A DNA stretch of 64,000 nucleotides, taken from IMG/VR virus record IMGVR_UViG_3300032116_015003, positions 1 to 64,000 of that record; one strand, given 5' to 3'. Shown piece after piece: positions 1-64,000 of the stretch. The stretch's first letter is position 1. Each line of letters begins with the position of its first letter. The position numbers were made by a program, and so were the translations under genes. This DNA comes from a virus. The notes below the pieces were generated by a model. It ran no database searches. It saw only the letters and a program-made list of their open reading frames with translations, and was not told the origin of the DNA.

Positions 1-2
1 TA

Positions 3-68
3 AAAAGCTGCCCTGAGAATGTTTCTGTTATCGTAGAAAAGATTCTAAAAAAAGTTGCAAGCATTTAA
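3..68 (+). CDS. C-terminal end of an upstream gene (partial)
   Basis: An open frame enters from the left edge and ends at TAA 66-68. It encodes a short lysine-rich tail ending KKVASI. Too little is present to say what the protein is. It runs in the same direction as the following macro-domain gene, with a 21-base gap. It could also be chance open sequence. Confidence 0.35.
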   Translation, partial: KSCPENVSVIVEKILKKVASI

Positions 69-89
69 ATTTTAACCTATAGTAAAAAC

Positions 90-545
90 ATGATTGAAAC
101 AATTGATAAAAATATTTTTAACCATGACGCCCAATGTATTATACACCAAGCAAATTGTTTTTGCCGCATGGCAAGTGGAATTGCAAAAACAATTCGGGAT
201 CTGTATCCCGAGGCGGTTGAGGCGGACAATGCAACAATAGTTGGTGATACTAATAAGTTAGGTACGTTTACTAGTGCAACTGGTAAAGACGGCAAGATCA
301 TTTATAATTTGTACGGACAATATAATTTTGGCAATCAGAAACGTCAGACTAACTATGAAGCATTTTATAGAGCAATGGAAGTAATACATACTGATGTAAG
401 AAATAAAAATTTGACTACTGCTAGTCTTCCATATAACATTGGCTGTGGTCTTGCAAACGGAAGCTGGCGCATCATTGATGCAATGATTAGAGATATATGG
501 GAAAACAGTCCTGTTCAATTAACCATTTGTCGTTATACTCCATAA
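90..545 (+). CDS. Macro-domain protein (ADP-ribose / ADP-ribose-1''-phosphate type)
   Basis: A 151-residue protein that is essentially one macro domain. Macro domains bind ADP-ribose and can hydrolyse ADP-ribose-1''-phosphate or remove ADP-ribose from targets. Visible hallmarks are HQAN (residues 19-22), GIAK (30-33) and the C-terminal loop PYNIGCGLANGSW (114-126), all typical of the phosphatase-like subgroup found in T4-like phages. The ATG has no Shine-Dalgarno sequence. The next gene starts one base after the stop, so the two are probably co-expressed. ADP-ribose-1''-phosphate is a by-product of tRNA repair, which fits the RNA-repair genes further on, but which substrate it uses is inference. 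Confidence 0.85.
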   Translation: MIETIDKNIFNHDAQCIIHQANCFCRMASGIAKTIRDLYPEAVEADNATIVGDTNKLGTFTSATGKDGKIIYNLYGQYNFGNQKRQTNYEAFYRAMEVIHTDVRNKNLTTASLPYNIGCGLANGSWRIIDAMIRDIWENSPVQLTICRYTP

Positions 546-546
546 T

Positions 547-903
547 ATGCAGGAGGGGGAGGACTATACAATTGAAAATGGTAAATATGTATTTACCAGT
601 AAGTTTTTATTAAAAAGAGGCTATTGTTGTCATTTTGGATGTCGCAATTGCCCATACACAAAAAAATATATGGAAAAAATATTATACATGAAAGGCGATT
701 TGCCACATAGAACAGTTATTCAACATGATGATTTAAAATATGATGGAAAGAATTTAATTATTCCCGGATATTGGGCGAGTTCAATTGCTGAATATATAAA
801 AAATGTAAATGAAAATAAGATTGCTGAAGACGACAAGGAAGACTTGGAAACCTTCAAGAGTTTTATTTTTGATGTCGAATATAGTAAGAACGAAGGAAAT
901 TAA
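547..903 (+). CDS. DUF5522-like cysteine-rich protein
   Basis: A 118-residue protein. Residues 4-37 carry a pattern I recognise from the DUF5522 family: EGEDY near the start, VFTSKFLLKRG, then a Cys cluster GYCCHFGCRNCPY (25-37) with four cysteines suited to metal binding. Family members are usually short; here about 80 charged residues follow with no recognisable motif. Function is unknown. It lies directly behind the macro-domain gene and is likely in the same transcript. Confidence 0.65.
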   Translation: MQEGEDYTIENGKYVFTSKFLLKRGYCCHFGCRNCPYTKKYMEKILYMKGDLPHRTVIQHDDLKYDGKNLIIPGYWASSIAEYIKNVNENKIAEDDKEDLETFKSFIFDVEYSKNEGN

Positions 904-905
904 TT

Positions 906-1124
906 ATGAATAATAGTAATTACGCCGCCGACCAAATTCTGGAATATTTGTTGAAAAACGGTTGGGTATCAACCAATTGTTATTCTTCACAGCGTGTGAA
1001 AGCAGATATTGAGCAGATCATAATTAATGCAGCATTATCAAATGTTAAAGTGTCCAACAATTTAGATGTTACTACATTTGATAGTGCCACTACTTATACG
1101 ATTCCTGTATATAAATTTGACTGA
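906..1124 (+). CDS. Small hypothetical protein
   Basis: A 72-residue soluble protein, not recognised. It starts two bases after the DUF5522-like gene with GGA nine bases before the ATG, so it is probably the last gene of the macro-domain transcript. The next gene has its own promoter. Confidence 0.55.
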   Translation: MNNSNYAADQILEYLLKNGWVSTNCYSSQRVKADIEQIIINAALSNVKVSNNLDVTTFDSATTYTIPVYKFD

Positions 1125-1132
1125 CAATCCTA

Positions 1133-1160
1133 TTGACTTTTTATAATGTCCGTGTTAGAT
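1133..1160 (+). promoter_or_regulatory. Early sigma-70-like promoter
   Basis: TTGACT (1133-1138), a 16-base spacer starting TTTTATAA, and TTAGAT (1155-1160). Seven bases separate the -10 from the ATG at 1168, so transcription should begin at or next to the start codon. The -35 and spacer resemble those at 4043, 4376, 4582 and 4828. Confidence 0.6.
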
Positions 1161-1167
1161 TGGGTGT

Positions 1168-1347
1168 ATGAAAATTCAAATAGTAAAAGACAATGAACCG
1201 GTTTGCGAAAAAAATTCAATTTCATTGAAGATAAATCAAATCGTTGAAGGTAAACTGATCACAAGAGGTCGGTTTACCTCTACTTTTGAGATTGACAATC
1301 AACTTGTATGTATTCGTAATTGGAATTGGAAATTAATCACGGTATAA
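1168..1347 (+). CDS. Small early protein (59 aa)
   Basis: A 59-residue frame from ATG 1168 to TAA 1345-1347, not recognised. The sequence is mixed polar with a C-terminal NWNWKLITV. The case for a real gene is its position just 7 bases behind a good promoter, a start codon context (ATGAAAATT) shared with other early genes, and a stop just before the next start at 1359. Confidence 0.55.
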   Translation: MKIQIVKDNEPVCEKNSISLKINQIVEGKLITRGRFTSTFEIDNQLVCIRNWNWKLITV

Positions 1348-1358
1348 TAAATAAGTTT

Positions 1359-1562
1359 ATGCACACTAACGAAGAATTAGACAAACTTGCAGAAGAAGTA
1401 TACGATTGGTGTTGCGCTCGACGCGAAGATAATTTGGATAAAAAGGGCAATCCCGGCGATCCACGCAAAGTAAGTTCTCCGTATCCACTTGCTATGGATA
1501 ATGTAAAAGCATTTTACAGAAATGTAGTAAAATGGCATTTGGAAAAACAAAATAATCCATAA
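1359..1562 (+). CDS. Small hypothetical protein (67 aa)
   Basis: A 67-residue acidic/helical protein, not recognised. The frame stays open upstream to 1320, but that part overlaps the preceding 59-residue gene. The ATG at 1359 (MHTNEELDKLAEEVYDW) begins a plausible helix and is preferred. It is followed 4 bases later by the TrpF-like gene. Confidence 0.55.
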   Translation: MHTNEELDKLAEEVYDWCCARREDNLDKKGNPGDPRKVSSPYPLAMDNVKAFYRNVVKWHLEKQNNP

Positions 1563-1566
1563 CAGT

Positions 1567-2271
1567 ATGAAAAAAATAATTAATACAATTGCGGTCACTG
1601 GAGCCGACGATTCAACGTCAATACAAGACATGGTTAAATTGCAACAAAAATATCCATTTATTGAATTTGCAATTTTAATTAAATCTCCTACCGTATCGCG
1701 CTCCAGTTTTAGTAGATTTCCTTGCATTGAATGGCTAAATAAACTAGCCGAACAAAGTCATTTATTGAATCTATCAATGCATTTATGTTCGCGGCCTGTA
1801 AAAGATATTTTGGACCATGGGGTTTTACCAGATCATATTGCCAATATTAAATACAAGCGCATTCAAATTAATACTCATGCAGAACCACATTCTTATTCAA
1901 GAATGAGTTTATATAAATGTTTTGAAGAAAATGCAAATACTACTTTTATATTTCAATTAGATGGTGTAAATGAACATATGTTCACGGATTCCATTGACGC
2001 GGGATATAAAAATATAGCTGGATTATATGATTTGAGTCATGGTGCAGGTATTCTGCCTGACAAATGGATTGAAACTCCAAAAAATGGTATTTTATATGGT
2101 TATGCAGGCGGGTTGTCTCCAGAAAATGTTGCTTCCCAATTGTCTAAAATTGAAAAATTGACAGATAATACATGGATTGATGCAGAAACTTATCTTCGAA
2201 CAGATAGCAAATTTGACCTAAATAAAGTTGTTGCATTTGTTGAAGCATCAAAACCGTGGAATATATTATGA
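1567..2271 (+). CDS. TrpF-like (phosphoribosylanthranilate isomerase-like) TIM-barrel protein
   Basis: A 234-residue protein with features of the phosphoribosylanthranilate isomerase fold. The phosphate-binding loop YGYAGGLSPENV (177-188) closely resembles the TrpF AGGL-x-PENV signature, YDLSHGAG sits at 154-161, and WIDAETYLRT (203-212) occupies the place of the last TrpF phosphate loop. The catalytic cysteine normally at the end of the first strand is absent; that position reads TGADD (11-15). Tryptophan synthesis is therefore unlikely, and another phosphorylated sugar or nucleotide substrate is possible (inference). The gene overlaps the next by 4 bases (ATGA), implying coupled translation. 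Confidence 0.6.
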   Translation: MKKIINTIAVTGADDSTSIQDMVKLQQKYPFIEFAILIKSPTVSRSSFSRFPCIEWLNKLAEQSHLLNLSMHLCSRPVKDILDHGVLPDHIANIKYKRIQINTHAEPHSYSRMSLYKCFEENANTTFIFQLDGVNEHMFTDSIDAGYKNIAGLYDLSHGAGILPDKWIETPKNGILYGYAGGLSPENVASQLSKIEKLTDNTWIDAETYLRTDSKFDLNKVVAFVEASKPWNIL

Positions 2272-2468
2272 ATGAAGAATTAGACTTAGCTTACATGTCA
2301 ATTGAAACACTAAAAAATAGAATCAATGTTCTTGAAGAAGAATTACGCATTGTGAAAATTGAGAGAGACCGGCTTAATGATCAATATCACAAAAATGCAC
2401 TATCAGATTATCATTATCATGATAATGATGAAACAATCAGATATGGATTTAACGGGCCGGGGTATTAG
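2268..2468 (+). CDS. Small coiled-coil protein
   Basis: A 66-residue protein. Residues 1-45 have regular hydrophobic spacing with many E/K/R (LKNRINVLEEELRIVKIERD), indicating a coiled coil, followed by a His/Tyr/Asp-rich tail. Its ATG overlaps the stop of the TrpF-like gene (ATGA), which fixes the start at 2268. Function unknown. Confidence 0.6.
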   Translation: MNEELDLAYMSIETLKNRINVLEEELRIVKIERDRLNDQYHKNALSDYHYHDNDETIRYGFNGPGY

Positions 2469-2486
2469 ACACATGTACCTATCATT

Positions 2487-2606
2487 ATGAAAAATAATAA
2501 AAAAACAAAAAAATGCAATATTTGCAACGGAAATAAATATTACGTCACTTATGACGGATATTACAATCCATGTGGACGATGCAATCCTAACGGTAAAATT
2601 CATTAA
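2487..2606 (+). CDS. Tiny zinc-knuckle protein (39 aa)
   Basis: A 39-residue frame with two CxxC pairs (CNIC and CGRC), a four-cysteine arrangement resembling one DnaJ-type zinc ribbon. The rest is Lys-rich at the N terminus. The paired cysteines are better evidence of coding than the short length is against it. It ends one base before the ATG of the next gene. The role could be nucleic-acid or protein binding (inference). Confidence 0.6.
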   Translation: MKNNKKTKKCNICNGNKYYVTYDGYYNPCGRCNPNGKIH

Positions 2607-2607
2607 T

Positions 2608-2874
2608 ATGAATGCTAAAGAAGCACAAATGCTTGCGGATGTTGTGTATAATAAACGACATCAATCGGAAATTAATGAAATATATAAAAAAATTCGCGCA
2701 GCCGCTGAAAATGGAGATTATATATTAATTTTAAAATATGATCACATTGTACATTATCGGATCATTCCAGTTTTAGAAAAACAGGGATATAAAGTAAAAC
2801 ATGATACCCGAACACATTGCTGTTCTGAAGGAAGATGGAGAATAGAAGAATTAGTTATTTCTTGGAATGAATAA
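2608..2874 (+). CDS. Small hypothetical protein (88 aa)
   Basis: An 88-residue protein starting at ATG 2608, right behind the zinc-knuckle gene; the frame is open further upstream but would overlap that gene completely. It has a helical N-terminal half, then alternating beta-like segments ending WRIEELVISWNE. Not recognised. Confidence 0.55.
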   Translation: MNAKEAQMLADVVYNKRHQSEINEIYKKIRAAAENGDYILILKYDHIVHYRIIPVLEKQGYKVKHDTRTHCCSEGRWRIEELVISWNE

Positions 2875-2895
2875 TATAATAACATCCGTATAAGT

Positions 2896-3186
2896 ATGCA
2901 CGATTTATCCAACAATATGTTGCTCATGATTGAGCCACAATCTCGTATCAAAGAACCTGCTGTAAATGATGCATATACAGCAAAAATGGAAATGCTCATG
3001 AAAAAAGCAAAACATGGTTCACCATGCAAAGGATTTCATCAGTGTGCGTGTGGTGAATGTAGCACAAATTACGATTTGAAAATTGGAAAATACACTACAA
3101 ATTCACTTGCCGCTCATTATTTACGCTATCATCGTAGCGAAGTTCCTGCTTCCGAAATCGAAAAGTTAAGAAAATTATTTCTATAA
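2896..3186 (+). CDS. Hypothetical protein with possible C2H2-type zinc site
   Basis: A 96-residue protein. The middle has several cysteines (CKGFHQCACGEC) and the C-terminal third has HYLRYHRSEVP, so a Cys/His zinc site is likely. The pattern Cys-x-Cys followed by TNSLAAHYLRYH resembles a zinc finger. Function unknown. It ends 7 bases before the promoter of the MBL-fold gene. Confidence 0.5.
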   Translation: MHDLSNNMLLMIEPQSRIKEPAVNDAYTAKMEMLMKKAKHGSPCKGFHQCACGECSTNYDLKIGKYTTNSLAAHYLRYHRSEVPASEIEKLRKLFL

Positions 3187-3192
3187 AAAGAG

Positions 3193-3220
3193 TTGACTTT
3201 GTGAAGTAACATGCTATCAT
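3193..3220 (+). promoter_or_regulatory. Early sigma-70-like promoter
   Basis: TTGACT (3193-3198), 16 bases, TATCAT (3215-3220), then only AAATGT before the ATG at 3227. The expected start of transcription falls at the start codon, so the MBL-fold gene should have a leaderless mRNA. Confidence 0.75.
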
Positions 3221-3226
3221 AAATGT

Positions 3227-4006
3227 ATGAAACTTAAATTCATAGGCGTCGGCGGTGCGTTTGCGCCAATTTCAATCGGCAATTCAAATATACTTCTTTC
3301 CCATAACGGAAAGAATATGCTAATTGATTGTGGAGTGACTGCACCATTTATTCTTCGTGATGAATGGAACATTCAACATTCGGATATTGATAGTATTTGG
3401 GTGAGTCATCTCCATTCCGATCATATTGGTGGATTGGAGCATTATGCATTTTTGCGTTATTTTTCTCCGGTTCGTGACCAGCAAGGAAATGTAATCAAAC
3501 CGAAACTTTACACGATTCGACATCTAATGCAAGAATTGTGGGATAATTCTCTCAAAGGCGGATTGGAGTCTGTTGAAGGTAAAATTACCACACTCACTGA
3601 TTTTTTTGATTGCAAACCAATTGAGCCAAACGATAATTTTGTGTGGCAAGGCTATAATTTTCAGCCGGTCCAGACAATTCATGTAATGGCTGGATATATT
3701 TTTAGATACAGTTATGGGTTGTTGATAACAAATCCAGAAACAAAGAAGAAAACGTTTATAACCACGGATACACAATTTAGTCCGTATCAACTTCATAAGT
3801 TTTATGAAATGTCTGATATCATTTTCCATGACACAGAGACTCTTCCATTTAAATCTCATGTTCATGCTCATTATGAAGATTTGAAAACGCTGGATGCACC
3901 AACACGGGCCAAGATTTGGATGTACCATTATGCAAAGCCAATCGAATCATGGGAAGCAGATGGATTCGCAGGATTTGTAAAAAAGGGTCAAGAATTTGAC
4001 ATATAA
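3227..4006 (+). CDS. MBL-fold metallo-hydrolase (RNase Z-like)
   Basis: A 259-residue metallo-beta-lactamase-fold hydrolase. The metal-binding motif HLHSDHIGG is at residues 61-69, after a typical first strand block ending MLIDCG (31-36). Later metal ligands are probably the Asp in ITTDTQF and the His in the C-terminal HYAKP segment. The overall look is of the RNase Z / phosphodiesterase branch rather than beta-lactamases, so RNA or a cyclic nucleotide is a plausible substrate, but this cannot be decided here. It is a single gene behind its own promoter. Confidence 0.75.
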   Translation: MKLKFIGVGGAFAPISIGNSNILLSHNGKNMLIDCGVTAPFILRDEWNIQHSDIDSIWVSHLHSDHIGGLEHYAFLRYFSPVRDQQGNVIKPKLYTIRHLMQELWDNSLKGGLESVEGKITTLTDFFDCKPIEPNDNFVWQGYNFQPVQTIHVMAGYIFRYSYGLLITNPETKKKTFITTDTQFSPYQLHKFYEMSDIIFHDTETLPFKSHVHAHYEDLKTLDAPTRAKIWMYHYAKPIESWEADGFAGFVKKGQEFDI

Positions 4007-4042
4007 TACTTTTAGAGAATAAAAGTGGATTACAACAATCGC

Positions 4043-4070
4043 TCGATTTTTTATAAAACTACATTATACT
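4043..4070 (+). promoter_or_regulatory. Early promoter, weak -35
   Basis: TCGATT (4043-4048), a 16-base spacer TTTTATAAAACTACAT, TATACT (4065-4070), AAATAT, then ATG 4077. The spacing matches the promoters at 3193 and 4828 exactly, and the spacer shares the TATAAAA block with 4376 and 4828. Confidence 0.6.
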
Positions 4071-4076
4071 AAATAT

Positions 4077-4379
4077 ATGAAGATTGACTATTACATAATT
4101 GGGCACACGGGAGCAATCCACAAACACTATATTGATACCGAAAGCGAGAATTATTTTTCTCACACAGATCATGAAGTAACTATCATATATAAAGAATTAG
4201 ATGAAGATTATTACTTCATTACAGAGAAAGTAACATATCCTCGTATTTTTGAAACTGCACAATTGGAGCGAATCGCCACATATAAAGAACGAATTGAAAG
4301 TCTTCAGAAAGATTTAGCAGTATTTGAAAACAGTAAGGATTATGATCACTACTGGGAGTTGGTAGAAAAAAATCGCTGA
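4077..4379 (+). CDS. Small early hypothetical protein (100 aa)
   Basis: A 100-residue protein, not recognised. It has beta-rich, acidic N-terminal two thirds and a C-terminal helix (about 62-98) with coiled-coil spacing. Its first 12 bases, ATGAAGATTGAC, are identical to the isolated start at 4862. It has its own predicted leaderless promoter. Confidence 0.55.
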   Translation: MKIDYYIIGHTGAIHKHYIDTESENYFSHTDHEVTIIYKELDEDYYFITEKVTYPRIFETAQLERIATYKERIESLQKDLAVFENSKDYDHYWELVEKNR

Positions 4380-4391
4380 CTTTCTATAAAA
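4376..4391 (+). promoter_or_regulatory. Partial copy of the early promoter element
   Basis: CTGACTTTCTATAAAA just before ATG 4394. It nearly matches the -35 plus spacer at 4828, but no -10 follows at the normal distance before the ATG. It may be a shortened promoter, or TATAAA itself may serve as the -10. Confidence 0.35.
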
Positions 4392-4393
4392 CC

Positions 4394-4585
4394 ATGAAAT
4401 GGACGAAGAAACTTCCCAATAAACGGGGATATTATTGGTATAAAGATGAAACAATGGAAGAACCTGTTGTTTTATATGTAAAAGAACATAATGGTGGTTG
4501 GTTTGCTCAAGATGAAGAATATTGTTTTGTTGTCGAAAAAGACCGATCAAATTGGTGCTACATATCAGAACCAGCCACCCATTGA
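4394..4585 (+). CDS. Small early hypothetical protein (63 aa)
   Basis: A 63-residue Trp- and Tyr-rich protein (WTKKLPNKRGYYWYKDE at the start). This short beta-sheet pattern, about six aromatic residues separated by charged turns, is common in tiny phage early proteins. Not otherwise recognised. Confidence 0.55.
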   Translation: MKWTKKLPNKRGYYWYKDETMEEPVVLYVKEHNGGWFAQDEEYCFVVEKDRSNWCYISEPATH

Positions 4586-4597
4586 CTTTCTGTAAAA
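4582..4597 (+). promoter_or_regulatory. Partial copy of the early promoter element
   Basis: TTGACTTTCTGTAAAA, 19 bases from -35 end to ATG 4607. The normal -10 position (TATATG) overlaps the start codon, so the spacing is about 9 bases shorter than at 4828. It overlaps the end of the preceding gene. Confidence 0.35.
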
Positions 4598-4606
4598 TAA
4601 AAATAT

Positions 4607-4831
4607 ATGAAGATATATTTTGAATCCGAAAACGATAAAATAAAATTTAATAATTGGTTACGAGAAATTCAGCATTGTGCATCGTATATTGATGTTGCAT
4701 TGCATGATCCTGTTCTTTTTGAAGGTCAAGAAGAAACCATACGGAGCAATGCCAGAACTTTAGGATGTCGAATATATGATGTTGCCGAATCAATGTATGA
4801 AGTAATTCCCCAAGACAAACTTTCTCGTTGA
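4607..4831 (+). CDS. Small early hypothetical protein (74 aa)
   Basis: A 74-residue protein with a helical, mildly acidic sequence (FESENDKIKFNNWLREIQ at the start). Not recognised. Its stop lies inside the -35 of the next promoter. Confidence 0.55.
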   Translation: MKIYFESENDKIKFNNWLREIQHCASYIDVALHDPVLFEGQEETIRSNARTLGCRIYDVAESMYEVIPQDKLSR

Positions 4832-4855
4832 CTTTCTATAAAAACCTGATATCTT
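4828..4855 (+). promoter_or_regulatory. Early promoter stranded upstream of the HNH insertion
   Basis: TTGACT (4828-4833), 16-base spacer, TATCTT (4850-4855), six bases, ATG 4862. This is the same leaderless layout as 3193, but the ATG it serves opens only nine codons. It is probably the original promoter of the RNA ligase gene, now cut off from it by the endonuclease gene. Confidence 0.65.
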
Positions 4856-4861
4856 GATTGT

Positions 4862-4891
4862 ATGAAGATTGACCTATCAAAATTAGTTTAA
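4862..4891 (+). other. Orphan 5' end (9 codons) resembling the RNA ligase start
   Basis: ATG 4862 opens MKIDLSKLV and stops at 4889-4891. The RNA ligase starts MKIDLNNID at 5490. The first 14 bases agree at 12 positions and the differences fall at codon third positions. I read it as the displaced 5' end of the ligase gene left by insertion of the HNH gene. It could instead be chance, since ATGAAGATTGAC also begins the gene at 4077. Confidence 0.5.
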
Positions 4892-4936
4892 TGTTTGATG
4901 ATTCCACTTGCTACTTATTTAAAAGGAAGCAATTGG

Positions 4937-5509
4937 ATGAAAAATATAATAAATCAAAAGTTTGGTAAATTATTAGTTTTAGAATTTCATAGTAAATCAT
5001 TAGCAAAAAGACCACAAAATAAATGGAAATGTATATGTGATTGTGGAAAGGTAAAAATAGTACAAGAGAATCATTTAGTTCGGGGCACTACGAAATCATG
5101 TGGATGTTTGCATAAAAGAACTGGAAAAGATTCTCCATTCTTCAAAGGCTATGAAGACATTTCATTAGATTTTTTTAATCACATAAAAGCAGCATGTGAA
5201 AAACCACAAAAATATAGAAAATCCCGTGAGTTTAAATTAACGATAGAGTATTTGTGGAATTTATATATAAAACAAAATAAAAAATGTGCAATATCTGGTG
5301 TAGAAATCTTGTTTACTGAACGAGAAGGAAGTAGAGGACGAAGATGTTCAGCATCTCTTGATAGAATTGATTCATCAATCGGATATGTTGAAGGTAATGT
5401 TCAATGGGTACATAAAATCGTCAACATAATGAAAAATAAAACAGATATGAAAGAATTCATATCTTGGTGTAATAAAATTACAAAACATAATGAAAATAGA
5501 CCTCAATAA
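4937..5509 (+). CDS. HNH endonuclease, probable homing endonuclease
   Basis: A 190-residue protein. Residues 1-50 contain a Cys-rich zinc-binding module (CICDCG and SCGCL), common at the N terminus of free-standing phage HNH nucleases. The C-terminal half has CAISG, then SLDRIDSSIGYVEGNVQWVHK, the usual core of this HNH group. The start at 4937 is chosen because AAAAGGAAG lies 8-14 bases upstream; the frame stays open to 4895. Most neighbours lack a Shine-Dalgarno sequence, so this suggests separate origin. It sits between an orphan ligase start and the ligase, overlapping the latter by 20 bases, as expected for a mobile endonuclease gene. Confidence 0.8.
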   Translation: MKNIINQKFGKLLVLEFHSKSLAKRPQNKWKCICDCGKVKIVQENHLVRGTTKSCGCLHKRTGKDSPFFKGYEDISLDFFNHIKAACEKPQKYRKSREFKLTIEYLWNLYIKQNKKCAISGVEILFTEREGSRGRRCSASLDRIDSSIGYVEGNVQWVHKIVNIMKNKTDMKEFISWCNKITKHNENRPQ

Positions 5510-6590
5510 TATTGACACTGAAAATTTCATGTCGCATGACCATTTCATCAATGGAGAAGTTGTCACGCTAATTCAGCCAAAAAACATAGGAGTTAAATGG
5601 CGGCAGGATAATAAGCATTTGCGTTCTTCCGTATGGAACTATGAAGGTGAGCTTATCAGCGCAGGATTTCCTAAATTCACTAATTTTGGTGAAAATCCCG
5701 AACATTTTCCTGTTCCACAGTCATTGAAGAATTGCACTGTTGTTGAAAAATTGGATGGTTCATTGCTTATTGTCAGCAAGTATAAGGGTCAACTTATTCT
5801 ACGTACCCGTGGAACTGTTGACGCATTTACGATGGACAATGGACATGAACTCGAAATTTTCAAGACCATATTTTCTAAATATGAAAAGTTATGGAATAGT
5901 CACGATGATACTTGGGATTTTAGTCTATTATTTGAATGGGTGTCGCCAATAAATAAAATCGTACTTTCATACGGTGATTCTCCAGATTGGTATTTGGTCG
6001 GGATTGTTAATCACGATAATTATAGACTTGAGTCGCAAGATTTTTTGGATGAATTCGCCAAAGTAATCAATGTAAAGCGTCCGGCAACCTATACTTTTTC
6101 TGATGTCAATGATCTATTAGAGAATGTTGAACAGTGGAAAGGTAAGGAAGGTGTAGTTATTTACAGCCAAGACGGTCAAATGCTTCATAAAGTGAAGGGT
6201 GCATGGTATTTGGCACTTCATCATATGAAATCTGAACTTTCTTCAACAGAGAAAGTTATGGACGTATGGTTAGAACAAAAAATGCCGGATTATAATAGCT
6301 TCTATAATTATATATCCACCACTTTTGATTTTGAGTTGGCAGAGCAAATTCGTGGAACAATTAGCAATCTTTGTGATGGACGCAAGGAAGTCGATAAGAT
6401 TATTGATCATATGCGCGGCTTCATAAATAGCAAAGTTCGTCACCTTACCTCACGTAAGGAACAGGCATTGACTATTTTGAATTCGTATGGCGAAACCAAT
6501 CGAAGCGGTTATCTATTCAAGATTTTGGATAACAAACCTCTTGAAAAAGATGATTATAAGAAACTGATGTTTCAAGTTTTAAAGAAGTAA
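5490..6590 (+). CDS. rnlA: T4 Rnl1-type RNA ligase
   Basis: A 366-residue ATP-dependent RNA ligase, near the length of T4 RnlA (374). Nucleotidyltransferase motifs are in order: motif I KLDGS with the AMP-accepting Lys87, FEWVSP (148-153), EGVVIY (220-225), and motif V HKVKGAWYLALHH (233-245), which looks like the Rnl1 ending. A helical C-terminal domain follows. Such ligases reseal tRNA cut by host anticodon nucleases, together with a PseT-type end-healing enzyme; a kinase is encoded at 12185. The ATG overlaps the HNH gene, so translation is likely coupled to it. A terminator follows. Confidence 0.88.
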   Translation: MKIDLNNIDTENFMSHDHFINGEVVTLIQPKNIGVKWRQDNKHLRSSVWNYEGELISAGFPKFTNFGENPEHFPVPQSLKNCTVVEKLDGSLLIVSKYKGQLILRTRGTVDAFTMDNGHELEIFKTIFSKYEKLWNSHDDTWDFSLLFEWVSPINKIVLSYGDSPDWYLVGIVNHDNYRLESQDFLDEFAKVINVKRPATYTFSDVNDLLENVEQWKGKEGVVIYSQDGQMLHKVKGAWYLALHHMKSELSSTEKVMDVWLEQKMPDYNSFYNYISTTFDFELAEQIRGTISNLCDGRKEVDKIIDHMRGFINSKVRHLTSRKEQALTILNSYGETNRSGYLFKILDNKPLEKDDYKKLMFQVLKK

Positions 6591-6594
6591 ATAT

Positions 6595-6629
6595 AAACTC
6601 ACCAAATATAATAATTTGGTGAGTTTTTT
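6595..6629 (+). terminator. Rho-independent terminator after rnlA
   Basis: Arms AAACTCACCAAAT (6595-6607) and its complement (6614-6626) around ATAATA, with the second arm running into a T tract. Confidence 0.85.
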
Positions 6630-6649
6630 ATTTGTTATATATTTTTGTT

Positions 6650-6916
6650 ATGATAACTAAACACACGCTAATCAAAGGCACTCCTGAAGAAATTCAACAA
6701 TATATTGTTTCTCAAATAGAATATAAGCACAATGATAGTTTTGATATAAAGGATCAACTTAATAAAATTGGACTAGAAAAACAAGGTATGATTTTTTATC
6801 TTGAAAAAGTATCTGATATAATTAAACTCGTTTCTATATATGTTCACACTGTTGATGCGGTTGCGAGAGAGAAGGCACAACAAAAAATGATTGAATCATA
6901 TAATAAATTATCATAA
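6650..6916 (+). CDS. Small hypothetical protein (88 aa)
   Basis: An 88-residue, mostly helical protein, not recognised. ATG 6650 (MITKHTLIKGTPEEI) is preferred over a TTG 18 bases upstream that lies beside the preceding terminator. It is flanked by terminators, so it is a one-gene unit. Confidence 0.5.
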   Translation: MITKHTLIKGTPEEIQQYIVSQIEYKHNDSFDIKDQLNKIGLEKQGMIFYLEKVSDIIKLVSIYVHTVDAVAREKAQQKMIESYNKLS

Positions 6917-6937
6917 TGGTAATGCCCATTATTTTTT
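6913..6937 (+). terminator. Probable terminator
   Basis: ATAATGG (6913-6919), loop, CCATTAT (6926-6932), then TTTTT. The stem is short, so strength is uncertain. Confidence 0.55.
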
Positions 6938-6949
6938 ATACAAAACAAG

Positions 6950-6977
6950 TTGACTTCTGATGCACATAGAGTAAGAT
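6950..6977 (+). promoter_or_regulatory. Promoter of rIIA
   Basis: TTGACT (6950-6955), 16-base spacer, TAAGAT (6972-6977). The ATG is at 7012, giving a leader of roughly 28 bases, unlike the leaderless sites upstream. Confidence 0.7.
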
Positions 6978-7011
6978 ACGAACTCGATCCAAAATAATTG
7001 TATAAAAATTC

Positions 7012-9282
7012 ATGAAAGTTGAAGAAAATAATAGATTTGTAACCACTGTCGGTAATTTTGAGACAGTTGAATTTGCAGTTCAACGTCACAATATGCGTCA
7101 TCTAATGAGCATTTTGCGTGATCAGCTTTATAGTGATAAAAAGCTGGCACCAATTCGTGAATATAGTTGTAATGCATATGACGCAAACGTTGAAAATGGT
7201 AAAAAGGATGTACCGATTAAAGTAACATTGCCAACCACTCTGTTTCCAGAATGGAAGGTACGTGACTATGGCAAGGGTGTTTCCTACGAAGATATGAAGA
7301 ATATCTTTTGTAGTTATGGTGAAAGTACCAAACGCAACAGCAACGAATTCATCGGCCAATTGGGAATTGGTAGCAAGAGTGGATTTGCGTATGGTGATAA
7401 TTTTCTTGTTACATCTTATATGGACGGCAAGAAGATCACTTATAATTGTGTATTGGACAAGAGCGGCGTAGGCGCATTGCTTCATTTGACCACTGAAGAT
7501 TCAAATGAGCCTTCTGGACTGGAAATTACTATTCCTGTAAAGAATCAAGATTTGGTTGATTTTAAGCTCAAGTCTTTGAATTTCTTCAAATATTGGAACG
7601 TATATCCTGACGTTGTTGGTATTTCTTCTGAAGAAATCAAGCAATACAAGCATATTGACGAACCAATGCTCAATGGTGCTGGTTGGGAATTGTATACTGC
7701 CACCAATAATAATCCTGCCGCCGCGTTTGTTGTCATGGGAAATATCAGTTATCCTATGACTTGGGACTTGGTATATGATTATAATTCACGATACAACGAT
7801 GCCAAATTTGTTCCATTCTATAACTTCCTAAAATCCAGTCGAGTTGTATTGCGAATGGATATTGGTTCGATTGAAATGGCACCTAGCCGCGAAGCGTTGC
7901 AATATACTGAAAAGACAATTGCATCTATTCGTGCCAAGGTTGATCTTATTATCAAATCGATGCGTGATAGCATTCAGCAAAAGATTGCCACTGCCAATAA
8001 TCTTTGGGAGGCAAAGTATATCTACGGAAAGATTTTTGGTCATATTTATGATGAATCCGGTGCTTCATATACCAATCAAGCATATCGTCAACTTGAAAAT
8101 TCCTTTAACAAGTCACTGACTTGGAACAATATTATTATTTCCAGCAATAAATTCGAAAGTTTGCATGTATATGACGCTGATCTAGGAAAAGTTACGAACC
8201 ATCGTGTTGTAAATCCAGTATTTAGTTATTTTCAAATTTCTCAAAAAGGAATTATGAAACATTCGCAAAATGCATACACTGCGAATAATTTGCAATGCAA
8301 TCCAAAATATAAGATTGTAATCAATGATATTGTAAATAAAAAGACAATCAATAAAAGTGCAATTCGATATTATTTGGACAACAATAAAGATGTAAAGATT
8401 CTGTACTATCTGAATTTCAATACAGAGATTGCCAAGAGTACATGGTTTAAGGATCTACAATTTGAAACTGTGCCGCTCACACTAATGAGCGACCTCGTAA
8501 ATGAATATGTAAAGAACAAACCAAAGGTTGTACGATCAAAGGTTCCAAAGGAATTGACCAAGATTGGATATGTAAATATTCCTACGTTTTATCGATCCGG
8601 TAATTTTACGCAATATGAAACTATTGATTTGAATGCCGTAAATGGAGTATATGTATATTCTGAAGATCGTGTTGTAGACATCAATGGCAGAAAGATCAAT
8701 CTAGTTTATTTCCTTGAAGATTTGAAGAATCTTAACAATATCTTTAATATGGGACTTGATAAGGTATATTTGATGGGTCCACGAATTAAGGATGGAAAGA
8801 AGTTCAATAGTCAAAATTGGACAAATATCGAAACGATTATCAATAAATCTGCAAATGCAAATAATTCAATTGCAAATTATATTGAGCATACGGCCTATAA
8901 TAACAGTATTAACTCTACTCGCGGTAATTCAAATACAAAATATTTGATTCTTAGCAAGAGTATGATGCAAAGTATTGCTCCAAATATTAAAAATCCAAAT
9001 GGAACATTTAATAAGATTTTTGCATCTTATCCTGATATTGACTTTAAGCAAGATGGTCGTGGCATTCGATCTATGCAAAACATAGGTTTGTTTGATCAAA
9101 ATCAATATAATACACAGTCCAAAAACACGCAAACCAAATACACAAATATGTGGACTGATTTGTATAATAGCTATCGCATGCTTAAATATATCGATATTGA
9201 TTTTTCAGAACCAGAAGGCAAATTGAAAAATCCGATGGCAAGTGAGATTGCCGATTACATCAATATGGTAGATAGCATATAA
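7012..9282 (+). CDS. rIIA: rIIA-like protein with GHKL ATPase domain
   Basis: A 756-residue protein (T4 rIIA is 725). The N-terminal GHKL ATPase domain is clear: the N box has Glu50, Asn54 and Asp57 in REYSCNAYDA, then VRDYGKGV (83-90) and the glycine-rich GQLGIGSKSGFAYGD (115-129). The rest is long and Asn/Lys-rich without a recognised domain. rIIA and rIIB work together in T4 to prevent exclusion by host or prophage systems; the molecular role is not settled. The rIIB-like gene follows at 9372 with a promoter of its own. Confidence 0.88.
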   Translation: MKVEENNRFVTTVGNFETVEFAVQRHNMRHLMSILRDQLYSDKKLAPIREYSCNAYDANVENGKKDVPIKVTLPTTLFPEWKVRDYGKGVSYEDMKNIFCSYGESTKRNSNEFIGQLGIGSKSGFAYGDNFLVTSYMDGKKITYNCVLDKSGVGALLHLTTEDSNEPSGLEITIPVKNQDLVDFKLKSLNFFKYWNVYPDVVGISSEEIKQYKHIDEPMLNGAGWELYTATNNNPAAAFVVMGNISYPMTWDLVYDYNSRYNDAKFVPFYNFLKSSRVVLRMDIGSIEMAPSREALQYTEKTIASIRAKVDLIIKSMRDSIQQKIATANNLWEAKYIYGKIFGHIYDESGASYTNQAYRQLENSFNKSLTWNNIIISSNKFESLHVYDADLGKVTNHRVVNPVFSYFQISQKGIMKHSQNAYTANNLQCNPKYKIVINDIVNKKTINKSAIRYYLDNNKDVKILYYLNFNTEIAKSTWFKDLQFETVPLTLMSDLVNEYVKNKPKVVRSKVPKELTKIGYVNIPTFYRSGNFTQYETIDLNAVNGVYVYSEDRVVDINGRKINLVYFLEDLKNLNNIFNMGLDKVYLMGPRIKDGKKFNSQNWTNIETIINKSANANNSIANYIEHTAYNNSINSTRGNSNTKYLILSKSMMQSIAPNIKNPNGTFNKIFASYPDIDFKQDGRGIRSMQNIGLFDQNQYNTQSKNTQTKYTNMWTDLYNSYRMLKYIDIDFSEPEGKLKNPMASEIADYINMVDSI

Positions 9283-9285
9283 AAA

Positions 9286-9317
9286 ACAGGGGAGGGGTGC
9301 CCTCCCCAAAAAAATAC
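9286..9317 (+). other. GC-rich hairpin between rIIA and rIIB
   Basis: GGGGAGG and CCTCCCC form a strong 7-pair stem, the most GC-rich spot nearby. It is followed on the top strand by a run of A rather than T, and preceded by A, so a T tract exists only for leftward transcription. It may be a factor-assisted or leftward terminator, or an mRNA-stabilising hairpin at the rIIA 3' end. Confidence 0.5.
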
Positions 9318-9345
9318 TTGACTTTTTTACCACAATCTATATAGT
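9318..9345 (+). promoter_or_regulatory. Promoter of rIIB
   Basis: TTGACT (9318-9323), 16-base spacer, TATAGT (9340-9345). ATG 9372 gives a leader of about 20 bases. Confidence 0.75.
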
Positions 9346-9371
9346 AGCTGTGTAGTAAATAATAAATAAAT

Positions 9372-10541
9372 ATGATCGCATATACATTGACAAATAATAG
9401 TATTACGGTGGTCCTTAATAATAAGGTATACACCGTTTCCAGCGGACAACCTCAATGGGAATCTGTATTGGACGCAATTCGTAACAATGATGAAAAGAAG
9501 CTGCATGATGTATTGAGTGTAGCCAACACAATTGTTAGTTTCACCGAAGGAAATGTAACTGTAAAGGATAATCAGGTCTTTTATCGAAACGTTCCTTTGG
9601 ATAATTATGTAGTGGAAAAGGTATTGGATTTCGCCAAGAATAAGTTGCCATTGCAGCCTATTCTACGTTTCATCAATAATTTGATGAAGAATCCAAGTCG
9701 TCGTGCCGTTCAAGAACTTTATAAGTTCTTGGAACACAAGAACATGCCCATTACTCCAGATGGTAATTTCTTGGCATATAAGGGTGTTCAGTCTGACTAT
9801 TATAGCAAGACTGCCGGAAGTATTATCGTAATCAAGGGAACCGTTAAAGACGGCAAGATTTACAACGGTATTGGTGAAGTAATCGAAGTTGAACGTAATG
9901 GTGTTTGCGATGACAAGAATCTCGGCTGTAGCTCTGGTTTGCATGCTGGTAGCGTAGCGTATGCAACCGAATTTGGTCGTGGAGGTCGAGTTGTTATTGT
10001 GGAAATCAATCCTGCTGATGTTGTTAGCGTTCCAGATGATTGTAATTGCCAAAAGCTACGTGCTTGTACCTATAAGGTTGTGGGTGAATATGAAGTTCCA
10101 CTAGATCACAACTATAATAATAGTTATTCCAATGAAGATTGGAATGATGATGACGACACCTTTGAAGAAGATTGTGGTGATGATGGCGACGAATCATTTG
10201 ATGAATTTGATGAATCTGATGAATGCGGTTGCACGATTTGTCAGCAAGCAAAATCGGATAATGATGAAGAGCTAAGTGAATTAGTTGGCGGTATTCCAAC
10301 TCCTGCGCCTGAAAAGGAAACAAAGCCTGATTTGGAAGCTGAAATCAAGCGATTGATTGAAAGTGCCAATGCAGACATTAAGAGCAAGTTGAACGAAACT
10401 GCCGAACGTCTACGTGCATTTTCTGAACAAATCAGTACGCCGCAAACCAAGCCAGTACCAACTGCTGAACAGTTGCAAAAGACTGCCAAGACCGCACTTG
10501 AACAACTTCGTGATGCACTTGATAAGTTGAAGAAGCAATAA
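9372..10541 (+). CDS. rIIB: rIIB-like protein
   Basis: A 389-residue protein (T4 rIIB is 312). The central region has the family features LAYKGV, GLHAG..YA..F, VVIVEINPADVVSVP and a nearby Cys pair (CNCQKLRACTYKVVGEYEVP). A very acidic stretch (about residues 254-280, Asp/Glu/Ser) and a long C-terminal helix with coiled-coil spacing (about 310-389) extend beyond the usual length. It is the expected partner of rIIA. A terminator follows. Confidence 0.85.
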   Translation: MIAYTLTNNSITVVLNNKVYTVSSGQPQWESVLDAIRNNDEKKLHDVLSVANTIVSFTEGNVTVKDNQVFYRNVPLDNYVVEKVLDFAKNKLPLQPILRFINNLMKNPSRRAVQELYKFLEHKNMPITPDGNFLAYKGVQSDYYSKTAGSIIVIKGTVKDGKIYNGIGEVIEVERNGVCDDKNLGCSSGLHAGSVAYATEFGRGGRVVIVEINPADVVSVPDDCNCQKLRACTYKVVGEYEVPLDHNYNNSYSNEDWNDDDDTFEEDCGDDGDESFDEFDESDECGCTICQQAKSDNDEELSELVGGIPTPAPEKETKPDLEAEIKRLIESANADIKSKLNETAERLRAFSEQISTPQTKPVPTAEQLQKTAKTALEQLRDALDKLKKQ

Positions 10542-10556
10542 CTTCAACACATCTAT

Positions 10557-10589
10557 AAAAAAGCAGGTGAGCAATCACCTGCTTTTTTT
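10557..10589 (+). terminator. Rho-independent terminator after rIIB
   Basis: AGCAGGTGA, loop GCAA, TCACCTGCT and a run of seven T. A on the left side makes it potentially bidirectional. Confidence 0.9.
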
Positions 10590-10592
10590 ATA

Positions 10593-10621
10593 TTGACATG
10601 CTGCTTCATATAGATTATTGT
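10593..10621 (+). promoter_or_regulatory. Promoter of the second RNA ligase operon
   Basis: TTGACA (10593-10598), a 17-base spacer and TATTGT (10616-10621), nine bases before ATG 10631. An alternative -10, TATACT, lies closer to the ATG. Confidence 0.65.
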
Positions 10622-10630
10622 ATACTCTTT

Positions 10631-11647
10631 ATGAAAGTAGCAACTATTGAACGAATTGCAGAAGTTAACAAGCATCCAAATGCAGATGCGTTGGAACTTG
10701 CCAAAATTAATGGCTGGCAGGTGTGTGTAAAGAAAAATGAATTTAAAGTAGATGATCTATGTATTTATATTACGGTAGATAGTGTATTGGAAGATTGCCA
10801 TCAATATGAATTTTTGCGAAGCAAGCATTTTCGTATCAAGACAATCAAGTTACGTGGCGCATTGAGTCAAGGCATTGCTTTTCCTATTAGTTTATTGAAG
10901 AGCTTTGGACATGACATTGTTCCCTTGGACGATCCAATTGAAGGTACGGATGTTGCTGATTTGGTAAAAGCTAAACATTATGAAAAACCTGTTCCAGCAA
11001 ATCTTGCAGGACAAGTTAAAGGTTATCGTCCTTCTTATATCAAGAAAACTGATGAAGACAATATTAAAAGTAATCCCGGCATCATTAAAGAATTATTTGA
11101 TCAGCCTTATGTTATCACTGTCAAAGTGGATGGCAGTAGTGGCACGTTTTATGTAAAAGACAATGTATTTGGTGTTTGTAGTCGTAATTTAGAATTAAAG
11201 TACGAGCAAAACAATGCATTTTGGAAGATTGCAATCAAATATGATTTGGAAAACAAGATAAAGCAGTATTTTCCAAATAAAAATATTGCATTGCAAGGCG
11301 AAGTGTATGGACCCGGAATACAAGACAATCTATTGGGTGTTAGTGAAGTAAGTTTTGCGGCATTTAATTTGTTTGATATTGACAATCAAGTATATCTTGG
11401 TCATTTTGATTTGTTAAATTTTACAAATATAACAAACATACCAATGGTTCAGGTATTGGAAATTGGAAACACTTTCAATTATACATTGGATCAATTACAG
11501 ACAAAAGCAAATGAATTGGTTTACGCCAATGGCAATTTGGCCGAAGGTATTGTAATACGTACTGTAACAGAAACATACAGCGAAACATTAAGAGGCAGAT
11601 TGAGTGGCAAAGTAGTTAGTGAACCGTTTGAATTAAAATACGCATAA
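10631..11647 (+). CDS. RNA ligase, DraRnl/DRB0094 type
   Basis: A 338-residue ligase. The N-terminal about 110 residues (ATIERIAEVNKHPNADALELAKI) are the OB-like domain typical of the Deinococcus-type RNA ligase family. The nucleotidyltransferase domain follows: motif I KVDG with Lys165, motif III GEVYGPG (223-229), motif IV EGIVIRT (305-311), motif V FELKY (333-337) at the very C terminus. It is a different ligase class from rnlA at 5490, so the phage has two. Upstream open sequence to 10598 overlaps the promoter, so ATG 10631 is used. It leads an operon with the receiver-fold and kinase genes, consistent with RNA end repair. Confidence 0.85.
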   Translation: MKVATIERIAEVNKHPNADALELAKINGWQVCVKKNEFKVDDLCIYITVDSVLEDCHQYEFLRSKHFRIKTIKLRGALSQGIAFPISLLKSFGHDIVPLDDPIEGTDVADLVKAKHYEKPVPANLAGQVKGYRPSYIKKTDEDNIKSNPGIIKELFDQPYVITVKVDGSSGTFYVKDNVFGVCSRNLELKYEQNNAFWKIAIKYDLENKIKQYFPNKNIALQGEVYGPGIQDNLLGVSEVSFAAFNLFDIDNQVYLGHFDLLNFTNITNIPMVQVLEIGNTFNYTLDQLQTKANELVYANGNLAEGIVIRTVTETYSETLRGRLSGKVVSEPFELKYA

Positions 11648-11651
11648 AAAT

Positions 11652-12212
11652 ATGAATAATGTAGAATATCTGATAAAAATTCATGATGTTTCTACCGATA
11701 ACTCTATAGAAAATATTGTTAACGACTATCTTAATAGTGGTTATACAATAAAGAAAATAGAGCCATGTGATACAACAAAATATACATTTTATTTGGAGAG
11801 ACATATGAGTTATAATTTATTTTTGGATGATGAAAGAATGCCGCACAATGTTACTTGGGTAAAATTGCCTGAAAATGTTGAGTGGACGATTGTGCGAAGT
11901 TATAAACAATTTGTTGACGCAATTACACAAAGAGGATTGCCTAAAAATATTAGTTTTGATCATGATTTGGCCGATGAACATTATGTTCAATCAGTTGCAT
12001 CAAATCAAAATCATACATCTAATTTTAATTATGGTACAATCACTGAAAAGACGGGGTATGATTGTGCAAAATGGCTGGTGGAATATTGTAGAGAAAAAGA
12101 TCTTGAAATTCCACCGTACACAGTGCATAGTATGAGTATTGTTGGTAAGAAAAATATAATTGGTTATTTGGAGAATTATAAATTATGGAGACACAACCTA
12201 AAATCATTGTAA
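11652..12212 (+). CDS. Receiver-fold protein of the cyclic-phosphate-processing (cREC) type
   Basis: A 186-residue protein. Residues 53-183 match the pattern I associate with receiver-fold proteins predicted to process RNA 2',3'-cyclic phosphates: FLDDER (57-62), SFDHDL (101-106), TGYDCAKWL (134-142) and VHSMSIVGKKNI (158-169). The first 51 residues are extra. An internal ATG at 11805 sits behind GGAGAG and would give the domain alone, so two products are possible. The gene lies 4 bases after an RNA ligase and overlaps a polynucleotide kinase by 28 bases; that context fits end healing before ligation. The activity itself is a prediction. Confidence 0.7.
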   Translation: MNNVEYLIKIHDVSTDNSIENIVNDYLNSGYTIKKIEPCDTTKYTFYLERHMSYNLFLDDERMPHNVTWVKLPENVEWTIVRSYKQFVDAITQRGLPKNISFDHDLADEHYVQSVASNQNHTSNFNYGTITEKTGYDCAKWLVEYCREKDLEIPPYTVHSMSIVGKKNIIGYLENYKLWRHNLKSL

Positions 12213-12652
12213 TGATTGGTGCGCCGGGAAGCGGCAAAACTACATTTGCAAAAAAAATGTGGCAGGAAAATCCATCATTCAAGTATTTGAGTAGCGATGC
12301 TCTTCGTGCCGAATTGGGTAGTGGTGAAGAAGATCAAAGTGTAACACCAATTGTGTTTTCTACATTGAAGCGGCGTCTCGACCATTGTTTGCGTCGTAAC
12401 GAAAGTGTTATTGTTGACGCTACTAGCATGAACGCCAAAGATCGCAAAGATTATGTCAATGCGGCAAAACAGTTTAATGCTAGAGTTGTTGCATACGCTT
12501 TTGTGTGTGACAAAAAAACACTGATTGAACGCAATCAAAAACGTGGGGCAGGGGGAGGTAGAAATGTTCCAGAATTTGTTATTGACAAAATGCTGGCAAA
12601 GTATCAGCCACCTTCCACCCAAGAAGGATTCGACGAAATACATTTTGTATAA
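12185..12652 (+). CDS. Polynucleotide 5'-kinase, PseT kinase-domain type
   Basis: A 155-residue P-loop kinase. Walker A GAPGSGKTT is at 12-20, SSD at 36-38 with Asp38 and Arg41 in the positions of the T4 Pnk active-site pair, VDATSMNAKDR at 77-87, and the lid ERNQKRG at 115-121. It matches the kinase half of T4 Pnk; no phosphatase half is present. It would phosphorylate RNA or DNA 5' ends for the ligase upstream. It overlaps the receiver-fold gene and its stop overlaps the next ATG (TAATG), so all are likely translated together. Confidence 0.85.
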   Translation: METQPKIIVMIGAPGSGKTTFAKKMWQENPSFKYLSSDALRAELGSGEEDQSVTPIVFSTLKRRLDHCLRRNESVIVDATSMNAKDRKDYVNAAKQFNARVVAYAFVCDKKTLIERNQKRGAGGGRNVPEFVIDKMLAKYQPPSTQEGFDEIHFV

Positions 12653-13245
12653 TGAAATATCTTACACCAAATTCTTTTTTTAGATGGCCACCACACAGTT
12701 TTGTTAATATTAATTTAAACCAATTCTACTTGACTAGACGCAATTTTATTCCGTCTGTAAAAGATCCCCAATATTTGGATCGTGAATTGAAAAAATTAAA
12801 TATTGCAACTTATGGTGGTTATGGAGAAAATAGAAAAGATATTTGGAAAGGCACCTATTTAGATAATACACAAAATTATTATCATTTGGGATGTGATATA
12901 AATGTTAAAAAAGGAACAGAAATTATTGCACCATGCGACTTAAATGTAATTGATGTATTTAAAGATTTAGATACAAAAATAGGATGGGGAGGTAGAATTA
13001 TTCTACGTAAAAAAGATGGGCCATTTATAATTTTGGCTCATCTTGATCCTCACACAATAACTGATCAAAAGTACATAAAAATGGGTAATCCAGTAGGAAA
13101 AATTGGAACATGGCCAACCAATGGAAATACATTTGAACACTTGCATTTACAGTTGCGTTATACCGACGACTTTGATATCATGGACGGGTATGGAACTGAA
13201 GAAGAGTTAATGAACAATCCGTGTCCGTTTACAACCAAAATATAA
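12652..13245 (+). CDS. M23-family metallopeptidase (peptidoglycan endopeptidase)
   Basis: A 197-residue protein with the LytM/lysostaphin zinc site: HLGCD (His78 and Asp82), His130 in LAHLD and HLH (163-165). These enzymes cut peptide cross-links in peptidoglycan. There is no signal peptide or membrane segment, so it could be an endolysin needing a holin or a virion enzyme. The location beside RNA-repair genes gives no clear hint. The start codon overlaps the stop of the kinase gene. Confidence 0.8.
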   Translation: MKYLTPNSFFRWPPHSFVNINLNQFYLTRRNFIPSVKDPQYLDRELKKLNIATYGGYGENRKDIWKGTYLDNTQNYYHLGCDINVKKGTEIIAPCDLNVIDVFKDLDTKIGWGGRIILRKKDGPFIILAHLDPHTITDQKYIKMGNPVGKIGTWPTNGNTFEHLHLQLRYTDDFDIMDGYGTEEELMNNPCPFTTKI

Positions 13246-13249
13246 ATTT

Positions 13250-13528
13250 ATGAATGGTAAAGGCGACAGTCCTCGAAATTGTTTCAGCAAGCAATTTAAA
13301 TCAAACTATGACAATATCAATTGGAGAAGACCAAAGACAATCGATGAAGTTTGTGGTGCTCCAAAAGGTTCTTTTAAACGTTCTTTAAAAGAAGAATCCG
13401 AAGAACTAAAAAAACAAGAAAAAATCAGACAAAAGAGAATACGAAAAGCAAACGCAGATAAAGCGGTTACAGAACCAGAATGTGAACATTGTGGTTTGAT
13501 TTATTGTGATTGTGAAAATAAATATTAA
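13250..13528 (+). CDS. Small basic protein with Cys motif
   Basis: A 92-residue protein. It has an N-terminal MNGKGDSPRNCFSKQF of a type seen in other phage proteins, a highly charged middle helix (Lys/Glu/Arg, about 42-72), and a C-terminal CEHCGLIYCDC, which has four cysteines suited to zinc. Function unknown. Confidence 0.6.
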   Translation: MNGKGDSPRNCFSKQFKSNYDNINWRRPKTIDEVCGAPKGSFKRSLKEESEELKKQEKIRQKRIRKANADKAVTEPECEHCGLIYCDCENKY

Positions 13529-13529
13529 T

Positions 13530-14264
13530 ATGAAAACATTGATTATTCCAGATCTACACAATTGCATCGAAAAAGCTGACAAAATTATCAAACACGAATC
13601 TGCTGATCAGATTGTGTTTCTCGGCGATTATTTTGATGATTTTGGTGACGATTATCGAATTGCACTTGAAACTGCAAATTGGCTTGCTGCATCACTTGAA
13701 CAACCTAATAGAATCCATTTGATGGGAAATCATGATATTAGTTATGCAATGCCGGGTCGGAGCTACAAATGCAGTGGTTATGAAACTGGCAAAGATTATG
13801 CAATTAATTCTGTATTAAAAGAATCTGATTGGCGTAAGCTGAAAACGCACACATGGGTTGGAAATTATTTTTGCAGCCATGCAGGTGTGCATGAAGCTCT
13901 GTATGTAAAATACGGGGCAGATAAACCGTTCAATGTATGGATTGATGAAATTTGTACCGAAGCAATGGAAAATGCATACGCAGGAAAACCCGCTGCACCT
14001 ATTTTACGTGCAGGTATGAGTCGCGGTGGTGGCGAGGTATACGGTGGTATTATGTGGTGTGATAGTGATGAATTTGTTGGTATTAAAGGTATTAATCAAA
14101 TTTTCGGTCACACTCCAAGTCGAAAGCCCTATTGGAAAGATTTTGGCTCGCCAATATCTAAAGAATATAGCAGAAACTTGGCATTGGATAATTACGGCCA
14201 TAGCAATTACTATGCAATTCATGAAAATGACGCTGTAACTGTCAAATGGGTGGGTGATATGTAG
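13530..14264 (+). CDS. Calcineurin-like metallophosphoesterase
   Basis: A 244-residue metallophosphoesterase with motifs in order: PDLH (Asp8, His10), GDYFDD (32-37), GNHD (66-69), SHAGV and GHT. Length and layout resemble the phage protein-phosphatase type (lambda NinI-like), but protein, RNA or nucleotide substrates are all possible. ATG 13530 is preferred over an in-frame start at 13506 that lies inside the preceding gene. A terminator follows, so this gene ends the operon that begins at 10593. Confidence 0.82.
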   Translation: MKTLIIPDLHNCIEKADKIIKHESADQIVFLGDYFDDFGDDYRIALETANWLAASLEQPNRIHLMGNHDISYAMPGRSYKCSGYETGKDYAINSVLKESDWRKLKTHTWVGNYFCSHAGVHEALYVKYGADKPFNVWIDEICTEAMENAYAGKPAAPILRAGMSRGGGEVYGGIMWCDSDEFVGIKGINQIFGHTPSRKPYWKDFGSPISKEYSRNLALDNYGHSNYYAIHENDAVTVKWVGDM

Positions 14265-14287
14265 TATATATACAAATATACAAATAT

Positions 14288-14320
14288 ATGGACTGTGACT
14301 TTACGGTTACAGTCCATTTT
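14288..14320 (+). terminator. Rho-independent terminator
   Basis: ATGGACTGTGAC (14288-14299) pairs with GTTACAGTCCAT (14306-14317) with one G-U pair, followed by T-rich sequence. Confidence 0.8.
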
Positions 14321-14324
14321 TATT

Positions 14325-14352
14325 TTGACAAGGTACTATTGTTTAATATATT
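14325..14352 (+). promoter_or_regulatory. Promoter of the ClpP-like operon
   Basis: TTGACA (14325-14330), 16-base spacer, TATATT (14347-14352), nine bases before ATG 14362. Confidence 0.75.
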
Positions 14353-14361
14353 ATTAATCCT

Positions 14362-14586
14362 ATGACCATAAATTGCATTTTTTGTGATACCACAGCAGTT
14401 ACTCGGAATAATTATATATTTATGCGCTGCATGTGTGATGACGATTTTCGGGCAGCGTTAATTGATGACATTAAATATGGATTTCATTCAGATCGTGTAT
14501 ATTTATTAGAGACATCAACCAAAGGAGATAAAGTCTATGATCAAACGAATGAATGCAAAACAACGTTTCACAATAATTGCAGATGA
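14362..14586 (+). CDS. Small Cys-containing hypothetical protein
   Basis: A 74-residue protein with CIFC near the start and CMC about 24 residues on, so perhaps a zinc site. It overlaps the ClpP-like gene by 50 bases, and its last 17 residues are low in distinctive features. It is the first gene behind a good promoter, nine bases from the -10. Not recognised. Confidence 0.5.
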   Translation: MTINCIFCDTTAVTRNNYIFMRCMCDDDFRAALIDDIKYGFHSDRVYLLETSTKGDKVYDQTNECKTTFHNNCR

Positions 14587-15169
14587 TGGATCGGGCGATG
14601 GTACTGGAATAGCGGGTAAAGAAAGTAAAGATTTATCTCTCAATTTAAATAGTAATCAAGTTTATTTTTATGATGATGTCACAAAACAAAGTATATTTGA
14701 TTTAAATAGAAATTTAGATTGTGTAGCTAAAAATCTATTAATGGTAACTTTATCTTATAATTTAGTAGAAGCACCTCCAATTGAATTGTATATTAGTAGT
14801 GATGGTGGTGAAGTATTCAGTGCATTTAGTGCGGTTGATAGAATTAAAAATAGCAGAGTCCCTGTGCATAGTTATGTTGAAGGTGTTGCCGCCAGCGCGG
14901 CAACATTATTGAGTGTAGTGGCTCATAAACGTTTTATCAGAAAAAACAGCTTCATGTTGATTCATCAGGTGAGCGGTGGGTTGTGGGGAAACTTTGCTCA
15001 GTTCAAAGATGAAATATATAATCTTGAACTGTTGATGAAATTTATAAAAGATATTTATTTGAGTCATACTAAATTTACAGAAGAAGAACTTGACAAATTG
15101 CTCAATCATGATATATATTTAAATGCTGAACAATGCCTTGAAAAAGGACTTGTTGATGAAATCATATGA
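14537..15169 (+). CDS. clpP: ClpP-like serine protease
   Basis: A 210-residue ClpP-fold protease, near the usual length. The catalytic triad is visible: Ser120 in GVAASAATLL, His143 in MLIHQVSGG, Asp192 in the segment before YLNAEQCLEKGLVDEI, which matches the ClpP C-terminal signature. The first 35 residues (Gly/Asp/Ser-rich) are unusual. AAAGGAG lies nine bases before the ATG, which fixes the start despite the overlap with the preceding gene. It could work with a host Clp ATPase or cut a phage substrate. No ATPase partner is visible in the window. Confidence 0.85.
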   Translation: MIKRMNAKQRFTIIADDGSGDGTGIAGKESKDLSLNLNSNQVYFYDDVTKQSIFDLNRNLDCVAKNLLMVTLSYNLVEAPPIELYISSDGGEVFSAFSAVDRIKNSRVPVHSYVEGVAASAATLLSVVAHKRFIRKNSFMLIHQVSGGLWGNFAQFKDEIYNLELLMKFIKDIYLSHTKFTEEELDKLLNHDIYLNAEQCLEKGLVDEII

Positions 15170-15475
15170 ATGAGTGGGTATTTATACATAATAAGCAATG
15201 AAAACTTTCCCGGTTGGATCAAAGTAGGAGTTACAAAAGACCTCAAAAATCGATTGCATACTTATCAAACGGCTAGTCCGTTTCGTAATTACATTTTGGA
15301 ATATAGTTTGTTTCATCCCGAATATTTGCAAGCCGAAAAGAAAATCAAGGAGACCATGAAACACTTTGCAAAAAGTGTAAAAAATGAATGGTATGAAGTT
15401 GATTTGCATATGGCCAAAAGTCGCTTGGATGAGCAGCTTGAAGAATATCAGCGAAAAAACTTGACTCCTACGTAG
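15170..15475 (+). CDS. GIY-YIG-like (T5orf172/Mug113-type) protein
   Basis: A 101-residue domain starting MSGYLYIISN, then WIKVGVT..LKNRLHTYQT, a conserved Glu in QAEKKIKETM and NEWYEV near the end. This is the pattern of the T5orf172/Mug113 branch of GIY-YIG nucleases. It may nick DNA or RNA; a homing role is possible, as the gene is wedged between ClpP and HNH genes. It starts directly after the ClpP stop codon. Confidence 0.7.
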   Translation: MSGYLYIISNENFPGWIKVGVTKDLKNRLHTYQTASPFRNYILEYSLFHPEYLQAEKKIKETMKHFAKSVKNEWYEVDLHMAKSRLDEQLEEYQRKNLTPT

Positions 15476-15498
15476 TTTTTATATATCGTGGAGACGTT

Positions 15499-16143
15499 AT
15501 GAGTGAAATAGCAAACAAACCAATTACGTTGCAGTTGAACAGTGCTTGGAAGCCAATCGGTTACAAGAGTGTCAAAGATGCAATTATTAGCCTAACTGGT
15601 AGCGAAACAAAACCAGAACCATCAGCATTAGCAATCGACATCGAATATGCTCTTAAAGATGATGGAACTCCTGATTTTGCTAATGTTATCAATATGCGTC
15701 CTGTATCATGGAGCGAGTGGATTACTCTACCTATTCGTGATTGGGATCTGACTATCAGTGGCGCAAATAAGAAATATCGTGTACCAACTGTTATTGTTGC
15801 TGTCAATTATGACAAAATGCCTCGTAAAGAATTTGACGGCAAGCCAAGTAACGATAGTATTTTCCAGCGTGATAATAATACTTGTCAAGTTACCGGGCAG
15901 CAATTGCCAAAAGAAATGTTGAATGTTGATCACGTTATTCCTCGTAGTCGTGGAGGTAGCGACGAATGGGATAATCTTGTTACTATCAGAAAAGATATTA
16001 ACAGTAAAAAAGGTAACAAACTAAATAGTGAAATTGGTTTGAAGTTGATTCGTCAGCCTACAAAACCAAAGCCTATTGACGTTATGTATCTGATTCGTGA
16101 AGCGCGACACAAAGATTGGGAACATTTTTTGGTAAAAAAGTAG
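15499..16143 (+). CDS. HNH endonuclease
   Basis: A 214-residue protein whose C-terminal half is an HNH domain: CQVTG..LP, then DHVIPRSRGGSDEWDNLVTI and a conserved Asn/Lys-rich end (INSKKGNK). The N-terminal about 120 residues are unlike common HNH fusions. GGAG lies eight bases before the ATG, and a weak promoter (TTGACT 15461, TATATC 15482) overlaps the end of the preceding gene. It could be a homing nuclease or act on host DNA. A terminator follows. Confidence 0.8.
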   Translation: MSEIANKPITLQLNSAWKPIGYKSVKDAIISLTGSETKPEPSALAIDIEYALKDDGTPDFANVINMRPVSWSEWITLPIRDWDLTISGANKKYRVPTVIVAVNYDKMPRKEFDGKPSNDSIFQRDNNTCQVTGQQLPKEMLNVDHVIPRSRGGSDEWDNLVTIRKDINSKKGNKLNSEIGLKLIRQPTKPKPIDVMYLIREARHKDWEHFLVKK

Positions 16144-16170
16144 GAATGTGAAGAAAATTCATAACATTAA

Positions 16171-16207
16171 ACTCTGAACGAAATATTTATCGTTCAGAGT
16201 TTTTTTT
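16171..16207 (+). terminator. Rho-independent terminator (rightward)
   Basis: ACTCTGAACG (16171-16180), a 10-base AT loop, CGTTCAGAGT (16191-16200) and seven T. Confidence 0.88.
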
Positions 16208-16211
16208 ATTT

Positions 16212-16376
16212 ATGAATGCAATCACTATCAAAATTCAAGAAGAAGAAATGGAACTAACCACGGAAATGATCCAATTTTACAAAGATCAAACCCGAAAAAA
16301 ACGAGTAACAAAAAAGGGAATTGAAAAATTTTTCAATTCCCTTCTTGATAAGTTTTATACTAATTTGCTTTTTTAA
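16212..16376 (+). CDS. Small hypothetical protein (54 aa) carrying an antisense terminator
   Basis: A 54-residue frame from ATG 16212, straight after a terminator and preceded by TTTATTT. It is helical, charged, with an EEEMELTTEM segment. It runs into the 3' end of the leftward VWA gene, overlapping 4 bases. Inside it lies a perfect inverted repeat (16318-16343) that would serve leftward transcription as a terminator. Protein-like composition argues for a gene; the hairpin argues it may be only a terminator region. Confidence 0.4.
   Translation: MNAITIKIQEEEMELTTEMIQFYKDQTRKKRVTKKGIEKFFNSLLDKFYTNLLF
16311..16343 (-). terminator. Rho-independent terminator for the leftward VWA gene
   Basis: Inverted repeat GGGAATTGAAAAA / TTTTTCAATTCCC (16318-16343). 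Read leftward, it is followed by TTTTTT, as expected for a terminator 30 bases past the VWA stop codon. Confidence 0.8.
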
Positions 16377-17068
16377 GGAGTAACAACCGTTTTGACAGTT
16401 GTCACTGTTTTTGTCACAGTTGCACCAGCATCTTTTTGTGCATCAAGATCCTTTTGATTGTAAGCAAATGTTGTATTTGCAAAACTACGAAGAGCAGTTG
16501 TATTGGCACTTAACGATGCAAACATATTCGCACTACCTTTGCTATTTGCAGCATACGTCAAACTAGCATCGGCAGCAATACCAAGATTTGCGCTTACACT
16601 CCAAGCATCTTGATTTGCTCCAATATAAGTAAATTGCCAATTATAAACCTTGTTTTGATGTTCAACTGACTTCTTTACTTGATCCCAAGTATAAGTGTGG
16701 CTACTATTTTCTTCACCATCTGTAATAATAACAACCAATACCTTTTCTGGTCGTTCTGATTCTTGCAACTTTGCCAAGTGATTTCCTACATTTTTAATTG
16801 TAGTTCCAACTGCATCCAACAAAGCGGTGCCGCCTCTTGGCACAAATGTCTTGTTGTCCAAATCCTTTACAAAGTCAATTGGAGTATTTTCATACACAGC
16901 TTCATAAAGTGTATCAAACTGATAAAAACTTACGTCGCATGTACCATGCTTTAATGCCTTTTGGTCAGAAATAAACTTGTTATAACCACCAATAACATCA
17001 TTGGCAATACTACCCATACTTCCACTTCTGTCTACCACGAATACAATTTTTGTATAATCTTTTTTCAT
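16373..17068 (-). CDS. von Willebrand factor A-domain protein
   Basis: A 231-residue VWA domain with an intact metal-ion-dependent adhesion site: DRSGSMG near the start, GGTALLD for the Thr ligand, and ITDGEENS for the second Asp. VWA domains mediate protein-protein binding. There is no signal peptide. The C-terminal tail is rich in Ala/Ser/Thr/Val (TVTKTVTTVKTVV). It is a single-gene unit with a strong promoter at 17116-17143 and a terminator. The role in the phage is unknown. Confidence 0.82.
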   Translation of the reverse strand: MKKDYTKIVFVVDRSGSMGSIANDVIGGYNKFISDQKALKHGTCDVSFYQFDTLYEAVYENTPIDFVKDLDNKTFVPRGGTALLDAVGTTIKNVGNHLAKLQESERPEKVLVVIITDGEENSSHTYTWDQVKKSVEHQNKVYNWQFTYIGANQDAWSVSANLGIAADASLTYAANSKGSANMFASLSANTTALRSFANTTFAYNQKDLDAQKDAGATVTKTVTTVKTVVTP

Positions 17069-17115
17069 ATATGTTTTTCTAATAATTATTATGTAGATCG
17101 ATGTCTACCTCATGC

Positions 17116-17143
17116 ATTATATAGAGACCACCGTAGTTGTCAA
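17116..17143 (-). promoter_or_regulatory. Strong leftward promoter for the VWA gene
   Basis: On the bottom strand, TTGACA (17138-17143), 16-base spacer, TATAAT (17116-17121). This is the best consensus match in the window. The leader to the ATG at 17068 is about 40 bases. Confidence 0.85.
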
Positions 17144-17147
17144 CTTT

Positions 17148-17450
17148 TTATAACATAAACACAAATGACGCTGGTTTAACAACCTTCGGAATAATTGATA
17201 AACCAGATGTATTTGCTACATTCAAATTTTCTTTTTGTTTTTCTTTTTCGGTTTTTAATTTTTCAATCATTAATGTTCCATGTCTAACAACAATAGTATA
17301 TGTATCTTTGCCGTCTGTAACATGCAATTGATTAGTTGTAATAATATTTGGTGTTTGTTCTTTAATTGTTTTAGTTTCTGTTGCATCTGCGGTTAGTGCG
17401 CCCAATCCACACAATGCCAAACAGCTTTTTAAGAAGTTGTTTCGATTCAT
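17148..17450 (-). CDS. Small exported or membrane-anchored hypothetical protein
   Basis: A 100-residue protein. The first 23 residues form a signal peptide: Arg/Lys-containing start, hydrophobic CLALCGLGALTA and a possible cleavage after ADA. A cysteine in the hydrophobic stretch could allow lipidation, but the residue before it is not typical. The mature part has YTIVVRHGTLMIEKLKTEKEKQKENL and no recognised domain. Three bases separate it from the IscU gene. Confidence 0.55.
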   Translation of the reverse strand: MNRNNFLKSCLALCGLGALTADATETKTIKEQTPNIITTNQLHVTDGKDTYTIVVRHGTLMIEKLKTEKEKQKENLNVANTSGLSIIPKVVKPASFVFML

Positions 17451-17453
17451 AAC

Positions 17454-17855
17454 TTATTTTATACCTTTTCTTTTTTTATAATCTTCAAGTGCTGCATTTA
17501 ATGCTTCGCTTGCCAATACACTACAATGTATTTTTACCGGAGGCAAACCACCCAATGCATCTACTATTTGTTGATTATTAAAATTTTGTTCCACATCATT
17601 TATGGTGCGTCCTTTGATGAGTTCTGTGGCCATGCTACTAGCAGCAATAGCACTGCCACAACCAAAAGTCTTAAATCTTGCGTCGATGATTTTTCCAGTA
17701 GTTTCATCTATTTTAAGACTAATTTTCATGATATCACCACATGCTGCGGCACCAACTTCGCCAATAGCATCTGCATTTTTGATATCACCCATGTTGCGTG
17801 GATTCATAAAATGATCCATCACAGTTGAATTGTATAATGTATAAGATTCATTCAT
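17454..17855 (-). CDS. iscU: IscU/NifU-N iron-sulfur cluster scaffold
   Basis: A 133-residue protein matching the whole of IscU. The three cluster-binding cysteines are kept: Cys39 in AACGD, Cys66 in GCGSAIAASS and Cys111 in KIHCSVLA, and Asp41 is also present. LPPVKIHCS is the site that in IscU binds the HscA chaperone. The start is the ATG behind GGAG, not the in-frame ATG 24 bases upstream. IscU assembles Fe-S clusters for transfer to apoproteins; no IscS or HscA is in the window, so it would borrow host partners. Confidence 0.88.
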   Translation of the reverse strand: MNESYTLYNSTVMDHFMNPRNMGDIKNADAIGEVGAAACGDIMKISLKIDETTGKIIDARFKTFGCGSAIAASSMATELIKGRTINDVEQNFNNQQIVDALGGLPPVKIHCSVLASEALNAALEDYKKRKGIK

Positions 17856-18045
17856 ATTTTTTATCTCCAATCGAACCATGCACTGTTAATTTATATATAG
17901 GATTTGCACATCCTAACCCAACATAACTTCCCCATTTATTGCATCCACAATGTTTACCATGTGGGCCTGTATTAGTAATTTTGTGTTTAAGATACCAATA
18001 TAATTTATATAACGCCGACTTTTCTTTAATTATTAACGTATTCAT
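17848..18045 (-). CDS. Small hypothetical protein (65 aa)
   Basis: A 65-residue basic protein with HGKHCGCNKWGSYVGLGC in the middle (three Cys and two His, possibly metal-binding). It overlaps the GMD stop (TAATG) at its start and the IscU start at its end, so it fits an operon. Not recognised. Confidence 0.5.
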   Translation of the reverse strand: MNTLIIKEKSALYKLYWYLKHKITNTGPHGKHCGCNKWGSYVGLGCANPIYKLTVHGSIGDKKYE

Positions 18046-19181
18046 TATAATCCCATTAATTTTAGGTCATTTAACACCATTTTTTCTACCAATTGTGGAA
18101 ATGTTGTTTTTGGTTGCCATTGCAATTCATTTCTTATCAAATTACTATTACCAAGTAAAAGATCAACTTCGGCGGGTCGATAGAATTTTGGATTAATTTT
18201 TACCAGTACACTATTGATTGGATCATATTTCATAGCATCAGCCACACTAATGCTATATTCTTCACCAAGTCCATTTCCATGCCATCCGCCGTTTATACCT
18301 GCTGCTGTAAATGCCATTTCAATAAATTCTTTGATTGTATGTGTTTCGTTGCTAGAAACCACATATTCTTGAATTTGCATATGACTATCAAAATCAATTC
18401 TGTATTTTTCTTGATTTAACATTCTCCAAATTGCATCAACAAAATCTTCAGCATCACTCCAATCTCGTTTTGCATATACATTGCCCAATTCAATACTATT
18501 AAACGGGTTGCCTTCTATCAATGCTTTTTTGATACGTGCCACTCCTTTTGTAATTTTACGAGTTACAAATTCTTCGCCACGACGAGTTCCTTCATGATTA
18601 AATAATAATCCTTGTATTGCATACAGTTTGTAGCTTTCACGATATACTTTTACCAATTGACGTGCCGCAGCTTTGCTTGCTCCATATGGACTACGTGGTT
18701 TTGATGGATGTTTTTCATCTTGGGGTGCGTATTCAACATTACCATATTCTTCTGATGAACCTGCATTGTAAAATCGACATGTAGGTTTGTGTTGACGAAT
18801 AGCTTCTAAAATATGAATAACACCGGTTGTATTGCATTCCCATGTTTGGGCAGGAAAATCCCAACTGCTACCAACAAATGTTTGTGCGGCAAGATTAATA
18901 AAATAGTCTGGCTTCAATTCTTTTACAATAGCATTGATTGCATGTGCGTCACTAAGATCAAAATTAACCAATGCAAATCTATTTTTACTCCAATCAACAT
19001 CTTTTAAATTGGCATGATTAGGTACGCTCAATCTACGTACTCCTCCAAAAATCATATAATCGGTATTTTTCAATAAATAATCGACCATATGACTACCATC
19101 TTGGCCTGTTACTCCAGTGATAAAAACTACTTTGCGGTTGTCGATAAGAGATGCTGCGTCAGAAATATTTAATATATTCAT
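18045..19181 (-). CDS. gmd: GDP-mannose 4,6-dehydratase
   Basis: A 378-residue short-chain dehydrogenase/reductase that converts GDP-mannose to GDP-4-keto-6-deoxymannose, the first step to GDP-fucose and related sugars. NAD(P)-binding GVTGQDG is at 23-29, GSSEEYG at 141-147, the catalytic YGASK at 166-170, and NHEGTRRGEEFVTRKI at 195-210 is the hallmark of GMD. The start is ATG 19181; nine extra codons upstream are less typical. No fucose synthase is present. Two glycosyltransferases are encoded at 59911 and 60978, so virion or host-surface glycosylation is possible. Confidence 0.88.
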   Translation of the reverse strand: MNILNISDAASLIDNRKVVFITGVTGQDGSHMVDYLLKNTDYMIFGGVRRLSVPNHANLKDVDWSKNRFALVNFDLSDAHAINAIVKELKPDYFINLAAQTFVGSSWDFPAQTWECNTTGVIHILEAIRQHKPTCRFYNAGSSEEYGNVEYAPQDEKHPSKPRSPYGASKAAARQLVKVYRESYKLYAIQGLLFNHEGTRRGEEFVTRKITKGVARIKKALIEGNPFNSIELGNVYAKRDWSDAEDFVDAIWRMLNQEKYRIDFDSHMQIQEYVVSSNETHTIKEFIEMAFTAAGINGGWHGNGLGEEYSISVADAMKYDPINSVLVKINPKFYRPAEVDLLLGNSNLIRNELQWQPKTTFPQLVEKMVLNDLKLMGL

Positions 19182-19251
19182 ATTTTTTATAATTACTGCT
19201 GGTATCATATAAAAATTCAGATGTTAGGTTTAGTATATATGTATAAGTCGT

Positions 19252-19635
19252 ATGAATCAAGATATTTTAATTCAATTATTAACCGACAAGATTTTTTATA
19301 ATCAAATTATAAAAGAGTTTCCGGGGTTATATTCACCGTGTTTAATTATAAAACAAAATAGCTCAACTGAAGGAGTTGCCAAATCAATTGAAAAATTATT
19401 AACTTTTTATAAAACAAATGAAAAATTTAAATTATTAATTGATTCATTAAATAACAATAAAGTGGACGAGTCTTCGATTATTAACGGCAGCGATGTTGTT
19501 GGTATGGTAATAATATTGGATAAAAAAGAAGAGAGTTTTAAAAAACTGATGCAAACTGCTAAAAAAGAAAAATGGCAATATAAAGGAATTGCAATTGTGG
19601 ATCAATTTGATAGTATTCGCTTATACTTTTATTAA
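19252..19635 (+). CDS. Hypothetical protein (127 aa)
   Basis: A 127-residue protein, not recognised. The sequence alternates helices and short strands, ending KEKWQYKGIAIVDQFDSIRLYFY. It runs rightward in a leftward region, divergent from gmd and convergent with the next gene, whose stop it overlaps by 4 bases. Confidence 0.55.
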   Translation: MNQDILIQLLTDKIFYNQIIKEFPGLYSPCLIIKQNSSTEGVAKSIEKLLTFYKTNEKFKLLIDSLNNNKVDESSIINGSDVVGMVIILDKKEESFKKLMQTAKKEKWQYKGIAIVDQFDSIRLYFY

Positions 19636-20108
19636 AACGAATCATCAGAATCATCATCATCTTCTTCAATGTTTTCGTCAATCGTTCCATATTTGTTGTT
19701 AAAATTTTTAAAATCTTGATCATTTAATCCGAGCGAGCTTAACATTGTCAAAATAATATAACAAATTTCATCTTTTGACAATTTGTGATCCATCAATTTT
19801 TTTGCAATTATATTGGCAATATAATTTAATTTCATCAATTTCTTTTCATCTGCCAATTCTTTTCTCGCCGACTGCTTAATATCTTTTTCCGGTAATATTA
19901 AACCCGGAATCAAATCCTGATTCATTGAATACTTAGTAGTTTTTAACACTTCTTTCTGCAACAATTCATTGAATTCTTCTTTGGTTTTACATTTCTTTTT
20001 AATTTTGTCGCTTATTTGTTTGATGTCTTTTTTAGACACTTTGCGAGCAATACTAAATGATGTTAAAATTCCATGCTTGGCGATCAAATGATTAAATCCA
20101 GTACTCAT
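19632..20108 (-). CDS. Hypothetical protein with acidic tail
   Basis: A 158-residue, Lys-rich helical protein with a C-terminal run of Glu/Asp/Ser (EEDDDDSDDSF). Not recognised. On the coding strand TATTTATA (bottom strand of 20112-20119) lies three bases before the ATG. Confidence 0.55.
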   Translation of the reverse strand: MSTGFNHLIAKHGILTSFSIARKVSKKDIKQISDKIKKKCKTKEEFNELLQKEVLKTTKYSMNQDLIPGLILPEKDIKQSARKELADEKKLMKLNYIANIIAKKLMDHKLSKDEICYIILTMLSSLGLNDQDFKNFNNKYGTIDENIEEDDDDSDDSF

Positions 20109-20133
20109 AATTATAAATATCTATATAAAAAAT

Positions 20134-20916
20134 TTAAAACCGTGCTTTAATTGGAAATTTTGCACCTTGCAAAATATCGGGGTCCATATTGAAATGAACA
20201 GTTCCTCGTTTTATATATCCTCTACCAGATACAAACGTACAATTATAACATAGTACTTTTAAATTTTCTAATTTATGATTGTGACGATCACCGTCTTCAA
20301 AGTTTAATAATAATGGTATTTTTCCATCTGTAATACGGCGTTCGCTAAAACCACATTGTTCACATTCGCTTTTTTTAATACCTGCTCGCACCAATTTATC
20401 TTTTAATCGATGAATCGGAAAGTTTGGAAATTGATTATTAAGAATTTTGTTGATCGGATATTTTCCTTTATAAGGATTTACAGGAGCAACGTCTGGTCGT
20501 TTTTGCGTCTGATCACGAACTTTAAAGATGTTATACATCTTGCAATATTTTTTATATGTAGGATAACTAACACCTAATCTTTTTGCCGCTTGTCTAGCAC
20601 TATTTGTATGTTTTTGAACTTCTAGGATTTCTGATTCTAGTAACGGTTTTGCTGCTTTTCCAATTAATTTACGTGGTTGAAATATAATATCTTCAGCTTG
20701 TTTTTCTAAAAATGGAATCTTTATGTCTTGTTGTTTTAACGCATCGACTTCAGCAACAATTTCTTTTTGAATTTCTGATGCAATATCAGAACCAACAGTT
20801 GTAAGTTCTTTTATATCTTTGACATCGCGTTTTAATTGTTCCATTTCTTTGATTTTGTTTTCCATTTCTTGCAAACGGAACAACAACGCTGTCACATCAA
20901 TATTTGACTCATTCAT
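20134..20916 (-). CDS. HTH and HNH-type DNA-binding protein
   Basis: A 260-residue protein in three parts: an N-terminal coiled coil (about 8-60), a helix-turn-helix around residues 130-150 (ARQAAKRLGVSYPTYKKYC), and a C-terminal HNH-like zinc module with CEQCG, LNFEDGDRHNHKLENLKVLC and CYNC. The architecture resembles homing-type HNH proteins with an HTH specificity domain, but it may also be a regulator. It overlaps the upstream gene by 8 bases. Confidence 0.7.
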   Translation of the reverse strand: MNESNIDVTALLFRLQEMENKIKEMEQLKRDVKDIKELTTVGSDIASEIQKEIVAEVDALKQQDIKIPFLEKQAEDIIFQPRKLIGKAAKPLLESEILEVQKHTNSARQAAKRLGVSYPTYKKYCKMYNIFKVRDQTQKRPDVAPVNPYKGKYPINKILNNQFPNFPIHRLKDKLVRAGIKKSECEQCGFSERRITDGKIPLLLNFEDGDRHNHKLENLKVLCYNCTFVSGRGYIKRGTVHFNMDPDILQGAKFPIKARF

Positions 20917-21223
20917 AATTGCTTTTTATAGGCTCTACTGCCCAATCTATATTTGTTTGTTTATAAAGATTTTTACGTAAAAATTCTGCTTGTTTATGTA
21001 ACCCGGCATTTATTAATATTTTGTAACTATTATAGGTTATTAGTTTTTTCTCTGAATTGTTGCCGCTCCAACAAATCATAACCGCAGCCAATCTTAGTTG
21101 TTTTTCTTTTGCCATTTGTTCAATAATTTGTGTGCATGCTTCTGCATATATATCATCAAATAAATTGGCGTCGATTTTAACCGTTTTTTTCCAATCGCCA
21201 CTAGTTACTGTTACTTGTTTCAT
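20909..21223 (-). CDS. Hypothetical protein (104 aa)
   Basis: A 104-residue protein, not recognised, helical, with RLAAVMICWSGNN in the middle. The ATG at 21223 (MKQVTVTSGDW) is preferred; an upstream in-frame ATG lies deeper in the helicase gene. It overlaps the helicase end by about 23 bases, so translation is probably coupled. Confidence 0.55.
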   Translation of the reverse strand: MKQVTVTSGDWKKTVKIDANLFDDIYAEACTQIIEQMAKEKQLRLAAVMICWSGNNSEKKLITYNSYKILINAGLHKQAEFLRKNLYKQTNIDWAVEPIKSNYE

Positions 21224-22811
21224 CATATTTAAGATCTCCATCATTTAACAAATCCATGTTTTCTAATTTTTCATTTACACTTTCACAAACTCTTTCTTCA
21301 ACAGTTTTTGCCACGAAAACAATTTTTTGAACACTTTTGCTTTTGGCACTATCACGCCACACTCTACCTGTGGATTGACGCATTTGAACGGCTGAATAAG
21401 ATGGTGAAATTAGTGACAATCTAGGATATTTACCTGTCACATCATGTAAAGAAAGTCCGGCTCCACCAGCAGCAATATTGACTAATATTACTCTTTCTTT
21501 ATCATTTTGAAAATTATCAATATTTTGCTGGCGAACTTTTTCATATTTAAGTTCACCATTTACAATACATTGGGTATTTAAACGTTCTGCAAGTGCATGA
21601 ATAGTTTCTGTAAAATTACAAAATACAACTACACTCATTCCATTTTCCAGACCTTCTTCTATCATTTCAAGGAACAGTGGTACTTTTACTAATTCAATTT
21701 CTTGTCGTGCTCGTAATATAGCAGTCAATTCATTCGTATTACGCTCTTTTTTTATTTTCTTGCGTAATTTTTTAAGCTCACTTTCCATTTCAGAATAAAT
21801 CTTATTGATTTTTTTCTGAGCTTCTTCTTCCATGTCATAACACGCTGCAATTATTTGACTTTCTGGAAAATTTGGAATTGTGTCGCGACTCAATCGAACA
21901 CCTCTATTAACAAATATATCTTTGTTTAACTTGACTAAATGTTCTTTGCCACCAGTGAATTCCAAACCAAAACGTCCTTTGGTAACACCGTGTTCATACA
22001 GCCACGCATAATACTGTGGATTGTTGTTGAATAGCTTTAACGCAGATCCAACAGTTTTTAACTCCAATGGATTTGTAGCATTTGTAGCACTGCAAAACAA
22101 CATCTTGTATCCTTGATTCAATGCTGCAATGCATGTCTCACTGTTTTTTGTCTTGGCACCTTTTAATTTCTGACTTTCATCCCAAATAATTAAGGTGTTC
22201 TTAGGTATCTTCCAAACAAATTCTTTTCTGCGCGTTTCGCGTCTTTTTACATAACTTGCAAATGGACTATCTTTTCTTCCAGTTCGTAGCATTTCATAGT
22301 TTATAATACCTACTAATTTGTCTTTCATTTTGAAATGATTAACAATAACACGCTTCCAAGATTCCATTACTGCTTTTGGGCAAACAATCAATATTTGCAT
22401 GTTTAGTTCTCTTGCAACGCCACATGCAGTATATGTTTTACCAACACCAACATCACTACCATCAATACCCGCACCCCATTTTTTAATAGCCGCACATAAT
22501 TTCTCCGCAGCAGTTACTTGCCAAGGACGCAATCCAGTCGAATTGTTTAATGGCAATACTTCCAAAGATTCTTCTTGTTTTGCTCCAACATCAACCGGTG
22601 CATCAAACAATACTTTTCTGGCTTTTGATTCGATTAATATCCATTCACCATCTTTTTTTGCGACACTATATCCCTGTGCCTTTAAAGAAAGACTGTGCTT
22701 CTTCCAATAATCGAAAAAACTAAATCTAAGTTCTTGAGGAATTAACCAATCACGCTGCCAGATACTATCAGTTTTGTATGGCTTTCCCCAGTTAACATCT
22801 AACTGATCCAT
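21201..22811 (-). CDS. SNF2-like superfamily II helicase
   Basis: A 536-residue helicase. Walker A GSDVGVGKT is at 118-126, the Walker B box reads IIWDESQ (about 208-214), motif III SATNATN is at 241-247 and motif VI QMRQSTGRVWRD lies near residue 490. A charged coiled-coil insert (about 325-375) separates the two RecA lobes. It is shorter than most SNF2 proteins. In phages such helicases remodel replication or recombination intermediates, or displace proteins from DNA; which applies is not visible. It is the largest gene of the leftward operon 20134-23122. Confidence 0.82.
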   Translation of the reverse strand: MDQLDVNWGKPYKTDSIWQRDWLIPQELRFSFFDYWKKHSLSLKAQGYSVAKKDGEWILIESKARKVLFDAPVDVGAKQEESLEVLPLNNSTGLRPWQVTAAEKLCAAIKKWGAGIDGSDVGVGKTYTACGVARELNMQILIVCPKAVMESWKRVIVNHFKMKDKLVGIINYEMLRTGRKDSPFASYVKRRETRRKEFVWKIPKNTLIIWDESQKLKGAKTKNSETCIAALNQGYKMLFCSATNATNPLELKTVGSALKLFNNNPQYYAWLYEHGVTKGRFGLEFTGGKEHLVKLNKDIFVNRGVRLSRDTIPNFPESQIIAACYDMEEEAQKKINKIYSEMESELKKLRKKIKKERNTNELTAILRARQEIELVKVPLFLEMIEEGLENGMSVVVFCNFTETIHALAERLNTQCIVNGELKYEKVRQQNIDNFQNDKERVILVNIAAGGAGLSLHDVTGKYPRLSLISPSYSAVQMRQSTGRVWRDSAKSKSVQKIVFVAKTVEERVCESVNEKLENMDLLNDGDLKYDETSNSN

Positions 22812-22822
22812 AACAAAAAATA

Positions 22823-23122
22823 TTAATCTCCCATTTCGGTACGATAGTTTGAATATTGGGCTACTTCATAAATATTACATTTAACATGACGCAGTTGCTT
22901 TACAACTCCAATATCAAAATATTTTGCCAGTGATTCTACAAATGTTTTACCATTCGAATCATCTGGACCATGGCCCAAATCAATAAGATTCTGCATATAG
23001 GTACGACGATTCTGTTTAAATTTTCGTTGTACAGTGCCCTCTAAATGTTTAACTACCTCGTTGAGTGTATTATAATACACAGGAGTTTTACCTAATGTTG
23101 TATCAACTATATAAAATTTCAT
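22823..23122 (-). CDS. Hypothetical protein (99 aa)
   Basis: A 99-residue basic protein, not recognised, first gene of the leftward helicase operon. Motifs such as LEGTVQRKFKQNRRTYMQNLIDLGHG suggest a helical nucleic-acid-binding protein (inference). Confidence 0.55.
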   Translation of the reverse strand: MKFYIVDTTLGKTPVYYNTLNEVVKHLEGTVQRKFKQNRRTYMQNLIDLGHGPDDSNGKTFVESLAKYFDIGVVKQLRHVKCNIYEVAQYSNYRTEMGD

Positions 23123-23252
23123 AACTTACTAATAAGTATGGTGTTGTCTACCATATAGCGTATATTTTAACATATAATAAATCAGTTACAATTTATTTTA
23201 TTGTTTAAATTGATTTACATGCCATAAATATTATATAAACAATAAAATAAAT

Positions 23253-23262
23253 TATATTTATT
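23253..23262 (+). promoter_or_regulatory. TATATTTATT motif upstream of 23273
   Basis: Variant of the oriented TATTTATA element, ten bases before ATG 23273, in the AT-rich gap (23123-23272) between the leftward helicase operon and the rightward virion region. Confidence 0.35.
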
Positions 23263-23272
23263 ATCAACCTTT

Positions 23273-23671
23273 ATGGCACTAATAAGCAGCTATTCAATAA
23301 GATTTGATCAAAGAAACGGCGCGAATACAGCGTACACCGAAAGTTTTGTATCTGGTTCAAATCTTATTTTAACTACAAATTCAACCGGCATTGTAACAGG
23401 ATCATATATTGTTCCGTCTAGTAGTCTTTCTATAACTGCGAGTTATACTGAAACAGCAAGTTATGCAAATCAAATATTTGTAGCAAAACAATCATTTTCT
23501 TCTAGTACAACGTGGAGTTTTTATCATAATTTAAATACAACATCTCCATTCATTCAAATATATAATCAAAACAACGATCAAATGATTCCTGCTAAAATCC
23601 AAGCAATTAATAATTCTACAAGTTCAATACAATTTAGTTTTTCAGCAAGTGGAATCGCAATAGCTCGCTAA
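23273..23671 (+). CDS. Small virion/fibre-type protein
   Basis: A 132-residue Ser/Thr/Asn-rich protein. The N terminus (SSYSIRFDQRNGANTAYTESF..GSNLILTTNSTGIVTGS) resembles the start of the fibre encoded at 46250. The C-terminal half has the beta pattern HNLNT..PFIQIYNQNNDQMIPAKI seen at the end of many phage fibre subunits. Probably a short tail or head fibre (inference). Confidence 0.5.
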   Translation: MALISSYSIRFDQRNGANTAYTESFVSGSNLILTTNSTGIVTGSYIVPSSSLSITASYTETASYANQIFVAKQSFSSSTTWSFYHNLNTTSPFIQIYNQNNDQMIPAKIQAINNSTSSIQFSFSASGIAIAR

Positions 23672-23723
23672 AATAAAGATTTTATAAAAAAACTATAAAT
23701 ATTATAATCTTGAATTTTTGACG

Positions 23724-23733
23724 TATATTTATA
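23724..23733 (+). promoter_or_regulatory. TATATTTATA late motif upstream of gp18
   Basis: The element lies 47 bases before the sheath ATG. A T4-type late sequence TATAAATA is also present at 23694-23701, 79 bases before the ATG. Confidence 0.45.
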
Positions 23734-23780
23734 TTTAGTTTTATATAACAAAAAAACTGATTTGAAAGGAAATTTAATAT

Positions 23781-26700
23781 ATGCCAATTACTGAAGGTGG
23801 AAAATTTAGCCCAGAAGATAGAATCGTTAGTCCCGGTGTGTTTACCCGCGAAAACGATTTGAGCGGCATTGCTCAAGGAGTAGCAGATATTGGCGCAGCA
23901 ATTGTTGCTCCATTTCCGCAAGGACCGGGCTTTGCCCCAACATTAGTTACCAGTACTGCTGACTTAGAAGCAAAATTTGGTGTAGCTGATGGTGTTTATT
24001 ACGGCCCATATACAGCAAAAGAATATTTGAAAGAAAAGGGATTCGTAACAGTTGTTCGTGTGGGTGCATTAACTGGATATAACCAAAATAACCCATTCGT
24101 CATTTGGGCAGAACCGGGTTCATGGGCACGCAGTGGCAGTGCAGGTGCATTTAATAGTGCTAGTTCATATGTTTTGTATGACAATAATGATTTAGCCGCT
24201 ACATTTGACTATACTGCATCAAGCACAAGCGGATCGTTGACATTTTTAAGTGGAGCATCATTTATTGGTAAATTCCAAGCCTCACAAGGAGATGCAGTAA
24301 GTGGAAGCACCTCCAATTTTAGTAGCGGAAGTAAATTGTACTACAATCAACAGTTTGCATTTGCGTTTTCAACAAATACTACTGCATCATCATTGCGTGT
24401 TACAAGTAGTCTTCAAGGAAGCGGTGCATCTGGAACTGTTAAATTATTACAAGCACTAACCGAAACCGCAGGAGCAAATGGTAGTGTTAGTGGTTCATTT
24501 CCTGTTAGTGGTATTACCGTTGTAAATACTGATAACGGTATTGTTACTGATGGCAGCGCAATTAAATTGATTAGTGGTTCATTTACATCGTCGGTTGTTT
24601 CAGGTGGATGTGGTGTTCAATTAGTTGTTAACGGTATTATAAGTGGTTCATTTGGTCAATTGACCGGACAATTTAGTGCATCAAATGGTAGTTATGGCGA
24701 TCCATGCAGTCCAGTTTCACAAAGCGGTCGCTTACCACAAATTTTAGCAGTGTTATCTGATACACAACACGCAACATTGGATTCAACGCTTAGTGCCGCA
24801 GGATTTAGTGGTAGCGTATTGACTTCTAGCGTTGCTTCATCTGGTACATATAGTGGCAGCGTTGATCAAGCTGCATTAAATTTTCAATTGCAATTAAAGA
24901 GTGATGGTAGTACTGTTGGTTTCTATGATTTCTCATTGGATCCAGCAAGTAACAAATATATTACCAATGTCTTCGGCACAGATCCAACTGCTGGAAATCC
25001 AGCAAAACAAGTTGCAGGAACCAAAATTGAAGCTGCTTACTTATATAAATTCTTCGGTAGTAGCGTACAACGTGTTGCTGCAAATCTGTTAACAGAAGGT
25101 TGGCAAATCCGTGGTGCAGTGTTTCCAAGTGCTAGTTTCACAACCGGCAATCCATTGACATTCACCGATTCATATTCATTGAACTTGAATGCTGGTGATA
25201 GCAGCTTTGGATTGACCCATGCATATACTCCTTGGGTAAAGAGTCAAGGTATTGCTCCATGGAGTGCAGATGGTAGCACCGCAAATGCAACTAAATTTGA
25301 ATTGTTTAAAGTTCATACATTAGCGGACGGTACTTACACCAATCAAAAATACAAGATTGAAATCAGTAATGTCAAATTGGCTGGTACAGTTGCTGGTAGT
25401 GATTGGGGTAGTTTCACATTGGCAGTACGTGACTTTAGCGACACGGAAAAGAAACCTAAATATTTGGAAATCTTCCAAAATTTGAGTTTGGATCCAGATA
25501 GCGCAAACTTCATTGCACGTCGTATTGGTGATCGCTACAATTATATTACCTATGCAGGTAAGATTATTGAATTTGGTACTTATAACAACTTGAGTAAATA
25601 CATTCGTATTGAAATGAGTGAAATTGCTTATCCAGTAAGTGCAGTTCCTTATGGTTTCCAAGCATATACAACACCAATTGGCAGCACAGCAACTGGTTAT
25701 GTTCCAATTGTTAAATACAGCAAAGCAAGTATCTACGGTCAAGCACCGGGCAAATATGCGTCCGGCACAGTCTTTGGTGATAATCCACTAGGTGCTGATG
25801 ATGAATTGACCGCACTGTATCCAACAGCAAGTACTGGTGTAACTGTGGCCGAAGACACATTGCAATATTTTGCTCCAATTCCAGCGATGGGTGCAAATGA
25901 TAGCAATGGTAAGAATATCGACTTCGACTTGGGCGATGTATTGGGTAGCGGTAGTGCTGCTTATATTGCAACAACTGGTAGTTTGTTACCAGCCGCAACA
26001 AGTGGTAGTATTCCATCTGTATATGATGCTGCTAATGAAGCAAATTATGTTAAGATGCGTAAATTCGTACTAGGTTTCCAAGGCGGATTTGATGGTCAAA
26101 GCCCAGCAATTCCAATCAATGTTGGTAGTGATATCACAGCAGGTAATACTCAAGGTTTGAATTGTACTAACATTAATAGTGGCGGTAGTATTGCTTACAA
26201 ACAAGTTGTAGGTGCTCTTGGTAATGCAGATGAATTTGATATTAACTTGATTGCTACACCGGGTATCTTCCATAGCCAACATAGTTATGTTGCCCAATTG
26301 GTAATTGATATGTGCGAAGCTCGCGGAGATTGTTTCTACATCATGGATAACATTATCTTCCCTAAGAGCAATCAAACAGTTGGTATGATTGATGCTGCTG
26401 TAAATGACGTATCAACAATTGATAGCAATTATGTTGGTACATATTATCCTTGGATCAAGATTCTTGATACCAATATGAACAAGATCATCAGTGTTCCACC
26501 AAGTGTTATTATGCCAGCAATTTATGCTGCAAATGATAATTCAAGTGCCGAATGGTTTGCTCCAGCAGGTTTGAATCGTGGTGGTATCGCACAAGCTGTT
26601 CAAGTTCTTGATAGATTAACACATGCTGAACGCGATGTGTTGTATGAAGGTCGTGTTAACCCAATCGCAGCATTTCCGGGTCAAGGAATTTGTGTATGGG

Positions 26701-27056
26701 GCCAAAAGACACTTCAAATCAAACCAAGCGCATTGGATCGTATCAACGTTCGTCGATTGTTGATTGCATTGAAGAAATTTATTGCAAGTTCAAGCAAGTT
26801 CTTGGTATTCGAACAAAATGTTGCCGCAACAAGAAATCGTTTCTTGAGTATTGTCAATCCATATTTGGAAAGCGTACAACAACGTAGTGGTTTGTATGCA
26901 TTCCAAGTAAAAATGGATGCTGAAAACAATACACCAGACTTGATAGATAGAAATGTTCTTTACGGTCAAATCTACTTGCAACCAGCAAAGACTGCTGAAT
27001 TCATTATTCTTGATTTCAACATCTTGCCAACAGGTGCTCAATTTCCCGGCGCATAA
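23781..27056 (+). CDS. gp18: Contractile tail sheath protein, enlarged
   Basis: A 1091-residue sheath subunit; T4 gp18 is 659. The N-terminal part (SPGVFTRENDLSG, then AKFGVADGVYYGPYTAKEYL) and the C-terminal conserved domain (about 985-1088: RINVRRLLIALKKFI, LYAFQVKMD, GQIYLQPAKTAEFIILDF) match the family. The extra length is mainly a Ser/Gly/Thr-rich stretch around residues 115-400, which is less conserved and probably forms surface domains. The ATG has AAAGGAAA about ten bases upstream. A strong terminator follows. In T4 gp18 is next to gp19; here gp19 is 36 kb away. Confidence 0.9.
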   Translation: MPITEGGKFSPEDRIVSPGVFTRENDLSGIAQGVADIGAAIVAPFPQGPGFAPTLVTSTADLEAKFGVADGVYYGPYTAKEYLKEKGFVTVVRVGALTGYNQNNPFVIWAEPGSWARSGSAGAFNSASSYVLYDNNDLAATFDYTASSTSGSLTFLSGASFIGKFQASQGDAVSGSTSNFSSGSKLYYNQQFAFAFSTNTTASSLRVTSSLQGSGASGTVKLLQALTETAGANGSVSGSFPVSGITVVNTDNGIVTDGSAIKLISGSFTSSVVSGGCGVQLVVNGIISGSFGQLTGQFSASNGSYGDPCSPVSQSGRLPQILAVLSDTQHATLDSTLSAAGFSGSVLTSSVASSGTYSGSVDQAALNFQLQLKSDGSTVGFYDFSLDPASNKYITNVFGTDPTAGNPAKQVAGTKIEAAYLYKFFGSSVQRVAANLLTEGWQIRGAVFPSASFTTGNPLTFTDSYSLNLNAGDSSFGLTHAYTPWVKSQGIAPWSADGSTANATKFELFKVHTLADGTYTNQKYKIEISNVKLAGTVAGSDWGSFTLAVRDFSDTEKKPKYLEIFQNLSLDPDSANFIARRIGDRYNYITYAGKIIEFGTYNNLSKYIRIEMSEIAYPVSAVPYGFQAYTTPIGSTATGYVPIVKYSKASIYGQAPGKYASGTVFGDNPLGADDELTALYPTASTGVTVAEDTLQYFAPIPAMGANDSNGKNIDFDLGDVLGSGSAAYIATTGSLLPAATSGSIPSVYDAANEANYVKMRKFVLGFQGGFDGQSPAIPINVGSDITAGNTQGLNCTNINSGGSIAYKQVVGALGNADEFDINLIATPGIFHSQHSYVAQLVIDMCEARGDCFYIMDNIIFPKSNQTVGMIDAAVNDVSTIDSNYVGTYYPWIKILDTNMNKIISVPPSVIMPAIYAANDNSSAEWFAPAGLNRGGIAQAVQVLDRLTHAERDVLYEGRVNPIAAFPGQGICVWGQKTLQIKPSALDRINVRRLLIALKKFIASSSKFLVFEQNVAATRNRFLSIVNPYLESVQQRSGLYAFQVKMDAENNTPDLIDRNVLYGQIYLQPAKTAEFIILDFNILPTGAQFPGA

Positions 27057-27074
27057 TTAGTTCCTAAAAATCAG

Positions 27075-27105
27075 ACCCTGCTAGAGAAATCTAGCAGGGT
27101 TTTTT
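27075..27105 (+). terminator. Rho-independent terminator after gp18
   Basis: ACCCTGCTAG (27075-27084), AGAAAT, CTAGCAGGGT (27091-27100) and a T run. Confidence 0.92.
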
Positions 27106-27117
27106 ATTGGAACACTA

Positions 27118-27127
27118 TATATTTATA
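27118..27127 (+). promoter_or_regulatory. TATATTTATA motif
   Basis: Ends three bases before ATG 27131. The spacing is too short for an ordinary promoter with a leader, so it may act on translation or give a leaderless message. Confidence 0.4.
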
Positions 27128-27130
27128 TAT

Positions 27131-27895
27131 ATGATTTATTTGTCCGACCTACTAAATGAAACAAAACTACCATCAAGTGAGATTGATATGGACGTTTATG
27201 CGCGTAAGTATTTAAAAACAATAGATTATTTAAAAACTAAGAAAAAAACATTGTTACTCACAACTAGTAATAGATGGATACAACACAAAGATGATGTACC
27301 AAAAAGTACTCAATTGGCAATAAAAATAAAAGAAACTCTTGGAAGTGATAAAATAATTCATCTTGATATTCCAAAATTAAATATTTTACCATGTGAAGGT
27401 AATGTTAGTAGCAACAAGCAATTTGGTGGATATCATTGTGGTACAAAAGACTCGGCATTAAAAGATAAAGAAAAAAATCCTACGGGAAATCATCGTTGTT
27501 GGTGTAGTTATAACAACAAAAATGATGAATTATGGAAAGTTAGTAAAGAACTTTTTGAATGTGATGCTGTTGTATTTTTTACAAGCATTAGATGGGGACA
27601 AGCCAATAGCTTTTACCAAAAATTAATTGAAAGATTAAATTGGCTTGAAAGCCGACATGCTACATTGGGAGAAAGCAATATTGTTAAAAATATTGACGCT
27701 GGATTTATTGCAGTTGGTCAAAATTGGAACGGTCCAAGTGTTGTGAAAACTCAAAAACAAGTTTTTGAGTTTTTTGGATTCAATACTCCAAATGATTTGT
27801 TTTGGAACTGGCAATATACAAATGACCCGTGGGATGAATCAAAGCGTTCATATAATACTGCACCGAGTGTGTTTAACGAAACATTTAAAATATAA
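27131..27895 (+). CDS. Flavodoxin-fold NAD(P)H:FMN reductase-like protein with capsid-leader-like N terminus
   Basis: A 254-residue protein. After the leader MIYLSDLLNE, residues from about 38 on form a flavodoxin-like fold: the strand KTLLLTTSNRW where the FMN phosphate loop should be, DAVVFFTSIRWGQANSFYQKLIERLNWLES with the family's typical loop and helix, and VGQNWNGPSVVKTQ. It probably binds FMN and NAD(P)H. The start at 27131 gives the same leader as the genes at 41426, 41779 and 62374, suggesting the enzyme is packed in the head (inference). It stands alone between sheath and terminase genes. Confidence 0.65.
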   Translation: MIYLSDLLNETKLPSSEIDMDVYARKYLKTIDYLKTKKKTLLLTTSNRWIQHKDDVPKSTQLAIKIKETLGSDKIIHLDIPKLNILPCEGNVSSNKQFGGYHCGTKDSALKDKEKNPTGNHRCWCSYNNKNDELWKVSKELFECDAVVFFTSIRWGQANSFYQKLIERLNWLESRHATLGESNIVKNIDAGFIAVGQNWNGPSVVKTQKQVFEFFGFNTPNDLFWNWQYTNDPWDESKRSYNTAPSVFNETFKI

Positions 27896-27945
27896 AAAAC
27901 TTATATAGATATTATGTTATATGTAATAAAGGCTGTTATAAATTT

Positions 27946-28635
27946 ATGAAAAAAGCATCAGGAAAAAGTAATTTAAGCATTGTACGCGATTATCTTGACG
28001 GAACTAGACCATTCATTCAAGTAGGATATGATGAAAATGTGGCATTGCAAAGTCGAAAAGAAGGAGAAGAATGGGAAGATAGTAATGGTGTTAAATGGGT
28101 AAAGAAGAATGGATATAAGAAACGTGTAAGCAAAAAAGCACAGTATGTTTTTGAACAACGCTGCACGGTTTGTAACGCAGATATGAAATGGGGAAATTAT
28201 CTTGATCAGAAAATATATCCGAAGACTCAACGATGCTATGAATGCAATATTGAATTTGAAGCAATCTTAAAAAGTCGTGGAATTTACAATGACTATGAAA
28301 AATTTAAAGTAATTAACAATGAATTATCAATGATGAAAGATTTCAAATCAAAGATTGTTGATAGCATAAATTACCTTGAAAATTATACACCACAAACAAA
28401 AGATCCTCAATTTTTCAATGAAGATGGTAGCAATGAAATTTGGGTAGATGACACAGATAGACGCGAACTTGTATTGAAAGATTTGAAAGAAGATCTTGAT
28501 AAAGTCAATAGTGGAATCGCATTAGCAGAAAGCGAATTAGTTAAATTAAATTATAACGTTGCGCTTGATCCAAATATTAATAAATTAACATTGAAAAAGA
28601 TACAGGAAAAAGAGGAGAAATTGCAAAATGGCTGA
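27946..28635 (+). CDS. Zinc-finger protein in the small-terminase position
   Basis: A 229-residue protein. CTVC..CYEC (around residues 69-92) forms a four-cysteine zinc site, and the C-terminal 100 residues are strongly helical with coiled-coil spacing. It overlaps the large terminase gene by 8 bases. By position it could be the small terminase gp16 or a terminase accessory factor, but no sequence signature confirms this. Confidence 0.55.
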   Translation: MKKASGKSNLSIVRDYLDGTRPFIQVGYDENVALQSRKEGEEWEDSNGVKWVKKNGYKKRVSKKAQYVFEQRCTVCNADMKWGNYLDQKIYPKTQRCYECNIEFEAILKSRGIYNDYEKFKVINNELSMMKDFKSKIVDSINYLENYTPQTKDPQFFNEDGSNEIWVDDTDRRELVLKDLKEDLDKVNSGIALAESELVKLNYNVALDPNINKLTLKKIQEKEEKLQNG

Positions 28636-30223
28636 AAAATCATTAAAAGAAATAATCAAAGAAGAGTATAAAAAATGTTTGGTTGATCCGATATATTTCA
28701 TGAAGAAATATGTAAAGATTCAACATCCAATTCGTGGCACAATTAATTTTGATTTGTATCCTTTTCAAGAAGAAACATTAAGTGGATTGGTAGAAAATGA
28801 TTTTAATATCATTTTAAAAAGTCGTCAAATGGGTATTAGCACATTGGTTGCCGCATATAGTTTGTGGCTGATGGTATTTCATACAGATAAAAATATTCGC
28901 TGTATTAGTATTACACAAGAAACAAGTAAAGAAATTGTTACCCGTGTTCGATTTGCCAATGATAATTTACCCGTTTGGTTAAAAGTGCCCGTTGTTGAAA
29001 ACAATCGTCTTTCTCTAGTATTAAAAAATGGTAGTACAATCAAGGCAGAAAGTAGTGCAGGTACAGCAGGACGTTCGGCGGCATTGTCATTACTAATTAT
29101 TGACGAAGCTGCATTTATTGATAATATCGAAGAAATTTGGTTGTCTGCTCAATACACATTGAGTACAGGTGGTCGTGCAATTGTTTTGAGTACACCAAAC
29201 GGAGTTGGTAATTTCTTTCATAATACATGGGTTGACGCTGAAGCAAAGAAAAACAATTTTCATACAATTAAGTTGCCGTGGCATTTACATCCGGAGCGTG
29301 ATCAAAAATGGCGCGACCAACAAACAGCTTTGAGTGGTGTAAAAGGATCTGCACAAGAATGTGATTGTGATTTTAGTACTACCGGTAACACTGTAATTGA
29401 TATTCCTACATTAGATTTTTACAAAAATGAAAAGGTTAAAGATCCGATAGAAATGCGGGGTATTGATAAAAGTTATTGGATTTGGGAATATCCAGATTAT
29501 AGTCGTAGTTATATTGTTTGTGCCGACGTTGCGCGTGGAGATGGTGCAGATTATAGCGCATTTCATGTAATTGATATTGAAAGTTTCACGCAAGTTGCCG
29601 AATATCAAGGTCAAATTAATACTAAAGATTACGGTAATATGTTGGTTAGCGTTGCGACCGAATATAACAATGCATTATTAGTTGTTGAAAATGCAAATAT
29701 CGGATGGGCAGTATTACAGCAAATTATTGACCGTGGCTATCCTAATACATTTTATAGCAGTGCCGATCTTCAATATGTAGATATTGAACGTCAGATATCA
29801 AACAAGTTTAATGCTATGGAAAAGAAGATGGTGCCGGGATTTACGACAACAATGAAGACTCGTCCGTTGATTGTATCTCGTTTGGAAATGTATTTTAGAG
29901 AACGTAGCATTGAAGTTCGTTCAGCAAGATTGGTAAATGAATTGAGAACATTTATTTGGAATGGTAACAAACCAGAAGCGTTGCCAAAATATCACGACGA
30001 TCTGGTTATGTCATTTAGTATTGGTATGTGGGTGCGTGATACTGCATTAAAATTACGTCAACAGGGTGTTGATATTACTAAGAGTTTGATAAACAACATC
30101 AACAAGCTTGGAAATGCAGATCCAATTTATAAAACTGGTAATTTAACTGCTCAACAAGCATGGGAAATGAATATCGGAAAAACTGGTAATGATAAAAAAG
30201 AGTCTTTAAATTGGTTATTATAA
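28628..30223 (+). CDS. gp17: Large terminase (DNA-packaging motor ATPase/nuclease)
   Basis: A 531-residue protein (T4 gp17 is 610). The ATPase has Walker A SRQMGIST (65-72), Walker B LLIIDE (155-160) and coupling motif STPNG (188-192). The nuclease domain has Asp300 in CADVARGDGADYS and HDDLVMS near residue 460. It pumps DNA into the prohead through the portal encoded next door and cuts concatemers. GAGGAG lies about ten bases before the ATG. Confidence 0.92.
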   Translation: MAEKSLKEIIKEEYKKCLVDPIYFMKKYVKIQHPIRGTINFDLYPFQEETLSGLVENDFNIILKSRQMGISTLVAAYSLWLMVFHTDKNIRCISITQETSKEIVTRVRFANDNLPVWLKVPVVENNRLSLVLKNGSTIKAESSAGTAGRSAALSLLIIDEAAFIDNIEEIWLSAQYTLSTGGRAIVLSTPNGVGNFFHNTWVDAEAKKNNFHTIKLPWHLHPERDQKWRDQQTALSGVKGSAQECDCDFSTTGNTVIDIPTLDFYKNEKVKDPIEMRGIDKSYWIWEYPDYSRSYIVCADVARGDGADYSAFHVIDIESFTQVAEYQGQINTKDYGNMLVSVATEYNNALLVVENANIGWAVLQQIIDRGYPNTFYSSADLQYVDIERQISNKFNAMEKKMVPGFTTTMKTRPLIVSRLEMYFRERSIEVRSARLVNELRTFIWNGNKPEALPKYHDDLVMSFSIGMWVRDTALKLRQQGVDITKSLINNINKLGNADPIYKTGNLTAQQAWEMNIGKTGNDKKESLNWLL

Positions 30224-30238
30224 GATATATATACAAAT

Positions 30239-32110
30239 ATGCCTACAGATGAATTCAAAGAGTTGAAACAACGTTCGTTGTTTTCAAAATTAAGAAGATT
30301 ATTTAGCACCGACGTAATTGTTCGTAATATTGGTGGTAAAAAACTGAAAGTAGTAGACACCGACGAATTAGCATACGCGACAGATCGTAATACCTTACGT
30401 GATCGTTTCAATCGTATTCGCACAAGTGCTTATAATCAATATAGCCGTGATTTCACATTGAGTTATCAAGCGGCTCGTATTGAATTGTTTCGTGATTACG
30501 ACACAATGGATATGGACCCTATTATCAGTAGTGCATTAGATATTTATGCAGATGAGTGTTTAACGCAAAACGAATTGGGCGATATGCTAACAATTCGTAG
30601 CACCAATGATAACGTCAAACAAATTCTTCATAATTTGTTTTATGACATTTTAAATATTGAATTTAATTTGTGGAGTTGGACTCGTAATTTGGTCAAATAT
30701 GGTGATTTTTACTTGAAAATGTATGTAAGTCCAGAATTTGGCGTTTACATGGTTGAACCAATTAGTAGCTACAACGTTACCCGTGTAGAAAATAGCGATT
30801 TAAATAATAAAAATTATATTAAATTTCAAGTAAATTTACCAGAAGGTGGAAAAATTGAAGAATTAGAAAATTATCAGGTTGCACATTTTCGTTTGTTGAG
30901 CGATAGCAATTTCTTACCTTACGGAAAAGGTATTATTGAAGGTGCGCGTCGTGTTTGGAAACAAGTTAGTTTGATGGAAGATGCAATGTTGATTCATCGT
31001 ATTATGCGAGCACCTGAAAAGCGTATTTACAAGGTTGACATTGGTAATATTCCACCAAACGAAGTTGATCAATATATGGAAAAATTGATCAATAAAACAA
31101 AAAAAGTTCCTTATATTGATGAAAAAACAGGTGACTACAATCTTCGTTTCAATTTGTGGAACATGGTTGAAGATATTTATTTGCCTGTTCGTGGCAGTGA
31201 TAGTGGAACCAGCATTGAGCCATTGAGTGGCATGGAATTTACAGGTATTGATGATATTGAATATCTTCGCAACAAAATGATGGCTGCATTAAAGATTCCA
31301 AAGGCATTTTTGGGATATGAAGAAGATTTGAGCGGCAAAGCTACATTAGCAGCAGAAGACGTTCGTTTTGCACGTACCGTTCAACGTGTTCAAAAATTTA
31401 TTGTTAGTGAATTAACAAAAATTGCAATTGTTCATTTGTATTCACAAGGTTATCGCGATGCAGAATTGGTTGATTTTAGTTTGGAATTAACAAATCCATC
31501 GACTATTTTTGAAAAAGAAAAGGTTAGTGTCTGGCAAGAAAAAACCAGTTTGGCAAAAGAAATGATTGATGCCAAAATTTATAGTCGTAAATGGATTCAT
31601 ACTACTGTCTTCAATACCAGTGAAGATGATATTGACACTATTAACAATGATATTGTTGAAGATGCAAAACAAGCATATCGTTTGAAGAAGATTGAAGAAG
31701 AAGGTATTGATCCAGCAAAACCATATAATAAAATTAATGCTGGTGAAGAAGGAGACGCTGGCGCAACCCCTGAACTCGGCGCAGCAGAACCAGAAGCAGC
31801 ACCAGCAGAAACACCAGCACCACCAACAGGTGCAGGAGAAGCTCCATTAAAAGAACGAGATCAAACAGGTCGTAAAAAAGCATCAAATTATCCATTTGGA
31901 GAAGATCCATTGGGTAGTAAAGAAAACACTCGCCGTTCAAATAAAACAACAACAAAACATCCTATTTCACATGCATACAAAAATAATAGTCCTTTGAGTT
32001 TTGAAGGATTGGATATGCATCTTCGTGGAGATGGTACAAAATCAATTTTAAATGAAAATATAGATTCAAAAAAGAAATCATTTTTGGATGAATCTAATAT
32101 AATTGACTAA
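30239..32110 (+). CDS. gp20: Portal vertex protein
   Basis: A 623-residue portal (T4 gp20 is 524). The typical T4-group segments are present: YQAARIELFRDYDTMD and DPIISSALDIYADE early, ISSYNVTRVEN, and EYLRNKMMAALKIPKAFLGYE in the second half. The last about 120 residues are Ala/Pro/Glu-rich, then basic and Ser/Asn-rich; this extension is not typical and may be flexible. It starts 15 bases after the terminase gene. Confidence 0.9.
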   Translation: MPTDEFKELKQRSLFSKLRRLFSTDVIVRNIGGKKLKVVDTDELAYATDRNTLRDRFNRIRTSAYNQYSRDFTLSYQAARIELFRDYDTMDMDPIISSALDIYADECLTQNELGDMLTIRSTNDNVKQILHNLFYDILNIEFNLWSWTRNLVKYGDFYLKMYVSPEFGVYMVEPISSYNVTRVENSDLNNKNYIKFQVNLPEGGKIEELENYQVAHFRLLSDSNFLPYGKGIIEGARRVWKQVSLMEDAMLIHRIMRAPEKRIYKVDIGNIPPNEVDQYMEKLINKTKKVPYIDEKTGDYNLRFNLWNMVEDIYLPVRGSDSGTSIEPLSGMEFTGIDDIEYLRNKMMAALKIPKAFLGYEEDLSGKATLAAEDVRFARTVQRVQKFIVSELTKIAIVHLYSQGYRDAELVDFSLELTNPSTIFEKEKVSVWQEKTSLAKEMIDAKIYSRKWIHTTVFNTSEDDIDTINNDIVEDAKQAYRLKKIEEEGIDPAKPYNKINAGEEGDAGATPELGAAEPEAAPAETPAPPTGAGEAPLKERDQTGRKKASNYPFGEDPLGSKENTRRSNKTTTKHPISHAYKNNSPLSFEGLDMHLRGDGTKSILNENIDSKKKSFLDESNIID

Positions 32111-32155
32111 AGTTAGATAAATATCGTATTTAAATCAATTTTACACATTTTTCTC

Positions 32156-32165
32156 TATATTTATA
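32156..32165 (+). promoter_or_regulatory. TATATTTATA late motif
   Basis: Located 22 bases before ATG 32188 in the gap after the portal gene, where a promoter for the prohead-core genes would be expected. Confidence 0.45.
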
Positions 32166-32187
32166 AAATAACGGAATAGACATTATT

Positions 32188-33054
32188 ATGTATAAAGCAA
32201 AACATTCTAAGTTTAGAAACACTGGGTTGCTATTTGAGTTACTTACTCGACAAGTAACTGCGGATATTTTAGCTGGAAAAGACGAATCACCGGCTAAAAA
32301 TTTACTGTTTAAATATTTTTCGCCAAATACAGAACTTGGACGCGAATGGCAATTGTATAATTTCTTAGTAAATGAACGTGCCAAAGACGAAACTCTAGCA
32401 GAAAAATATATCTCAATCACTTTAAAGCAAAGAGAAAAACTTGATAACAAAAAACTCACTGAACAAAAATATAATTTAATCAAAGAAATTAATGATGTCT
32501 ATTCCGCAGAAACATTATTAAAATCAAGTTTAAAAAATTATAAACTTTTTGCTTCAGTTTATAAATTATTTGAAGATCACATTAATAATAAAATTAAGTT
32601 TGATATTCAAGAAGTAATTCAAGCTAGAAATTTTATTAGTGAAAATCTATGCGGTATCAAAAAGAAATCTCCAGAAGCAGAAGAAGAAGTAATTAAAATC
32701 TACAAGCAACAAAGCGAAGATATTCGTATGTTGTCTTACAAAATCATGGTCGATAGCTTGAATGAAAAATATCAAGGACTTGATCAAAATCAAAAACGAT
32801 TACTTAGAGAATTTATTAACAATATTACTAATACAAATTCATTGAATGTATTGATTAATGAAGAAGTAGAAACTGTAAAGAAAGAATTGACTGAATTGAG
32901 TTCACAAGTTGATTCAGATGTTATCAGAATTAAAATTACAGAAACTGTAAAACAATTGGATAAAGTAAAACCATCAAAGAGTGTCAAAGACAATCAAGTT
33001 ATGGTTTTGTTGCTTTCATATGAACTCATCAAAGAAATAAAATCACAAATTTAA
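32188..33054 (+). CDS. Conserved head-region protein, function unknown
   Basis: A 288-residue, almost wholly helical, Lys-rich protein beginning MYKAKHSKFRNTGLLFELLTRQ. It lies between portal and protease genes, where T4 has the core genes 67 and 68. Its size and composition would suit a prohead core or assembly factor (inference from position). Confidence 0.5.
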   Translation: MYKAKHSKFRNTGLLFELLTRQVTADILAGKDESPAKNLLFKYFSPNTELGREWQLYNFLVNERAKDETLAEKYISITLKQREKLDNKKLTEQKYNLIKEINDVYSAETLLKSSLKNYKLFASVYKLFEDHINNKIKFDIQEVIQARNFISENLCGIKKKSPEAEEEVIKIYKQQSEDIRMLSYKIMVDSLNEKYQGLDQNQKRLLREFINNITNTNSLNVLINEEVETVKKELTELSSQVDSDVIRIKITETVKQLDKVKPSKSVKDNQVMVLLLSYELIKEIKSQI

Positions 33055-33060
33055 TAATAT

Positions 33061-33558
33061 ATGAATAAAGACAACGTAATGAAAAAAGGCAAAATTATTG
33101 TTGGAGGCACTTTGCGTGAAAAATTAAAAGCAAAGTTAAAAGAAATCATTCGTAAAAAAATGACAGAAATTTCAACAAGCGGTGCTGCTGGTGGTAGTGC
33201 TGCGGATGGTAGTGCCGGTCCAGTAAAAACGCCATATGCATTTGGTAAAGTAAAAGATCCTACAACTGGTTTGGATGGATACAAGCAAGTTGGAAAACCC
33301 GAAACAGGTACAATTACTGAAAAAGAAGGTAAGAAAAAAGAACCCGAAACTAAAGAATCTCCTAAGAAGAGTGAACCAAAGCCATATGAGCCAATTGTAA
33401 AGCCAAAAACTCCTGAAGAAAAAGCTGCCGATGAACTTTCTGCTTCAAACGAAAGACGTAAAAAAGAAGTAGAATTGGTTGCGAAAATTGTATCAGGATG
33501 GGCCGATACTCGCAAAAAAGCTTCAAAAGCTTCAAAAGCTTCAAAAAAATCTGATTAA
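33061..33558 (+). CDS. Lys/Pro-rich probable prohead core protein
   Basis: A 165-residue protein with an N-terminal basic helix (LREKLKAKLKEIIRKKMTE), a Gly/Ala/Ser segment, then a Lys/Glu/Pro-rich middle, ending in a repeat KASKASKASKKSD. At the DNA level the end is a 9-base tandem repeat (GCTTCAAAA, three times, 33519-33547). Low complexity, charge and position suit a core protein trimmed by gp21, as with T4 gp67/gp68 (inference). Confidence 0.5.
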   Translation: MNKDNVMKKGKIIVGGTLREKLKAKLKEIIRKKMTEISTSGAAGGSAADGSAGPVKTPYAFGKVKDPTTGLDGYKQVGKPETGTITEKEGKKKEPETKESPKKSEPKPYEPIVKPKTPEEKAADELSASNERRKKEVELVAKIVSGWADTRKKASKASKASKKSD

Positions 33559-33569
33559 TAAAGATTATT

Positions 33570-34049
33570 ATGTCGATTAGTTTAAAAAGACTAATAGAAT
33601 TGGATAGTGAGCCGCAAGTCAAACAAAATGCGGCTTATACTCCTATTGTTGCTCAACAACCAACTCCACAAGGTCAGGAGTTTAATGTTGGATTAGATTT
33701 TACTAATTTTGAACGAACGATAGCAGCATTTACTGAAAATGCAAAAAATGCATTTCAACAAAAACTTATGAGTTTGGTTGGAAATAAAAAAGTATTTTTG
33801 CGTGGTAGTAAAGGCTATGGTCAGCCAATTAAAGATTATACTGTCAATGTAAAAAGCGTTAGCATTGATTTTTATTATGAACGTTATGTTGTTGTTTTCA
33901 AAGATGAAAATGACAAAGAATACTTTTTAGAGCCGGGATACAAGATTAAAATCTTGGGTCAGGCACAAATTGTTCCAAAAACACCAAAGAAAAAAAAGAA
34001 GGAACAACCTCCGGTTGTGCCAGTTCAACCAAATATTAATCCTAGATAA
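33570..34049 (+). CDS. Head-region protein with capsid-leader-like N terminus
   Basis: A 159-residue protein. It starts MSISLKRLIELDSE, a variant of the shared leader with a possible gp21 site after LIE. A Pro/Gln linker follows, then a beta-rich domain (about 85-135: VFLRGSKGYGQPIKDYTVNVKSV, YVVVFKDENDKEYFLEPGYKIKIL) and a Lys/Pro tail. It ends one base before the protease gene. Probably an internal or core protein (inference). Confidence 0.5.
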   Translation: MSISLKRLIELDSEPQVKQNAAYTPIVAQQPTPQGQEFNVGLDFTNFERTIAAFTENAKNAFQQKLMSLVGNKKVFLRGSKGYGQPIKDYTVNVKSVSIDFYYERYVVVFKDENDKEYFLEPGYKIKILGQAQIVPKTPKKKKKEQPPVVPVQPNINPR

Positions 34050-34050
34050 T

Positions 34051-34668
34051 ATGAATAAAGAATTACTTGTTGACTGCATTTCGTTTGCAGTAAGCCGAGA
34101 TGTCATAAATGAAATGACAAATAGTGGCGGACCTTTTGTAGTAAAAGGTGTATTGCAACGTGCTAATGCAAAAAATCAAAATGGTAGAATTTATCCAAAA
34201 GCAATTTTGGAACGTGAAGCAGTAAAATATACTGAAAACTTCATCAAACAACGTCGTGCATTAGGTGAATTAGATCATCCTGAAACTAGTGTTGTTAATT
34301 TGCAAAATGTTAGTCATAACGTATTGGAAGTTCACTGGGAAGGTGATGATTTGGTCGGTAGTGTTGAAATTTTAACAACGCCAAGCGGCAACATTTTGCG
34401 TGAGTTATTTAAAAGCTCAATCAATGTTGGCATTAGTAGTCGTGGCGTAGGTAGTGTAAAACGAAAAATGGCAGAAAGTGCAGATGAAGTTCAAGAAGAT
34501 TTTGAATTAATTGCATTTGATTTCGTTAGCAACCCAAGCACACAAGGAGCATTTTTACATCCGTCTGGACAAATTCAAGAAGGTGTAAATACAATTAAAA
34601 ATCCAGTCACAAACAAATGGGATAATGTAAATAATATTATTCGAGAAATCTTAGGAGAAATTAAATAA
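34051..34668 (+). CDS. gp21: Prohead maturation protease
   Basis: A 205-residue protease (T4 gp21 is 212). Typical residues are visible: KNQNGRIYPK (41-50), the catalytic His76 in GELDHP, and the catalytic serine in GISSRG (127-132; Ser129 or Ser130). It trims scaffold, capsid and internal proteins during head maturation, in T4 after I/L-x-E. ATG 34051 follows the stop of the preceding gene by one base; a longer upstream frame overlaps it and is rejected. Its likely targets here are discussed under the leader-bearing genes. Confidence 0.88.
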   Translation: MNKELLVDCISFAVSRDVINEMTNSGGPFVVKGVLQRANAKNQNGRIYPKAILEREAVKYTENFIKQRRALGELDHPETSVVNLQNVSHNVLEVHWEGDDLVGSVEILTTPSGNILRELFKSSINVGISSRGVGSVKRKMAESADEVQEDFELIAFDFVSNPSTQGAFLHPSGQIQEGVNTIKNPVTNKWDNVNNIIREILGEIK

Positions 34669-34671
34669 TAT

Positions 34672-35352
34672 ATGAATAATAAAACACAAAATGAAGGATT
34701 TTTTGACCGTCTTAAAGCAAATTGGACTGGGGCAAAAACTGCCGCAACAAATATAGGAACAGGCGTAGCATCGGTTGCGGCTGGAGTACCATTGAAATTA
34801 ACCAATGTTCAAGATGCCAGAATTAAACAATTATTTAGTCAGGTTCAAGCAAGAATCAAACCATATGCAAACAAATTGGGAAATACAAATGTTGCGACCA
34901 AACTGAATGCTGAAATTGAAGTAAAAAAGAATCTTCTAGGATTCATCAATGATTTCATGAAAATGACGGGTGAAAAAAAACCAAATAATGTGATTGCCAC
35001 ATTGCAACAACCACAATATGCTGAAATTGCAAATTATATCAAAAAATTAGGGCTTTCTGTTCCTGTTTCAAAGAAACCTGTGACACCATCCGCATCCACA
35101 ACTACCCCTACCCCAGCACCTGCTTCATCTACACCGCCAACTGGAGGTACACCCGCCGATGGTACATTCGATGTTTCTAAAAATTATAAATTTGATGCTA
35201 GTAAAAATCTATGGGTTAATATTTCAACCGGAGTTGCGTTGAACAAATCAGCTTCAGACGCAAAGACAGTTGCATACTGGAATGCAGTTAAAAAAGGAAC
35301 CATCATTCCAGAAAATAAAACTAAAATTGTATATAAAGAGTTTTTTGTATAA
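34672..35352 (+). CDS. Head-region protein, function unknown
   Basis: A 226-residue protein. The N-terminal part is helical (about 10-120), followed by a Pro/Thr/Ser linker (about 137-160: TPSASTTTPTPAPASSTPPTGG) and a C-terminal small domain YKFDASKNLWVNISTGVALN. It sits three bases after the protease gene. Candidate internal or core protein by position only. Confidence 0.5.
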   Translation: MNNKTQNEGFFDRLKANWTGAKTAATNIGTGVASVAAGVPLKLTNVQDARIKQLFSQVQARIKPYANKLGNTNVATKLNAEIEVKKNLLGFINDFMKMTGEKKPNNVIATLQQPQYAEIANYIKKLGLSVPVSKKPVTPSASTTTPTPAPASSTPPTGGTPADGTFDVSKNYKFDASKNLWVNISTGVALNKSASDAKTVAYWNAVKKGTIIPENKTKIVYKEFFV

Positions 35353-35371
35353 TTGCTAATATTTATTACAT

Positions 35372-35857
35372 ATGATCACGTTAAAAAAAATTATTGAAGG
35401 AGTTGAACAAGAATCTTCTGTAGATACTAATGAATTGAGTGGTATGATGGGACAGTCACCTACTACATGGGATACGCCAAAAGCATATGCTCCTGCCGGT
35501 GCGCCAGTTCGAACAAATGAAGCATTACCTTCAAAGAAATTAACCGCTGAAGAAAAGCGTAAATTGCTTGGTATGATTGGTCAATTTAACGAATATCGCC
35601 GTGCTATGAAGATGGCGGATGAATTGAAACACGTTGCTGAAAACATTGTTTACATTGCAGAAATGACCGAAAAATACGGTTTGAATGAAACAAGTGAGTG
35701 GTTTGAAGGAGTAACATTGGAACGTGATATGAAAGAAATTAAACGTTATGCAAGTGAATTGCATAAGATTGCTAATAAAGTTCATCCACAGGTTCAACAA
35801 GCCGAAGCAATATACGAAGAAATTGGACTAAAGTTAGAAAGATACTTTAATCTATAA
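35372..35857 (+). CDS. Helical head-region protein with capsid-leader-like N terminus
   Basis: A 161-residue protein with the leader MITLKKIIE followed by GVEQESS. Residues 50-161 are helical (LTAEEKRKLLGMIGQFNEYRRA and onward), like a core or internal protein. AATATTTATTA lies just before the ATG. A bidirectional terminator follows. Confidence 0.55.
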   Translation: MITLKKIIEGVEQESSVDTNELSGMMGQSPTTWDTPKAYAPAGAPVRTNEALPSKKLTAEEKRKLLGMIGQFNEYRRAMKMADELKHVAENIVYIAEMTEKYGLNETSEWFEGVTLERDMKEIKRYASELHKIANKVHPQVQQAEAIYEEIGLKLERYFNL

Positions 35858-35860
35858 ATC

Positions 35861-35889
35861 AAAAACCCCACTTAATAGTGGGGTTTTTT
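35861..35889. terminator. Bidirectional terminator
   Basis: AAAAACCCCACT, loop TAAT, AGTGGGGTTTTTT. It lies between convergent genes and has A before and T after the stem, so it works for both directions. Confidence 0.9.
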
Positions 35890-35890
35890 A

Positions 35891-36274
35891 TTATACTTCT
35901 AATTTTCCAAACTCATCTATTCTATCCATCATGTTATCGAATGATTTAAAATAATGTTTTCTATCATTAACTTTTAATTCATATCCAAGCTTTTTATGCT
36001 TGGCAATGCTGTATCTATTCATATCCATATCACCGGGAATAGTTAATCCCATATGACTATCACCTTCGATTTGAAAGCCCATACCTTCAAGCATATCCAA
36101 ATGTTTCATTTCCCACGAATTTGGATTATCGAAGTCATCTAACTTGTAATAATTTTCATTTTGTAGTTCGGATGTATGATAATCTTTTCTAATATTCATT
36201 GGTTGTTTGTAGCTATTATGATTGCTGCCAACACTATGACGTTTTGAACTAATTGTAAATTGTTTTGATTGCAT
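35891..36274 (-). CDS. Hypothetical protein (127 aa)
   Basis: A 127-residue protein with polar N-terminal half and HLDMLEGMGFQIEGDSHMGLTIPGDMD in the middle. Not recognised. With the next gene it forms a leftward pair inside the rightward head operon. Confidence 0.5.
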   Translation of the reverse strand: MQSKQFTISSKRHSVGSNHNSYKQPMNIRKDYHTSELQNENYYKLDDFDNPNSWEMKHLDMLEGMGFQIEGDSHMGLTIPGDMDMNRYSIAKHKKLGYELKVNDRKHYFKSFDNMMDRIDEFGKLEV

Positions 36275-36277
36275 ATG

Positions 36278-36766
36278 TTATTTATTCATTAATAGTGCGT
36301 CTGTAAAAAAATTATAAATGTTGCTCAAGAAATTTGGAATATTTGCATTTTTATCAAATGAACTTCCTGAGCGACTAAACACTGCGCCGGGTTTATCTAT
36401 ATCTTCTCGTTTAGTAAATGCAACATACCACATGGCATATTTATATTCATTAGAATTTCGTGGATTTGCAATTTTTCTAATGGCAAAATGAAAATTTGTT
36501 GGCGATTGATTAACTTCAAATTGAATAGTATTATTTGTAAAATCAACTGAACTTATATTACTATATACATGTTTAATTGCTTCTTTTATTTTTTCAAGCT
36601 CTTGAGGACCAATTGTATAAGGGCGATTATATCCTTTTTGTAATACAGCAGTCAAATTGGTATCATCAGCTTCTTTTGTTTCAACATAAGAAGATTCAAT
36701 CAACATATTTTCCAACAATACTTTTTTGATATATTGTTTCAATGATTGTTTTTGTTTTTCGTTCAT
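36278..36766 (-). CDS. Hypothetical protein with possible capsid leader
   Basis: A 162-residue protein. The start MNEKQKQSLKQYIKKVLLEN is a longer version of the leader seen elsewhere (basic helix then LLE). The body is a mixed alpha/beta domain (VDFTNNTIQFEVNQSPTNFHF, YAMWYVAFTKRED). Not recognised. On the coding strand GATATTTATTTAT immediately precedes the ATG. Confidence 0.5.
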   Translation of the reverse strand: MNEKQKQSLKQYIKKVLLENMLIESSYVETKEADDTNLTAVLQKGYNRPYTIGPQELEKIKEAIKHVYSNISSVDFTNNTIQFEVNQSPTNFHFAIRKIANPRNSNEYKYAMWYVAFTKREDIDKPGAVFSRSGSSFDKNANIPNFLSNIYNFFTDALLMNK

Positions 36767-36810
36767 ATAAATAAATATCTAAAAATATTTTAACTTTTGT
36801 ATTTTTTAAT

Positions 36811-36820
36811 TATATTTATT
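36811..36820 (+). promoter_or_regulatory. TATATTTATT motif upstream of gp22
   Basis: Variant of the late element about 95 bases before the scaffold ATG, in the gap between the leftward pair and the scaffold gene. Confidence 0.35.
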
Positions 36821-36915
36821 TTACAGTAATACGACATTTCCTTTGTCGCAATAAATATTCTAACTTTATTGGAGTTTCTATAATAACTTCAGAAACAAAC
36901 AAAGGATAATCATAT

Positions 36916-38097
36916 ATGTCAAAATTATTACAAGAAGCACTCGCTGACGCAAAAGCCGTTAAGCGTATTGCTATTGAAAATGCTAAAGTAGCATTAGAAG
37001 AAACATTCCAACGCGAAGTCACCGGAATGTTCCAAGAAAAAATCAAAGAAGAATTGGCCAACGAAGAAACCTACGGTGTAGGTGATCAAAGTGGCGGCCT
37101 TCAAGGATCCAGTGATATTGGCGGAACTGTTGGTGGCAGCAAAAAGCCATCTGCAAAAGCCCACAAAACATCAACCAAAGTTTCTAAGTTGGAAACTGGT
37201 GTAAAATTGGATGAAGAAGCCGAAGATTCGATGCATGCTGAAGTTGGTTCACATGACAATCAAATGGAAGCTTCAGAAGAAGCTGTTCATGATGAAACAA
37301 TTACCAATGAAGAATTGGAAGAAATCTTGAGTAGCTTAGAAGAAGAATTGGATGAAGAAGGTGAACCGTCACCAGCACAACCTCCTGTTGATCCAATGGC
37401 ACAAACACCTGCTCCTGCTCCTGCGCCAATGGCACCTGCTCCAGTTGATCCAAATGCTCCAGTAGCTGCTCAACCTCCAGTTGATCCAAATGCTCCTGTT
37501 GCTCCAGTTGCTCCTGCTCCAATGGCACAAGCACAACCTCCAGTTGCTGAAGAAGAAGAAAGCATGGAAGAAATCAGTCTCGACGAACTTTTGAGTGAAA
37601 TCGGTGCTGAAGAAAGCTTGGAAGAAGCTAAGGAAGAAGACGACGACGAAAAAGAAGAAAAAGAAGAAGGTAAAGAAGAAGATGAAGATTTGAAAGAACA
37701 AAATACTTCACTTCGTACCCAATTGAGCGAACACATTAAAGTCATTGAATATTTGCGTGAACAAATCAATGAAATTAATTTATTGAATGCAAAATTATTG
37801 TATACCAACAAGTTGTTTAAGCAATTTGGATTGAGTAACACACAAAAATTGAGCATTGTTGAAAAATTCGACTTGGCAAGCACAGTACGTGAAGTCAAGT
37901 ATGCATACACAATTTTAGCCGAATCATTAAGTTCCGGTGCATCAACAGTCAAGAAGACTAATACTGTTGCAAAATCTATCACCGAAGGTTTGGCAAGCAA
38001 AGCAGTTGCATCCACAAAACCATCAAAAGATGTAATTGTTGAAAACACTAACGAGATGGCTTTGAAATTCCAAAGACTCGCCGGAATCAAGAAGTAA
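36916..38097 (+). CDS. gp22: Prohead core scaffold protein
   Basis: A 393-residue acidic, helical protein in the gp22 position. It has an N-terminal KLLQEALADAKAV helix, then very acidic stretches (EEILSSLEEELDEEG; the DDDEKEEKEEGKEED run around 240-255) and a C-terminal helical domain resembling T4 gp22 (LREQINEINLLNAKLLYTN, LSIVEKFDLASTVREVKYAY). T4 gp22 is 269 residues. The extra length includes a Pro/Ala-rich repeat (about 155-213) built on P-x-D-P-N-A-P. AAGGA lies about ten bases before the ATG. Confidence 0.82.
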   Translation: MSKLLQEALADAKAVKRIAIENAKVALEETFQREVTGMFQEKIKEELANEETYGVGDQSGGLQGSSDIGGTVGGSKKPSAKAHKTSTKVSKLETGVKLDEEAEDSMHAEVGSHDNQMEASEEAVHDETITNEELEEILSSLEEELDEEGEPSPAQPPVDPMAQTPAPAPAPMAPAPVDPNAPVAAQPPVDPNAPVAPVAPAPMAQAQPPVAEEEESMEEISLDELLSEIGAEESLEEAKEEDDDEKEEKEEGKEEDEDLKEQNTSLRTQLSEHIKVIEYLREQINEINLLNAKLLYTNKLFKQFGLSNTQKLSIVEKFDLASTVREVKYAYTILAESLSSGASTVKKTNTVAKSITEGLASKAVASTKPSKDVIVENTNEMALKFQRLAGIKK

Positions 38098-38148
38098 TTT
38101 TAATGGTGAGCAAAAACCAAACAAAAAAATAGATAAGGAAAATATAAT

Positions 38149-39912
38149 ATGAGTGATATTAAGTCATTATTGACAAACAACATGAACCCACAAGCACGTT
38201 TGATGCAGGAAACTCGTCAATTACAAAGTAAGTGGGATAAAACTGGTCTTCTTGAAGGATTGGGCGGCGTAGAAAAAGCCAATATGTCCATCTTGCTTGA
38301 AAACCAAGCAAAGCAATTGCTTGATGAAGCAACTGCCACAGGTACATCAGCAAACAGTGAACAATGGGCAGGCGTAGCTCTTCCATTGGTTCGCCGTGTA
38401 TTTGCTGAAATTAGCGCAAAAGAATTCGTTTCAGTACAACCAATGAATCTTCCAAGTGGTTTGATCTTTTATTTGGATTTCAAATATGGTTCAACTAATG
38501 GCGGATTTACTGCTGACTCAGCTAACAATTACAGTTCATTGTTCGGTGGAACAGGCAAGAAGCTTGGATCAACTGACAGTGCAACCGGTGGTTTGTATGG
38601 TGTAGGTCGTTATGGTTATTCTATTAATGATATTACAGCAAGTATTTCTGCTGCAACTGGTAGCAGCTTGCCAGCAAGTGGAGTATATTTCACCACTGCG
38701 TCATATAGTGATGTCGATTTTGATGCATCCTATAGTTCTAGCGTTAACGGTACAAGCAACAACATCTACAAGTTGACAATTAATTTGGGAGATAATAGTA
38801 GTACTTCAGGTGCAAACCCATTTGCATCAACAATTAATAATGCCGACTTAAATGCAGTACGTAGCTTCGTATTCACTGGAACCAGTACAACTACTGCTCC
38901 ATTGAACGCATTCCAAGCTGTATATAACACTGGTAGTTTGGCAAGTCCACAATACTCAGTAACATTGTTCTTCAGTGCATCTTCAGCATTGTTGGCAGCC
39001 GGTAAAGTAACTGGCTCTGTATTGTTTAGCAAGCAACCAACTGATACAACCCGTGGTGACTTCGAAGATAAGGCTCCATTCAGTGGTACTGGTGCAAATA
39101 CTGGTATTAACGCTGGTACCGATATTGGTATTCCAGAAATTAACTTGGAATTGAAGAGCGAACCTATCGTTGCCAAGACACGTAAATTGAAGGCCGTTTG
39201 GACCCCTGAATTGGCTCACGATTTGAATGCTTACCACAGCATCGACGCAGAAGCAGAATTGACTGCTTTGTTGAGTGAATACGTCTCAATGGAAATTGAT
39301 TTGGAAATCCTTGATATGTTAATTACTGCTGCTCCGGGTGTAACAACTCAAGCATGGAGTGCTAAGATCGGTAATGAATTGTCAGTTAACTTGGATAGTT
39401 TCGGTAATATGAATAATATTACTTTGAACACCGACGCAACTAACAAAACTGCATATGTTAAGAGCACATGGTTCCAAACATTGGGTAACAAGATTCAACG
39501 TGTATCTAACAAGATTCACCAATTGACTCTTCGTGGTGGTGCTAACTTCTTGGTCGTCAGTCCAGATGTTGCAACTATCTTGGAAAGTATTCCGGGCTAT
39601 GTAGTAAACACCGATGGTGATAGTGCTAAGTTCGCAATGGGCGTAAGCCGTGTTGGTTCTTTCGCATCACGTTTCCAAGTTTACAAGAATCCATATATGG
39701 TTGAAAACGTAATCTTGGTTGGTTTCCGTGGAAATAACTTCCTCGAAACTGGTGCAGTTTATGCTCCATATATCCCACTCGTACAAACTCCAATGGTATA
39801 CGATCCAATTAACTTCACACCACGTCGTGGAGTATTGACTCGTTATGCTAAGAAAGTAATTCGTCCAGAATTCTACGGTAAAGTATTCATTGGTGATCTT
39901 GACCAAGTATAA
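38149..39912 (+). CDS. gp23: Major capsid protein
   Basis: A 587-residue capsid protein (T4 gp23 is 521). The N-terminal region ends with QLLDE (56-60) before ATAT, matching the I/L-x-E gp21 cleavage rule and close to the T4 site after residue 65. Then come ALPLVRRVFAEISAKEFVSVQPMNLPSGLIFYLDF, the family signature, and a C-terminal half with AELTALLSEYVSMEIDLEILDM and NFTPRRGVLTRYAKKVIRPEFYG. A Ser/Thr-rich insertion lies around residues 125-300. AAGGA is present about ten bases before the ATG. A terminator follows. Confidence 0.92.
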   Translation: MSDIKSLLTNNMNPQARLMQETRQLQSKWDKTGLLEGLGGVEKANMSILLENQAKQLLDEATATGTSANSEQWAGVALPLVRRVFAEISAKEFVSVQPMNLPSGLIFYLDFKYGSTNGGFTADSANNYSSLFGGTGKKLGSTDSATGGLYGVGRYGYSINDITASISAATGSSLPASGVYFTTASYSDVDFDASYSSSVNGTSNNIYKLTINLGDNSSTSGANPFASTINNADLNAVRSFVFTGTSTTTAPLNAFQAVYNTGSLASPQYSVTLFFSASSALLAAGKVTGSVLFSKQPTDTTRGDFEDKAPFSGTGANTGINAGTDIGIPEINLELKSEPIVAKTRKLKAVWTPELAHDLNAYHSIDAEAELTALLSEYVSMEIDLEILDMLITAAPGVTTQAWSAKIGNELSVNLDSFGNMNNITLNTDATNKTAYVKSTWFQTLGNKIQRVSNKIHQLTLRGGANFLVVSPDVATILESIPGYVVNTDGDSAKFAMGVSRVGSFASRFQVYKNPYMVENVILVGFRGNNFLETGAVYAPYIPLVQTPMVYDPINFTPRRGVLTRYAKKVIRPEFYGKVFIGDLDQV

Positions 39913-39940
39913 TCCGTAACGAGATATTAAGTTAAAGCGA

Positions 39941-39968
39941 ACCCACGGTATTTCTACCGTGGGTTTTT
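39941..39968 (+). terminator. Rho-independent terminator after gp23
   Basis: ACCCACGGTA, loop TTTC, TACCGTGGGT and a T run. Confidence 0.92.
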
Positions 39969-39982
39969 ATTTTTTATTTTTC

Positions 39983-39990
39983 TATTTATA
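39983..39990 (+). promoter_or_regulatory. TATTTATA motif
   Basis: Overlaps the first possible ATG (39990) of the next gene; six bases before the ATG at 39996. Confidence 0.4.
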
Positions 39991-39995
39991 TGATT

Positions 39996-40790
39996 ATGTA
40001 TTCAGAAAAAATATCACTAAAGTCTTTGTTATTGGAATATTTTACGGAACCCGTTTCTGTTTTAAAAAAATACATTACTAAAACAGAGGCAGAAAGAAAA
40101 ATAGAACTTGGATTAAAAAATGATTGCATAGAATTTTTAGCAAGACGATATCCAAGTATATATGAAAAATATAGAAAAAACAATTACGGTGAATCGTCTG
40201 AAATGTTAATGAAAGAGCATTTAGATGTATTTAATGAATGGTGTAATTTTTTGTATGAAAAATTAAACAGTTATGATTATCATGAATACTTTGACACGGG
40301 CTATCCGACATGGAATTATGTAGATTATAGATCCATTGTAAAAAATCAATGGTTGATTCATTTTAGTGATACAGCACAAAATATTTATTATGATCAAAGA
40401 TTTAATAGTGGAGTAGATGATTATACAAGACTAGGATTAACTAAGCATTTATCCGATGGTATGAAAGATATGGAAGGATATAATTTTGCTTATTTATTAA
40501 GTGATTATTTGAGATACGGAAAGGAACGTAATCGATTCAAATATGGAAAAGAAGCTGTTTTGTTCAAAGCAAGTGGAATACAAGTGTGGCATTTTGGTGA
40601 TGCCGAACCACAAGTAATTTTTTGGGGACCGAGTGCATTTGATATTGTCTATATTAGAGAAGACAGTGACACAGGCGAATATTATGTATATAGTAAAAAC
40701 AAGACAAGTCCATTCAGAGGAGAATTTGATGATTGTGTTGACTGGGTAATAAATAATTTTAATCAATATAAACGCATATTATTACCTTGA
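39996..40790 (+). CDS. Leader-bearing protein, possible ADP-ribosyltransferase fold
   Basis: A 264-residue protein (an in-frame ATG two codons upstream is also possible). The N terminus MYSEKISLKSLLLEYFTE holds the shared leader. After a helical region (about 20-95), WLIHFSDTAQNI, LGLTKHLSDGMKD, NFAYLLSDYLRYGKERN and KYGKEAVLFKASGIQVWHFGD are reminiscent of ART-fold proteins (opening H-F/H-x-T strand, inner strands ending with a substrate-contacting loop). No classical catalytic glutamate can be assigned with certainty. Probably a head-internal protein injected with DNA, like T4 Alt (inference). Confidence 0.5.
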   Translation: MYSEKISLKSLLLEYFTEPVSVLKKYITKTEAERKIELGLKNDCIEFLARRYPSIYEKYRKNNYGESSEMLMKEHLDVFNEWCNFLYEKLNSYDYHEYFDTGYPTWNYVDYRSIVKNQWLIHFSDTAQNIYYDQRFNSGVDDYTRLGLTKHLSDGMKDMEGYNFAYLLSDYLRYGKERNRFKYGKEAVLFKASGIQVWHFGDAEPQVIFWGPSAFDIVYIREDSDTGEYYVYSKNKTSPFRGEFDDCVDWVINNFNQYKRILLP

Positions 40791-40810
40791 TGTATTCTAT
40801 TTATTATCAT

Positions 40811-41422
40811 ATGAAATTAACCGACATTGTTGAAAATATTGTTCATCCAGCAGAACCAATGAATCTAATTAAAGAGGTTGCTGTTAGCCAAAATTTAAAA
40901 TATCATTTGGATAGACACTTAACGCTTGAAGAATGTGTATTTCGCAATTATAGCGAAGCTTATTTTAACTTAATAAATGAAATTCGTGCATTATACAACG
41001 ATGATGCAATTGAATTAAATGAATATGACGCAGATATTGTCGAAAGCGATTTGGGAGAAACTGCTGAATATGAAGGACGCACTGTATATTTAGATGCTCC
41101 TATTGAAGAAGATGTTGATGAACAATTGATGTTGGAAGCAAAACATCGTGGCAGAACAGTTAAATTAAATAGACCATTTCGAACTCCCGGTGGACCAAAA
41201 AAATTTGCTGTTTATGTAAAAAGCAAAAAGGGAAAAATCAAAAAAGTAACATTTGGTGATCCTAAAATGCGTGTTCGTGCCAGTAGCAAGGCTCGCCGCA
41301 AGAGCTTTTCTGCCCGACATAAATGTAGTCAAAAGAAAGATCGTACAACAGCAGGTTATTGGAGTTGCAGAGCACATCGTATTCGCAGTTTGGGTACAAA
41401 AAGCAAGGGCAAATATTGGTAA
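40811..41422 (+). CDS. Two-part acidic/basic probable head-internal protein
   Basis: A 203-residue protein from ATG 40811 (MKLTDIVENI); an in-frame ATG at 40787 is less likely. Residues 1-105 are acidic (EDVDEQLMLE near the end). Residues about 108-203 are strongly basic with KKFAVYVKSKKGKIKKVTFGDP, then a Cys/Arg/Lys-rich end (ARHKCSQKKDRTTAGYWSCRAHRIR), a domain I have seen at the end of other T4-like phage proteins. LMLE before AKHRG would be a gp21 cut releasing the basic half to bind packaged DNA (inference). Confidence 0.6.
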   Translation: MKLTDIVENIVHPAEPMNLIKEVAVSQNLKYHLDRHLTLEECVFRNYSEAYFNLINEIRALYNDDAIELNEYDADIVESDLGETAEYEGRTVYLDAPIEEDVDEQLMLEAKHRGRTVKLNRPFRTPGGPKKFAVYVKSKKGKIKKVTFGDPKMRVRASSKARRKSFSARHKCSQKKDRTTAGYWSCRAHRIRSLGTKSKGKYW

Positions 41423-41425
41423 TAT

Positions 41426-41449
41426 ATGATTAAGCTTAAAGATTTGATT
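41426..41449 (+). repeat. 24-base direct repeat, copy 1 (leader coding)
   Basis: Starts ATGATTAAGCTTAAAGAT and continues TTGATT; encodes MIKLKDLI. It is identical to 41779-41802, although the proteins that follow are unrelated. Confidence 0.95.
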
Positions 41450-41782
41450 GACGAAGGTTGGGGAGGCATGCTTCAAGCACAGTTCTATTGGCTTGATAAA
41501 AATGGAAATGCGAAAAAAGTTTCAAGTCACGGAAGTTATGCTAATCTTTTATCAAAAATAGATTGGGACGATGATCAATCATATCAATATATGTTTGATC
41601 GTGGATGGGCAAGAATTTCAATAGAAGATAATTATATATTTATAAATACATCATTGACAAATCCAGTTCACGTCGATTTGACCAAATCTCAAAAAGAATG
41701 GCTTAAAACAATCCGAGATGAAATATATCCAGCGCAACATTTACAAATTGTAAACATATACCGAAGACCAATAGAAATATGA
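41426..41782 (+). CDS. Leader-bearing small protein (118 aa)
   Basis: A 118-residue protein with the leader MIKLKDLIDE followed by GWGG, an attractive gp21 site (I-D-E before G). The body is beta-rich with several Trp/Tyr (FYWLDKNGNAKKVSSHGSY, MFDRGWARISIEDNYIFIN) and is not recognised. Its first 24 bases are identical to those of the next gene. It overlaps the next gene by 4 bases (ATGA). Confidence 0.6.
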   Translation: MIKLKDLIDEGWGGMLQAQFYWLDKNGNAKKVSSHGSYANLLSKIDWDDDQSYQYMFDRGWARISIEDNYIFINTSLTNPVHVDLTKSQKEWLKTIRDEIYPAQHLQIVNIYRRPIEI

Positions 41783-41802
41783 TTAAGCTTAAAGATTTGA
41801 TT
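41779..41802 (+). repeat. 24-base direct repeat, copy 2 (leader coding)
   Basis: Identical to 41426-41449, at the start of the next gene, 353 bases downstream. Confidence 0.95.
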
Positions 41803-42120
41803 TTAGAACATTCAAATGATATTGTTTATCACTTGACTAAAAAATCTAATTTATCCAGTATTAAGAAATACGGACTAAAACCAAATTTACCGGTTGATAT
41901 GCCCACTGAAGATGAAGGTGTGTATGTATTTAAAACAAAAGAAAATGCAGAAGATGCATTGATGAATTGGTATGGAGACAGATTTGATGAAGATGAAGAA
42001 TTTGTATTGTTGACCATCAAGACAGATGGATTGCAATTGTTTTCAACAATGGTAGATTGGGAATATATTTCATACACAAATATACCAGCATCCAATATTA
42101 TTAAAATAGAAAATATATGA
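41779..42120 (+). CDS. Leader-bearing protein, probable ADP-ribosyltransferase fold
   Basis: A 113-residue protein. After the leader MIKLKDLILE, the body IVYHLTKKSNLSSIKKYGLKP, then EGVYVFKTKENAEDAL and FVLLTIKTDGLQLF has the order of ART-like folds (Y-H-x-T strand, I-x-x-x-G-L turn, G-V/I-Y-x-F strand followed by an A-x-x-x-A helix). It is short for a full toxin. No substrate can be named. It overlaps both neighbours by 4 bases, so three leader-bearing genes are translationally linked. Confidence 0.6.
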   Translation: MIKLKDLILEHSNDIVYHLTKKSNLSSIKKYGLKPNLPVDMPTEDEGVYVFKTKENAEDALMNWYGDRFDEDEEFVLLTIKTDGLQLFSTMVDWEYISYTNIPASNIIKIENI

Positions 42121-42722
42121 TTTTATTAAAAACATTACTATTAGAAAATAATTGGCCGAATGTAATTTTGAATGATAAACATCTTTGGTATCATGGCAGA
42201 AGCATTGATAGTGACGTTTTTTCGTATGATTATGTCGGCGGCGAAAATGCATATGATCAAGAGGGGCCGGGATTTTATTTTACAAATAATTTCGAGGATG
42301 CAAAAAAATATACAAATTCAAATGGTATTATATTAAAATGTAAAATAAATTATCAAAAAATACTTATAAAAAGCCCATCATCAAATACAAAAGTTAATAA
42401 AAAAATAATTGTTGATTTAATTAATAGTAGTCCAGACAAAGATTATACACTAGAAAATTTTGATGAAAATCCAAAAATGGCAATGATTAAAGCAATAAAT
42501 GCATATTTGAAATATGATTATGCGCATGACGCGTATCAAATACTTGCCCGTGATTTTTACAAATACAATCCAAAAGAATATTTACAAATATTGTCAAAAT
42601 ATTATGATGCTCAATTAACTGATAAAAACATAATGGATGGTAAAAAAGTATATCATTTGATTGTTTACAATCCAACATTAATTACAGTTATTGATAAAAT
42701 AAAATATGAATCTTCCATTTAA
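42117..42722 (+). CDS. Leader-bearing protein, probable ADP-ribosyltransferase fold
   Basis: A 201-residue protein with leader MILLKTLLLE before NNWPN. WYHGRSIDSDVFSYDYVGG, then GPGFYFTNNFEDAKKYTNSNG and IILKCKI match the opening of an ART-like domain (Y-H-G-x-S, G-x-G-x-Y-F-T, then a helix with A-x-x-Y). The second half (about 95-170) is helical and unrecognised. It may act on host proteins early after injection, as T4 Alt does (inference). Confidence 0.6.
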   Translation: MILLKTLLLENNWPNVILNDKHLWYHGRSIDSDVFSYDYVGGENAYDQEGPGFYFTNNFEDAKKYTNSNGIILKCKINYQKILIKSPSSNTKVNKKIIVDLINSSPDKDYTLENFDENPKMAMIKAINAYLKYDYAHDAYQILARDFYKYNPKEYLQILSKYYDAQLTDKNIMDGKKVYHLIVYNPTLITVIDKIKYESSI

Positions 42723-42972
42723 AGAAATCTCATTGGGCAACAATCAATATATAAGAGAGTTTGCCGCTGATACAAATCGTGATGTTGTAGAAGAATGGCA
42801 TCGGGATCGTGAAGATCGTATTGTTGAAGTAATTGAAAATACAGATTGGTTGTTTCAAATGGATAACGAATTACCAATTTTATTAAAAGAAAAATTATAT
42901 ATTCCCAAAGAAAACTATCATAGAGTAATTATGGGAAAAGGCAAATTAATTGTTAAGATAACCAAGCTTTAA
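42706..42972 (+). CDS. Cupin-like small protein
   Basis: An 88-residue protein. EEWHRDREDRIVEVIENTDWLFQMDNELPILL followed by KLYIPKENYHRVIMGKGKLIVKI shows the two His-containing beta blocks of a small cupin. Ligand or metal unknown. It overlaps the preceding gene by 17 bases and ends just before the neck gene. Confidence 0.5.
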   Translation: MNLPFKEISLGNNQYIREFAADTNRDVVEEWHRDREDRIVEVIENTDWLFQMDNELPILLKEKLYIPKENYHRVIMGKGKLIVKITKL

Positions 42973-42975
42973 AAC

Positions 42976-42983
42976 TATTTATA
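42976..42983 (+). promoter_or_regulatory. TATTTATA motif
   Basis: Four bases before the gp13 ATG at 42988, which has no Shine-Dalgarno sequence. Confidence 0.4.
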
Positions 42984-42987
42984 ATAT

Positions 42988-44196
42988 ATGGCAAATGCAA
43001 ATATCGATCAAGATCGTGTAAGATGGCCGGGTAGCGGTAGTGCTGTGAACACTGGTAGTGTTCCGTATGGATTTTATCTCAATGAAAGCGCAACTACCGG
43101 CAGTGTTGGTTATTTTGAATATGATTGTCAAGCTGCTGCCGGTTGGGCAGCAAAACGTTTGGGTTATCCAATTGTAGATATTGAAATGATTGATGTAAAT
43201 TTCTATGCATGTTTTGAAGAAGCTGTAAGTGAATATGGTGCTCAAGTAAATCAATTCAACATTCGTAATAATATGTTGAATTTACAAGGTATGCCCGTGG
43301 CAAATAATCCAAATGTTACAGGTCTAAATGTAAAAGGAAGTGCATTGCCATTTATTGTTGAATTATCAAAACAATATGGTAGTGAAGTTGGCGTCGGAGG
43401 ATATGTGGAAGCAAAAAAATATGGCGTTGCAGTTACAAGTAGTGTTCAAACATATGATTTACAAGCATTAATTGGAACCGCAGTTGAAAGCGGCAGCCGT
43501 GTTGAAATTCGCAGAGTATTTCATGGCCCACCACCAGCATTTGCACGTATTTACGATCCATTCAGCATGACTGGTATGAGTTATAGTAACGTATTGAATG
43601 AAATGGGATTCGCTGGCTATAGTCCTGCTACACAATTTTTAATGACGCCGATCTTTGAAGATTTGCTTCGCGGTCAAGCAATTGAATTCAATGATATGGT
43701 ACGAAAAAGCGGATACAGCTTTGAAATTATTAATAACAAATTAAAATTATTTCCTATTCCAACATATGATCATACTGTTTATGTAGAATACGTTGTAGAA
43801 AAAGATAAATATAGTACGGCATCGCTGTTTAGTAGTGGAAGTAATTATGATATTGTAAGTGATTATAGTAATGCACCTTATCAAAACGTTGTATATAAGA
43901 GCATCAACGCCGTTGGTAAACAATGGATACGAAAATATTTCTTGGCATTATGTAAAGAAACTCTTGGTCGAATTTTGCAAAAATATACAACAGTTCCGAT
44001 TCCGGGTGGCGAAGTTACTCTGGACGGTGCTGAATTGCGTAGTGAAGCGACATCTGAAAAAGAAGTGTTAATGACACAATTAAGAGAAAATCTTGAAGCC
44101 AGTGGACGTGCTGCACAAATGGATGCCAAAGCAAATGAAGCTGATAAAATTCAAGAAACTCTTCGTAAAACCCCACTGTTAATTTATATTGGATAA
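42988..44196 (+). CDS. gp13: Neck protein, gp13-like
   Basis: A 402-residue protein (T4 gp13 is 309). AKRLGYPIVDIEMIDVNFYACFEEAVSEYG near residue 55 corresponds to the T4 gp13 start RRLGAPIINVEL. The end KQWIRKYFLALCKETLGRIL, then PGGEVTLDGAELRSEA and EKEVLMTQLREN matches the T4 gp13 C terminus. It completes the head after packaging and joins it to the tail. An extra helical segment (about 368-390) lies near the C terminus. Confidence 0.85.
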   Translation: MANANIDQDRVRWPGSGSAVNTGSVPYGFYLNESATTGSVGYFEYDCQAAAGWAAKRLGYPIVDIEMIDVNFYACFEEAVSEYGAQVNQFNIRNNMLNLQGMPVANNPNVTGLNVKGSALPFIVELSKQYGSEVGVGGYVEAKKYGVAVTSSVQTYDLQALIGTAVESGSRVEIRRVFHGPPPAFARIYDPFSMTGMSYSNVLNEMGFAGYSPATQFLMTPIFEDLLRGQAIEFNDMVRKSGYSFEIINNKLKLFPIPTYDHTVYVEYVVEKDKYSTASLFSSGSNYDIVSDYSNAPYQNVVYKSINAVGKQWIRKYFLALCKETLGRILQKYTTVPIPGGEVTLDGAELRSEATSEKEVLMTQLRENLEASGRAAQMDAKANEADKIQETLRKTPLLIYIG

Positions 44197-44199
44197 TTT

Positions 44200-44502
44200 A
44201 TGGAACAAGAAAAAGAACCATCTAAGTTTTTGTCATACAGTACATCAATGGAATGTCCGCAATGCAAATCTAATAAATCAAAAGTCATAGATAAACGCAA
44301 TGCACAAGATCACATTGTACGTCGAAGACACTGTGAAAATGGACATCGTTATACGACGATGGAATTGGACGCAAACAAACCCGGTGCAGCAAAAAAAGGA
44401 ACAATTGATCCAACAAGTGATGATTTTGCAGAAAAAATGAAAAATGCACTTGTTCAGTCAATCAATTATCAAAAACTTGCAAACGCACTATATATTAGAT
44501 AA
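44200..44502 (+). CDS. NrdR-type zinc-ribbon protein
   Basis: A 100-residue protein. Residues 18-56 match the zinc ribbon of NrdR: ECPQCKSNKSKVIDKR, then VRRRHCENGHRYTTMEL. The fourth ligand seems to be His49 in place of Cys. The ATP-cone that NrdR uses to sense nucleotides is absent. It is set between gp13 and gp14 genes, so a DNA-binding, transcription or virion role is open. Confidence 0.65.
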   Translation: MEQEKEPSKFLSYSTSMECPQCKSNKSKVIDKRNAQDHIVRRRHCENGHRYTTMELDANKPGAAKKGTIDPTSDDFAEKMKNALVQSINYQKLANALYIR

Positions 44503-44507
44503 TTAAT

Positions 44508-44978
44508 ATGAGTTTATTTGGACGCTATTTTAGTGAACGCGATTTAAGATTGATTAATTCTGTTAATGCAGAATTGACCCGCGATATTATTCAAACTTTA
44601 GTTGTTTGTTTTAAAATCGCTGGTAATGTTACCAAAACAAACATGTATGGTGAAAGCAGTCCTAGCGAAGGCAAATCTTTTTATGATGGTATTGAGCTGA
44701 CCGCATTAATTGAACGAAGTGATCCAACAACAGACGATGAAGGATTTGGTCCAGATCGGGATCAAAGCGTTGTGTTCAAATTGAGAGAAAATACTTGTGC
44801 CGATGCAAATTATTTTCCTGAAGTTGGCGATTTAATTTTATTTAATAATCGGTATCATGAAATTAATAATGTTGTTCAAGAACAATTTTTGGGTGGCCAG
44901 AGTGATAAGAGTCATAGTTTTATTTGCAATACTCATTATAGTCGTTTAAGTAAACTTAACATCATTGAAAGACAATAA
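44508..44978 (+). CDS. gp14: Neck protein, gp14-like (short)
   Basis: A 156-residue protein; T4 gp14 is 256. MYGESSPSEGKSFYDGIEL and NYFPEVGDLILFNNRYHEINNVV resemble segments of T4 gp14 (the KDGDLIYFP region). Position between gp13 and gp15 supports the call. It is shorter than T4 gp14 mainly at the C terminus. Confidence 0.7.
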   Translation: MSLFGRYFSERDLRLINSVNAELTRDIIQTLVVCFKIAGNVTKTNMYGESSPSEGKSFYDGIELTALIERSDPTTDDEGFGPDRDQSVVFKLRENTCADANYFPEVGDLILFNNRYHEINNVVQEQFLGGQSDKSHSFICNTHYSRLSKLNIIERQ

Positions 44979-44980
44979 TT

Positions 44981-46165
44981 ATGTCATGGCGTGGTAATAC
45001 ATCAAATCCAGTACCTTCGAATGTTGATGAAACAAAGAAAAATCCTTATTTTACAAATCAAGAAAATAAGGCAATGGATGTTCGTCGAGATAAAGATACA
45101 CGAAAGAATTTCACAGTTACTTTAATTGATATTGACAATTCATTGATGGAATATTTACAAAATGTAATTAATCCAACAGTTGTCGATGCCGGTGCAAATA
45201 TCAAAGTACCTATTCTTTATGGAAATCCCGAAAGATGGAAGGCTATTCAAAACGACGGATATTATCGTGATATAAATGGTAAAATCCAATTACCCGCAAT
45301 AATGTTCAAGCGTAGCTCGTTTAGTAAAAATGAAAATTTACAAACGTTTAATAGATATTTAACATATCCAGTTATGACTAAATTTAGTGAAAAAAATCAA
45401 TATACTAAATTTAGTTTGTTAAATGATACCGTTGCTCCTGTTAATCAAATACATGCCGTGACATTGCCAGATCATGTAAAAGTTGAATATGAATTTATGG
45501 TTTGGACAGAATATGTGGAGCAAATGAACGCTATTTTAGAAAAAATTAACTTTGCAAGCGAAGATTATTGGGGCGATCCACAACGATTTAAATTTAGAGT
45601 AACAATCAACGATTATAGTCATACCACAGAAGTCTCTAACGATAAAGATCGTATGGTTCGTACCTCTTTTACGCTAAGTTTGTTTGCATATTTATTGCCG
45701 GAAAGTTTTGAAGATCGCAAATCAACGGTTCAAAAACTACTGACTCCTAAAAAGATTAGTATTACGGCAGAAATTGTAAATGGAGTTGAAATGACATCGA
45801 CAAATAAAAATGTTAAAGCGAATTCATATAGCAACCCAAGCAATCCTTACTATAATGTTAATAATGTTATATCATCAATTAAAGATTCGTGGACTGTTCC
45901 TAAACCTGCTATTGTAACAGAAAAATCAACAGTTGAAGGAGGCGATGTAACGACTCAAATTAGACAAAGTTATGCAGCACTCATTCAACAGACAATTAAT
46001 ATGGTTATCAGTGGAAGTACAACAGGAAGTGTAAATATTTGGCATAACCCACCTTCTTCACCAACCGAATATGGTGAAGAAGGTTGGATGGCATATGATG
46101 GCGATTATCATTATATATATGTTGGTGGTCGGTGGAGACGCCAAGCAATTGCAGACTTCGAATGA
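44981..46165 (+). CDS. gp15: Tail terminator / sheath stabiliser, gp15-like
   Basis: A 394-residue protein (T4 gp15 is 272). IKVPILYGNPERWKAIQND and LPAIMFKRSSF parallel T4 gp15's VPITYASKEH and following strand; VKVEYEFMVWTEYVEQMNAIL and RTSFTLSLFAYLLPE fit the remaining core. The last 30 residues (WMAYDGDYHYIYVGGRWRR) form a small aromatic module also seen in altered form at the end of the fibre encoded next. gp15 caps the finished tail and contacts the neck. Confidence 0.78.
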   Translation: MSWRGNTSNPVPSNVDETKKNPYFTNQENKAMDVRRDKDTRKNFTVTLIDIDNSLMEYLQNVINPTVVDAGANIKVPILYGNPERWKAIQNDGYYRDINGKIQLPAIMFKRSSFSKNENLQTFNRYLTYPVMTKFSEKNQYTKFSLLNDTVAPVNQIHAVTLPDHVKVEYEFMVWTEYVEQMNAILEKINFASEDYWGDPQRFKFRVTINDYSHTTEVSNDKDRMVRTSFTLSLFAYLLPESFEDRKSTVQKLLTPKKISITAEIVNGVEMTSTNKNVKANSYSNPSNPYYNVNNVISSIKDSWTVPKPAIVTEKSTVEGGDVTTQIRQSYAALIQQTINMVISGSTTGSVNIWHNPPSSPTEYGEEGWMAYDGDYHYIYVGGRWRRQAIADFE

Positions 46166-46205
46166 TTAACTAAATATTAAAAAAAACCAGTTTAAATAAA
46201 AAAAA

Positions 46206-46215
46206 ATATATTTAT
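46206..46215 (+). promoter_or_regulatory. TATATTTATA late motif
   Basis: Lies 34 bases before ATG 46250; AGGA follows near the ATG, so a conventional leader is likely. Confidence 0.5.
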
Positions 46216-46249
46216 ACTAAGATCATAGTAATATAGGAACCAAAGTAAT

Positions 46250-48670
46250 ATGCCATATCCAAATACAACAGCTTCAGTCATTGTAATTTCACAAACAAGT
46301 GCAAGTTCTGTCGGCGGCCAATTTCCATTTATTGAAAGACAGATTAGCGGTAGCAATCTATTTTTGGTAACAGATGCAAACGGCTTTTTAACCGGAAGTA
46401 CAAGCATTCCCGGTGGAAGTTTTACCTCTTTAACAGTAACTGGCGCACTAACAGCAAGTATAATTAGTGCAAGTACAGCACTTACGAGTGCAGCCGCAAC
46501 ATTTACTGGTCCTGTAACAATGAGTTCAATGCTTAGTGCAAGCGGGGGCATTACAGCAAGTGGTATTCAAAATACAGGAACACTTACTGTTGTTGGTACG
46601 AGTACATTAGGTACAACAAATGTAACTGGATTGTTAAGTGCAAGTGGAAATATTACCGCAAGTAATATTTTTGACGCCGGTACACTGGTCGTATTGGGTA
46701 ATACCATTCTTACAACGGTAACAGCAAGTAACATTAGTGCGAGTGGAAACATTAGTGCAAGTTTGTTTGTTGGCGCTCACACAGGAAGTACATTTGGTAC
46801 TGCAAGTTGGGCAACCAATGCTACAACAGCTACAACTGCAAATGCGTTAAATACAGCTAATAATTATACCATTTCAGGATTGACTGTTAATGGTAACGTT
46901 AGTGCAAGTGGTACATTTACCGCAAGTAATTTTCACGTAGTTAATAATGTTGGATTTGCATCAAGTGTAACCGTTGGTGGTTCGCTATCAGTTAGTGGAA
47001 GTACCGTATTTGGAAATGACGTAACTGATACTACAACTATTAACGGTAATTTAATTAACAGTGGCAGCTTTTTCACAAGCGGTTCAATTACTGCAAGTAA
47101 CATTAGTGCGAGCGGAAATATTAGTGCAAGTAACGGTTGGTTTAATAATTTGACAGTTGCAGGAACGTTAAATGCCACAGTAAGTGGTAGTATTACCAAT
47201 GCAAGTAGTGCTAGTATTGCTGCAAATAATAGTACTGCAACACTACAATATATTACATTTGTTGACGGAACTGGAAATCGTCCATTGTATGTTGATCAAG
47301 ATAGCTTAACATGGCAGCCAAGTACCAACACGCTGAGTAGTAGTGGTAATTTTGTTGGAGTAAATTATACAGGTTCAAGAATTACTATATCAGGTGGTAC
47401 TGGTAACAGCACTGCTGTTGGTACACAAGGTATTCTTTCATCAAATGGTATTGGTGTCAGTGGCAATAGTTATTTCAATGGAGATGTTGGTATTGGTACG
47501 TCGTTAACTGTTGGTGGCATAATCTCTGGAAGCAATGCATTATGGTTAGCCGGTAATGCAACATTAGCTGGAAATAGTGCTACTGTTACTCATACTGGTA
47601 CTGGTAATTTATCAATCCTTTCTAGTAATGGAAGTGTAGTGATTGAAGGTTCTACTTTTACTGGAAATGATGTAACTATACCGGGTGATCTTGCTGTAAA
47701 TGGTGGCGATATCACAACAACAGCGGCCACATTTAATTTGATAACAGGCAGTGCTACAACAGTTAATTTCGCTCACAATGCATCGGCTCTTACGATTGGT
47801 GCAACGGGTAGTAGCACTATATTTAATGGCGATATTGCTGTCAACGGTGGAGATATTTCAACCACAGCATCTACATTTAATTTCTTAACAGGTAATTCTG
47901 CAACAACAACAGTAAATATGTTGTGGAACGATGCTACGCCCACACTTAGAATTAGATCTACAAAAGATGCCACTGCGCCGGGTACTGCCGCTGTTGTTGT
48001 TGATGGTGGTGTTTCTATTGCAAAAAATCTTATTGTTAGTGGTAGTACTACAATGTATGGTGATTTAACATTGATTGGTACTGGATCGATTGTTAATATT
48101 AGTAGCAGTACTGTTATTATTGGTGATAATCGTATTGCATTAAATGCATGGAGTGTTGGAAGTCCACAACGTTATGGTGGTATTGACGTTTTTGATAGTG
48201 GTAGCACTGCGTCGGTTACAAGTTCTTTGTTGTGGGATAGTTTAAATAACTATTGGTTGTTACAAACAAACAATACAGGTTCTCCTGTAACTGCAAGCAG
48301 TGCAGTTATTCTACAAGGTCCAACAAGTAGTTTTGGTAGTGAATTTTTATTGACAGTAAACAACTTCTTGAAAGTTCAAACAACAACGGGTAACATGATT
48401 ACTTCAAGTTTGAGTGAAGTTGGTAACACCTTACAATATGCGGGTACAATTAGTGCGAGTGTTGTAACTGGAAGTCAAGTTTTTGGATTAACTGGATCAT
48501 TTATTAATCTGGCATTACTAACTGGTAGTTCGCCGGGAGTAGGCACTCAAGTTCCTGCAAGTCCAAATGCTGCGGGATTGCCGGGACAAATTGAAGTTGA
48601 CAACAACTTTATTTACGTTTATACGAATAATATTTGGAAACGTGTTCCTGTTAGTGTTTGGTCATTATAA
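46250..48670 (+). CDS. Repetitive fibre protein (806 aa)
   Basis: An 806-residue Ser/Thr/Gly/Asn-rich beta-structured protein. The body is a repeat of short units of the type T-A-S-N-I-S-A-S-G-N, with larger modules such as HTGSTFGTASWATNATTA and GDNRIALNAWSVGSPQRYGG. The C terminus is a small module (GQIEVDNNFIYVYTNNIWKR). No transmembrane segment or chaperone domain is visible. It is probably a tail or head fibre; the following two genes share its repeats. A terminator follows. Confidence 0.75.
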   Translation: MPYPNTTASVIVISQTSASSVGGQFPFIERQISGSNLFLVTDANGFLTGSTSIPGGSFTSLTVTGALTASIISASTALTSAAATFTGPVTMSSMLSASGGITASGIQNTGTLTVVGTSTLGTTNVTGLLSASGNITASNIFDAGTLVVLGNTILTTVTASNISASGNISASLFVGAHTGSTFGTASWATNATTATTANALNTANNYTISGLTVNGNVSASGTFTASNFHVVNNVGFASSVTVGGSLSVSGSTVFGNDVTDTTTINGNLINSGSFFTSGSITASNISASGNISASNGWFNNLTVAGTLNATVSGSITNASSASIAANNSTATLQYITFVDGTGNRPLYVDQDSLTWQPSTNTLSSSGNFVGVNYTGSRITISGGTGNSTAVGTQGILSSNGIGVSGNSYFNGDVGIGTSLTVGGIISGSNALWLAGNATLAGNSATVTHTGTGNLSILSSNGSVVIEGSTFTGNDVTIPGDLAVNGGDITTTAATFNLITGSATTVNFAHNASALTIGATGSSTIFNGDIAVNGGDISTTASTFNFLTGNSATTTVNMLWNDATPTLRIRSTKDATAPGTAAVVVDGGVSIAKNLIVSGSTTMYGDLTLIGTGSIVNISSSTVIIGDNRIALNAWSVGSPQRYGGIDVFDSGSTASVTSSLLWDSLNNYWLLQTNNTGSPVTASSAVILQGPTSSFGSEFLLTVNNFLKVQTTTGNMITSSLSEVGNTLQYAGTISASVVTGSQVFGLTGSFINLALLTGSSPGVGTQVPASPNAAGLPGQIEVDNNFIYVYTNNIWKRVPVSVWSL

Positions 48671-48690
48671 TGTTTTGTGAATTAACAAAC

Positions 48691-48720
48691 CCCGATATGT
48701 TTCATACATATCGGGTTTTT
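48691..48720 (+). terminator. Rho-independent terminator after the first fibre gene
   Basis: CCCGATATGT, loop TTCAT, ACATATCGGG and five T; the T run leads straight into a TATATTTATA element. Confidence 0.92.
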
Positions 48721-48755
48721 ATATTTATACAAATGTTATTTTTTATATATTTATA
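48720..48755 (+). promoter_or_regulatory. Two TATATTTATA late motifs
   Basis: Copies at 48720-48729 and 48746-48755, 44 and 18 bases before ATG 48774. This is the only place with two full copies, immediately after a terminator, which favours a promoter role. Confidence 0.5.
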
Positions 48756-48773
48756 ATCATATCTATTTAAAGT

Positions 48774-51700
48774 ATGCCTATTGGATCGACAGTTGTCTAT
48801 AATGCAGGTGATCTTATTTTATCAACAGTAAGCTCATCGGGTAATACATTTCAAGAAAATAAAATTGCTGCGGCAACAAGTAGTATTATTTTATTTAATT
48901 CCAATGGTCTTATCAGTTCTCAATCATTAAATTCAACAACTGTTGGGACTGCTAGTTTTTTAAACGCCACAAATGCAGTTGTAACCAATTTAACAGCAAG
49001 TAACATTGATAATACTTATTTATTTAATGATTATACAATTGAAAAATATGGATTTACTGATGTTGCTAAAGGTCGAACACCAACTATAACAGCAGGTTCT
49101 TTATTCTCAGGAGGACCAACATATAGAAATATTACTTCCTATTGGACGATTCCGACATCCTCAATTACATCTCCGTTTCCAACGATGAGTATTGATTTTG
49201 GATCATCTATATTACAATGTCAATACGTTACATTTGGTACATGGTATAAAGTTGATACGTCACAAATTCCTTATTCCTATCGAATTGAATATTCTACAGA
49301 CAATGTTAATTGGACTTTGGCTGCGAGTTCTTCTACAAATACGGATACTGCACCGGTACATAGTTTAGGGGCCGCGCCAACAATACGTTATATTCGTTTA
49401 ATTGTTTTATCTGGACAAACCAGTGCAAGCGTACCAAATGGATATAATTCTCAAGTTAGTGCGTTTAGAGTATATTCTTTTGCTGGCTCTTATACTAGCG
49501 ATAATATATGGGCACAGCGCGGAGATGGCGCCGTAGCATATACAGCTTTTAATGGTAATATAGGTATTGGAACAATTTCTCCAACCGCTACGCTTACTGT
49601 TAGTGGCAGCATTAGCGCAAGTAATTCATATACATTAACGACGGTCGGAATTGGTTCAAATTTGATAGTTGGAACTACCGGAACATTTGGTCAAGGATTA
49701 ACGGTTGGCGGTAATATTAGTGCAAGCGGTAATATTAGTTCTAGTGTATTCGTAGGACCACATACCGGAAGCACGTTTGGTACTGCAAGTTGGGCGCAAA
49801 GTGCAAGTTTTGCAACAACTGCAAGTTTTGTAAATATAAGTGCATTAAATGCATTTGTTCAAGGCGGAAATAGTTTTGGTGCAACTGCTACACTTGGAAC
49901 CAATGATGCAAATAGTTTGGTACTGGAAACAAACGGTACACCACAATTAACAATTAATAGTGGTGGTAAATTTGGAATGGGTACATCTCCAGTAGCGACA
50001 GTGAAATTAGCTTTAAGCGATAGTCACTTAGGTGCGCTAGGATCATCATCACTTTATCTTTCAACTACACAAAATGCGTCTGCAATTGGAAATAATTCTA
50101 ATACACAGGGTATAAGCAATGAATATTTTATAATAGGAAATACAAGTGGGTCAAATCAAATACAGGGAATTTTTAATAATACATACATAACGGCAACTGG
50201 AACTCAAACCGCAAGTGTACGTAGTTTAAGAAATAATATTAGTATTAACAGTCCTGTGACTATGAGTTCTAATAGTTCGATTGTCAATGGATTATTTTTG
50301 AATCAATTCAATATGCCAGATGGAGCATCATCTGTGAGTATTCCTGATTATAGAATTATCAATACTAATTTGTCCGCTATTGGATCATTTGTACCATCTG
50401 GTAGTATATCAAATTTTTATGATATTTTGGCGGGGGGCATGGATTCGACTATTGGTAGTGCTTTATCAGTATCAAATGCCTACGGTGTTTTTATTTCTAG
50501 TCGTCGTCAAAGTGGAGGAAGTGTTACAAATAGTTGGGGCGTATATCAAGTAGGAACAAACGATAATAATTATTTCGCAGGCAATGTTGGTATTGGAATT
50601 ACAAATCCAACAAATGATTTGGCGATTGCTGGAACTGTCAGCGCGAGTGCAATCACAGCAAGTACCATTAGTGCAAGTAATTTAAATGTATTAACAACTG
50701 TTGGTATTGGATCAAACTTAATAGTAGGAACAAATGCTACATTTGGGCAAGACATAACAGTTGGTACTAACATTAGTGCGAGCGGAAATATTAGTGCTAG
50801 TACATCATGGGTTGGTCGCTCATCAGTGTTTGGATTATCTAATCCGGCGGCAAGTTTAGAGGTTATTGGTCCGGCTAATATTAGTGGAACATTTGCAGTT
50901 TTGGCATCTAGCGGTGATAATACAGCATCTGTATTTACTGTTTACGGTGATAATAATCCACGAACACCGAGATTTACAATCAGTAGAGCTGGTAATGTCG
51001 GAATTGGTACAACTAATCCTGAAAACAGATTGGATGTTGTTGGAAATATTAGTGCAAGTGCCATTACAGCAAGCACTATAAATTCACAAGGCAATATATT
51101 TGGTATTCGTTCAACAACACATCCATTATACTTGTATGATAATGCAACAAATATAATCATTGCAAGAATAACTAACAATACACCGGGAGTTGGATCATCC
51201 ACTGATTTTATTTTACGAAGTGGATCAACGGACGTAGTTCGGTTAAGTACTTTACAATCAAGTTATTTAAATGGTGGAAATGTTGGTATTGGAACTGCGG
51301 CTCCACTTGCAAATTTGCATGTATATACTGGATCAACTGGCCCAACAAGTACACATCAAGTTGAATTTTCAAGTGCAGGTTCTAAAAGAATATTATTTTT
51401 AACAAATGCGGGTGGCGCTTCTTATAATCCAATTGTTGCAAGTGGTGACAGTGGAATTATATTTGCAAGTGGATCGATAAGTAGTAGTCAATGTTTTTTC
51501 ATTGCACCTTGGAATTCGACAGCAACTGGTATTACTATAAGTGGTAGTGGTCAAGTTGGGATTGGTACAAGTGATCCTCGGGGAACATTGCATGTAGTTG
51601 GAAATATTACTGCAAGTAGTATTACTGCAAGCTTGCAAGGCACAAGTAGCTGGGCCACAAATAGTTTGACTGCAAGTTTTGTAAATATAAGTGCATTAAA

Positions 51701-52874
51701 TGCATTTGTTCAAGGTGGAAATAGTTTTGGTACAACAGCGACATTGGGGACAAATGATAATAATAATTTAATTTTTAGAACAAGTGGATCGTCAAGAGCA
51801 ACTATTACCAATGATGGCAAATTTATCATCGGTGGAACCGGAAATGGTGATGGTGATTTGACCATTGCTGATGCAAAAACATTATCAATTGGAAACAAAA
51901 CTGGATATCACAACATATATCTTCAAAAACCGCTTGTTATTGATACAAACTATCAGCGATTACATTTTGGTACTCGTTGGTATTGGGATTTTGCAAACAA
52001 TATATGGACTTCTTCAATTTCACCAAATACTGATAATCCTGATTGGACAGCAATTGATACATTATCCAATTATTTTAGTTTTAAAGTTGGTAGTATTACT
52101 GGAAGTACAACATCACTTAATACATCAAGTTATAATGCAGCCGAACGTGTTCGTATAACAACCTCTGGAATACAATTATTTAATAGCGGATCAGACACAG
52201 AATTGAGAATTGTCACCAATGATGATATATCAGATCCTAAAATTACATTTTATAGTGGATCGGATGCAATGTGGGTTGCAGGGGTTGATGATAGTGATGG
52301 CAATAAATTTAAAATTAATCAAGGACTGTTGTTGGCTAGTAGTAATGTTATTACCGTTACAACAGGTAGTAACGTTGGTATTGGAACAACAGTTCCTGTA
52401 AACAGATTAGACGTTAGTGGAAATATTAGTTGTAGTACTATCACTGCAAGTTTACTTGGTACAAGTAGTTGGTCAACTAATGCAAATACTGCTAGTTATT
52501 TGACTCCAGCAAATAGTTATCAAATTACTAATCTAACTGCAAGTGGAGAAATAATTTATCGAAATGCTGTATTATTAGATTTTGGTTCTTCTACCATGCC
52601 TACAACTATTAGTGTTGTATTACAAAACGCCACTGGTAGTTATAACGCTGCATTTTTTGATTATGCAATTTTTAGTGCAAGCAATTCTCGCGCAGGTACA
52701 ATTGTAAGTACATGGAATAGCGGATCAATTGTTTATAACGAAACATGCACAACAGATATTGGTGCCACAAGCGCAATATCGATGGCAGTTGTATTAAGTG
52801 CCGGTAATGTTCAATTAATGGCATCTGGTAGTGTAACAAATTGGAATATTAAAGCATCTGGAAGATATATATAA
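48774..52874 (+). CDS. Repetitive fibre protein (1366 aa)
   Basis: A 1366-residue fibre. After about 70 residues there is a domain (about 90-245) with SYWTIPTSS, STDNVNWTLAASSS and TIRYIRLIVLSG that looks like a carbohydrate-binding F5/8-type jelly roll. Then come repeats of the form N-V-G-I-G-T-x-x-P-x-x-x-L-x-V-x-G-N-I-S-A-S, interrupted by two larger modules. The end (about 1300-1366) is a compact beta segment without a recognised chaperone. It probably forms a long trimeric fibre that binds host surface glycan (inference). Confidence 0.75.
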   Translation: MPIGSTVVYNAGDLILSTVSSSGNTFQENKIAAATSSIILFNSNGLISSQSLNSTTVGTASFLNATNAVVTNLTASNIDNTYLFNDYTIEKYGFTDVAKGRTPTITAGSLFSGGPTYRNITSYWTIPTSSITSPFPTMSIDFGSSILQCQYVTFGTWYKVDTSQIPYSYRIEYSTDNVNWTLAASSSTNTDTAPVHSLGAAPTIRYIRLIVLSGQTSASVPNGYNSQVSAFRVYSFAGSYTSDNIWAQRGDGAVAYTAFNGNIGIGTISPTATLTVSGSISASNSYTLTTVGIGSNLIVGTTGTFGQGLTVGGNISASGNISSSVFVGPHTGSTFGTASWAQSASFATTASFVNISALNAFVQGGNSFGATATLGTNDANSLVLETNGTPQLTINSGGKFGMGTSPVATVKLALSDSHLGALGSSSLYLSTTQNASAIGNNSNTQGISNEYFIIGNTSGSNQIQGIFNNTYITATGTQTASVRSLRNNISINSPVTMSSNSSIVNGLFLNQFNMPDGASSVSIPDYRIINTNLSAIGSFVPSGSISNFYDILAGGMDSTIGSALSVSNAYGVFISSRRQSGGSVTNSWGVYQVGTNDNNYFAGNVGIGITNPTNDLAIAGTVSASAITASTISASNLNVLTTVGIGSNLIVGTNATFGQDITVGTNISASGNISASTSWVGRSSVFGLSNPAASLEVIGPANISGTFAVLASSGDNTASVFTVYGDNNPRTPRFTISRAGNVGIGTTNPENRLDVVGNISASAITASTINSQGNIFGIRSTTHPLYLYDNATNIIIARITNNTPGVGSSTDFILRSGSTDVVRLSTLQSSYLNGGNVGIGTAAPLANLHVYTGSTGPTSTHQVEFSSAGSKRILFLTNAGGASYNPIVASGDSGIIFASGSISSSQCFFIAPWNSTATGITISGSGQVGIGTSDPRGTLHVVGNITASSITASLQGTSSWATNSLTASFVNISALNAFVQGGNSFGTTATLGTNDNNNLIFRTSGSSRATITNDGKFIIGGTGNGDGDLTIADAKTLSIGNKTGYHNIYLQKPLVIDTNYQRLHFGTRWYWDFANNIWTSSISPNTDNPDWTAIDTLSNYFSFKVGSITGSTTSLNTSSYNAAERVRITTSGIQLFNSGSDTELRIVTNDDISDPKITFYSGSDAMWVAGVDDSDGNKFKINQGLLLASSNVITVTTGSNVGIGTTVPVNRLDVSGNISCSTITASLLGTSSWSTNANTASYLTPANSYQITNLTASGEIIYRNAVLLDFGSSTMPTTISVVLQNATGSYNAAFFDYAIFSASNSRAGTIVSTWNSGSIVYNETCTTDIGATSAISMAVVLSAGNVQLMASGSVTNWNIKASGRYI

Positions 52875-52932
52875 CAATAGTAACAACAATAATAACATAT
52901 TGTTTTTCTGGAGAGTGAAGGAAAAATAAATT

Positions 52933-55900
52933 ATGAGTAATGAATTCGTAGTAAAAAATGGGCTTATAAGCCAAGGTAATATCACCGGCACAGGTAGTCT
53001 GGTGGTTTCTCAAAATATAACTGCAAGCAATATCACAGCTAGTGGTATTTCAACCGCAAATGGATATGTAGTAATTGGTGAAGATATTGCCTTTCCTCAA
53101 TCAAGAGATAGTTATTATGCTGGTTATTCGGGAAATCCTGCTGCGGGTCCATCAAGTGTAATTGAAATGATGCAAGCATTGTCAAATGCAATAGGTGTAA
53201 ATGATCCATTAAGATTTAGAACGATTTCATCTCCCGAATATTACAGTGCAAGTGCTTGGCATACTGATACAACTCCACCACCATATGGAAGATTATTTGA
53301 TGGAAACGCAAACAGTACCGTTGATCTTATTACACAAGCTGAAAGTCAAAGTTTTGAAAAAACAATAAAAAGATTTGTAATTAGTTTTCCACAATATTCC
53401 CGTCCAAATTTTGTAATGCTTCAAAGTGATTTTCAAAATAATTTTTATGGATATGGTGTGCAGATTGAGAAGCAAAGTGCGAGTGTATGGTTGCCAGCAG
53501 TAAGTGGTAGCCAAAATATGGCAAATGGAAGTGCTAGAGTAATGGCATTTCAACTTGGTGATTTATTTAACGCGGATGCATTGCGGTTTACTTTTACGGC
53601 AAGTGCAGCACTGGTCATAAATGGTGGTATTAGTGGATCTCTTCGATTAAATTCAATACGAAGTTTTGGAAATCAAAATTATAGTTCAACGATTCCAGTT
53701 TATACAAATAGTGGATCTCAATTAATTTCTAATAATAACGTTGGTATCGGTAGTGTAGCACCTAGAAATCGTTTGGATGTGGCTGGTAACATTAGCGCAA
53801 GTGCAATTACAGCGTCAGCTATAAGCGCAAGTAATTTAAATGTATTAACGTCGGTTGGTATTGGATCAAATTTGATCGTTGGAACCAATGCAACAATTGG
53901 TACTAGTTTAACTGTTGGTACTAATATCAGTGCAAGTGGAAATATTAGTGCTAGTGTATTTGTTGGCCCTCATACTGGCAGTACCTTTGGTACTGCAAGC
54001 TGGGCACAAAGTGCAAGTAATGCAGTTAGTTCACAAACTGCGTCATTTCTTCCAGTTGGAACATACAACATAACAAGTAGCTTGGCAACAAATAGTATTA
54101 GTTCATCCTATTTTAGTGGGAGCGTATTGAGTGCAAGTAACGCATTTGTTAGTGGTACGCTATCAGTAAATGGACAAATTGTTGCAACAGCATTTAGTTC
54201 TAGTACAATTTATATTACCGCAAGCTCATTGATCGTTGGAGATAATATTATTACTTTAAATGCCGCAACACCAGCACTCCGTTATGCTGGTATCGAAGCA
54301 TACGACAGTGGAAGCTCAACATTAACTAGTTTATTATGGGATAGTCAAAATAACTATTTTTTTGTTAGCAGTAGTCAGGCAAATGCAAGTCGTCAGATCA
54401 TACTTGGTCCAACTGGCGAAACTGCGTTGTCTGAAAATTACATTCCATTAATTAGTGGAAGTAACAATATTAGCTCAAGTGTAATTTATCAAAATTCCGG
54501 TAACATTGCTATAGGTACAACTGTGCCAACTGGATCGTTAACTGTTGAGAATTCTACGTCTACAATTCCTATTTTATCATTGGGTGGAGGTGAAGCTTTA
54601 CTTGATGTTGCGGATTTATATGTTTTAAATTCATTCAATACCTCTAGCGGTGTTGGATTTGGTGCTAAAGTTATTGGTATAAATATATCTTCATCATTAG
54701 ATGCAAGCAATATACCAATACAAAGAACAGTTTGGAGTGGCGTAAATTCAGCAACTGCAATTGTACTATCCGCAGACGATCCGGGTGGTGGGCCGCAAGA
54801 TAATGCATTTCAAATCTGGACATCCAATGGTGGATCAGCAGGTACAGCATTAACTCAAAAATTCTCACTAACCGCAGAAGGTAATGCTGGTATTGGAACA
54901 ACATCTCCTGTCAATAGACTAGATGTTGCCGGAAATATTAGTGCCAGTGCTATTACTGCAAGTAATTTTTTGGGTACATCAAGCTGGGCAACTAATACCG
55001 TCAGTGCAAGTTATTTGATTCCGACTAACAATTATCAAATTGCTACTCTGACAGCAAGTAATATTAGTGCTAGTGGAACTGGATTGTTTAATAGCGTTGG
55101 CATTGGAACAACAAATCCTCGGGGAGGTGGGCTGCACGTAAATACAGTTAATGGATCTGCTGCAAATGAATACTCCGCGTTGGTTATTTCGGCAAATGTA
55201 AGTTCTTCAAGAGGAATAAACATTGCATATGATGCAACAAATGACGTTGGTATTATAACTGCGCTTCATGCTGGAACAGGATGGAAAAACATAACGTTGC
55301 AACCAGTTAGCGGTCAGGTTGGTATCGGTGTTGTCGCTCCGGTAAACAAACTAGATGTTGGTGGTAATATTAGTTGCAGTATTATTACTGCATCGTTATT
55401 TAGTGGAAGTCATAGCGGCAGTACCTTTGGTACTGCAAGCTGGGCACAAAGTTCAAGTAATGCAGTTAGTTCAAGTATTGCTACAACCGCTGTCAGTGCA
55501 AATGCGCTAAACACAGCTAATAGTTACACGATTGTAAATTTAACTGCAAGTAATATTAGTGCAAGCGGTAATGTGACTGCGAGTAATTTGTATGCACTTA
55601 CAACAGTTGGCATTGGATCAAATTTAATAGTAGGTACTAACATAACAGTGGGTGGCAGCACCGAACTCGGAAATGCACTTACTGATACAGTGACTATCTC
55701 AGGCAGTGTAATTCAAACAGGAAGTTTTACGACAGCAGGTTCAATCACCGTTGGTGCCAATATTAGTGCAAGTGGAAACATAAGCGCAAGTGTATTCAGC
55801 GGTCCACATACTGGTAGTACTTTTGGTACTGCAAGTTGGGCAACAAATAGTTTAACAGCAAGTAGTATTGCTTCTACAAGCAATGCATTTGTTCAAGGTG

Positions 55901-58900
55901 GAAATAGTTTTGGTACAACTGCCGCACTCGGAACCAATGATGCAAATAATTTAGCATTTGAAACAAATGGAACCACTAGAATGACAATTGGAAGTGGTGG
56001 TCAAATTGGTATTGATAGAGGTGTAAGTGGACTTTATAAAGTAGGAATTGCTGATACTCAACTTTCATCAAATAGCTCTTCATCTCTTTATATTATTACC
56101 ACACATCCACAAACAAGTGGTTCGGCCACAAGCAATAACACTTCAACTATTCAAACAATATATTCGGTAACAGAATATACCGGTAGTAATGATCTACAAA
56201 ATCAATGTATTTTCAATCAATTACAAATGAATGGCACTGGTAGTGCAAGTGGTAGTTATCGAGCACTGCGTAATGGTTTATTGCTTGGAAACTCTGTCGC
56301 GTTGGCTACAAATAGTAGTTTTGTTAATACAAATTGTACAAACCAAGTCAGTCCAAATATTGCATCATTCAGTGTTCCGACTTGGGTTGCGGGAACAAAT
56401 ACATCTATCGATTTGATCATTGGCAATTCAACAGGTAGTATTACAAATGTGTACCATCATTTAATTAATTCTCCATTTTCAATTGGTCTAGGTGGTATAA
56501 CTGTTACAAATGCAGTTGGTGTATACATTTCAAAACAAAGAACCACAGGTATTGTCACAAACGGTTATGGTATTTATCAAGTTGATACTGGTGATTTAAA
56601 TATATTCGCTGGTAGAACCCGTATTGGCAGCACAACAGCACCAGTTAATGCGTTGGATGTTTCAGGTAATATTAGTGCCAGCGTTATTACTGCTTCTTTG
56701 TTTACCGGAAGTGTAAGTGGAAGTTTGTTTGGTACTGCAAGTTGGGCACAAAGTGCAAGTAATGCAGTTAGTTCACAAACTGCATCATTTCTGACAATTA
56801 CTAATAATTATCAAGTTAACAATTTCACTGCAAGTAATATAAATGTTACAAGTACTGGTAGTTTTGGTTATGTTGGTATAGGCACAACCAATCCCGGTAC
56901 TGTATTGGATGTTGTTAATCCTCTAACTTCTTTAACAAATCAACCAGCAATTAGCGGAAGATTTTCATCCAATGTGGATGGTCGTAATTTAATACGTGTT
57001 GTTAATACTAACCCTAATGCAGTTGCGGCAGCAACAAATGCCGGTATTTCATTTGTTGCGTATTCAAACACCAGTGTACAACCATTTACTTCATCACATG
57101 AAGCGCAAATATTATTAGGTGCTACAAGTGCCGGTGGCGATTTAAAAATTATTGCACCAATAGGAATGTCTTTTAATGTTAGTGCGTCTAACGTTGTAAT
57201 GACAGGTAGTAGTTATGCTAACTATGGCAACACTGCTATGACAATTGCGGCTACTGGTAATGTTGGTATAAGTTCAACTGCACCAGTAAACAAACTTGAT
57301 GTCGGTGGAAACATTAGTGCTAGTGTAATTACTGCTTCTTTATTTAGTGGAAGTGTCAGTGGAAGTGTATTCGGCACATCAAGTTGGGCAACCAATGCTA
57401 CAACGGCAAATTCGTTGACTACTGGTAATAGTTATCAAATTACTAATCTAACTGCAAGTGGAAATATTAGTGCAAGTGGGTTTATCGGACAGTTAACAGG
57501 AAGTGTTCTTGGCACATCAAGTTGGGCGTCAACTGCAAATGCGCTAAATTCAGTCAATACATATACTGTTTCTGGATTAAATATTAACACCGGTAATTTA
57601 ACGATGGGTAGTGCCACGGAAATTTTATTATCCGATGGCGATCAAACCACACCCGGATTAGCATTTAATGCAGACGCCAATACTGGTATTTATAGAGTAG
57701 CTAATGATACAATTGGATTTACAACAAACGGTACATTAAAATTGGATATTAATTCTAATGATATTAGTTCTAGTATACCTATCTCTGCAAGTGTATTCGT
57801 AGGACCACATACTGGAAGTACATTTGGTACATCAAGCTGGGCAACTAATACTGTTACAGCAAGTTATTTGATACCAACCAACAATTATCAAATTGCTACG
57901 TTGACGGCAAGTAATATTAGTGCTAGTAGTATAACCGGTAGTTTTAATGGAACTATCAGTAACGCAAGCACTGCTAGTTATTTGACAATCGCAAACAGTT
58001 ATCAAATTAATAATTTGACTGCAAGTGCAATAAGCGCAAGTAATTTTATGTCTGCTAGTAATGTTTGGTTTGGTAACAGCATGGTATTTGTTGAAGTGAT
58101 GCCAACTGGATCAATAACATCCCCAGACATATATTTTAGTAGTAGTGCTATTACCGCATCCGATGTAATGTTTAGAATTGAGGCAGGCGCAAGAACAGGT
58201 AGTATGGTTGCACTGCATATTATTTCTACCGGCTCATTGGGGTCGATTGCAATCAGTGCTAGTAGAGGAGATATTGTTGGAACAAACTTTACTGGTAGTA
58301 TTTTTAGTGGAAGTTTTTCTGGAAATGCAACTACTGCAACTACTGCAACTACTGCGAATGCGTTAAACACCGCTAATAGCTATAGAATTACGAATCTTAC
58401 TGCAAGCAATATAAGTGCAAGTGGAACTATTAGTGGAAGTGATGGTTCGTATAACAGATTATTTTCTACTTCTATTACTGCAAGTGCAATGAGTGCTAGT
58501 AGTTTCATGTCTGCTAGTAATGTTTGGTTTGGTAACAGCATGACATATGTTGAAGTGATGCCAACGGGTTCATTAACAGCACCAGACGTATATTTTAGCA
58601 GTAGTGCTATTACTTCATCAGATGTAATGTTTAGAATCGAAGCCGGTGCAAGAACCGGCAGTATGGTTGCATTACATATTATTTCTACTGGTTCATTGGA
58701 ATCAATTGCTATTAGTGCTAGTAGTGGCAATATTGTTGGAACAAACTTTACTGGTAGTATTTTTAGTGGAACTAGTTTTTCTGGAAGTTTGTTTGGTACA
58801 AGCAGTTGGGCAGCAACTGCAAGCGCATTAAACACATTCAATAGTTATCAAGTTACCAATTTTACGGCAAGCAATATCACGGCAAGTACTATGCGCTTTT

Positions 58901-59637
58901 CAGTATTAAGTGGTTCAAACGGTGGTATAGTAATTAATTCTAGTGATCCATCCGCAGCTATTAATCCAAGAATTTTTTATAATTATGGTAATGGCGGTGG
59001 CGGAGATTTTACTTCTGTTTCTGCAAGTACTGAACATCAATCATTTGGATTTAATAGTGCGGGTACTTTTGGTGGCACTGTAAATCAACAAAGCGGTAGA
59101 ACAATATACTTTTTTGATCGTATAAGCAGTACATTTTATGGTGGTATATCTGGTAATGATAGAGGATTTTACTGGGGAACGAGTAATACTGCGTTTTCAC
59201 TAAAAGTATTGCCACCCGGAGCATCTACTGTTCCTGTTACTATTAAAGGCGCAGCGGGACAAACTACAAGAATTTTATCAGTCACCGATTCGGCTGATTC
59301 AATATTAATGACTGTAAGTTCTAGTGGTCGGGTTGGTATTGGAACGAGTGATCCGGCAGCAACATTTGATTCTAACGGCGATGGTATATTAAGAGGCAAT
59401 GTTGGTATTGGAGGTGTGGCCGGCACAGATGGCACTGCCACTGTTCGTTTAAACATTATCGGTACTGGTAATACACAAACAGCATTACGATTTGATAACG
59501 TAAATGGTATCGGTACGACAACATCTGCTGGTAGAGCACTTGCTGGATTTATTCGTTGCTATGTAAATAGCAACGTAAGTGATGGAGGCGCAAACGCATT
59601 CGCAGCTAACGTATATTATATTCCAGTCTATTCATAA
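52933..59637 (+). CDS. Giant repetitive fibre protein (2234 aa)
   Basis: A 2234-residue fibre, the largest protein in the window. It contains the same repeats as the preceding gene: many copies of N-I-S-A-S-G-N-I-S-A-S, F-G-T-A-S-W-A-x-S-A-S and V-G-I-G-T-x-x-P-V-N-x-L-D-V-x-G. Residues 60-260 form a unique N-terminal domain with another probable jelly-roll (RLFDGNANSTVDLI, IKRFVISFPQYSRPN). A module of about 90 residues is duplicated in tandem near residues 1706-1795 and 1859-1948. The last about 250 residues are unique and may be the host-binding tip. Confidence 0.75.
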   Translation: MSNEFVVKNGLISQGNITGTGSLVVSQNITASNITASGISTANGYVVIGEDIAFPQSRDSYYAGYSGNPAAGPSSVIEMMQALSNAIGVNDPLRFRTISSPEYYSASAWHTDTTPPPYGRLFDGNANSTVDLITQAESQSFEKTIKRFVISFPQYSRPNFVMLQSDFQNNFYGYGVQIEKQSASVWLPAVSGSQNMANGSARVMAFQLGDLFNADALRFTFTASAALVINGGISGSLRLNSIRSFGNQNYSSTIPVYTNSGSQLISNNNVGIGSVAPRNRLDVAGNISASAITASAISASNLNVLTSVGIGSNLIVGTNATIGTSLTVGTNISASGNISASVFVGPHTGSTFGTASWAQSASNAVSSQTASFLPVGTYNITSSLATNSISSSYFSGSVLSASNAFVSGTLSVNGQIVATAFSSSTIYITASSLIVGDNIITLNAATPALRYAGIEAYDSGSSTLTSLLWDSQNNYFFVSSSQANASRQIILGPTGETALSENYIPLISGSNNISSSVIYQNSGNIAIGTTVPTGSLTVENSTSTIPILSLGGGEALLDVADLYVLNSFNTSSGVGFGAKVIGINISSSLDASNIPIQRTVWSGVNSATAIVLSADDPGGGPQDNAFQIWTSNGGSAGTALTQKFSLTAEGNAGIGTTSPVNRLDVAGNISASAITASNFLGTSSWATNTVSASYLIPTNNYQIATLTASNISASGTGLFNSVGIGTTNPRGGGLHVNTVNGSAANEYSALVISANVSSSRGINIAYDATNDVGIITALHAGTGWKNITLQPVSGQVGIGVVAPVNKLDVGGNISCSIITASLFSGSHSGSTFGTASWAQSSSNAVSSSIATTAVSANALNTANSYTIVNLTASNISASGNVTASNLYALTTVGIGSNLIVGTNITVGGSTELGNALTDTVTISGSVIQTGSFTTAGSITVGANISASGNISASVFSGPHTGSTFGTASWATNSLTASSIASTSNAFVQGGNSFGTTAALGTNDANNLAFETNGTTRMTIGSGGQIGIDRGVSGLYKVGIADTQLSSNSSSSLYIITTHPQTSGSATSNNTSTIQTIYSVTEYTGSNDLQNQCIFNQLQMNGTGSASGSYRALRNGLLLGNSVALATNSSFVNTNCTNQVSPNIASFSVPTWVAGTNTSIDLIIGNSTGSITNVYHHLINSPFSIGLGGITVTNAVGVYISKQRTTGIVTNGYGIYQVDTGDLNIFAGRTRIGSTTAPVNALDVSGNISASVITASLFTGSVSGSLFGTASWAQSASNAVSSQTASFLTITNNYQVNNFTASNINVTSTGSFGYVGIGTTNPGTVLDVVNPLTSLTNQPAISGRFSSNVDGRNLIRVVNTNPNAVAAATNAGISFVAYSNTSVQPFTSSHEAQILLGATSAGGDLKIIAPIGMSFNVSASNVVMTGSSYANYGNTAMTIAATGNVGISSTAPVNKLDVGGNISASVITASLFSGSVSGSVFGTSSWATNATTANSLTTGNSYQITNLTASGNISASGFIGQLTGSVLGTSSWASTANALNSVNTYTVSGLNINTGNLTMGSATEILLSDGDQTTPGLAFNADANTGIYRVANDTIGFTTNGTLKLDINSNDISSSIPISASVFVGPHTGSTFGTSSWATNTVTASYLIPTNNYQIATLTASNISASSITGSFNGTISNASTASYLTIANSYQINNLTASAISASNFMSASNVWFGNSMVFVEVMPTGSITSPDIYFSSSAITASDVMFRIEAGARTGSMVALHIISTGSLGSIAISASRGDIVGTNFTGSIFSGSFSGNATTATTATTANALNTANSYRITNLTASNISASGTISGSDGSYNRLFSTSITASAMSASSFMSASNVWFGNSMTYVEVMPTGSLTAPDVYFSSSAITSSDVMFRIEAGARTGSMVALHIISTGSLESIAISASSGNIVGTNFTGSIFSGTSFSGSLFGTSSWAATASALNTFNSYQVTNFTASNITASTMRFSVLSGSNGGIVINSSDPSAAINPRIFYNYGNGGGGDFTSVSASTEHQSFGFNSAGTFGGTVNQQSGRTIYFFDRISSTFYGGISGNDRGFYWGTSNTAFSLKVLPPGASTVPVTIKGAAGQTTRILSVTDSADSILMTVSSSGRVGIGTSDPAATFDSNGDGILRGNVGIGGVAGTDGTATVRLNIIGTGNTQTALRFDNVNGIGTTTSAGRALAGFIRCYVNSNVSDGGANAFAANVYYIPVYS
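58048..58317 (+). repeat. Tandem duplicated fibre module, copy 1
   Basis: About 270 bases beginning ATGTCTGCTAGTAATG, in frame. It shares long identical blocks with 58507-58776, the first being about 34 bases. Confidence 0.85.
58507..58776 (+). repeat. Tandem duplicated fibre module, copy 2
   Basis: Offset from copy 1 by exactly 459 bases (153 codons). A 40-base block near its end (starting ATTGTTGGAACAAAC) is also identical to copy 1. Confidence 0.85.
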
Positions 59638-59642
59638 ACTAT

Positions 59643-59903
59643 ATGACTACAAAAATTATTATTTCTCGATTTGAATTAATCGACAATCCACCAACCGGAA
59701 AAGTAGTTGGTTTTACTATAAAAAATTTAGATAATGAATTTTCAGATTATACTGAAACCATAATGTCTATAGCTGAATGCGTAGATAAAACCGATAACGA
59801 AATATGTCAACTTGCATATTTAAAAATAAAATTACAAATTGAAAATATTATTAATAAATTGAATACACGATCTACTATTTTAGGTAGTGAATTTGTGCCT
59901 TAA
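59643..59903 (+). CDS. Small hypothetical protein (86 aa)
   Basis: An 86-residue protein with alternating strands then a C-terminal helix (QLAYLKIKLQIENIINKL). Not recognised. It begins five bases after the giant fibre gene and may be a fibre-associated factor by position. Confidence 0.5.
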   Translation: MTTKIIISRFELIDNPPTGKVVGFTIKNLDNEFSDYTETIMSIAECVDKTDNEICQLAYLKIKLQIENIINKLNTRSTILGSEFVP

Positions 59904-59910
59904 AATATAA

Positions 59911-60933
59911 ATGAAACACGTTACAATTTCCAGTGTATATAATTTTGAATCTGGCTATAATGTATTATTAAAAGGGTTATTAGATAATTTACCAAAAAAT
60001 AATTATTCAATAAGACCTCGTTCTTATAGCAAAGTTACTTCTGATTTTCAACGATATTTTGAAAATGTTGTTTATCGAAAAGAAGATTGTAATTTATTAT
60101 TGTTGCCGCCGTGCAATCAAATAGATAGCGTTCATCCATTATTTAATATAGTACCGGCAAAAAACACTATTTTTTTTACAATGTGGGAGAGTAGTAGATT
60201 TACTGATATTTTTATAGATAAATCAAATACTATGCAGGCAATGATTGTTCCGAATAAATGGAACAAGCAATCATTAGAATTACAGGGATGTAACGTACCG
60301 ATTCATATAGTTCCGTTGTTTATAGATGATAAAGTATTTAATTATCAAGAGCCGATTGTTCAAAATAAATTTATTTTTGGAACAGCAAATGACGATCCGC
60401 GCAAACGAGTAAATGAAACAATTAAATGTTTTATTAAAGCATTTCCAAAAGAAAAGGATGTTGTTTTGAAAGTTAAACTTTCAAAAAATTCTATTATAAA
60501 TAAGTTTACAGACGATAGAATAAAAATTATAACAGACAGTTACAGTCAACGTCAATTGGTTGATTTTTATGCGTCTTTAAATGTGTTTGTTAGTGGAGTT
60601 AGTTCAGAAGGATGGGGTTTACATCAACATGAGAGTATGGCATGTGGTAGACCTGTAATTGCTGCTTGTTATGCCGGGCTGGCAGAATTTATGACAGAAG
60701 AAAATAGTTTTTGTTTAAAATATAACGAAGTGCCAAGTACAGATTATTGGGAAACCCCCGGCGGCAAATGGTCAAAATATGATGAAGATCACATGATCGA
60801 AACTATGCGATATTGTTATAATAATTCATCGTCTGTTTTCCAAAAAGGAATTATTGCTAGTGAAAATGTTTCGCGTTTCAATGTGGCAAATTTTATAAGT
60901 GATATTTCTTCAGTAATTAATATTTATACTTAA
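59911..60933 (+). CDS. GT4-like glycosyltransferase
   Basis: A 340-residue GT-B glycosyltransferase. The C-terminal donor-binding half is clear: GTANDDPRKRVNE, VDFYASLNVFVSGVSSEGWGLHQHESMACGRPVI with the family's Glu-x7-Glu arrangement, then AGLAEF. The N-terminal half has MWESSRFTDIF, typical of this group. It lies just after the Ser/Thr-rich fibre genes, so O-glycosylation of fibres is an attractive guess; host-surface modification is the alternative. Confidence 0.78.
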   Translation: MKHVTISSVYNFESGYNVLLKGLLDNLPKNNYSIRPRSYSKVTSDFQRYFENVVYRKEDCNLLLLPPCNQIDSVHPLFNIVPAKNTIFFTMWESSRFTDIFIDKSNTMQAMIVPNKWNKQSLELQGCNVPIHIVPLFIDDKVFNYQEPIVQNKFIFGTANDDPRKRVNETIKCFIKAFPKEKDVVLKVKLSKNSIINKFTDDRIKIITDSYSQRQLVDFYASLNVFVSGVSSEGWGLHQHESMACGRPVIAACYAGLAEFMTEENSFCLKYNEVPSTDYWETPGGKWSKYDEDHMIETMRYCYNNSSSVFQKGIIASENVSRFNVANFISDISSVINIYT

Positions 60934-60977
60934 TAATATATTATTGAGCGTTATTTAACAAGTAGATTGAATTTGAA

Positions 60978-61634
60978 TCAATTAATTAATACTCTTGTTT
61001 TTTCGTGCCCTACAACAACAGTCGGATCGACATATAAACTATATCCATTTCTAATTATCGATCTGCAAAATGCAACATCTTCCATTGTAAAATCTTTTAA
61101 ATTATTTCCGATGTTAACAAATTCAGGCCGAAACCAAGGATATTCAATAGATTCGGTTACTCCTTTTTTTATCAACATGAACCCCATTCCAGTATAATGA
61201 ACTTGAATCAAGTCTTTTTTATTTTCTATATCATGTGGTTGTAGAAATTTAAAATATCCATGTTGTAAAAAATATGACTCATCCCAATTTTTGACCGTGG
61301 CATAGTTTAATCCATCTTCCATTAAATAAAGACCACTAACTACATCCTGTTTTCTATTCAACAAAGTTTTGAATTGCTCTACTGTAAATATTATATCACT
61401 ATCGATCCACATTATATAATCATAATCTAATTGCCCGTTATATGGTTTTTGTAAAGTTCCATTTAGAATATTTCCACCTAAACACATGTTTCTGACATAA
61501 TAAATGTTACAACTATAATATTGTTGTAAACTAACACTAATTCCATTATTTATACACCACGCTAATAATTCCGACCAGCATCTTAAAAAGCGTCCACTAA
61601 AACTTTTTCCCGGCAAACAAAAAACAATTTTCAT
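60978..61634 (-). CDS. GT-A (GT2-like) glycosyltransferase-like protein
   Basis: A 218-residue protein. MKIVFCLPGKSFSGRFLRCW opens a Rossmann-like strand, DYDYIMWIDSDIIF contains the D-x-D metal site of GT-A enzymes, and MGFMLIKKGV..I.YPWFRPE fits the acceptor region; MEDVAFCRSI resembles the E-D motif. The start at 61634 is chosen because the 16 codons upstream look non-coding. It faces the preceding glycosyltransferase gene tail to tail. Confidence 0.72.
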   Translation of the reverse strand: MKIVFCLPGKSFSGRFLRCWSELLAWCINNGISVSLQQYYSCNIYYVRNMCLGGNILNGTLQKPYNGQLDYDYIMWIDSDIIFTVEQFKTLLNRKQDVVSGLYLMEDGLNYATVKNWDESYFLQHGYFKFLQPHDIENKKDLIQVHYTGMGFMLIKKGVTESIEYPWFRPEFVNIGNNLKDFTMEDVAFCRSIIRNGYSLYVDPTVVVGHEKTRVLIN

Positions 61635-61723
61635 AAATAAAATAAAACAAATTCTGTATATACATATATGTATGTATATCAAACGAATTATTTTATTCGT
61701 TACAACAATAACTAGTTAAACAT

Positions 61724-61999
61724 ATGGCAGAACCAATCAAGTTACAAGAATCAGAGATGTTATCATTACAAACTATTCAATCACGATACCAAGAAAAGGT
61801 ATTCCAATTTGGCCAATTTTATTTGGAACGAATTGCATTGGATGAAAAAATCAAAAATCTAGCCGACGCTGAAAATAAAGCGAAGGAAGAATTTTCTGTA
61901 ATTCAGCAAGATGAACAAAAGTGGATGAATGATATTGCATCTAAATACGGAGACGGAAATCTTTCTTTGAAAGATGGTACATTCACTCCAAAATCATAA
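61724..61999 (+). CDS. Small coiled-coil protein (91 aa)
   Basis: A 91-residue helical protein (LQTIQSRYQEKVFQFGQFYLERIALDEKIKNLADAE) with a short C-terminal tail. The pattern is common in T4-like and cyanophage small proteins of unknown role. A terminator follows. Confidence 0.6.
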   Translation: MAEPIKLQESEMLSLQTIQSRYQEKVFQFGQFYLERIALDEKIKNLADAENKAKEEFSVIQQDEQKWMNDIASKYGDGNLSLKDGTFTPKS

Positions 62000-62033
62000 A
62001 CAATCTGTAGTAATAAATTTGTTATATTTCAAA

Positions 62034-62060
62034 ACCACATAATATATTATGTGGTTTTTT
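62034..62060 (+). terminator. Rho-independent terminator
   Basis: Perfect 22-base palindrome (62034-62055, arms ACCACATAATA) followed by T. Confidence 0.8.
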
Positions 62061-62095
62061 GTTTTTACAATTTACAATATAATATTTATTAATAT

Positions 62096-62287
62096 ATGAA
62101 TATTTATGAAACTTATGATGATAATAATCTAAATCATGTAGAAAATGGTCCCGATTATGGTCAAACTTATATGGGTTCAAAAATGACTATATTAGCATGG
62201 AATATTGAAAATTCATTTGAATTTGAATATTATGATAATTTCAGTTCCAATCAAATTGTTATAGAACCACTTATTTCAATTGATTAA
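62096..62287 (+). CDS. Small acidic hypothetical protein (63 aa)
   Basis: A 63-residue acidic, Asn/Tyr-rich protein, not recognised. AATATTTATTAATAT precedes the ATG. It is alone between a terminator and the tagged nucleotidase gene. Confidence 0.45.
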   Translation: MNIYETYDDNNLNHVENGPDYGQTYMGSKMTILAWNIENSFEFEYYDNFSSNQIVIEPLISID

Positions 62288-62373
62288 AATTAATATGTAC
62301 GTTATAGTGATGTACATATACTTATTATAGTGGGTGTGTCAAGTTTATTCACGCACAATTCGTTTTTTTATTT

Positions 62374-62958
62374 ATGATCTATCTACAGGATATTTTAAAA
62401 GAAGTTACAGATGCTAATTTATTGGAACAAGACTTGAGTCGTATTATATATGTTGATTTGGACGGTGTTCTGGTTGATTTTGATGGGGGCTTCAAATCCA
62501 TATCAGGTGGAGTTGATAAATTTGATTATATTAAACAAAACGGTGTGGATAAGTTATGGAAATTAATAAACTCACATGGACAAGAATGGTGGGAAACTTT
62601 AAATTGGATGCCCGATGGAACAAAATTATGGTCGGCAATTTCAAATAAAAATGTCAAGATACTTACTAGTGGAAGCACTCGCAACACAGGAACAATGGCT
62701 ATCAATGGGAAAAAGAAATGGGTTGCGGCTCACTTGGGTCAGATTGAAACAATCGTAGTAAATAACAGTCATGAGAAACAAAACTATGCACGTCCCGGTG
62801 ACATTTTAATAGACGATTTATACAGCAATATCAGTGAATGGATTGCAAAAAAAGGAATTGGTATTTTGCATCGTAATGCAGAAGAATCAATCAATAAATT
62901 AAATGACGTTATAAATACTCAAACTGAAACTTATGGTTATAGTTGGTCAAACGTATGA
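62374..62958 (+). CDS. HAD-family 5'(3')-nucleotidase-like protein with capsid-leader-like N terminus
   Basis: A 194-residue protein. The leader MIYLQDILKE is followed by VTDANLLEQD (a second possible I/L-x-E site), then a HAD phosphatase: motif I DLDGVLVDFD (28-37), a motif II region KILTSGS, a lysine in KKWVAAHLG, and motif III/IV ILIDD. The layout matches 5'(3')-deoxyribonucleotidases. The leader predicts packaging in the capsid, 20 kb from the other tagged genes (inference). TTTTTATTTATG surrounds the start codon. Confidence 0.72.
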   Translation: MIYLQDILKEVTDANLLEQDLSRIIYVDLDGVLVDFDGGFKSISGGVDKFDYIKQNGVDKLWKLINSHGQEWWETLNWMPDGTKLWSAISNKNVKILTSGSTRNTGTMAINGKKKWVAAHLGQIETIVVNNSHEKQNYARPGDILIDDLYSNISEWIAKKGIGILHRNAEESINKLNDVINTQTETYGYSWSNV

Positions 62959-63659
62959 AAATAAGAATTTATAACAACACTCTGAATCCTGATCTTTGGC
63001 AAGACATCAATACATTAAAGCCCGAAGTCAGAGAATCTTTATTAAAAATAGCACAAGATTTTTATACTGACACCGAATTGACTGCACCAATTAAAGATAT
63101 TTACATGCTAGGTAGCAGTGCCAATTATAATTGGAGTCCAACAAGCGACATTGATTTGCATGTGGTTGTTGATTTTAAAAAAATCAACAGTGATGTTGAT
63201 TTAACTAAGCAATTAGTAGACGCTCTAAAAGCAAATTGGAACAAAAGTCACAACGTAACTATCAAGAACCGTAGAGTTGAGGTGTATATTCAAGATGTTA
63301 ATGAGAGAAATCGTTCTACAGGCGTGTATAGTGTATTGAACAACAAATGGGTGTTGATGCCACAGAAAATTAGAGTGGTATTAGATAACAAATTGATTCA
63401 ACAGAAATATACAAACATGGTATTGCAAATTAAATCGGCAATAAAAGAGCAAAATTTAGATAAACTCAAGAATGTACTCAAATTATTATACAATATGAGA
63501 GAAGCTGGATTGAGTAAAACTGGAGAGTACAGTGCGGAAAATATCGTATTTAAAACATTGAGAAGCAGAGGATTTGTAGATCAATTAAAAAATACAATAA
63601 ATAAACTATATGATTCTCAAGTTTCAGTCAAACAAGAAGATATAAAAAATAATAAATAA
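62955..63659 (+). CDS. Nucleotidyltransferase-fold protein
   Basis: A 234-residue protein. GSSANYNWSPTSDIDLHV (53-70) is the nucleotidyltransferase signature, with metal-binding Asp65 and Asp67 and a third acid probably in RRVEVYIQD. The C-terminal half is helical. The start overlaps the stop of the nucleotidase gene (ATGA), so the two are linked; two longer in-frame starts are not needed. Substrate unknown: it could add nucleotides to RNA, protein or a small molecule. Confidence 0.72.
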   Translation: MKIRIYNNTLNPDLWQDINTLKPEVRESLLKIAQDFYTDTELTAPIKDIYMLGSSANYNWSPTSDIDLHVVVDFKKINSDVDLTKQLVDALKANWNKSHNVTIKNRRVEVYIQDVNERNRSTGVYSVLNNKWVLMPQKIRVVLDNKLIQQKYTNMVLQIKSAIKEQNLDKLKNVLKLLYNMREAGLSKTGEYSAENIVFKTLRSRGFVDQLKNTINKLYDSQVSVKQEDIKNNK

Positions 63660-63683
63660 TTTGTAAAAAAGCATTTTTTTAAA

Positions 63684-63691
63684 TATTTATA
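63684..63691 (+). promoter_or_regulatory. TATTTATA late motif upstream of gp19
   Basis: Located 35 bases before ATG 63727, with AAGGA about ten bases before the ATG. Confidence 0.5.
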
Positions 63692-63726
63692 CATATAGAA
63701 CAATAGAATAATAAGGACAACATACT

Positions 63727-64000
63727 ATGGCAGATCTACTTAATTCAAACGAAATCTTTTTCACAAGTTTTGAACCAAAAGTCAAAAATCGCTTTATCCT
63801 TTATATGGATGGCATCCCGAGCTTTTTGATTTACAAATTTAAACGTCCAACAGTAAAGAGCGAAAAGAAAGTATTGGACCACATCAACATTCAACGTTAT
63901 TACAAGGGTAAAACCACTTGGGAAGAACTTACTATGGAATTGTATGATCCAATTGTACCAAGCGGTGCCCAAGCCGTAATGGAATGGGTACGTTTATCAC
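63727..64000 (+). CDS. gp19: Tail tube protein (partial, cut by window end)
   Basis: The first 91 codons of a gp19-like tube subunit. NRFILYMDGIPSFLIYKFKRP and KTTWEELTMELYDPIVPSGAQAVMEWV match the T4-like tube family. T4 gp19 is 163 residues, so roughly half is missing. It forms the inner tube inside the sheath encoded at 23781. Confidence 0.88.
   Translation, partial: MADLLNSNEIFFTSFEPKVKNRFILYMDGIPSFLIYKFKRPTVKSEKKVLDHINIQRYYKGKTTWEELTMELYDPIVPSGAQAVMEWVRLS

What the first reader, a model, noticed from the sequence alone, without database searches (positions are those of the whole stretch)
27131..62958. A shared capsid-targeting-like leader on nine to ten unrelated proteins: a predicted injected protein set
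Seen: genes at 27131, 33570, 35372, 39996, 41426, 41779, 42117 and 62374 (and less clearly 36278 and 40811) begin with a short leader of the pattern M-I-x-L-K/S-x-L-L/I-x-E, while the rest of each protein is unrelated. Known: T4 internal proteins and Alt carry a roughly 10-residue N-terminal capsid-targeting sequence that gp21 removes after I/L-x-E, and are injected with DNA. Inference: this phage packages a larger and different set, including a flavodoxin-fold reductase, possible ADP-ribosyltransferases and a nucleotidase.
Basis: partly seen in the sequence, partly recalled or inferred. Interest (0 to 1): 0.92.

Follow-up and report, generated by a model that had tools for sequence, protein, structure and literature searches.

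The report
Phage packing tag on unrelated proteins
An environmental phage related to T4 puts the same ten-residue "pack me into the head, then cut here" tag on at least six, probably nine, unrelated proteins (a flavin reductase, ADP-ribosyltransferase-like proteins, a nucleotidase, core proteins), which predicts a set of proteins carried inside the virion and probably delivered into the host cell with the DNA.

Summary
Six window proteins with unrelated bodies carry the leader M-I-x-L-K/S-x-L-L/I-x-E (27131, 39996, 41426, 41779, 42117, 62374). Three more (33570, 35372, 40811) have one-residue-off variants; their orthologues carry canonical forms. 36278 is weak. In this genome five tight matches occur at gene starts against 0.09 expected; across nine genomes (this one and relatives) 58/2371 gene starts match against 6/7781 internal ATGs. 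Leader genes cluster at head and tail genes.

In 46 distinct orthologues of 27131 the hydrophobic residues 4 and 7, L8 and E10 are invariant while 3, 5 and 9 drift. Those are the residues that mutations showed to control targeting (4, 7) and gp21 processing (8, 10) in T4 IPIII. A gp21-type protease and an MCP site LLDE|A (79/79) are present.

Best reading: a T4-type capsid-targeting, prohead-protease-cleaved propeptide marking head-packaged cargo. Packaging and injection are inferred. 33570, 35372 and 40811 look like prohead-core proteins, not effectors.

The kind is known (T-even Ip proteins). New are the phage group, the leader sequence and the cargo: 46 body families, including CCA-adding enzyme, Acb1-like phosphodiesterase, GNAT, zeta-like kinase, and a 14-member ART-like array in a 484-kb phage.

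The parts
27131..27895 (+). Leader MIYLSDLLNE + flavodoxin-fold FMN reductase-like protein (254 aa); most widespread cargo of the clade, beside TerL
   Evidence: 46 distinct orthologues with L4, L/I7, L8, E10 invariant; Foldseek SsuE/ArsH/NQO2 prob 1.0 on a pLDDT 65 model
27131..27160 (+). Capsid-targeting-like leader (10 codons) of the reductase
   Evidence: synonymous codons vary, residues do not
28628..30223 (+). Terminase large subunit
   Evidence: phrog_2 1e-42
30239..32110 (+). Portal protein (gp20-like)
   Evidence: phrog_213 1e-59
33570..34049 (+). Short-variant leader MSISLKRLIE; conserved, syntenic, probable prohead-core/internal protein
   Evidence: orthologues MVKLKTLLE, MISLVKLLTE, MIRLKSLME
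34051..34668 (+). gp21-family prohead protease with GELDHP and GISSRG catalytic motifs
   Evidence: phrog_207 8e-49; alignment to T4 gp21
35372..35857 (+). Short-variant leader MITLKKIIE; conserved, syntenic, probable prohead-core/internal protein
   Evidence: 43 distinct relatives, MINLKNILEE / MIKLKHLVEN forms
36278..36766 (-). Long-form leader candidate MNEKQKQSLKQYIKKVLLE; weak
36916..38097 (+). Candidate scaffold (gp22-like by position), rich in [LI]xE sites; possible docking partner of the leader
   Evidence: 18 [LI]xE vs 7.9 shuffled, but Ex[LI] is nearly as common
38149..39912 (+). Major capsid protein (gp23-like) with conserved LLDE|A site at residue 60
   Evidence: phrog_138 3e-69; site in 79/79 homologues
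39996..40790 (+). MYSEKISLKSLLLE leader + unknown 250-aa body
   Evidence: orthologue MIKLKSLLLE
40811..41422 (+). MKLTDIVEN leader variant; acidic N half, conserved internal LMLE|A site, basic C-terminal domain; probable processed core/DNA-associated protein
   Evidence: 8 [LI]xE vs 2.0 expected, rank 1 of 127 proteins; orthologues MINLTDIVDE; phrog_7595 7.5e-16
41426..41782 (+). Leader MIKLKDLIDE + small unknown body (118 aa)
   Evidence: leader DNA 27/30 identical to that of the next gene
41779..42120 (+). Leader MIKLKDLILE + ART-like (VYHLT...GLKP) small protein (113 aa)
   Evidence: orthologue MIKLRDLILE; ART by motif only
42117..42722 (+). Leader MILLKTLLLE + ART-PolyVal-like protein
   Evidence: PF18760 1e-4, below cut-off; phrog_25279 2.6e-22; homologues in GAP32-like jumbo phages from residue 24 on
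62374..62958 (+). Leader MIYLQDILKE + about 13-residue linker + NT5C 5'(3')-deoxyribonucleotidase
   Evidence: PF06941 1.8e-8 above cut-off; leader identical in L271/L272

Best explanation
The leader is a T4-type capsid-targeting propeptide. It is a short amphipathic N-terminal helix whose hydrophobic residues 4 and 7 dock the new protein onto the scaffold core of the prohead. When the prohead matures, the gp21-family protease (34051-34668) cuts after [LI]-x-E, the kind of site conserved in the MCP too, freeing the mature protein inside the shell around the packaged DNA. The tag is a portable module on unrelated bodies. Some are fixed core proteins (33570, 35372, 40811). Others are enzyme or accessory cargo (27131, 39996, 41426, 41779, 42117, 62374), probably ejected into the host with the DNA to modify host proteins or counter defence from the first moment. 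Shown here: the shared leader, its statistics, position-specific constraint, clustering, the protease, and the conserved [LI]-x-E site in the MCP. Inferred: docking, cleavage, packaging, injection, cargo function.
For: Start-specific enrichment. Residues 4, 7, 8 and 10 invariant as L, L/I, L, E in 46 orthologues, while 3, 5 and 9 vary and A11 follows in 40/46; these are the targeting (4, 7) and processing (8, 10) positions of T4 IPIII (PMC9026906). A looser regex on T4 recovers IPII, IPIII, Alt and a protein whose N-terminus (MAKINELLRE) is the known gp24 propeptide (gp24 identity from own knowledge). Protease with gp21 motifs. MCP LLDE|A in 79/79, corresponding by eye to T4 gp23 FLTE|A. [LI]xE density ranks candidate head proteins 40811, 36916 and 32188 first among 127 proteins. 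Clustering at head/tail genes: odds ratio 7, p 3e-12 pooled. 88 distinct leader proteins in 46 body families, many effector-like. Gene swapping in the island after MCP with leaders kept. Synonymous codons vary under fixed residues.
Against: No virion proteomics or N-terminal data for this phage or clade. The tight consensus itself has 0 matches in T4, so similarity to the T4 CTS is one of pattern, not of sequence. Some relatives show few leaders (G003: 0 tight; immuto: 0 tight, other forms). In LR756508 most leaders lie outside the head/tail span (6 in, 19 out). My gene calls are simple longest-ORF calls. The [LI]xE excess in 36916 is partly helical periodicity (18 vs 17 for the reversed pattern).
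Confidence: 0.85

Rival explanations
1. The leader marks prohead-core proteins: all carriers are internal scaffold or assembly components that are cut and mostly lost or stay in the head, and none is delivered to the host.
For: 33570, 35372 and 40811 are conserved and syntenic beside protease and MCP. 40811 and the scaffold candidate are dense in cleavage motifs.
Against: 27131, 42117, 62374 and the cargo of relatives are enzymes (FMN reductase, ART-like, nucleotidase, CCA-adding enzyme, Acb1-like, GNAT, zeta-like kinase) with no evident assembly role, and several are swapped between close relatives.
Confidence: 0.1
2. The leader is a translation-initiation or mRNA-level element (for example an A/T-rich downstream box) of late genes, not a protein signal.
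For: Many leader genes carry a TATTTAT box just upstream of the ATG. Two neighbouring leaders are 27/30 identical in DNA.
Against: Synonymous codons vary under invariant residues, e.g. four leucine codons at position 4. Other late genes with the same box (42988, 68257) lack the leader. Leader DNA of most pairs differs (15-19 of 30 identical).
Confidence: 0.03
3. Coincidence: short amphipathic N-terminal helices are common in A/T-rich phage genes and the pattern was fitted after the fact.
For: The pattern was noticed post hoc, and at least one looser match (TerL 28628) is probably chance.
Against: Shuffled N-termini 0.09 vs 5 observed; internal ATGs 32-fold lower; controls T4 and crAss001 zero; replication in independent genomes; position-specific conservation.
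Confidence: 0.02

Closest known systems
T4 / T-even internal proteins IPI-III (Ip1-3) and Alt with the capsid-targeting sequence
   Same: About 10-residue N-terminal leader on otherwise unrelated proteins; hydrophobic residues 4 and 7, I/L8, E10; gp21-family protease; variable cargo next to a constant leader; an ART among the cargo (Alt).
   Different: Leader consensus is MIxLKxLLxE rather than MKTYQEFIAE. Cargo is mainly enzymes and unknowns; no Pfam or PHROG match tied them to Ip1-3. Carriers sit around the head genes instead of in two distant ip loci. The group is environmental; nearest named relatives by MCP are Microcystis phage Mel-JY01 and Flavobacterium phages immuto (51-60%).
P1 DarB capsid-targeting signal (PMC9024508)
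   Same: N-terminal signal packages an anti-restriction protein and is sufficient for a reporter.
   Different: The P1 signal lies within the first 30 residues of one very large protein; its sequence was not compared here.
phiKZ / SPN3US / 201phi2-1 head proteins cut by gp21-like proteases (PMC9026906)
   Same: Many head proteins processed C-terminal to E by a diverged gp21 homologue; some ejected.
   Different: S/A-x-E in phiKZ; not described there as one short shared leader on accessory enzymes.
Polyvalent / MuF-fused packaged ARTs (PMC9503650, PMC5512222)
   Same: ART-family and other effectors thought to be packaged with the genome; the Pfam family ART-PolyVal (PF18760) matches 42117.
   Different: There packaging was inferred from fusion to MuF/portal or from gene neighbourhood; here each small protein has its own putative cleavable tag. 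My keyword searches inside PMC9503650 and PMC7824862 returned no description of such a leader.

Membership tests
T4-type capsid-targeting sequence / internal proteins | Short (about 10 aa) N-terminal leader shared by unrelated proteins | tested here: met
T4-type capsid-targeting sequence / internal proteins | Key positions 4 and 7 (targeting), 8 and 10 (processing) | tested here: met
   27131 orthologues 46/46 against PMC9026906
T4-type capsid-targeting sequence / internal proteins | Cognate gp21-family protease in the same genome, catalytic motifs intact | tested here: met
T4-type capsid-targeting sequence / internal proteins | Same L/I-x-E motif in another head protein (MCP) | tested here: met
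   LLDE|A 79/79; cleavage itself not observed
T4-type capsid-targeting sequence / internal proteins | Sequence similarity to the T4 leader itself | tested here: inconclusive
   tight consensus 0 hits in T4, looser pattern finds IPII, IPIII, Alt
T4-type capsid-targeting sequence / internal proteins | gp22-type scaffold that binds the leader | tested here: inconclusive
   36916 by synteny and [LI]xE density only
T4-type capsid-targeting sequence / internal proteins | Cleavage, presence in virion and injection shown | not testable with these tools
   needs a cultured phage and proteomics
MuF/polyvalent packaged effectors | Fusion to MuF, portal or a large multidomain protein | tested here: not met
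   window carriers are small proteins of 113-264 aa without MuF or portal hits

The most novel reading that the evidence does not exclude
Across a large environmental branch of the T4 superfamily, up to a 484-kb huge phage, one cleavable leader is a general address code that lets phages load diverse enzymes into the head. The predicted payload includes arrays of ADP-ribosyltransferase-like proteins, an Acb1-like phosphodiesterase against cyclic-nucleotide defence, a CCA-adding enzyme that could repair tRNAs and a flavin reductase, so counter-defence would act before any phage gene is read, and the virion cargo of uncultured phages could be read from sequence.
Probability: 0.55. Interest if true: 0.85.

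Novelty: new variant of a known kind. Interest (0 to 1): 0.68.

Why it matters
If right, a ten-residue signature tells from sequence alone which proteins an uncultured T4-like phage carries in its head. That gives a short, testable list of candidate injected effectors, many of unknown function, in phages known only from metagenomes. It also suggests that packaged ADP-ribosylation, nucleotide-signal and tRNA-repair enzymes are a common strategy beyond T4 Alt and the Ip proteins, and it offers new leader-protease pairs as packaging tags for hosts other than E. coli.

Tried and rejected
AlphaFold2 of 42117 with three sequences failed (pLDDT 46), so its ART fold rests on Pfam/PHROG and motifs. PDB profile searches with the 27131 and 42117 families found nothing; for 27131 the fold search did. 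Pfam support for FMN_red stays below cut-off over 20 members (best 0.002). TerL (MAEKSLKEIIKEEYK) matches the loose pattern but was rejected as a carrier. Counting every looser match was rejected because internal ATGs match it at about 1%. The head-proximity test was not significant in LR756508, Mel-JY01, G003 or G004. T5 DNA was fetched but not scored. The literature searches used showed no description of this leader in this phage group; the held library lacks most subscription papers, so this is not proof of absence.
Full report
Setting. The window is bases 1-64000 of a 123,688-base IMG/VR virus record. PHROG matches place a T4-type head module inside the finding's interval: TerL 28628, portal 30239, gp21-family protease 34051, MCP 38149. 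The MCP is nearest, among named phages, to Microcystis phage Mel-JY01, Flavobacterium phages immuto and a 484-kb uncultured phage LR756508 (50-60% identity), and hundreds of IMG/VR contigs encode relatives, many of them closer.

Observation. Five ORFs begin with exactly the reported leader (27131, 41426, 41779, 42117, 62374). A sixth (39996) has it four residues in, and its orthologue in the close relative L276 starts directly MIKLKSLLLE. 33570, 35372 and 40811 are off by one residue, but their orthologues show MVKLKTLLE/MISLVKLLTE, MINLKNILEE/MIKLKHLVEN and MINLTDIVDE, so I count them as carriers. 36278 is a longer helix type and remains doubtful. The bodies of the six strict carriers are unrelated.

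Chance. With a tight expression (M, 1-3 residues, [LF][KRSQTN]x[LI][LIV]xE) this genome has 5 hits at starts; shuffling residues 2-15 of every N-terminus gives 0.09 on average and never more than 2 in 500. Pooled over nine genomes (this one and eight relatives): 58 of 2371 starts against 6 of 7781 internal in-frame ATGs. T4 has 0 of 264 and crAss001 0 of 101. A looser version applied to T4 finds IPII, IPIII, Alt and MAKINELLRE, the gp24 propeptide as I know it, among ten hits, so the scan does recognise real gp21 leaders. ORF calls were simple, so counts are approximate.

Position-specific constraint. 27131 has at least 138 matching stretches in IMG/VR. In 46 distinct sequences L4, L/I7, L8 and E10 never change; positions 3, 5 and 9 vary; A follows in 40. 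Leucine 4 is written with four synonymous codons (that count was made on sequences preselected for the pattern, while the 46/46 count was not). In T4 IPIII, targeting depends mainly on residues 4 and 7 and processing on 8 and 10 (PMC9026906). This agreement was not built into the search for orthologues and is the strongest single argument.

Protease and sites. The protease keeps GELDHP and GISSRG, aligned with T4 gp21. All 79 MCP sequences keep LLDE|A at residue 60, at the place of T4 gp23's FLTE|A by my own reading. Of 127 proteins of this genome the three richest in [LI]xE relative to shuffles are 40811, 36916 (scaffold candidate) and 32188, all in the head module; the protease ranks fifth. 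For 36916 the reverse pattern is nearly as frequent, so part of that signal is helix periodicity.

Where the leaders are. In this genome and relatives G001, G002 and G005, leader genes concentrate within 5 kb of the sheath-to-MCP/TerL span (4 of 5 here, 8 of 9, 8 of 9, 5 of 6); pooled over eight genomes the odds ratio is 7, p 3e-12. In LR756508 many lie further downstream, spread over about 177-338 kb.

Cargo. 27131: an AlphaFold2 model (pLDDT 65; leader region about 33) matches flavodoxin-fold FMN reductases throughout the top PDB hits. 42117: ART-PolyVal at 1e-4 (below cut-off), with 31-34% homologues in GAP32-like jumbo phages that align only from residue 24, after the leader. 62374: NT5C above cut-off, with leader plus linker in front; the homologue of Sinorhizobium phage Phosso starts directly at the domain, while the immuto one has its own leader-like MKKVMGNLADLLLE. 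In all genomes and loci examined, 88 distinct leader proteins form 46 body families, with Pfam matches to CCA-adding enzyme, GNAT plus lysozyme, HYD1-type ART (below cut-off), zeta toxin/AAA kinase, ParB-like (below cut-off) and 2H phosphoesterase/Acb1. LR756508 has a 14-member family with bodies at about 20-30% identity but invariant R33 (LYRG), R78, P111 and E235, which I read as ART-like; no fold test was possible.

Modularity. In L276, a close relative, the island between MCP and neck holds orthologues of 39996, 40811, 41779 and 42117, lacks 41426, and has an extra leader protein MIKLTKLLFE. The leaders of neighbours 41426 and 41779 share 27 of 30 bases (first 24 identical) with chance-level flanks; using the same codons independently has probability about 0.003. 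The next-closest unrelated pair is again two neighbours, in G005. This suggests occasional copying of the leader DNA, as expected if the tag is the common element and cargo is exchanged.

What is known. T-even ip genes were found by their signal sequence, Ip1-3 share only the leader and block different GmrSD enzymes, and related phages have at least ten (PMC12373910). P1 DarB has a targeting signal (PMC9024508). Packaged ARTs were inferred widely from context (PMC9503650). So the kind is known; the phage group, the leader consensus and the enzyme repertoire are what is new. I would not claim that this phage's set is larger than any known.

Limits. No virion data exist here. Packaging is inferred with good confidence, injection with less, and individual functions are only predicted.

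Noticed in passing
L087 (LR756508.1, 484-kb uncultured phage), locus 462-41462: A second leader type, roughly M-K-[IL]-x-x-x-K-L-R-x-[IVL]-[IV]-[KR]-E-E-[IL], on about 15-20 small unrelated-looking proteins next to the capsid genes, besides the MKLKDLLFE type; perhaps a second packaging class (own record 64275 and window 36278 resemble it).
   Followed up: partly
L142-L146 (LR756508.1, about 255-338 kb): Clusters of leader-tagged, highly diverged ART-like paralogues (14 in one family, some further upstream) with a zeta-like kinase and an HExxH protein among them.
   Followed up: partly
window 27131, 35372, 40811, 42988, 62096; record 64275, 68257: TATTTAT(A) box 11-14 bases before the ATG of many late genes; if it is the late promoter -10, transcripts would start at or near the ATG (leaderless).
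   Followed up: no
L086 (immuto) 10691-11991 and record 1803, 103762: Another leader family, MENFDLKKFLVENKLTxNSK, on several proteins of Flavobacterium phage immuto, some near the head genes; may be the local equivalent.
   Followed up: no
L082:17177-17713 (minus): Leader-tagged 2H phosphoesterase that matches the anti-CBASS protein Acb1 above Pfam's cut-off; would be a virion-delivered anti-CBASS enzyme.
   Followed up: partly
L046:14754-16196: Leader-tagged tRNA nucleotidyltransferase (CCA-adding enzyme) about 3 kb downstream of MCP.
   Followed up: partly
window 40811-41422: Conserved LMLE|A site splits an acidic N half from a basic C domain that recurs in Pelagibacter, Roseobacter and Methylophilales phages; could be a processed DNA-associated peptide.
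   Followed up: partly
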